22,359 bases of DNA, taken from NCBI GenBank assembly GCA_018897155.1, contig JAHILE010000011.1, positions 1-22,359 on the forward strand. Direction: 5' to 3'. Within the stretch, counting starts at the first letter, position 1, and every line of letters begins with the position of its first letter. The stretch is from Nanoarchaeota archaeon (GTDB lineage Archaea > EX4484-52 > LFW-46). The translations under genes and the position numbers were made by a program. Positions 1 to 22,359 of this stretch are shown in pieces. Under the pieces are notes generated by a model, which ran no database searches, was not told the origin of the DNA, and saw only the letters and a list, made by a program, of their open reading frames with translations.

Positions 1-81
1 GCGAGTTCTATTGTTTATGGATTGGTGAATTTCAGGGCAATGATGAACCAAGGGTTTGACTTGAACGAGTTTGTCGGTTAA
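1..81 (+). CDS. C-terminal end of an unidentified protein (partial)
   Basis: Frame 1 is open from the window edge to a TAA at 79-81 and gives 26 residues ending in ...DLNEFVG. The composition looks like a genuine protein end, and a perfect hairpin follows 17 nt after the stop, which suits the 3' end of a transcription unit. I do not recognise the family from so short a tail. The start lies outside the window. Confidence 0.55.
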   Translation, partial: ASSIVYGLVNFRAMMNQGFDLNEFVG

Positions 82-98
82 CATCAGGAATTAAAAGA

Positions 99-120
99 TA
101 TAAGGGCTGACGCCCTTATA
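99..120 (+). terminator. Perfect 9-bp hairpin after the first gene
   Basis: TATAAGGGC pairs with GCCCTTATA around a TGAC loop. It follows the stop codon of the partial gene and precedes the metG promoter region. There is no long T run after it, so it may be a 3'-end stabiliser or processing structure rather than a classical archaeal terminator. Confidence 0.4.
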
Positions 121-134
121 ATTATGCAAGAGGT

Positions 135-145
135 CTAATATAAAG
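135..145 (+). promoter_or_regulatory. Putative TATA box for the metG transcript
   Basis: CTAATATAAAG is the best TATA-like element upstream of metG. A start about 26 bp downstream (near 167) would give a 12-nt leader to the small ORF at 179 and a 74-nt leader to metG. This is inferred from spacing only; no other convincing TATA element is correctly placed for the metG ATG itself. Confidence 0.4.
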
Positions 146-178
146 CCCTATATCAAACATAAGAAAAGGTTTAACGAT

Positions 179-244
179 ATGATGAAATCAGAAGGAAATG
201 TATTGTTTAGACGTAAAAATCATTTAATTAAGGCATCTTTATGA
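179..244 (+). CDS. 21-residue upstream ORF overlapping metG
   Basis: An ATG-ATG start opens 21 codons (MMKSEGNVLF..., six Lys/Arg). Its TGA overlaps the metG start in an ATGA arrangement, the usual geometry for translational coupling. The peptide is not recognised. It could be a short leader ORF that affects metG translation, or a chance frame; with only 21 codons, coding statistics are weak. The support is positional: it begins about 12 nt after the predicted transcript start and terminates exactly on the metG ATG. Confidence 0.3.
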   Translation: MMKSEGNVLFRRKNHLIKASL

Positions 245-2283
245 AAAATAAAACGTTTTATGTTACTACGCCAATTTACTATGTTACTGCAGTTCCTCAT
301 ATAGGAACAGCATATACAACAATAGCTGCAGATGTTTTGGCGCGCTGGCATCGCCTTAAGGGAGATGATGTATTTTTCCTTACAGGAACTGATGAGCACG
401 GCGAAAAAGTGCAGGAGGCTGCGAAAAAAGCAGGCAAAGAGCCGCAGGAATTTGTGGATTCTCTTGCGCCAAAATTCAAGGATGCCTGGTCAAAATTGAA
501 TATTTCTTACGATAAATTCATTCGCACAACTGATGCAGAGCACGAAAAAGCAGTTATGGAACTCATCAAAAAAGTGCATGCATCTGGCGATATTTACAAA
601 GGCATGTATGAAGGATGGTACTGCGTTCCTGATGAAACGTTCTATACAGAACTTCAGCTGGTTGATGGCAAATGCCCTGTGTGCAAAAGGGAAGTCAAAA
701 AAGTAAAAGAAGAGTCTTATTTTTTTAACTTGTCAAAGTATCAAAAACCGCTTCTTGATTTTTACAAAAAGAACCCTGAGTTTCTTTCGCCGAAATACCG
801 CGCGCAAGAGATAATAAATCGTGTCCAAGGCGGCTTAAAGGATTTGAGCATCACGCGCACATCTTTCGCATGGGGGATTCCGTTTCCGCTTGATACAGGT
901 CATGTTACTTATGTCTGGTTTGATGCGCTACCGAATTACATAACTGCGCTTGGCTGGCCCGAGGGTGAAGAATTCAAAAAATTCTGGCCTGCTGATGTTC
1001 ATTTAATCGGAAAGGAGATAAATTGGTTTCACTCAGTGATATGGCCTGCGATGCTGATGTCTGCGGAAATGGATCTTCCGAAAAAAGTCTTTGCGCACGG
1101 ATGGTGGACCGTAAACGGCGAGAAAATGTCAAAATCGCGCGGCAATGTCGTTGATCCAATTGTACTTTCAGAGAAATATTCTGTTGATGTAATAAGATAC
1201 TTCCTTTTGCGCGAGGTTCCTTTTGGAACAGACGGCGATTTTTCAGAAGCCGCGCTTGTGGCAAGAATCAACAGCGACCTTGCGGATGATTTGGGAAACC
1301 TTTTGTCAAGGACCCTCGCAATGGTTGAAAAATATTTTGGCGGAAAAATACCTGGGTCAAAAACACATGCCAAAATATTGGTGGATGCATCGGATATTGT
1401 TTCAGAAGTGGATGCAAAAATAGACGCGCTTGAATTCTCAGAAGCTTTGCAGACCATATGGGGTTTTGCAAAAACATGCAACAAATACATAACTGATGTT
1501 AAGCCGTGGGATCTTTACAAGAACAAAAAAGAGGATGAGCTTGCATCGGTCATATACAGCCTTGTAGAATCAATACGGATAATCGCGATTTTGATAATTC
1601 CATATATGCCTTCAAAATCCGCGGAAATTCTTGCGCAATTAAATGTTCCGTCAGAAAAAATTACGCTAAAAGACGCAAAATGGGGCGGGCTTAAATCAGG
1701 TACAGAGGTAAAAAAAGGCAATGTTCTTTTCAGAAAAATGGAATTGACGCAGGATCCTTTTGAAAAACTGGATTTGCGCGTTGCAAAAATTCTCGATGTC
1801 AAAGAGCATCCCGATGCAGAGAAATTATATGTTGTTCAGATTGATGTTGGCGGCGAAAAATCATCTCATTCTGCTTTGCAGAATTCGAAGCTTTTTGACT
1901 CTTCGAGTCAAAAACGGCAACTAGTTGCAGGGCTTCGCGAATATTATCAAAAAGAGGAGCTTGCGGGCAAAAAAGTAGCGTTTGTTTACAATCTGAAGCC
2001 CGCAAAAATCCGTGGAATCGAGTCGCAGGGAATGATTCTTGCAGCAGATGATGGAAAGACTCTTTCAGTGCTTTCAGCAGAAAAATCAGAGCCTGGCGCA
2101 TCTGTGTTTGCAGAAGGCATTGTGAAAAAGCCGGCGCAGGAAGTGTCTTTTGACGATTTCCAGAAGCTTGAGATATTGATTGATGCGGATGGATTCGCGC
2201 GCTATAAAGAAAAAAAACTGCGCACCCAAAATGAGGAAATTCGCACTGAGCGAAAAGTTGAGATGGGAGCGCGGGTGAGATAA
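241..2283 (+). CDS. metG: Methionyl-tRNA synthetase with C-terminal tRNA-binding domain
   Basis: Class I methionyl-tRNA synthetase, which charges tRNA-Met with methionine in the cytoplasm. The Rossmann catalytic core starts with TPIYYV and PHIGTAYTT (the HIGH motif, here HIGT) and ends with KMSKS near residues 296-300. A single metal-knuckle insert, with C128, D131, C145 and C148, resembles the short bacterial MetG type more than the two-knuckle archaeal type, and one usual Cys is Asp. An alpha-helical anticodon-binding domain follows, then a C-terminal OB-fold tRNA-binding domain from about residue 500 (DLRVAKI, HPDAEKLY). Residues 541-558 are an in-frame 18-residue insertion encoded by a palindromic element at 1861-1914; without it the text reads GGEKRQLVAGL, the normal family sequence. 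Length is 680 aa. It converges on the gene at 2287 with a 3-nt gap. Bacterial-like architecture suggests ancient transfer. Confidence 0.96.
   Translation: MKNKTFYVTTPIYYVTAVPHIGTAYTTIAADVLARWHRLKGDDVFFLTGTDEHGEKVQEAAKKAGKEPQEFVDSLAPKFKDAWSKLNISYDKFIRTTDAEHEKAVMELIKKVHASGDIYKGMYEGWYCVPDETFYTELQLVDGKCPVCKREVKKVKEESYFFNLSKYQKPLLDFYKKNPEFLSPKYRAQEIINRVQGGLKDLSITRTSFAWGIPFPLDTGHVTYVWFDALPNYITALGWPEGEEFKKFWPADVHLIGKEINWFHSVIWPAMLMSAEMDLPKKVFAHGWWTVNGEKMSKSRGNVVDPIVLSEKYSVDVIRYFLLREVPFGTDGDFSEAALVARINSDLADDLGNLLSRTLAMVEKYFGGKIPGSKTHAKILVDASDIVSEVDAKIDALEFSEALQTIWGFAKTCNKYITDVKPWDLYKNKKEDELASVIYSLVESIRIIAILIIPYMPSKSAEILAQLNVPSEKITLKDAKWGGLKSGTEVKKGNVLFRKMELTQDPFEKLDLRVAKILDVKEHPDAEKLYVVQIDVGGEKSSHSALQNSKLFDSSSQKRQLVAGLREYYQKEELAGKKVAFVYNLKPAKIRGIESQGMILAADDGKTLSVLSAEKSEPGASVFAEGIVKKPAQEVSFDDFQKLEILIDADGFARYKEKKLRTQNEEIRTERKVEMGARVR
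1861..1914 (+). repeat. Double-hairpin element, in-frame copy in metG
   Basis: A 54-nt block begins TCATCTC, has stem 1 ATTCTGC/GCAGAAT (loop TTT), the joint TCGAAGC, and stem 2 TTTTTGACTC/GAGTCAAAAA (loop TTC). It adds exactly 18 codons with no stop. Removing it joins codons GGC GAA AAA to CGG CAA, restoring the GEKRQ segment conserved in MetRS tRNA-binding domains. The start (TCAT), the AAGC joint and the terminal AAAA are shared with the copies at 5188, 5300, 5371, 5803 and 20470. Confidence 0.8.
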
Positions 2284-2286
2284 TCC

Positions 2287-2883
2287 CTATTCTTTGACGT
2301 GATACACTCCGTTAGTTTCGTCTTTTAAAATATTCGCGTCTTTAAGTATTTTATTGATTTTTTCTGGTTCTTCGATTTCAATGAGCGCCACACCATCAAT
2401 ATTTCCATAATATTCTTTGTATTTAAGTCCGTAAATCTTTGCTTTTTCAGAAGGTTTGCTCGATGTTATGCGAACTTGTTTCGTATTTTCTAATATGTCT
2501 TCAGTCCTTCCAAAACTTTCTACCGTCAATATGTAAATTGCATTTAAATCGTGCAATTGCTTAGCAACTTCTTTGGGATTGTTGACATTTATGTGTGGTG
2601 CCATTAGATTTTCTATTGATTCACCATAATTTTTAACAGATGGCATTTTGCCATCATACATAATTGACAAGATTAAATTTTCTACATCTTTTGCTCGATA
2701 TAGTTCTCCATTTTTGTTTACTATGTAGGTTCCTTTTAATAGCGTTTTATCATTTTTAATAAATTCTACATCATTGATATTTGGATTTGGTTTTGTCGCA
2801 GTGTATACAGTAACTCCTTTATCGCCCCAAATACTAAGGGGAACTTCAGTAGCGTTATAATTCATAGTAGTTGTATCTTTCAT
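2287..2883 (-). CDS. Uncharacterised 198-residue protein
   Basis: An intact reading frame of 198 codons with a good archaeal promoter upstream. No signal peptide or membrane segment is visible; the protein is soluble, mixed alpha/beta and rich in Lys, Asn and Glu. I recognise no domain. A central AKQLHDLNAIYILTVESFG stretch could be a beta-alpha unit, and the C-terminal half has alternating hydrophobic strands. The start could also be the Met at residue 7, but the TATA box spacing suits the first ATG. The gene is convergent with metG and sits downstream of sufS on the same strand, with its own promoter in the 73-nt gap. Confidence 0.75.
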   Translation of the reverse strand: MKDTTTMNYNATEVPLSIWGDKGVTVYTATKPNPNINDVEFIKNDKTLLKGTYIVNKNGELYRAKDVENLILSIMYDGKMPSVKNYGESIENLMAPHINVNNPKEVAKQLHDLNAIYILTVESFGRTEDILENTKQVRITSSKPSEKAKIYGLKYKEYYGNIDGVALIEIEEPEKINKILKDANILKDETNGVYHVKE

Positions 2884-2913
2884 AATATCACTACTTTATA
2901 ATAGTTACTATAG

Positions 2914-2921
2914 TATTTAAA
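2914..2921 (-). promoter_or_regulatory. TATA box for the 198-residue gene
   Basis: On the minus strand TTTAAATA is preceded by GAAAGG (BRE-like). Its centre is about 34 bp from the ATG, so transcription would start about 8 nt before the coding region. Confidence 0.6.
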
Positions 2922-2956
2922 CCTTTCGGTATATCAAATATGCTAAAATTGCGCGC

Positions 2957-4162
2957 TTATGAGAACAGTTTTGCAATCTTGCTCAATTCAACCGCAAAAA
3001 CATCAATCTCTTCTTTTGTGTTGTATATGTGAAATGACGCGCGTACGCTTCCCTTTCGGCCTAAAAGCGTGTGTAAGGGATACGCGCAATGATATCCGCT
3101 TCTGGTTGCGATTTTCTTGGAATTGTCAAGCATGAGTGCGACTTCATGCGGGTCTGCACCAGTTACTTCAAAAGCAATAACGCCTGCGTTGTTTGCAGCG
3201 TTTTTATGCGATATTATTTCGACATTTTTTATTTCAGAAAGCCGCTTGATGCAGTGCGCAGTTATTTCTGTTGTGTGGCTCTCTATATTATTAATACCGA
3301 TTTTTTCGATATATCGCACGCCTTCACCAAGACCGATAACCCCTGCAATATTCGGTGTGCCTGCTTCAAAGCGGTCTGGGCATCGCGCAAGCTTATAGTC
3401 TGAAAATGTCGCTTCGTCAATTGTTCCGCCGCCAAGGATTCCGGGCTCAAGCAGGCCGAAATGTTTCTCATTTATATAAAGCGCGCCGGTTCCGGTTGGC
3501 CCGAGCGGGCCTTTATGGCCTGATAATGCAAGAAAATCAGCATTCATCTTTTTGACATTGACACCCATATGCCCTACAGCTGCGGCCGCATCAGTGCAGA
3601 ATAGCGCGCCATTATCATGCGCGATTTTAGCGATTTCGTCAACAGGGGTTTTTACGCCCAAAACATTTGACACCATTGTGACAGAAACAATTGCGGCATC
3701 CTTTGATGCCTTTTTCCAGTCTTCCATATTGAAGTTTCCTTCATTGTCTGATTTTACCACTTCAAGCGCAAGGCCGTGCGTTTTTGCAGCCATCATCCAT
3801 GGAAGCAGGTCGCTGTGGTGCTCGAGGTTTGACACAACTATCTTTTTCCCTTTTAGTTTTTTCCACGGCAGAGACAGCGAAAGAATGTTCAGAGCGTGTG
3901 TGGAATTCTGCGTCATCGCGATTTCTTCTGCCTTTGCGCCAAGAAAATCAGCAACAATTTTGTGGGCTTTTTCATACTCTTCAGACGCTTTCAGGCTCAG
4001 GCGATGTGCGCCTCTATGGACATTCGCGCAGTACTGCGTATAATACTCATTCATTTTATCGATTACGCACTGCGGCTTTAAGGTGGTTGCGGCGTTGTCG
4101 AAATATATGACGCCAGTATTCGCGAGAACCGGGAAATCCGTGCGGCATTTTTCAAGATTCAT
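2957..4162 (-). CDS. sufS: Cysteine desulfurase, SufS/CsdA type
   Basis: A PLP-dependent, fold-type I enzyme that takes sulfur from cysteine as an enzyme persulfide for Fe-S cluster and thio-cofactor assembly. The N-terminus FDNAATTLKP is typical of the group. NLEHHSDLLPW carries the PLP-stacking His (H115/H116). D191 should contact the pyridine nitrogen, K217 in SGHKGPLG forms the Schiff base, and C359 in RSGYHCA is the persulfide cysteine in the SufS-type context. At 401 aa it has the usual length. The usual DGAQ after the PLP-binding Asp reads DAAAA here, so a conserved Gln is Ala. No sufBC or sufE-like gene is in the window, so the sulfur acceptor is unknown. Transcription is likely leaderless from the TATA box at 4183-4190. 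Confidence 0.95.
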   Translation of the reverse strand: MNLEKCRTDFPVLANTGVIYFDNAATTLKPQCVIDKMNEYYTQYCANVHRGAHRLSLKASEEYEKAHKIVADFLGAKAEEIAMTQNSTHALNILSLSLPWKKLKGKKIVVSNLEHHSDLLPWMMAAKTHGLALEVVKSDNEGNFNMEDWKKASKDAAIVSVTMVSNVLGVKTPVDEIAKIAHDNGALFCTDAAAAVGHMGVNVKKMNADFLALSGHKGPLGPTGTGALYINEKHFGLLEPGILGGGTIDEATFSDYKLARCPDRFEAGTPNIAGVIGLGEGVRYIEKIGINNIESHTTEITAHCIKRLSEIKNVEIISHKNAANNAGVIAFEVTGADPHEVALMLDNSKKIATRSGYHCAYPLHTLLGRKGSVRASFHIYNTKEEIDVFAVELSKIAKLFS

Positions 4163-4182
4163 GGTAATATAACGGGGTTATA

Positions 4183-4190
4183 AGTTTAAA
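4183..4190 (-). promoter_or_regulatory. TATA box for sufS
   Basis: The minus-strand motif TTTAAACT, preceded by CCTT, is centred about 25 bp upstream of the sufS ATG. This predicts a leaderless mRNA. Confidence 0.6.
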
Positions 4191-4230
4191 AGGATTTTAT
4201 TGCATATTGCGGAATAAAAAGTCTTCAATG

Positions 4231-4242
4231 TTTATTAATATG
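4231..4242 (+). promoter_or_regulatory. TATA box for the gene at 4262
   Basis: TTTATTAATATG is centred about 26 bp upstream of the ATG at 4262, which again predicts a leaderless transcript. It is divergent from the sufS promoter in the 99-bp spacer. The spacer also holds a 7-bp inverted repeat, TTTTATT/AATAAAA. Confidence 0.55.
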
Positions 4243-4261
4243 TGCCTCGACAATATCTATT

Positions 4262-4756
4262 ATGTCGCTGAATCTTGTAGAATCGGTTGCTCGGGTTGAC
4301 GAATCTCAGGAACTGAAAACATCCCTAACAGACGCGTATTTCTGCTCGGCAATAACCTTTGTGCTTCCGGAGGAGCCCATTGAGTATTGGGATCTGAATT
4401 ATTACAATCCGAAAACAGGCGACATAACACACATAAGAGCATCTTCTGATTCTCTTGAGTTGAAAAGCACAGACAAGCCGCTGAAGCAAAAAGAGCCGAA
4501 AAAAATAGATATAAAAACCGTATGCATTGACATTGATGAGACCATAAAGACGGCAGGTGTTGCCCGTGATAAGATTTACGCGTCTGCTATCCAGAAAATT
4601 TTTGTGTCGCTTTTTTCAGAAGAGTTTGCCATTTGGGGCATAACCTACATACTCACTAATATGAAAATAGTGCAGATTAAGATTGACGCGCGAAATGGCA
4701 GCGTAATCGATTCTAAGCTTATTGATTTTATGCAGAATACCGGAATTGCGCAGTAG
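4262..4756 (+). CDS. Uncharacterised 164-residue protein with two similar lobes
   Basis: An intact soluble frame without signal peptide. Two segments look alike: around residues 35-60 (LPEEPIEYWDLNYYNPKTG, then IRAS) and around residues 117-150 (SEEFAIWGITYI, then IDARNGSVID). Each has an acidic turn, a Trp, a tyrosine-bearing strand and a later strand ending near a Gly or Asn turn. This resembles the small PepSY-like beta sandwich fold in outline, but I do not claim membership. The gene ends 1 nt before the convergent stop of the DUF3467 gene. Confidence 0.7.
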   Translation: MSLNLVESVARVDESQELKTSLTDAYFCSAITFVLPEEPIEYWDLNYYNPKTGDITHIRASSDSLELKSTDKPLKQKEPKKIDIKTVCIDIDETIKTAGVARDKIYASAIQKIFVSLFSEEFAIWGITYILTNMKIVQIKIDARNGSVIDSKLIDFMQNTGIAQ

Positions 4757-4757
4757 A

Positions 4758-5117
4758 TTATCCTACATACGCACTCGTATCTTCGCTTTTTTCCTTATCA
4801 GAAATCGTTGTTTTTGCGCCAGGCCTCATCGCAGCGATGTCTTTTATTTTGCCGAACTGAGCCTCGTATTTTGCAATGTTATCAACGATGGCCGCGCGCA
4901 AACTTGCCGCATGCTGCGGAGTTATGACGATTCTTGATGTGACTTTTATTTTGTTTGTTCCGGGAATGAACTGCCCGAAATCAAGGTAGAATTCAAAAGG
5001 CGTGTGCCATATTTTTACAGAGTTTGCGAATTTTGCGACCTGATTTGCTTCATCAACCAGTACTTCAAATTGCGCGCCATGTTTTTTTTCGTTTGATTGT
5101 TTTTCTTTCTTTAGCAT
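4758..5117 (-). CDS. DUF3467 family protein
   Basis: A 119-residue protein matching the DUF3467 pattern: FANSVKIWHTPFEFYLDFGQ (residues 30-50), then SRIVITPQHAASL and a NIAKYEAQFGKI helix. The family is found in bacteria and archaea, and its function is not established. A Lys/Glu-rich N-terminal dozen residues and an acidic C-terminal tail flank the core. Transcription is probably leaderless from the TATA box at 5139-5147. It is convergent with the 164-residue gene, and their stops nearly touch. Confidence 0.85.
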   Translation of the reverse strand: MLKKEKQSNEKKHGAQFEVLVDEANQVAKFANSVKIWHTPFEFYLDFGQFIPGTNKIKVTSRIVITPQHAASLRAAIVDNIAKYEAQFGKIKDIAAMRPGAKTTISDKEKSEDTSAYVG

Positions 5118-5138
5118 ATTTGCTTATTGTTTTTAGAA

Positions 5139-5147
5139 TTATATAAG
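5139..5147 (-). promoter_or_regulatory. TATA box for the DUF3467 gene
   Basis: The minus-strand motif CTTATATAA is centred about 26 bp upstream of the ATG at 5117. This fits a leaderless mRNA. Confidence 0.6.
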
Positions 5148-5187
5148 CCTTAGACTTTTTTAAGAAGAATATATGCTCCCGCCGAGA

Positions 5188-5232
5188 TTTTCGTATGCGA
5201 AGCATCGAAAAGCTTGCGATGCAATCGCATGA
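5188..5232 (-). repeat. Double-hairpin element in the T-loop of tRNA-Glu
   Basis: Read on the minus strand, 45 nt start TCAT and end GAAAA. Stem 1 is GCGAT/ATCGC and the joint is AAGC. Stem 2 is TTTTCG plus ATGC, loop TTC, GCAT plus CGAAAA with one bulged A. Taking out exactly these 45 nt leaves a perfect seven-base TTCGAAT T-loop, with no duplicated target bases beyond one ambiguous T. Confidence 0.8.
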
Positions 5233-5299
5233 TTCGAACTCGGGTCACAGGCGTTCTCTGGCTCGTATTTTCGGCGGTTTTAACAGGTGACTTGCGCGA

Positions 5300-5352
5300 T
5301 TTTCAAGTTCGAGAGAACTTGAAAAGCTTGAAAATCCGAAGGATTTTCATGA
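5300..5352 (-). repeat. Double-hairpin element in the tRNA-Glu anticodon intron (minus orientation)
   Basis: 53 nt beginning TCAT and ending GAAAA. Stem 1 is TGAAAATCC/GGATTTTCA (loop TTC), the joint is AGC, and stem 2 is TTTTCAAGTTC/GAACTTGAAAA (loop TCTC). It sits in the TTC loop of the GCGC/GCGC stem of the host 53-nt unit, and subtraction restores that loop. Confidence 0.8.
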
Positions 5353-5370
5353 AGCGCGAGTCGCCCTAAG

Positions 5371-5418
5371 TCATGGCACTAACGTGCCAAGCTTTTTTGT
5401 CTCTTTCGAGCCAAAAAA
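5371..5418 (+). repeat. Double-hairpin element in the tRNA-Glu anticodon intron (plus orientation)
   Basis: 48 nt beginning TCAT and ending AAAAAA. Stem 1 is GGCAC/GTGCC (loop TAAC), the joint is AAGC, and stem 2 is TTTTTTG and CTC paired with GAG and CAAAAAA, with one internal mismatch and loop TTTC. It lies in the single-stranded joint between the two hairpins of the host unit; the empty equivalent is CCCTAAG|CGCCGG at 5528-5540. Confidence 0.8.
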
Positions 5419-5502
5419 CACCGGCCGATTATGCGGCCGTGAGAGGCCCGTATCCTTGACCGGACTAGACTACAGGAGCAATTTGTTTGTTTTTATAATG
5501 TT

Positions 5503-5555
5503 GGTGACCATGCCGAAGGCGTGGTCGCCCTAAGCGCCGGCCGATTATGCGGCCG
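5503..5555 (-). repeat. 53-nt two-hairpin unit, uninterrupted copy between tRNA-Val and tRNA-Glu
   Basis: A perfect 12-bp stem (5503-5514 with 5518-5529, loop GAA) and a CGGCCG/CGGCCG hairpin (5537-5555) are joined by CTAAG and two bases. It is the empty-site counterpart of 5286-5439. Differences between the copies fall mainly in the upper stem, where both partners change and pairing is kept. Function is unknown. It is not a clear H/ACA RNA, because the stem lacks a guide pocket, nor a C/D RNA. Confidence 0.7.
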
Positions 5556-5558
5556 AGA

Positions 5559-5660
5559 TGGGTCAACCCGGATTTGAACCGGGGACCTTCGCCATTTTGT
5601 GATATTGGCAAGCGCCAAATATTGCGTCAAGGCGACGTCATACCGCTAGACTATTGACCC
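5559..5660 (-). tRNA. tRNA-Val(GAC) with one canonical intron
   Basis: Acceptor GGGTCAA (5654-5660) pairs with TTGACCC (5560-5566), discriminator A. The D-arm GTCTAGCGGTATGAC is Val-like. The anticodon stem TCGCC/GGCGA closes loop TTGACG...T, giving anticodon GAC (5626-5628). A 30-nt intron at 5595-5624 lies between positions 37 and 38 and forms a hairpin, ATATTTGGC/GCCAATAT with one bulged T. T-stem CCGGG/CCCGG and loop TTCAAAT are standard. CCA is not encoded. The 3' flank runs almost directly into the 53-nt structured unit. Confidence 0.9.
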
Positions 5661-5802
5661 GTTTGTTTTTTATCCCAATGCGTAATGTGAATGGTTGTAG
5701 ATGGGGCTTTCCGGATTTGAACCGGAGTCTCTGGCTATTTATAACGCACTTACACAACTTTGGGAAGCACAAGAGCAAAACCCAAAGCCAGAAGGATGAC
5801 CA

Positions 5803-5904
5803 TTTTAGCATGCGGAGCAGCTAAATCTTCTCGCTCGCGTTCGAAGCTTTTGAGGTTTGATTCTTCAAAAAGCTTGTGAACGTCGCGAAGCTGCTTTCGC
5901 ATGA
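5803..5904 (-). repeat. Double-hairpin element in the D-loop of tRNA-Pro, interrupted by a nested copy
   Basis: 102 nt in total. Without the nested 45 nt, the outer copy is 57 nt on the minus strand: TCAT, stem 1 GCGAA/TTCGC, a nine-base spacer, AAGC, stem 2 TTTTAGC/GCTAAAA. Its removal gives the normal nine-base D-loop AGCTTGGTC. The nested copy has split stem 2 just after its TTTT, showing successive insertion. Confidence 0.8.
5826..5870 (+). repeat. Nested double-hairpin element
   Basis: 45 nt on the plus strand beginning TCTTCTCG and ending TTCAAAA, with the joint TTCGAAGC (shared with the metG copy) and stem 2 TTTTGA/TCAAAA. Stem 1 is weak here (CGC/GCG). Excision re-forms the outer element's AAGC-TTTTAGC...GCTAAAA structure. 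Confidence 0.72.
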
Positions 5905-5951
5905 AGCTACCCTAAAGCCCCTTATTTCTCTAAACTGCATAGATGGGCAAA

Positions 5952-5961
5952 CTTTATAAAA
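5952..5961 (+). promoter_or_regulatory. Nearly symmetric TATA box, apparently bidirectional
   Basis: CTTTATAAAA reads as a TATA element on both strands. About 26 bp to the left is the 5' flank of tRNA-Pro (start near 5930). About 26 bp to the right (near 5982) is the start of the 31-codon ORF at 5990. No other good TATA motif serves either gene. Confidence 0.5.
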
Positions 5962-5989
5962 CTGCGGATGTATGTATGGTTGTGTTTCT

Positions 5990-6085
5990 ATGGGAAAGAC
6001 GCGCAAAAAGACAATAAAAATAAAGGAAGAGAAAAAGCAGAGGCTTGTAAAGACATTGAAGAGAAGAAAAGCTGCTTCTGAGTAA
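5990..6085 (+). CDS. 31-residue highly basic small protein
   Basis: ATG to TAA, 31 codons, about 45 percent Lys and Arg (MGKTRKKTIKIKEEKK..., then KTLKRRK). It is helix-prone and looks like a nucleic-acid or ribosome-binding peptide. Size and charge recall tiny ribosomal proteins such as eL41, but the sequence does not match it and I do not assign it. The start at 5990 is preferred over the in-frame ATG at 5972 because the TATA box predicts transcription from about 5982. It lies between the tRNA cluster and the surface protein gene. Confidence 0.5.
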   Translation: MGKTRKKTIKIKEEKKQRLVKTLKRRKAASE

Positions 6086-6133
6086 CTTATTGAATATGAT
6101 GGTTTCTTGAAATTACGACAACTATTTATAGCT

Positions 6134-8929
6134 ATGCGGCGAATAATACTAAATTCACTGTTTTTGTGTGATTTGGTGGTTTCTGTGTTGTCGGTCAAAA
6201 AAACATCGGGGTGCGGTGCGTATATTACATTTTACCTGATTTTCTTAGCAGTTATTGCTCTTTTTGCACCAGTAACTTTGGTATATGGCGCGCCAGAAAT
6301 TACCTACAACAACATAACGCCTGATGATAATGCAACAGTTGCTAATAATTGGATTAATATAAGCATCAATTCAAGCGAGGAGCTAAACCAATCAATTCTT
6401 GAGTGGGGGTGGGCTAATGGTTCCGCGCCCACAAATTTTTCAATGATTAATGATTCTCTCGACAACAAAACATGGTCTTATAATGTGACGGGTCTTTCTA
6501 CAGGGCGGCATAATTACACTATTTGGGCGCAGAACACAATTAACGATAATTGGACGCAGACCGAAATGCGATTCGTGTTTATCGGCGCGATTTCGGCGTG
6601 TCAGGACATTATAATCGGAAATGTGGTGTATACGCTTATTCAAAATGTCAATTCGTCAGAAACCTGCTTCAATATTCTTGCAAACAACGTCACAATTGAC
6701 GGTGCAGGATATACGATTAATTATTCTCAAAACGAGACCGGATATGCGATAAACAATAGTTTGGGTTATAATATAACCACAATAAAGAATTTAACTATCG
6801 TACAGGAAAATTCGACAGTTCAAAATGCATACGCAATATTTTTAAACGGAACGACAGATGTTGTTATTACAAACAACACAATCACCACTTCAGGAAATTT
6901 CGGGCACGGTATTGTTCTCAACGCATCCAACTTAGCCACACTCTTAGATAACAACGTTACTGTATTGAATGCAACCGCTGATGGAATATTGCTGATATCA
7001 TCGTTTTCAAACACAATTTCAGAAGGTTCCATTTATTCAGTAAATATCTCTTATGAGTTGAATAATTCAGGAGCAAGCAACAATTTCAAGAATACGAATT
7101 TTACAGACATAAGAAACATATCTTTTCTGGACACCACATCATCTTTCAACTACAACAATGAAACAAGCGGCAATATCTGGCTCAAGACAAATGTTTCTGT
7201 ACCGAGTGTTATAACAAGAACACTTTTAAACTGGAGCAACATTACAATGCAGTGGAATGACACAAATTCAACTGCAGGAATTCTTGCGAATTATACTTTA
7301 ACCGGCCTGCTTCCAGACACTATATATTACATATATAACACATCTGGCGGGGTGCAAAACAAGTCCTACATATTGACAACAAATTCTGCCGGAGTATTGC
7401 CATCCTTTAATATTTCTCTAAACGGAACTACTGAAATGATTGTTGACAGCGTGCCGAGTATAACTGTGAATTCGCCGGCAAACAACAGCTATTACAACCT
7501 CAGCTCATTAGCTGCGCTTGTGCTCAATATCACAACAAACGAGCCTGCAGAGTGGTGCGGGTTTTCATTGAACGGAACTTCGAATATCACTATGAATAAC
7601 AGCGCATCTAATCTGTCTTGGAACTACAGCGGTATTTCCGTGCCTTTTGAAGGATTAAACAACATCACATTCTTTTGCAACGATAGCCGCGGCAACATCG
7701 GAGCATCGGCAACGAAATATTTCACAAAGGATACACAAATCCCAGATATAAATGTTGAACCGACATGCGATACTAAGACATCGTCATCTATGAGAATAGT
7801 TTGGAACGTTAGCAGTATTACTAACAATTATGTTGATTATAAAATCAGCGGTTCTCTAGATGCTTTAATCACATCCTCTCAAAGTAGTACCGCAACACCG
7901 GCAATAACTCTAAGCGGGCTTTCATCATCTACAACTTATGCATATACTCTGCGTTCGTGTGATTTGGCTTTGAATTGCGACGTGGATTCAGGATATACTT
8001 GCGCTACAGCATCATCCACAACAACCACAACCGATGACAGTTCATCATCCGGCGGCATCGCCGGCGGAGATACGCCTTCAGGGTTTTCAAAGTCATGGCA
8101 GTTGATTTCTGCAGGAAGCACTGCGGTAATGACTCTGGCAAGCACGTCTGTTGATGTTACTGACATAATATTTAAAGCAACACAGGCATTGAGCAAGGCA
8201 AAAATAACGGTTTCAAAGCTTTCGGCAAAGCCGTCTGCAACATCGTCAACTCCTCCAGGAGCGGTTTTTCAATATATCGGCATCACACCGGAAAATATCA
8301 CGGACGGCGCAATAACTTCAACAACAATTTCATTCCGCGTTAATTCAACATGGATTTCGTCAAACGCAATCAACAGCTCAACAATAACTTTGTACAGATA
8401 CGCCAACAGCCAGTGGAATGCTCTTGTCACGCACCATACGGGCACAAGCGGAAGCTATACAACATACCTTGCAGAAACGCCGGGATTCTCTTACTTTGCA
8501 ATAGCCGGAAATACAAAATCCTTAACAGTTCCGGCAGCCCCCGTAACAAACACAACAACAACAAATGTAACATTAGAATCTTCGAATAACACCAGCATTA
8601 CATTGTCAACCCTATCATCCAACAGCACTTCGCAGAACAACGAAACGATATCCACTGGGGATGCATCCTCAAGCACAAGATCTTATGTGACTGCATTTAT
8701 CGTCATTATAATTGCCGTAGTTGTAATGTTGATATTCCGCGAAAAGCTGAAAATAAAGTTTCCCGAAAAGCTGAAAGTATCTGTTCCGAAATTTTACGCA
8801 GGGCAAAAAGCGCAAACACCCGGACACAAATACACGTTCAATGCTTCCGAAGTCAAGAAAGCCGAGCTAGTCTACAAGCCGCAGCCAAAAGAAGAAAAAG
8901 TGAAATATGCATACAAACCTAAAAAGTGA
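6134..8929 (+). CDS. Membrane-anchored surface glycoprotein with beta-helix and PGF-pre-PGF domain
   Basis: Probably an envelope or S-layer-associated protein of about 931 aa. A hydrophobic export segment (about residues 30-53, ending LVYGA) is followed by an Ig-like domain (46-150). A right-handed beta-helix stretch (about 155-310) shows repeated VTIDGAGYTI and VVITNNTI type turns. Further beta domains and a fibronectin III-like domain with four Cys (about 535-625) lead to a Ser/Thr/Gly linker. The PGF-pre-PGF domain (about 652-795) contains FQYIGITPENIT and PGFSYFAIAG. One transmembrane helix (about 850-868) precedes a basic cytoplasmic tail. Asn-X-Ser/Thr sequons are very dense, implying heavy N-glycosylation. 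The start is uncertain: TTG at 6107 extends the frame upstream, and a GTG inside would give a conventional signal peptide. Confidence 0.85.
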   Translation: MRRIILNSLFLCDLVVSVLSVKKTSGCGAYITFYLIFLAVIALFAPVTLVYGAPEITYNNITPDDNATVANNWINISINSSEELNQSILEWGWANGSAPTNFSMINDSLDNKTWSYNVTGLSTGRHNYTIWAQNTINDNWTQTEMRFVFIGAISACQDIIIGNVVYTLIQNVNSSETCFNILANNVTIDGAGYTINYSQNETGYAINNSLGYNITTIKNLTIVQENSTVQNAYAIFLNGTTDVVITNNTITTSGNFGHGIVLNASNLATLLDNNVTVLNATADGILLISSFSNTISEGSIYSVNISYELNNSGASNNFKNTNFTDIRNISFLDTTSSFNYNNETSGNIWLKTNVSVPSVITRTLLNWSNITMQWNDTNSTAGILANYTLTGLLPDTIYYIYNTSGGVQNKSYILTTNSAGVLPSFNISLNGTTEMIVDSVPSITVNSPANNSYYNLSSLAALVLNITTNEPAEWCGFSLNGTSNITMNNSASNLSWNYSGISVPFEGLNNITFFCNDSRGNIGASATKYFTKDTQIPDINVEPTCDTKTSSSMRIVWNVSSITNNYVDYKISGSLDALITSSQSSTATPAITLSGLSSSTTYAYTLRSCDLALNCDVDSGYTCATASSTTTTTDDSSSSGGIAGGDTPSGFSKSWQLISAGSTAVMTLASTSVDVTDIIFKATQALSKAKITVSKLSAKPSATSSTPPGAVFQYIGITPENITDGAITSTTISFRVNSTWISSNAINSSTITLYRYANSQWNALVTHHTGTSGSYTTYLAETPGFSYFAIAGNTKSLTVPAAPVTNTTTTNVTLESSNNTSITLSTLSSNSTSQNNETISTGDASSSTRSYVTAFIVIIIAVVVMLIFREKLKIKFPEKLKVSVPKFYAGQKAQTPGHKYTFNASEVKKAELVYKPQPKEEKVKYAYKPKK

Positions 8930-8953
8930 TTTATGTCTAAACTTTTTCTAAAA

Positions 8954-8963
8954 TCTATATATA
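8954..8963 (+). promoter_or_regulatory. TATA box for the 2097-residue surface protein
   Basis: TCTATATATA would start transcription near 8985, leaving a short leader that contains GAGG at 8992-8995, eight bases before the ATG at 9004. A second candidate, ACATATATAATAC (8974-8986), would make the transcript leaderless. Confidence 0.5.
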
Positions 8964-9003
8964 GGGGTTAGGCACATATATAATACATTTTGAGGCAGTT
9001 ATA

Positions 9004-12000
9004 ATGAATGTGGGGGTATTTCTTTCAAGAGTTCTTTTAATTGCTATTGCTTTAACGCTTTTTATTCCATCCGCGGCTCATGCCGCGGTTTCCGCAACAA
9101 TGAATCAGATAATTTATGTCTGGGGAGACAGCATGGCGGTTTCAGGAACCGTTGAAGGGACAACAGATTCTGTATCCGTTTCTTTCGCAATCAAAAATGC
9201 GAGCGGCACAATCGCCACAATCACAGCTACAAGCGCCGGTGGCACAAAAAATACTTTTTTAATTTCTGCTCCAATTAATGATACTTTTGCATCCGGAGAA
9301 TACAATGCAACTTTGTTATCAGGAACCGATTCAATAGATATGCGCTTCAAGGTATTTTCACAGTCGCTTTTTATGGATTCCTATCCGGTGAAATCCGGCG
9401 AGGGCATACTCGATATTACGACGGAAAATGAGGTGAATGATTCCAACTCTGACGCATTCGGCGGAAATTTCACAGAATTAATTGATTTATCTCTTTCGCA
9501 CAAAGTTTATTACGGCAATTACACAATAGGCGCAAAAACATACCACTTCGTTCTTGTCGACCAGACAAATATTAGCACATACGACAGATTATATGTGGAT
9601 GATGATGTTAATTTCGCGCTTTATAACGATACGGAGGATAATGCAACACAATCCGATGTGGAGTACCATGCGCTTAAAAAGAGCAGCATATTCACAAATG
9701 GGGTCTTTAAATATGTTGTCGGGGAAATGGAGCGCGCCACAGGCAAAAAAGTAGTTCTCTGGGAGCCGGCAAGCGGCAAAACCACTTATGATAAAGGCGA
9801 TAACATCACATTTATCGTTCTGACGGAAAATGCAACCCACATGATTGATGAATCAGTCAAAATTGAAATATACAATTCAACCGGCCAGAATGTCACTGCA
9901 GAATATACCGAATCATCTCAGGGCGGGTGGCTGAATTTTACAATAGATGGAGGCGACCTGCCTCCAGGCACATATACTGTGAAAATAAATGACAGCTTGG
10001 ACACGCTTAGTTTCACCGTAGAGTCATTCAAAATGTTTGCGACGATTGCAGATACTTCAAATAATCCGGCATATTCATTTTCGCCAAATTCTAAAGTTCG
10101 GCTGATAATCACTTCTAAAAACTCTTCAGGACCGTTTAATCTGACAAGCTTTACTGCATCTTTTACATATCCCAACGGCACAGCGATAACTAAGGCAAAG
10201 GCAGCGTTTACACAATCTGTCGATGGCATATACACATACGATTATGATCTTTCAGGCGCAACTGGACGTTATTCGGTCAGCGTAACCGGATTAGACGCAT
10301 CAAATACGCAGACCGTCACAACCGGTTTTGAAGTTCAGTCAGTTGGCTTTGAGGCACAGGCTGTTAATCTTCAGTATATTGATGAAGCAGAATCCGGAGG
10401 TGCGATGGTAAACGCATTTTCGCCAAACAAGAATGTTACTATAATTACCTTTTTGTCAAACATAACCGCGGGTGGAATAACCGCAAAGGGTCCTGGAGAT
10501 ATGATGACCGGCCTTGTGACTCCTGAGAACTGCAATACGAGTGTAACAATGTCTATTAGGGATGAGAACGGCGTCTCGTATGATGCGGCTTACCGCGTTT
10601 TTAATTTAAGCGCTGCAATGGAATATCTTAATCAAACTGACAGCGAACAGGGGCCTCCCGAGCAGATGCTTACTCAGTGCATGATTGTTTTTGCAGCGCC
10701 GAATAAAACCGGAAGTACGTTTAAGGCAGATATAAAAATGAAGTATAATTCCGAAGAGAAATATTCCGGAGTTACATTTGGAATTCAGAGATTATTTGCC
10801 CGCGGAAGCACAGTTGATTTCAAGGGCGATGATTTCTCTTTCCTTGCACCGAATTCAACAGTAAGGATTAAGCTTAAAGTAACTGATTTGTCTACAGATA
10901 CAGCGCTTGACGGCGACAAAATCACTTCGGGAAAAATAATTGAGCTGTATAAGGTATTTCCATCATACAAAGATGTCCTTGGAAACTCCACGCTTAGAGA
11001 TACGTTGAATGCAACTATTTCTAACGGAACGCTTATATTTAATTCGCCGAATGATGAAGGCGCTTACATGATGAAGTTTAGGTTTACTGCCAATGTAAGC
11101 GGCGTAACCGAAACAGGAATCGGGAATGCCTTTTTCATGCTGAAAAAATACATGGTTTGGGGCCAGCTTTACGGCGCGCAACAAGGCCAGTGGTTTGTGA
11201 AACAGGGGCAGAATGCTACTCTTCAAGTAACTGTAATGGATATAAATGACGCCCAGACAGTGTTTGGCGGCCAGAAAAGCCAGAAGACCTGCACTGGATG
11301 CACGGGATTTGAGATTACTGCTACTCAAATAAGAAACGACCAGCAGTTTAAGGTACATAATTTAGGAGATTACCAAGTTTTAAAGGGGATCATTATTAAT
11401 TCTACAAATCCAGTTGCCAATCTTACTATAGTGCCGGGACCGAACATGCAGCCCGGCTGGTATAGCGTTGATATAATCGTTACAGATTCCCTTACTAACG
11501 CGACATATTTCGGCTGGGGCGGATTTGAAATCAGGAATTTTTGGGTTGACGCCCGCAGGGCGTACTGGGATGAAAACAATGTTTCCGGCTATTCAATGCT
11601 TGATATGATGGACGGCGGCATGGGTGGCGAGACATACGGCGTTAACAGCTCTGTGGAATTAGTTGTCATTGCAAGAGAGCCAAACAGTTTCAGCCCCGAA
11701 GGGAAACCGCTTTCAACACCTCCTGTTTTGGAAAGCATTGCGTCATCAAAGACATGGCCTCCGGTGCCGATATCAGGATATACATACAAGGTGAGTAATC
11801 GAACAGTAACTGTCTGTAAGGTTATGGACGAAGGCAGCCCGATGTGCTTTGGAAATTTTTCCGCTTACGTTATAAATATTTCGGGCCTTCCTGATAAGCA
11901 GGCAGACTATATGGCAAATGTCCGCGTCAATGTCAGTGGAGTAACTGATGTCGGAACATTCAGGTTCGGTACTTCGTCATACCGGGCGAACAGTGATTAT

Positions 12001-15000
12001 AGAAGGGATTCGTTCCCGCCAATGTTTGCAACAAGCGAAAATTTAACTATAAACTTTACCGGCATTACCATTACCATAGGTAACGAGAAAGCAGGTGCGC
12101 ACAATTTGACAAATGTGACTGTTCAGGAGTTGTTCTCGCCAAAATTGGGAAGGCCAATAAAGATGAAATATGGGCAGAATTATACAACTGACTGCAATCT
12201 TACAAATGATGAAGGGCAATACTGCCAAATAAGCGTCAATCTTTCAAATCTGCCAAGCGGCGAATACAATGCAAGGTTTGCTGTTGTTGACAGCCCTGAA
12301 GCAGAAGCCAAAATCGAGGAAATATTTTTCAAGATACAGGGCACTATAATTGCAATTCCATCCATTGAAGAGGCGTGGGTATGGGAAAGCGATACTGTAA
12401 GCAAAAAAGTGGATAATGATGTTAGGAGAGCCGAGTGGTCGTGGTGTCAGGATGCTAAGACAACGGCGGTTTTAGGCGCGTATCGCTTCTGCGGCGATTA
12501 CAACATTCCGTGTGAAGGGATGTGTCAGTCCCAGCAATTCAACCTGACAGTAAAGAATGTTTCATACACGAAAGAAATCTTCGGATATATTTCGCTGACA
12601 GGCGATAAGTCATGGATGTTTGGAGATTCGCAGGCAGTTAATAAAGAGAGAATGTGCGTTTATGCTAACGGCACTCATTTATGGATTAATTCAACAGATG
12701 ATGAATCCGATAATGTAACACTTTGTGATTTAACGCAAACGGTGCCTATAATTACTACGGAAAACTTCACAGATAGCGCCGGCGGGCAATGGAGGCTTGA
12801 TGCAATAGGCGACCAGAGCATTACTTTAACAGGCCTTAATACGCTATACGGCACCGGGGCGCTGATAAATACTTCATATTCAAGGAGCGGCATAATCAAG
12901 TTCGGCCAGATTTGGGAAAATAATCTCGGAGCATATACCCAGCAGGGCAGAAAAGGAATCGACCTCAATAATGACGGAAATCCGACAAACGGCACGGTTT
13001 ACTTTGCAATAGCGGACAGCGCTGTTTCAGGAGTTTATGACACATTCTTCTTTTCAACAGATGGAAACTTCTCAGACCCGATTTCAGCCAATGACGCAAA
13101 CAGATCAAACAGGGAATTCGGCAAGGGTCTCTCAAAAGATAAACTTACTCTACTTAGCATAGATTCTCGCGGCCAGCGTTTGAAATTCTACTCAAAGCAG
13201 ATTGGCGACTGGGCGCACATGGGCGACATCAAAATTGGAAATAACATAACTCTTCCGGTTATTGTAACCTCGCCTTCAGGTACTGAGGAGAATGCGCTTG
13301 TTTCACTTACTGCATTCAAGAACACAAGAACGTGGAGATTGACGCAAATAACGCTTGTGTCTGATGTTAACATCACCGGCGTAGGAGAGCTTAGATTCAA
13401 CAGCAGCGATTTGGGACCTACAGGAGACTATTCCTTTGGAATAGAAACCAATTCAGGCGACAAGCTCGAGGAATGGAAATGGCCTATGGCAACTGTCCGC
13501 GGATTTTTGGTTGACGGCGAAGTGGGCGAGGCAGTGTACATTAATACTTTCAAGCAATTGCCGCTTACATGGAAGAATTGGGATTCGGGAATTGTAAGGA
13601 TACAACAGGACAGAAGAAATAGTACTCCCGGATATATTGTTGACGGCGTATTAGCAAATGCGCACGAGATTCCATCGAATGTATGCACTTTCTCAAATGC
13701 TACTGATACCAATGCATCAGCATCTATAGATCCTAACGAAATAAAAATATTGATGGATGACAATAATGGTCCCGCAGTTCATTTCATGTATAATATTACA
13801 GAGCAAAAACTCTATATGAATGCATCTTTGCCGTGCCATTTTAATGTCAGCGACTTAGGTGCGGGCTATAGTGCAGGTGACTCGCTGATAATTAGTAAAT
13901 ATGGCAGAAATTACAACGTCTCTGTGTTGACTGTTGATAATAATTTGTACAATGATAACAGCAATTTATGGAACGTATTTATTTCGAATAATGATACTTG
14001 GACTCCATTCCCGAATTCAAACGTTTATAACGTGAATATTGTTCAAAACGCAATAACTGGAATGCCATTACCGTCCGATCAGTATGACTGGAATTCGACG
14101 CATTTTAAATTGACTATAAATGAAAGTTATAACACTGGCGAATACAATATCACCTATCAGTATTACGGCAGAAGCTGGCGCGCAGACTTCGGCGTTGCAG
14201 GCGTAAATTCATCCGTAATTATGCCGATGGTAAACAATACTGGAAACCTGCATTGGGGCCTTGAATGGGGCTATATGCAGAATGTCAGCATATTCGGGCA
14301 GTATTATGACGTAATACTTGCGAATGACACATATAATTATACAAGATGTATGTTTGAATCAAGCGGCGACGGCATGTGCGTCAAGAAAGCATGGATTGTG
14401 CCGACATCGATAGGAAACTTTTCAAGCCCCGAAGTTCGAAATGTTACTTTCGGTCAAAATTTCACATCCGATTTATATATTGCATCAGTCGGCTCAAGGG
14501 ACGGCGATGGAATTATTGTGGGCAACTTTTCGGCTTTGAACGCATCGTATCCTCTTCCTGCAATAGGAGGCCTTCAGCTGGCGGATAATACGACAAGTTA
14601 CTTCGCGGTATTGAATGAAAGCGCATTGGGTTATGACCTTGATAAGAACGGCAATAAGAACAATACATTCTATGCATTGGCATTTGATTCTGATTTCAAT
14701 AATCAGCAAAACCTTACGAGTATTCTTATCGATGACGACGTGCAATTGCTGCCGTGGTCATTCAGGGTGGGAGAGACTGAAACACAAATAGATTTCGATT
14801 CTGAAGAATCTTTTAATGTGAATAATACTTTGAGCAGAATAAATGAGATGTGGAACGGCCTGCCTTCAGGCATATCAAACGGCAATGCAAGGTTTGGAGA
14901 AGATTATAATGATACTATGTGGGAAAATCAGCCGAACTGGGATGTGCCGTTCTACAACGGAACGCATATGCTTCTGAAGAAATCTAAATGGAGCATATAT

Positions 15001-15297
15001 CCGGAACAGCCCGTAGATGTCTTGCTGAAAGTATTTACGTTCAATCAGGAGCCGTTATCCGGAGCAAATATCAGTGTCAATGTGGCAAGGTCCACATTCA
15101 CAGGATTCCAGAGGTTAGAAGAACTCACTCATTTCACCGTTGAAAGAACCTTTAATACAACTGACAGTTACGGCTATGAGCTGATTAAGATAATTCCAAA
15201 CGGTTCATGGGTTCCTGCGCAATATCAGATAGTTGCAGAAGTGCAGACCGCGCTTGGAAATGAAACATTTGAGCGCTGGTTTAATGTTGGATTTTAG
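9004..15297 (+). CDS. Giant secreted surface protein (S-layer-like)
   Basis: A 2097-residue protein with a clear signal peptide (residues 1-27, LLIAIALTLF, cleavage after AHA) and no C-terminal membrane helix. The rest is a chain of beta-sandwich domains of Ig or MG2-like type, with many Asn-X-Ser/Thr sequons. A module recurs at about residues 178-205, 1318-1350 and 1876-1910. In each, a Tyr/Phe-rich strand leads into an Asp-rich loop such as YVDDDVNF, GIDLNNDGNPTNG or GYDLDKNGNKNN then ILIDDDV. The latter two resemble EF-hand-like calcium loops. A Cys-rich patch lies near residues 1148-1177. Its size, export signal and lack of enzymatic motifs fit a main cell-wall glycoprotein. How it is anchored is not evident; the flanking genes encode tail-anchored surface proteins that could hold it. 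Confidence 0.85.
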   Translation: MNVGVFLSRVLLIAIALTLFIPSAAHAAVSATMNQIIYVWGDSMAVSGTVEGTTDSVSVSFAIKNASGTIATITATSAGGTKNTFLISAPINDTFASGEYNATLLSGTDSIDMRFKVFSQSLFMDSYPVKSGEGILDITTENEVNDSNSDAFGGNFTELIDLSLSHKVYYGNYTIGAKTYHFVLVDQTNISTYDRLYVDDDVNFALYNDTEDNATQSDVEYHALKKSSIFTNGVFKYVVGEMERATGKKVVLWEPASGKTTYDKGDNITFIVLTENATHMIDESVKIEIYNSTGQNVTAEYTESSQGGWLNFTIDGGDLPPGTYTVKINDSLDTLSFTVESFKMFATIADTSNNPAYSFSPNSKVRLIITSKNSSGPFNLTSFTASFTYPNGTAITKAKAAFTQSVDGIYTYDYDLSGATGRYSVSVTGLDASNTQTVTTGFEVQSVGFEAQAVNLQYIDEAESGGAMVNAFSPNKNVTIITFLSNITAGGITAKGPGDMMTGLVTPENCNTSVTMSIRDENGVSYDAAYRVFNLSAAMEYLNQTDSEQGPPEQMLTQCMIVFAAPNKTGSTFKADIKMKYNSEEKYSGVTFGIQRLFARGSTVDFKGDDFSFLAPNSTVRIKLKVTDLSTDTALDGDKITSGKIIELYKVFPSYKDVLGNSTLRDTLNATISNGTLIFNSPNDEGAYMMKFRFTANVSGVTETGIGNAFFMLKKYMVWGQLYGAQQGQWFVKQGQNATLQVTVMDINDAQTVFGGQKSQKTCTGCTGFEITATQIRNDQQFKVHNLGDYQVLKGIIINSTNPVANLTIVPGPNMQPGWYSVDIIVTDSLTNATYFGWGGFEIRNFWVDARRAYWDENNVSGYSMLDMMDGGMGGETYGVNSSVELVVIAREPNSFSPEGKPLSTPPVLESIASSKTWPPVPISGYTYKVSNRTVTVCKVMDEGSPMCFGNFSAYVINISGLPDKQADYMANVRVNVSGVTDVGTFRFGTSSYRANSDYRRDSFPPMFATSENLTINFTGITITIGNEKAGAHNLTNVTVQELFSPKLGRPIKMKYGQNYTTDCNLTNDEGQYCQISVNLSNLPSGEYNARFAVVDSPEAEAKIEEIFFKIQGTIIAIPSIEEAWVWESDTVSKKVDNDVRRAEWSWCQDAKTTAVLGAYRFCGDYNIPCEGMCQSQQFNLTVKNVSYTKEIFGYISLTGDKSWMFGDSQAVNKERMCVYANGTHLWINSTDDESDNVTLCDLTQTVPIITTENFTDSAGGQWRLDAIGDQSITLTGLNTLYGTGALINTSYSRSGIIKFGQIWENNLGAYTQQGRKGIDLNNDGNPTNGTVYFAIADSAVSGVYDTFFFSTDGNFSDPISANDANRSNREFGKGLSKDKLTLLSIDSRGQRLKFYSKQIGDWAHMGDIKIGNNITLPVIVTSPSGTEENALVSLTAFKNTRTWRLTQITLVSDVNITGVGELRFNSSDLGPTGDYSFGIETNSGDKLEEWKWPMATVRGFLVDGEVGEAVYINTFKQLPLTWKNWDSGIVRIQQDRRNSTPGYIVDGVLANAHEIPSNVCTFSNATDTNASASIDPNEIKILMDDNNGPAVHFMYNITEQKLYMNASLPCHFNVSDLGAGYSAGDSLIISKYGRNYNVSVLTVDNNLYNDNSNLWNVFISNNDTWTPFPNSNVYNVNIVQNAITGMPLPSDQYDWNSTHFKLTINESYNTGEYNITYQYYGRSWRADFGVAGVNSSVIMPMVNNTGNLHWGLEWGYMQNVSIFGQYYDVILANDTYNYTRCMFESSGDGMCVKKAWIVPTSIGNFSSPEVRNVTFGQNFTSDLYIASVGSRDGDGIIVGNFSALNASYPLPAIGGLQLADNTTSYFAVLNESALGYDLDKNGNKNNTFYALAFDSDFNNQQNLTSILIDDDVQLLPWSFRVGETETQIDFDSEESFNVNNTLSRINEMWNGLPSGISNGNARFGEDYNDTMWENQPNWDVPFYNGTHMLLKKSKWSIYPEQPVDVLLKVFTFNQEPLSGANISVNVARSTFTGFQRLEELTHFTVERTFNTTDSYGYELIKIIPNGSWVPAQYQIVAEVQTALGNETFERWFNVGF

Positions 15298-15331
15298 CGG
15301 CTTTTGAATTTGGGAGTAATTGGGTAATTTT

Positions 15332-16837
15332 ATGATAAAAAAAATATTTGTGATTTTATTTGTGCTGGCTTTATTGCCTTCAGTAGCTATGGCAACGCTT
15401 ACAGTGACTGCTTCCCAGTCAGGAGCGGATTCCGGCAGCGTTATTTCGGGAAAAACATTTACAATCTCTGCTTCCGGATGGTCGGGCGACTGCAGTTCAG
15501 CGAACCTTGATTTAACTAGTTGTGCAGTGTGTAACGTATCCGAAAGCCAGATAAAATCTTTAAGCGGCTCAAGCGTTTCATGGACAACAATCACCGCAAG
15601 CAAGGCAAATTCGCAATCGATTTCTGTGAGCGTTTCGGGCTCATGCACGCCGGATTCAGGCAGCGTATTATTTGATGTGAAAAACCCGCCATCACTTTCT
15701 GCAACAGCAACATCCGCAGTTTCAATTACTCAAGGGTCTGCTGCTTCATTTAGCCTGAATATCCAAAATTCCGGCGAGACCACGGCAAAATTCGGGACAA
15801 TCACTGCTTCCGGAGGCAGCGGGCTTTCTTTATCGGACTGCGCTCCTTCAGACATTTCCGGAAGCCAAAGCCTTGGATTATCCTGCACAATAACCGCATC
15901 TTCTTCAGCTACACCCGTTGCGCAAACACTTACAATAAGCATAACGCCCTCAAATGCTGATTCGATAACAAAAACAATTTCAGTAACAGTCAGCGCATCC
16001 GGAGGCGATGATGTTGGCGGCGATACTGGCAGTTCCAGCGGCGGCGGCGGAGCAAGCGGCGGCGCAGCAGCAGTTAATAAAAAGAACGTGACTCATAAGC
16101 CCGTTCCTCCGGGCATTATGAACAACACAAAGCTTCAGGCAGCAATTGAAAAAGTGCTTGCAAAAGGCAAGCTCAGCCCGGAAGCTATAGGTAATCTTAT
16201 GCGTCTCTCAAATGCGATATCTAGTGAAAGCACAATATCGCGCACAATCAATTCAGGGGCATCAAAATCAAACGTAACCACAAAGATAAAATACACCGGC
16301 TTAAAGGCTGCAAAGAATTTTGTGGTTTATGAAAAAGTGCCGAAAACATTTGCAAACTCTTCGGACTTAATTACGGTTACAGCAGCCGGGGCAAAAGTCG
16401 AAGTTGTCCTGAAAGACCCTGAATACGCAATAGTGTTTGACACTGTAAATCCGAACCAGGAGCTTGAAATAACCTATTCAGTCAGCAAGTCTGTTTCGAC
16501 AAATGTTGTTGATTTATTCGCATCCGAAGTTTATGCAGAGTCTTTGGCAGACGCGCAAGCGCAGCAAACGGCTTGCGCGCAAGTAATAACGCCGGCTAAA
16601 AACCAAGCGACCGGTGAGTGCAAAGAATTTCCAACACCCTGTGATGTTCCAAGCGGATGGGATAAAGTCGATTCATGCAAAGCTGCGGCGACGCCAAAAG
16701 ATACTGTAAAGGAAACCGCCGAGCAATCGGAGAAAACCGGAATTTTTTCATGGACGCTAATTTTGGACATTCTTATCGCCCTGGTAGTTATTGCTGTTGG
16801 GTATTATTTCTTCAAGAAAAAGAATGGGAGCATATAG
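15332..16837 (+). CDS. Membrane-anchored secreted protein with CARDB-like domain
   Basis: 501 residues from the ATG at 15332. Signal peptide is residues 1-21 (MIKKIFVILFVLALLPSVAM). Two beta-sandwich domains follow, the second (about 120-220) resembling CARDB/NEW3 domains of archaeal surface proteins. A Gly/Ser-rich linker with DDVGGD (about 222-247) precedes a conserved-looking region (about 260-390) with NFVVYEKVPKTFANSSD and a strand ending LEITYSV. A four-Cys segment (CAQVITP, GECKEFPTPCDVPSGW) comes next, then a C-terminal helix (about 470-495, LILDILIALVVIAVGYYFF) and a short basic tail. The ATG is preferred to the upstream TTG at 15320 because it gives a compact signal peptide. It lies 34 nt after the giant protein and is probably co-transcribed, suggesting a partner in the envelope. 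Confidence 0.85.
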   Translation: MIKKIFVILFVLALLPSVAMATLTVTASQSGADSGSVISGKTFTISASGWSGDCSSANLDLTSCAVCNVSESQIKSLSGSSVSWTTITASKANSQSISVSVSGSCTPDSGSVLFDVKNPPSLSATATSAVSITQGSAASFSLNIQNSGETTAKFGTITASGGSGLSLSDCAPSDISGSQSLGLSCTITASSSATPVAQTLTISITPSNADSITKTISVTVSASGGDDVGGDTGSSSGGGGASGGAAAVNKKNVTHKPVPPGIMNNTKLQAAIEKVLAKGKLSPEAIGNLMRLSNAISSESTISRTINSGASKSNVTTKIKYTGLKAAKNFVVYEKVPKTFANSSDLITVTAAGAKVEVVLKDPEYAIVFDTVNPNQELEITYSVSKSVSTNVVDLFASEVYAESLADAQAQQTACAQVITPAKNQATGECKEFPTPCDVPSGWDKVDSCKAAATPKDTVKETAEQSEKTGIFSWTLILDILIALVVIAVGYYFFKKKNGSI

Positions 16838-16859
16838 GTACAGACTGTGGGTGTGCAAA

Positions 16860-16870
16860 AGGATATATAA
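16860..16870 (+). promoter_or_regulatory. TATA box for prefoldin beta
   Basis: AGGATATATAA is centred about 37 bp upstream of the ATG at 16903, predicting a 10-nt leader. This supports starting the gene here rather than at codons overlapping the previous gene. Confidence 0.6.
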
Positions 16871-16902
16871 GCTTTGCAGGGAAATTCTTATTGTGGTTAA
16901 AT

Positions 16903-17268
16903 ATGACAGGACCCGAATCTTACGATATCATGCAAATTTTTCAGGAATTTCAGCAGGAGCTTCAAAGCATTATCTATCAGAAAGAAGCCATGCGCATGCA
17001 TTTGCAGGAGCTTGAGGCTTCGTTAAAAGAGCTTTCTGCAGCCAAGAGCGACGTTTACAAGGCAATGGGCGCGATTTTAATCAAAGCAACTCCTGAACTG
17101 TTGGCAAAAGAGCTGAATGATGAGCGGGAATTGATTGAAGTGCGCACAAAATCCCTTGAAAAACAGGAAAAAATTGTTCGTGAAAAATTAACCGCGCTTC
17201 AGAACCAAGTAATACAGTCGCAGGCCGCAAGAAGCGGCGCTGCAATTCCGGGAAGCGGTGTGAAATGA
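16903..17268 (+). CDS. pfdB: Prefoldin beta subunit
   Basis: The beta subunit of the archaeal hexameric prefoldin chaperone (two alpha, four beta), which holds unfolded proteins for the thermosome. Its 121 residues match the family length. Two long amphipathic coiled-coil helices (about residues 10-50 and 75-110) flank a beta-hairpin segment with SDVYKAMGAILIKATPELLAKEL, the typical beta-class core. The tail is disordered (GAAIPGSGVK). The frame is open upstream to 16675, but that part overlaps the previous coding region and the promoter; the ATG at 16903 fits both family and TATA box. The alpha subunit is not in the window. Confidence 0.93.
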   Translation: MTGPESYDIMQIFQEFQQELQSIIYQKEAMRMHLQELEASLKELSAAKSDVYKAMGAILIKATPELLAKELNDERELIEVRTKSLEKQEKIVREKLTALQNQVIQSQAARSGAAIPGSGVK

Positions 17269-17270
17269 TA

Positions 17271-17801
17271 TTATTTTTCTTCACGTATTTTCTTGAATAG
17301 GTATCCAGTATATATTAATGATGCATATGCTTCAATTAAGTATGTTATTCCCAGAAGCAGTTCATCAGGATTTCTAAGCGTAATGTATCTGCTGAGAATT
17401 TGATGCGCATCTCCTTGAGGTATCAGCCACCATATTATTACAAGGGGGAGTGTAATAAGAAAATGCCAGTATCTGATAGTCAGGGCAACTTTGCTTGTGG
17501 TGATTTTTTTGCTTAACAAATACATCAGAAGTATGTCGATAATAAAAAGAACGTAAAGCCAGAGTGCGCCGCCTCCTATGCTTATTCCAAGCGACCATTC
17601 AACATACGTTTCAATCGTCATCATTTCAAGGGAGGGGTAGTAGAAAAACGCCAATAAAAGCGTGAATGTGGTGAACTGCGGCGACTTATCGCCTAAAAGC
17701 GGAACAGCCAGCCAAGTTGCAAGTATTGCGGCTGAGCATAATAATATCCTGATTCGGTCAAAGAAAATCAGCCGCTCAATAAATGATTTGCTAATCTGCA
17801 T
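17271..17801 (-). CDS. Uncharacterised multi-pass membrane protein
   Basis: 176 residues with about five hydrophobic helices: ILLCSAAILATWLAVPLL, FTLLLAFFYYPSL, ALWLYVLFIIDILLMYLL, WHFLITLPLVIIWWLI and LLLGITYLIEAYASLIYTGYL. Short basic segments between them (KKITTSK at one loop, KKIREEK at the C-terminus) suggest the C-terminus is cytoplasmic. No family is recognised. GAGG in the leader sits just before the ATG, and a TATA box at 17827-17838 suits it. It converges on prefoldin beta with a 2-nt gap and is divergent from the SRP RNA. Confidence 0.75.
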   Translation of the reverse strand: MQISKSFIERLIFFDRIRILLCSAAILATWLAVPLLGDKSPQFTTFTLLLAFFYYPSLEMMTIETYVEWSLGISIGGGALWLYVLFIIDILLMYLLSKKITTSKVALTIRYWHFLITLPLVIIWWLIPQGDAHQILSRYITLRNPDELLLGITYLIEAYASLIYTGYLFKKIREEK

Positions 17802-17826
17802 TACCTCAAGTAATATTTGTAGGAAC

Positions 17827-17838
17827 CGTATTTATAGA
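17827..17838 (-). promoter_or_regulatory. TATA box for the membrane protein gene
   Basis: The minus-strand motif CTATAAATACGG predicts a start near 17807, six nt before the ATG at 17801. Confidence 0.55.
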
Positions 17839-17856
17839 TTCGATGAAAATAAAGCA

Positions 17857-17864
17857 TTTAAATA
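17857..17864 (+). promoter_or_regulatory. TATA box for the SRP RNA
   Basis: TTTAAATA preceded by an AAAGCA BRE-like stretch is centred 24-25 bp upstream of the predicted SRP RNA 5' end at 17885. This is the spacing expected for an archaeal promoter. Confidence 0.7.
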
Positions 17865-17884
17865 GAATTATTCAATATTTCTTT

Positions 17885-18158
17885 GGCAAGGATAGGCCGG
17901 GGCGCCAGGCGTGCCCTGTTACCCGCAATCGTCTTGGCGGGGGCTAAAGCAATTTTAGCGGCGGATTTTTTTGGAATCCTGTCTCGCGTTTCGAACAGAG
18001 ACGTCTTGCCCTGTCAGGTCTTTATTGCGCTGAATCTGGTGAGGCCTTGATCGGAGCAGCCATAAGGCGTGATTTAGGCGCTTTCAGGATCACAGGACCG
18101 AGGTAGATTCGTGCAGGCAGTTCTGAAGGAGTTCGTCCATAGAATTGCGTTCCTTGCC
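17885..18158 (+). ncRNA. ffs: Signal recognition particle (7S) RNA
   Basis: About 274 nt whose ends pair as helix 1 (GGCAAGGA with TCCTTGCC). The 5' Alu part matches archaeal SRP RNA: TAGGCCGGGG, then CTGTTACCCG at 17916-17925 (the UGUNR turn) and GGCGGGGGCTAAAGC, which build helices 3 and 4. The S domain has the helix 8 signature GGTGAGG at 18038-18044 and AGCAGCC at 18055-18061, enclosed by GAATCT/AGATTC. The RNA scaffolds SRP54 and SRP19 for targeting membrane and secreted proteins, such as the surface proteins upstream. The apex of helix 8 (CC TTGATC GG) is not the usual GNRA-type tetraloop. Ends are predicted from pairing and promoter spacing. Confidence 0.92.
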
Positions 18159-18160
18159 AC

Positions 18161-18362
18161 TTTTAATCATTTGCAATATTTCTTGGATTAAAAGGTTTCG
18201 AATGAGCGCAGCGAATGAGATGATTTTTTGTTTTGCATAACCTTATGCATGGCAAAGCAAAAAAGATGAGTGCTTCGCTTTAAATGATTAATAAGGCGAA
18301 GCGAACGGATTTTTAAATGAAGCTTGAAAAGCTGAGAGTTGCGCGCAAGCACAACGAACGGA
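18161..18362 (-). repeat. Tandem array of hairpin elements after the SRP RNA
   Basis: This stretch has no gene. On the minus strand it splits into about four units that abut at AAAA|TC or similar junctions. Unit 18161-18223 (63 nt) starts TCATCTCATTCG and ends with stem TTTTAATC/GATTAAAA. Unit 18224-18269 (46 nt) starts TCATC and has hairpin TGCATAA/TTATGCA inside TTTTTTG/CAAAAAA. Unit 18270-18309 has stem GCTTCGC/GCGAAGC. Unit 18310-18362 (53 nt) has GTTG/CAAC, AGC and TTTT...AAAA. The last two both begin TCCGTTCG. The first is the clearest match to the metG and gatA copies; the others are divergent. Confidence 0.6.
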
Positions 18363-18407
18363 TTTTCAATCTTGTACATACAGTATTGGGTTGAATGGCT
18401 TAAAGCC

Positions 18408-19058
18408 TCAAAACTCAATAATTTTCTTTTCAATCAAGAATGTTCGTACGTCTTCAAAAATTAGTTTATGTCCTTTTGAATTAGGGTGCACGCCGTCTTC
18501 GAGAAGGGTCACATAATCTGTTTTTATCCATTTGTCGAAAATATCAATGAAGTGCACATTATTTTTCGCGCAAGCCGCCTTTATTATTTCGTTGTATTTT
18601 TCGAGGCGCGCGTTTTTATACGACACCTCAGCATCCCAGAAAACCGGATTTGTCCGCGATTCATCAACAGGTGCCGGAAGCACGCAAATTATGCTGTCCG
18701 AATATTTTCGCGCAAGTGCGATTAGCTTATTGATATTTTTTATGAATTTGATGGGTGCAGTCCACGAAACACCTTTTCGGTCTTTGATGGTGTCGTTTGC
18801 CCCAACTGCAAAAATAATAATAATTTTTTCATTTTTGCCAATGCGCTGTTTTGCCTCAAACTCAAATCGTTTCAGAAGGCTTCCTGTTGTAGTTCCGGAA
18901 ATGCTGAGGTTATATAATGCGCAATAAAATTCTTGATTGGTGTCAATTACTTTTTTAGTCAGCTCTTTTCGGATGCGCTCAACCCAACCGCCTTCATAAT
19001 CCCATGCGCCATAAGCGTCGCTGTCGCCGAAAATAAGTATTTTGATGTCTTGCGCCAT
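18408..19058 (-). CDS. SGNH/GDSL-family hydrolase
   Basis: A 216-residue esterase/lipase-like hydrolase from the preferred ATG at 19058. Block I is LIFGDSDAYGAW (catalytic Ser about 13), block II the Gly of NLSISGTTTG, block III FAVGANDT (oxyanion Asn), and block V LEDGVHPNSKGH (catalytic Asp and His). There is no signal peptide, so it is probably cytoplasmic; the substrate cannot be read from sequence. An upstream in-frame ATG at 19079 would lie before the transcription start predicted by the TATA-like CATTATAG (19093-19100), so the shorter form is chosen. It follows the HD-domain gene on the same strand. Confidence 0.87.
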   Translation of the reverse strand: MAQDIKILIFGDSDAYGAWDYEGGWVERIRKELTKKVIDTNQEFYCALYNLSISGTTTGSLLKRFEFEAKQRIGKNEKIIIIFAVGANDTIKDRKGVSWTAPIKFIKNINKLIALARKYSDSIICVLPAPVDESRTNPVFWDAEVSYKNARLEKYNEIIKAACAKNNVHFIDIFDKWIKTDYVTLLEDGVHPNSKGHKLIFEDVRTFLIEKKIIEF

Positions 19059-19101
19059 ATAATTCGCCAAAAATTGCATTAAAACATAAACCTATAATGC
19101 A

Positions 19102-19812
19102 TTAACGTTTCATCTGTTCTTCAAAACGCTCCTTTCCCAAAAGTTCCTTGCAGAAATCAAGCGAAACAGTGAGGCGCGAATTAGAAACAGACACAGCAGT
19201 CTTTGTGTAAAAAGGCACGCCTTTCAGCATGCATTTTATTTTTTTGAGGTATTGTGCACCCATTTCCGAGGTTGTCATTTTTTCTTTTGCAGCAAAAAGC
19301 GCAGCACGTGCGCACCCGGCATAGCCAAGTGTGTCGTACAAATCTGCATCATAAACTATTTTTGCTTCAAGAGTTTGCGGAATGGTTTTTCCGCCTTCGG
19401 TATGATGTGTTTCTATCGCATGCATTATTTTTGCTATTTCCTCGTCTTTGTAATAGAAATCCGGAAGGATTTTTTTTGAAAGCGCGGCGCTGTCTATCGC
19501 ATGGCTATTATGCTTTGCTTTGTGATGGTGCGTTTTTGAAGTTTTTTTGCTCGGTTCATTTTCGCCAAAAAAAGTCTGCGGCCGTACAATATCGTGCAAA
19601 AGAAGCGCAGGTTCAAGTATTTCAAGGTCTGCTTTTTCAGTTTCACCAAGATGCATTCCGATTTTCCAGACGCGCAGGACGTGATCGAGGTCGTGCGCAG
19701 AGTCCTGAACTTTGGAGTTTGACAAAACCATAGTGACGAATTCGTGAAGCGCTTTTACGCGCGCGGAGTTTGCAGATTTTGTATCCATATCACTATATAT
19801 GTCGTCCGACAT
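19102..19812 (-). CDS. HD-domain metal-dependent phosphohydrolase
   Basis: A 236-residue HD-superfamily protein. It has H44 in AHDLDHVLRV, the HD pair H73-D74 in LLHDIVRP, and a later acidic YDADLYDTLG (D155, D157) where the final metal ligand is expected. Such enzymes cleave nucleotides or other phosphate esters; the substrate is not predictable. Residues about 80-103 (GENEPSKKTSK..HHHKAKH) form a Lys/His-rich insert between the HD helix and the next helix, where relatives are short. Its start lies inside the last codons of gatA (20-nt overlap in another frame), implying translational coupling. A Met at residue 9 is an alternative start. Confidence 0.85.
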   Translation of the reverse strand: MSDDIYSDMDTKSANSARVKALHEFVTMVLSNSKVQDSAHDLDHVLRVWKIGMHLGETEKADLEILEPALLLHDIVRPQTFFGENEPSKKTSKTHHHKAKHNSHAIDSAALSKKILPDFYYKDEEIAKIMHAIETHHTEGGKTIPQTLEAKIVYDADLYDTLGYAGCARAALFAAKEKMTTSEMGAQYLKKIKCMLKGVPFYTKTAVSVSNSRLTVSLDFCKELLGKERFEEQMKR

Positions 19813-21244
19813 TTAATATAGTTTTCTCCGCAAGATAGTTTCCAAGAATATGAATTCCGACAGGCATTCCTTTTGAAGTTCCGCATGGAGCAGACAGCAT
19901 CGGAATTCCTGCTAAATTCGGCGAGCCTGTTAGGATGTCGGCATAATAATGCTCGATAGGCGTCAATTTTTCAATTTCAGAGAATTTCGGCGCGATAAAC
20001 GGCATTGTCGGCGAGACAAGAATATCATACTTTTTAAACGCCTGCTTGTAGTCATTAATGATCAATTGCCTTACTTTCATTGCCTTCAGATAATATTTGT
20101 CGCGGTATCCGGCCATTCGCGCGTAAGTTCCAAGGATTATTCTTCGCTTTGCCTCTTCACCAAGGTATTTTCCGCGCACTTTTGAGAAATATTCATTGAA
20201 TTCGCCTTCAAGCGGAAGCGTTGCGCCGTATCTTATCCCGCAGAATTTTGCAAGATTTGTGGACGCTTCTGCCATTGCGATGATATAATATGCAGGAATC
20301 GAAAATTCAGTATTTGGAAGCGAACATTCCTCGACTTTCGCACCTTCGCTTTCAAGCGTTTTTATCTGCGTCCAGACAACCTTTTTTATGTCCTCGTTTA
20401 TTTCGCTTCCGAAGAATTCACGCGGAACGCCAATTATTATTTTTCTCAAATCGGTTTTCAGAGAATAATCATCTCGCTTCGTTTCGCTTGCTCCAAGCTT
20501 TTCAGATTTCATCTGAAAATCATCTACTTTTTCTGCAAGCGATGTCGAATCTTTTGCATCGTGCCCAGCAATTACCGAAAGCCCAAGAGCAATATCATCG
20601 ACTTTTTTTGCCATGACGCCTATTTTGTCAAGGCTCGATGCATAATCTATGAGGCCGTATCTGGAAACTCTTCCATATGTCGGCGTGAGGCCGTAAACTC
20701 CGCAGAATGCCGCCGGAGCAGAAATAGAGCCTCCCGTTGATTCTGCAATTGCGATGTGAGGAAACTCAAGCGCAGCAGTAATTCCGCCGGCACCTCCTGA
20801 TGAACCTCCGCAAGAACGCTGAATATCAATAGGATTTTTCGGGATTCCGTATGCTGAATTTACAGAGAATGTGCCGAATCCGAATTCATCCTGCACGGTT
20901 TTTCCGATAATTACGCCGCCCTCTTTTTTCGCGCGCTCTATGCACGTTGCATCAAAAGGAGGCACGTAGCTTTCAAGAATTTTTGAGCCCGCTGTTGTTC
21001 TAATTCCTTTGGTGCATATATTGTCCTTAACTGAAATCGGGATGTTAGTAAGCGCACCCTTGGGCAGTTTTTTCAATTGTTCCATTGCAGAATCTTGCGA
21101 AATCGTGACAAAATAGTTGTATTTTTTCTGGAGCTTTTCAATTTCAGAAAAAAACGCGCCATAAAAATTAAGGGTATCGATGTTTCCTTTTTTTGATTCT
21201 GAGATAAAATCAGAAACCGACATTCCGGAATATTTTTTGCTCAT
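19793..21244 (-). CDS. gatA: Glutamyl-tRNA(Gln)/aspartyl-tRNA(Asn) amidotransferase subunit A
   Basis: The glutaminase/amidase subunit of GatCAB, which releases ammonia from Gln to amidate Glu-tRNA-Gln or Asp-tRNA-Asn. Amidase-signature catalytic residues are present: K73 in SVKDNI, the cis-Ser in RSCGGSSGGAGG (148/149) and the nucleophile S173 in STGGSISAPAAFCG. 483 aa is the normal length even though residues about 242-258 are an in-frame 17-residue insertion encoded by a palindromic element (20470-20520). Without it the sequence runs VDDYSLKTDLRKIIIGVPREFF, as in relatives. gatB and gatC are not in the window. The mRNA is probably leaderless and also carries the overlapping HD gene. Confidence 0.95.
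   Translation of the reverse strand: MSKKYSGMSVSDFISESKKGNIDTLNFYGAFFSEIEKLQKKYNYFVTISQDSAMEQLKKLPKGALTNIPISVKDNICTKGIRTTAGSKILESYVPPFDATCIERAKKEGGVIIGKTVQDEFGFGTFSVNSAYGIPKNPIDIQRSCGGSSGGAGGITAALEFPHIAIAESTGGSISAPAAFCGVYGLTPTYGRVSRYGLIDYASSLDKIGVMAKKVDDIALGLSVIAGHDAKDSTSLAEKVDDFQMKSEKLGASETKRDDYSLKTDLRKIIIGVPREFFGSEINEDIKKVVWTQIKTLESEGAKVEECSLPNTEFSIPAYYIIAMAEASTNLAKFCGIRYGATLPLEGEFNEYFSKVRGKYLGEEAKRRIILGTYARMAGYRDKYYLKAMKVRQLIINDYKQAFKKYDILVSPTMPFIAPKFSEIEKLTPIEHYYADILTGSPNLAGIPMLSAPCGTSKGMPVGIHILGNYLAEKTILNVGRHI
20470..20520 (+). repeat. Double-hairpin element, in-frame copy in gatA
   Basis: 51 nt, antisense to gatA, starting TCATCTCG and ending CTGAAAA. It has the CCAAGC joint and stem 2 TTTTCAGA/TCTGAAAA (loop TTTCA); stem 1 is imperfect (GCTTCG/CGCTTGC region). 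It adds 17 codons without a stop. TCATCT also occurs just after it, so a short target duplication or chance match is possible. Removal restores the contiguous VDDYSLKTD reading. Confidence 0.75.
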
Positions 21245-21265
21245 AATTGAAATTAGTATCGAAAC

Positions 21266-21276
21266 CTTTAAAAAGA
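21266..21276 (-). promoter_or_regulatory. TATA box for gatA
   Basis: The minus-strand motif CTTTTTAAAGG is centred about 26 bp from the gatA ATG at 21244, predicting a leaderless transcript. Confidence 0.6.
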
Positions 21277-21330
21277 ATCGTAGGGGATAATATCTCAGTG
21301 ATTAAAAATCCTTGCGCTGAGGCTTAAGGT

Positions 21331-21340
21331 TTTTTAATAT
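21331..21340 (+). promoter_or_regulatory. TATA box for psmA
   Basis: TTTTTAATAT is centred about 28 bp upstream of the ATG at 21364. A GAGGT at 21350-21354 could act as a ribosome-binding site only if transcription starts further upstream, so leaderless initiation is the simpler reading. Confidence 0.55.
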
Positions 21341-21363
21341 GGTGAGTATGAGGTAGATAAAAA

Positions 21364-22065
21364 ATGGTTGACATGACTCCGGAAATGATGGGATATGACC
21401 GCACGATTGTTGTTTTCTCGCCAGATGGCAGATTATTTCAAGTAGAATACGCAAGGGAAGCAGTAAAAAGAGCGCCTCCGGCTATCGGGGTGACCTTTAA
21501 GGATGGTGTGGCATTTGTTTCAAGAAAAAGGGAATCCAAGCTTGTCAGACCGGGGGAAAAAATCTACAAGCTTGATGATCACATCGCAACTGCAAGTTCG
21601 GGTCTTGTGGCTGATGCGCGAGTTCTTGTTGATGTCGCAAGAGTCAGGGCGCAGCAAAACAAACTGATTTATGACGAGCCTGTTTCAGTGACTTCAATGG
21701 CAAAATTCATCGCGGACAAGCAGCAGCTTTACACACAATATGCAGGAGTCAGGCCTTACGGAGTTTCATTTTTAATCGGCGGAGTAAATGACGAGTCCAG
21801 GCTCTTTGAAACAGACCCTTCAGGAATAATGCTTGAAGTAAAGGCTCGCGCAATCGGAAAATCCGCTGACAAGATAAACGAATTCTTTGAAAAAAATTGG
21901 AAGCCGCAGATGAATACAAAAGACGCGCTGCAGTTTGCAATTGACGGCCTTAAGAAAGAGGGAAAAGTGGAAGAAGACGACATGACTGTTGTTGTAATAA
22001 CAAAAGCAGAGGACTTCAAGGAGCTTTCGGCAGATGATTTGAAGAAGATGGGTGTGAAGATTTAG
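21364..22065 (+). CDS. psmA: Proteasome subunit alpha
   Basis: The alpha subunit of the archaeal 20S proteasome, which forms the outer heptameric rings that gate substrate entry and dock the ATPase. At 233 aa it has family length. The N-terminal gate and signature are complete: GYDRTIVVFSPDGRLFQVEYAREAV (residues 10-34). The core strands include ATASSGLVADARVLVD and the RPYGVSFLIGG segment. SGIMLEVKARAIGKSADKINEFFE and an acidic EEDDMTVVVI end follow. The ATG at 21364 and an internal ATG three codons later are both possible. The beta subunit and the usual archaeal exosome neighbours are absent; the next gene is broken by an insertion sequence. Confidence 0.97.
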   Translation: MVDMTPEMMGYDRTIVVFSPDGRLFQVEYAREAVKRAPPAIGVTFKDGVAFVSRKRESKLVRPGEKIYKLDDHIATASSGLVADARVLVDVARVRAQQNKLIYDEPVSVTSMAKFIADKQQLYTQYAGVRPYGVSFLIGGVNDESRLFETDPSGIMLEVKARAIGKSADKINEFFEKNWKPQMNTKDALQFAIDGLKKEGKVEEDDMTVVVITKAEDFKELSADDLKKMGVKI

Positions 22066-22106
22066 TTGATCCGCACAATATCTTTAAACCCGCAATATGA
22101 AATGCA

Positions 22107-22116
22107 TTTATAAATA
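22107..22116 (+). promoter_or_regulatory. TATA box for the interrupted gene
   Basis: TTTATAAATA is centred so that transcription would begin near 22137, 10 nt before the ATG at 22147. It supports a real gene at that position. Confidence 0.5.
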
Positions 22117-22146
22117 TTACTGCGTAGTAGTCTGATTAGTGTTGTC

Positions 22147-22178
22147 ATGGCTAATATACCGCAAGAATTAAAATTTGG
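22147..22178 (+). pseudogene. 5' fragment of a gene cut by an insertion sequence
   Basis: After a good promoter, ATG opens MANIPQELKF and then runs into the IS terminal repeat, reaching a TAA inside the IS at 22192. Ten codons are too few to name a family. If the reading is right, the gene is disrupted just after its start; the rest would lie beyond the IS, outside the window. Confidence 0.45.
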
Positions 22179-22359
22179 TGGACTGCACCCCTAAAAGTGG
22201 ACAATTAGTTAAGCTTCATACAGAACACTTAAAGGGGTGCAAAAATGAAGCTGAGGAGAAAATTTACAAAGGAATTCAAACTATCCGTTGTGCGCGAATT
22301 GGAAGCCACATCGCTGGCTGAAGTGTGCAGGGCGCACAGTGTCAGCCCGTCTGTCTTAA
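22179..22359 (+). mobile_element. Left end of an IS3-family-like insertion sequence (partial)
   Basis: TGGACTGCACCCC at 22179 resembles the TG-starting terminal repeats of IS3-group elements. It is followed 53 bp later by a transposase OrfA-like frame. TGCACCCCT (22185-22193) is the reverse complement of AGGGGTGCA (22233-22241), so a transcript reading in from outside could hide the OrfA ribosome-binding site. The right end and orfB lie outside the window. Confidence 0.75.
22245..22359 (+). CDS. IS3-like transposase OrfA, N-terminal part
   Basis: The frame opens at ATG after a strong AGGGGTG ribosome-binding site and stays open to the window edge (38 codons). MKLRRKFTKEFKLSVVREL, then SLAEVCRAHSVSPS, is the helix-turn-helix of OrfA in IS3-type transposases, which binds the element ends. 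The strong Shine-Dalgarno sequence differs from the leaderless or weak-SD style of the neighbouring archaeal genes, which fits recent arrival from elsewhere. Confidence 0.82.
   Translation, partial: MKLRRKFTKEFKLSVVRELEATSLAEVCRAHSVSPSVL

Follow-up and report, generated by a model that had tools for sequence, protein, structure and literature searches.

How units of about 50 nucleotides, each folded as two adjacent hairpins, come to lie within MetRS and GatA genes and within two tRNA genes is the question raised by a 22,359-nt stretch of a nanoarchaeal genome (contig JAHILE010000011.1; hereafter the window). A sequence-only reading had described at least seven blocks of one plan, with an eighth probable copy at 18161. 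The seven main blocks are all confirmed, with scores far above chance under a covariance model trained on 20 copies (E-values of 2.5e-15 to 1.1e-5, 449 kb searched; Table 1). The blocks at 5188 and 5300 lie on the minus strand and the others on the plus strand. The count of seven requires amendment, as the block at 5803 is the outer part of a ~100-nt tRNA-Pro D-loop insertion and not a second copy there. The eighth block is matched only weakly by the model; visual inspection makes it a subtype-B unit (linker AAAC) that opens an array for which a repeat of ~87% identity occurs at L034:12838-12921.

Table 1. Double-hairpin copies and the tRNA features that house them, with covariance model matches.
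Feature	Position	Strand	Model match	Bits	Context
Copy, subtype B, 54 nt	1861..1914	+	1861-1916(+)	57.5	In frame in methionyl-tRNA synthetase (MetRS; gene 241-2283); encodes SSHSALQNSKLFDSSSQK
tRNA-Glu(CTC) gene with anticodon-loop and T-loop introns	5174..5479	-			Syntenic LFW-46 gene in L145
Copy TCAT...AAAA, exact 45-nt T-loop (59/60) intron	5188..5232	-	5186-5232(-)	42	tRNA-Glu
Candidate anticodon (37/38) BHB intron, 186 nt	5254..5439	-			tRNA-Glu; houses two copies; CTCT/AGAG, 4/4 pairs; LFW-46 sequence without intron
Copy, subtype A, 53 nt	5300..5352	-	5298-5352(-)	67.4 (top score in genome)	Apical loop of hairpin inside tRNA-Glu anticodon intron
Copy, subtype A, 48 nt	5371..5418	+	5371-5420(+)	47.6	Inside tRNA-Glu anticodon intron; identical copy in tRNA-Gly intron (L025:18121-18170)
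tRNA-Pro(TGG) gene, insertions in D-loop and anticodon	5702..5921	-			Assigned by sequence and LFW-46 synteny
D-loop insertion, ~100 nt, BHB-like (TAGC/GCTA)	5804..5903	-			tRNA-Pro; exact 3' cut uncertain by 1-2 nt; empty in LFW-46
Copy, subtype B, 45 nt	5826..5870	+	5826-5872(+)	31.5	Nested in tRNA-Pro D-loop insertion
Three-unit hairpin array (subtypes B, D, D)	18161..18385	-	18159-18223	16.4 (E=0.12)	Directly downstream of SRP RNA gene
Copy, subtype B, 51 nt	20469..20519	+	20469-20521(+)	45	Antisense strand of GatA (gene 19793-21244, -), in frame; ~17 aa encoded, ending KRDD

A family kept by structure

The element plan runs TC(A/C)(T/G), a GC hairpin, (A/C)(A/G)GC and an AT-ended hairpin (TTTT...AAAA), over 42 to ~60 nt. 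Stem covariation reaches 0.442, compared to 0.166 in shuffled controls and at most 0.104 with the partners slid; in LFW-46, the nearest relative (phylum EX4484-52), it is 0.482 versus 0.141 shuffled, stem sequences differing with their pairing kept. Changes on both strands of a stem occur together, and G-T (38) shows no clear excess over A-C (27) among 1,539 Watson-Crick cells, indicating that the DNA palindrome itself is kept. Relative to homologous units, L188, L192 and L199 bear two-sided stem changes or a second hairpin replaced in its entirety. Unrelated sites share the same linkers (TCAT/AAGC) and the same subtype signatures (TCATCTC...TCGAAGC). A relaxed scan of 422 kb returned 55 raw hits, against 2-6 in shuffles with both hairpins; when perfect hairpin pairs are ranked by linker alone, AAGC comes merely seventh of all linkers. 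Recognition of the family requires the linkers together with the AAAA/TTTT feet, and counting linkers by themselves is uninformative. This is a dispersed, structure-defined double-hairpin family, and its insertion into protein genes, proposed from the letters of the window, is borne out by copies in frame. The double hairpin of the proposed single plan also stands, but the units are modules of a wider modular hairpin grammar rather than renderings of one fixed plan. Because conservation resides in structure and not in sequence, ordinary repeat finders miss the elements.

The model recovers many more copies genome-wide, as had been anticipated, with at least 56 matches in this genome and at least 54 in LFW-46. 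One other family of the same order carries 9-39, the remaining families few or none, and ~68 genomes of unrelated archaea outside the order give 0-2 each at E<=0.01, the level of chance. Sampled loci number 57 in 422 kb of this genome and 75 in 358 kb of LFW-46, extrapolating to ~190 and ~250 genome-wide, totals that may be too high given that the sampled contigs were partly picked for tRNA genes or model matches. Coding DNA is depleted: 13 of the 57 loci fall in ORFs, yet ORFs make up 87% of bases, and most copies are intergenic. This intergenic bias, along with a GC hairpin followed by AAGCTTTT in the manner of a terminator, would suit regulatory hairpins under selection, such as intrinsic terminators. 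Spacers between convergent genes, however, are not enriched (2/42 versus 20/162 spacers; 8/49 versus 25/159 in LFW-46), for which reason a terminator role was rejected. Together with copies residing inside enzymes and tRNA introns, and gained or lost between species, this makes selected regulation a highly improbable account of the family.

Empty sites and movement

Comparison with relatives shows loci with and without the element. In-frame copies of 42-57 nt interrupt the genes for MetRS, GatA, an aminotransferase and topoisomerase I (TopA), and the LFW-46 orthologues lack them; related genomes are therefore not all filled at the same sites. LFW-46 MetRS is short of exactly 18 aa at the copy site, four other MetRS homologues are likewise free of the copy, and in an alignment of the order's GatA proteins, only the one from this genome has the extra residues. 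All coding copies checked are in frame and devoid of stops. The two species have one NFACT copy in common, and hence some copies are not recent; LFW-46 bears a further NFACT insertion of its own. Copies also insert beside or inside one another, producing hairpin arrays and composites. Composite L028 lacks a 53-nt copy that L030 and L033 carry, and the AAAA^TTGC hairpin broken by copies L202 and L203 is intact in homologous units. Few copies within this genome are identical, a point against the mobile-element reading as regards current activity. Copies in genus g9 are more uniform and belong to larger units bounded by terminal inverted repeats, an arrangement found in that genus only.

The insertion site has a signature of its own. 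Positions -4 to -1 upstream of 44 non-array copies are 64, 61, 73 and 55% A (p<=3.4e-4) over a background of 29%, and from -5 outward the composition is that of background. Unlike the strict target of IS608, this A-rich one is a preference, and the element's right end is AAAA. No target-site duplication was found at exact empty sites, and such a duplication was rejected since copies with non-A left flanks nonetheless end in AAAA.

The best explanation, and probably the right one, is that the family consists of mobile DNA elements that are non-autonomous and defined by structure. No cellular function need be invoked for them. More tentatively, and with some reserve, movement might proceed through folded single-stranded DNA acted upon in trans by a candidate enzyme resembling above all the HUH/Y1 transposases of IS200/IS605-REP type. 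The A-rich target and the AAAA right end would then be the two cleavage sites, and quasipalindrome correction at the replication fork, or hairpin exchange, would keep the stems perfect as their sequence drifts. Three Y1 transposases of IS200 type (NF033573) are encoded in this genome, and their proteins score 26-32 bits against REP_Tyr_transpos, below the cut-off of 80. The element's ends were sought in the flanks of the three genes and not found, the flanks being IS200-like; the ends not being shared, a Y1 transposase was rejected as a linked partner. Several copy-rich genomes, which are incomplete MAGs, gave no Y1 match.

Alternatively, template switching during replication at A/T runs could create the hairpins on the spot, without any unit being transposed. 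A TTTT between two A-runs is the expected trace of such fold-back copying, and near-perfect, sequence-diverse stems and hairpins swapped in place conform to it. Local copying cannot, however, supply the TCAT/AAGC linkers and subtype signatures at unrelated sites, and the 53-nt copy common to two composites likewise tells against it, leaving this origin unlikely. RNA-mediated retro-insertion, as proposed for Allomyces mitochondrial double-hairpin elements, would accord with the missing target-site duplications and with a plan resembling structured RNA, but is very unlikely in these genomes: among 34 genomes from the order, a reverse transcriptase domain occurs in one and is missing from the other 33, including both copy-rich f1 genomes (G000 and G001), and none was found in the host. 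Nor do the near-symmetrical G-T and A-C counts favour selection at the RNA level.

Copies as candidate tRNA introns

The sequence-only reading had the elements invading the loops of tRNAs. Instead, the inserts in the T-loop and D-loop fit bulge-helix-bulge (BHB) introns, and in LFW-46 the corresponding T-loop site of tRNA-Glu is occupied by another intron. Judged by sequence and predicted fold, the tRNA-gene copies form, or sit within, candidate BHB introns. The tRNA-Glu T-loop copy has the hallmarks of an archaeal intron, with a 4-bp central helix (TTCG/CGAA), two 3-nt bulges (AA^T and AA^T) and the correct ligated product (TTCGAAT), and the MFE fold displays the BHB. Similar T-loop introns, ending GAAA(A/C)^T, occur in tRNA-Ile, in tRNA-Ala and in the tRNA-Pro of LFW-46.

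An exact BHB intron, with similar ones in other tRNAs, is what mobile introns spreading via reverse splicing, and cut from transcripts everywhere, would leave behind. Against this, no BHB could be drawn by hand for the MetRS copy, the one protein-gene copy so inspected; the checked coding copies keep an open frame; most copies are intergenic; and reverse splicing needs a reverse transcriptase or equivalent, none of which was found in G000 or G001. Mobile introns are a decidedly unlikely explanation of the family as a whole. Within the preferred reading of mobile DNA elements, one may speculate, with considerable doubt, that a ~45-nt hairpin unit becomes a tRNA intron upon insertion, such that transposable element and splicing signal would be one and the same sequence. 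The CGAAAA right end, together with the TTCGAA conserved in the T-loop, would complete a BHB. If true, this would be a route to new tRNA introns and would link the origin of the noncanonical kind to small mobile hairpins; the units would be among the smallest able to propagate as DNA and as introns alike. A search with RF00005 found only 18 tRNA genes in this genome, and annotators should be warned that tRNA genes are missed in phylum EX4484-52.

In broader terms, selfish-looking DNA of ~50 nt appears to colonise essential enzymes and tRNA genes of streamlined DPANN genomes; sites that are empty, filled or shared make up a natural insertion series in which to study the movement of palindromes and the upkeep of pairing in their stems.

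Relation to known systems

The earlier remark that no archaeal equivalent with this plan is known needs qualifying: palindromic elements in frame and with coding potential had already been reported for Methanocaldococcus jannaschii (Suyama et al. 2005, as cited by PMC2229807). The likeness, by description only, is that of archaeal repetitive elements fused into protein genes. Those of this euryarchaeote are reportedly ~100 nt long and fall into three sequence-based groups; no double-hairpin linker plan is known among them. Rickettsia palindromic elements (RPEs; Ogata et al. 2000), as described in PMC2229807, are likewise palindromic, non-autonomous and dispersed, occupy RNA genes as well as in-frame positions of conserved protein genes, and have no known transposase. 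In-frame insertion into conserved protein genes whose orthologues lack the copy is found here too. RPEs, however, are single long hairpins of 105-146 bp with conserved sequence, whose arm identity is lost with age (PMC6649704). No single palindrome of that length with family-conserved sequence characterises the present elements, which have 42-60 nt, two hairpins, diverse near-perfect stems, arrays and intron compatibility.

The mitochondrial double-hairpin elements of Allomyces and related hairpin elements (reviewed in PMC2800124) were suggested to spread via RNA because target duplications are lacking. They and the present elements have in common two adjacent hairpins, no target duplication, presence or absence between close species, residence inside RNA genes and spacers, and tandem build-up of multiple hairpins. 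The Allomyces elements, compared here by description, differ in being mitochondrial. Their linkers differ as far as is known, and none is known to lie in frame in core enzymes or to form BHB introns.

REPINs and REP sequences, moved by RAYT Y1 transposases (PMC3116915), and IS200/IS605 elements resemble the family as small palindromes with short feet, a presumed single-stranded DNA intermediate, no target duplication and insertion 3' of a short target, though here as a non-strict preference for an A-rich tetranucleotide. REPINs, in contrast, keep their sequence and adjoin the RAYT gene, whereas here the stems are not conserved and no RAYT-type Y1 transposase flanked by the repeats is found. 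The family also departs from classical MITEs, which have terminal inverted repeats and target-site duplications: its ends are TCAT/AAAA, and exact empty sites show no duplication. Noncanonical tRNA introns of Thermoproteales and Caldiarchaeum, finally, place BHBs in D- and T-arms and are thought to move between tRNA genes (PMC3293823); those are introns only, whereas here one candidate intron also belongs to a genome-wide hairpin family.

Structure and pairing of the element

The sequence-only reading assigned the copies a shared plan, TCAT, hairpin 1, AAGC and a TTTT…AAAA hairpin 2, with stems that differ while pairing is kept; both parts are borne out. The window is contig C11 of G000, an archaeal MAG of 1.43 Mb, 96% complete. 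Twenty copies align well without structural guidance, with 85.5% of cells paired on the named structure and a covariation score of 0.442, far above the 0.166 of shuffled partners; sliding the partner by one column lowers the score below 0.1. In LFW-46, the nearest relative in collections (72% MetRS identity), assigned to the DPANN phylum EX4484-52, sister group Nanohaloarchaeota (PMC8561730), 93 matches in 358 kb to a covariance model of the 20 copies give 91.4% and 0.482 versus 0.141, in an alignment fitted to the model and hence biased toward its structure. Watson-Crick pairs fill almost all stem cells (1,539, against 38 G-T and 27 A-C), which points to a DNA palindrome, rather than an RNA, as what is preserved. 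Between homologous units, stems are altered on both arms or swapped whole, which suggests hairpin exchange or quasipalindrome correction; such processes have been considered for other palindromes in coding DNA (PMC6649704).

The feet of the copies covary and define subtypes: A (TCAT...AAGC, hairpin 1 beginning immediately), B (TCATCTC...TCGAAGC), C (TCCTTTC...AGGC) and D (TCCGTTC...CGGC). In arrays, GC hairpins alternate with AT-ended hairpins, and in some the GC hairpin is reversed beyond a shared AT hairpin. The proposed eighth copy at 18161 is weak because it is part of such an alternating array beside the SRP RNA. LFW-46 also holds many composites of 140-180 nt, with 4-5 chained hairpins and the same feet, and in genus g9 copies lie inside larger units with ends TATAGTCAATC...GATTGACTATA, like terminal inverted repeats.

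Coordinates of features, by window position or sampled sequence locus (L)
Feature	Window	Locus
T-loop (59/60) BHB introns, G000 tRNA-Glu, -Ile, -Ala, -Thr	5188-5232	L005, L015, L022
T-loop (59/60) BHB introns, LFW-46 tRNA-Pro, -Glu, -Leu		L121, L150
Copies in tRNA-Glu anticodon intron	5300; 5371	
Second hairpin pair, in anticodon introns or alone	5500-5558	L008; L025:18067
Array adjoining SRP RNA	about 18161-18385	
Apparent IS3-like transposase orfA start	22190-22359	
76-nt repeat, downstream of IS200-type transposase		L068:3383-3458
76-nt repeat, alone		L020:8623-8698
LFW-46 composites		L152:12135-12351; L155:6683-6899; others
Larger units, genus g9		L195, L196
Units with altered or swapped stems		L188, L192, L199
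Three-hairpin composite, empty		L028
Three-hairpin composite, filled		L030, L033

Distribution and insertion sites

Model searches of this and related genomes found many more copies beyond the window: at least 56 in G000 and at least 54 in LFW-46 (57 candidates scored per genome), both in family f1 of their order. Within that order, family f7 has 9-39 matches per genome, f4 0-6, f6 0-3 and f5 2, and f2 and f3 have none; about 68 archaeal genomes outside it give 0-2 each, the false-positive level. At E<0.01, 76 matches fall in 449 kb of sequence, in which four of the loci had been chosen for other reasons, one of them from LFW-46; the 93 matches in 358 kb of LFW-46 are counted at the same threshold. 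Coding DNA is strongly poor in copies, ORFs holding 13 of 57 loci versus 87% of bases.

The window encodes MetRS, a cysteine-desulfurase-like gene, a three-tRNA cluster, large secreted proteins, SRP RNA, GatA and a proteasome subunit. Two of the RNAs are identified by Rfam matches, and MetRS and GatA by alignment; the other names are read from sequence. Orthologous loci lacking the block, which mobility had been expected to leave, exist for four genes. The MetRS copy (54 nt, 18 aa) is absent from LFW-46 and four further homologues, and the GatA copy (51 nt) from all further GatA proteins aligned within the order; an aminotransferase gene has an extra 57 nt, and topoisomerase I a 42-nt copy (GAAAAAATCATCTCG...CTCAAAAATCGAAAAAG in G000 versus GAGAAAATCGAAAAAG in LFW-46). 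The reading frame is intact in every coding copy checked. In NFACT, LFW-46 has one insertion of its own and a second copy is common to both species, which places insertion before some of the splits. A three-hairpin composite empty at one locus is filled by the same 53-nt copy at two others, and in g9 a copy interrupts an AAAA^TTGC hairpin left whole in sister units.

Among 44 non-array copies, A content at -4 to -1 is 64, 61, 73 and 55% against a background of 29%, to which it returns from -5 outward, and no site whose left flank is not A-rich has a target duplication that holds up. The element inserts without duplication, with a preference for the 3' side of four A-rich bases, and its right end is AAAA; this pattern recalls IS200/IS605 and REPIN logic (PMC3116915). 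The leading, if tentative, guess for the mobiliser is a trans-acting enzyme of the HUH/Y1 type; however, the three Y1 proteins of G000 are IS200-type, with ends of their own. Movement via reverse transcription is unlikely, since both f1 genomes lack a reverse transcriptase domain. Separately, a 76-nt repeat, 92% identical at two loci, is perhaps an IS200 end remnant, and what looks by its sequence like an IS3-like orfA start (MKLRRKFTKEFKLSVVREL...) is ended by the contig boundary.

Copies in tRNA genes

Copies do lie in tRNA genes, but what had been read as invasion of their loops fits BHB (bulge-helix-bulge) introns, judging from the syntenic LFW-46 cluster. At the same T-loop position of tRNA-Glu(CTC), G000 has a 45-nt copy and LFW-46 a 38-nt insert; both fit such introns, and ligation would restore a normal seven-base T-loop. 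In G000 the central helix is TTCG/CGAA with bulges AA|T, the intron bounds are exactly TCAT...AAAA, and at minimum energy the T-arm folds into the BHB, not the double hairpin, with unremarkable overall stability (z-score -1.0). A 186-nt anticodon intron (CTCT/AGAG) of the same gene, lacking in LFW-46, houses two further copies. The tRNA-Pro D-loop insertion of G000 (TAGC/GCTA) faces an empty site in LFW-46, where tRNA-Pro is instead interrupted in the T-loop, by an intron of about 215 nt that itself contains a copy. On this reading copies persist in tRNA genes because they are, or sit in, putatively spliceable introns. The T-loop introns of tRNA-Ile and -Ala (G000) and of tRNA-Pro (LFW-46) seem to share an origin, which suggests that noncanonical tRNA introns are mobile in EX4484-52. 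The anticodon introns of several tRNAs share a second hairpin pair (CGGCCGCATAATCGGCCG ... CTTAGGGCGACC..GGTCA), which also occurs by itself between two tRNA genes. Standard tools overlook many tRNA genes here: the Rfam model finds only 18 in G000, and several with inserts came only from a custom scan.

Relation to known systems

The supposed lack of an archaeal equivalent is qualified by a precedent for in-frame palindromes in M. jannaschii (cited in PMC2229807); for a double-hairpin element in DPANN, no description was found in the openly accessible literature. The proposed parallel with Rickettsia palindromic elements holds for the way the element works but fails on their sequence and length criteria. 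Allomyces double-hairpin elements also work alike.
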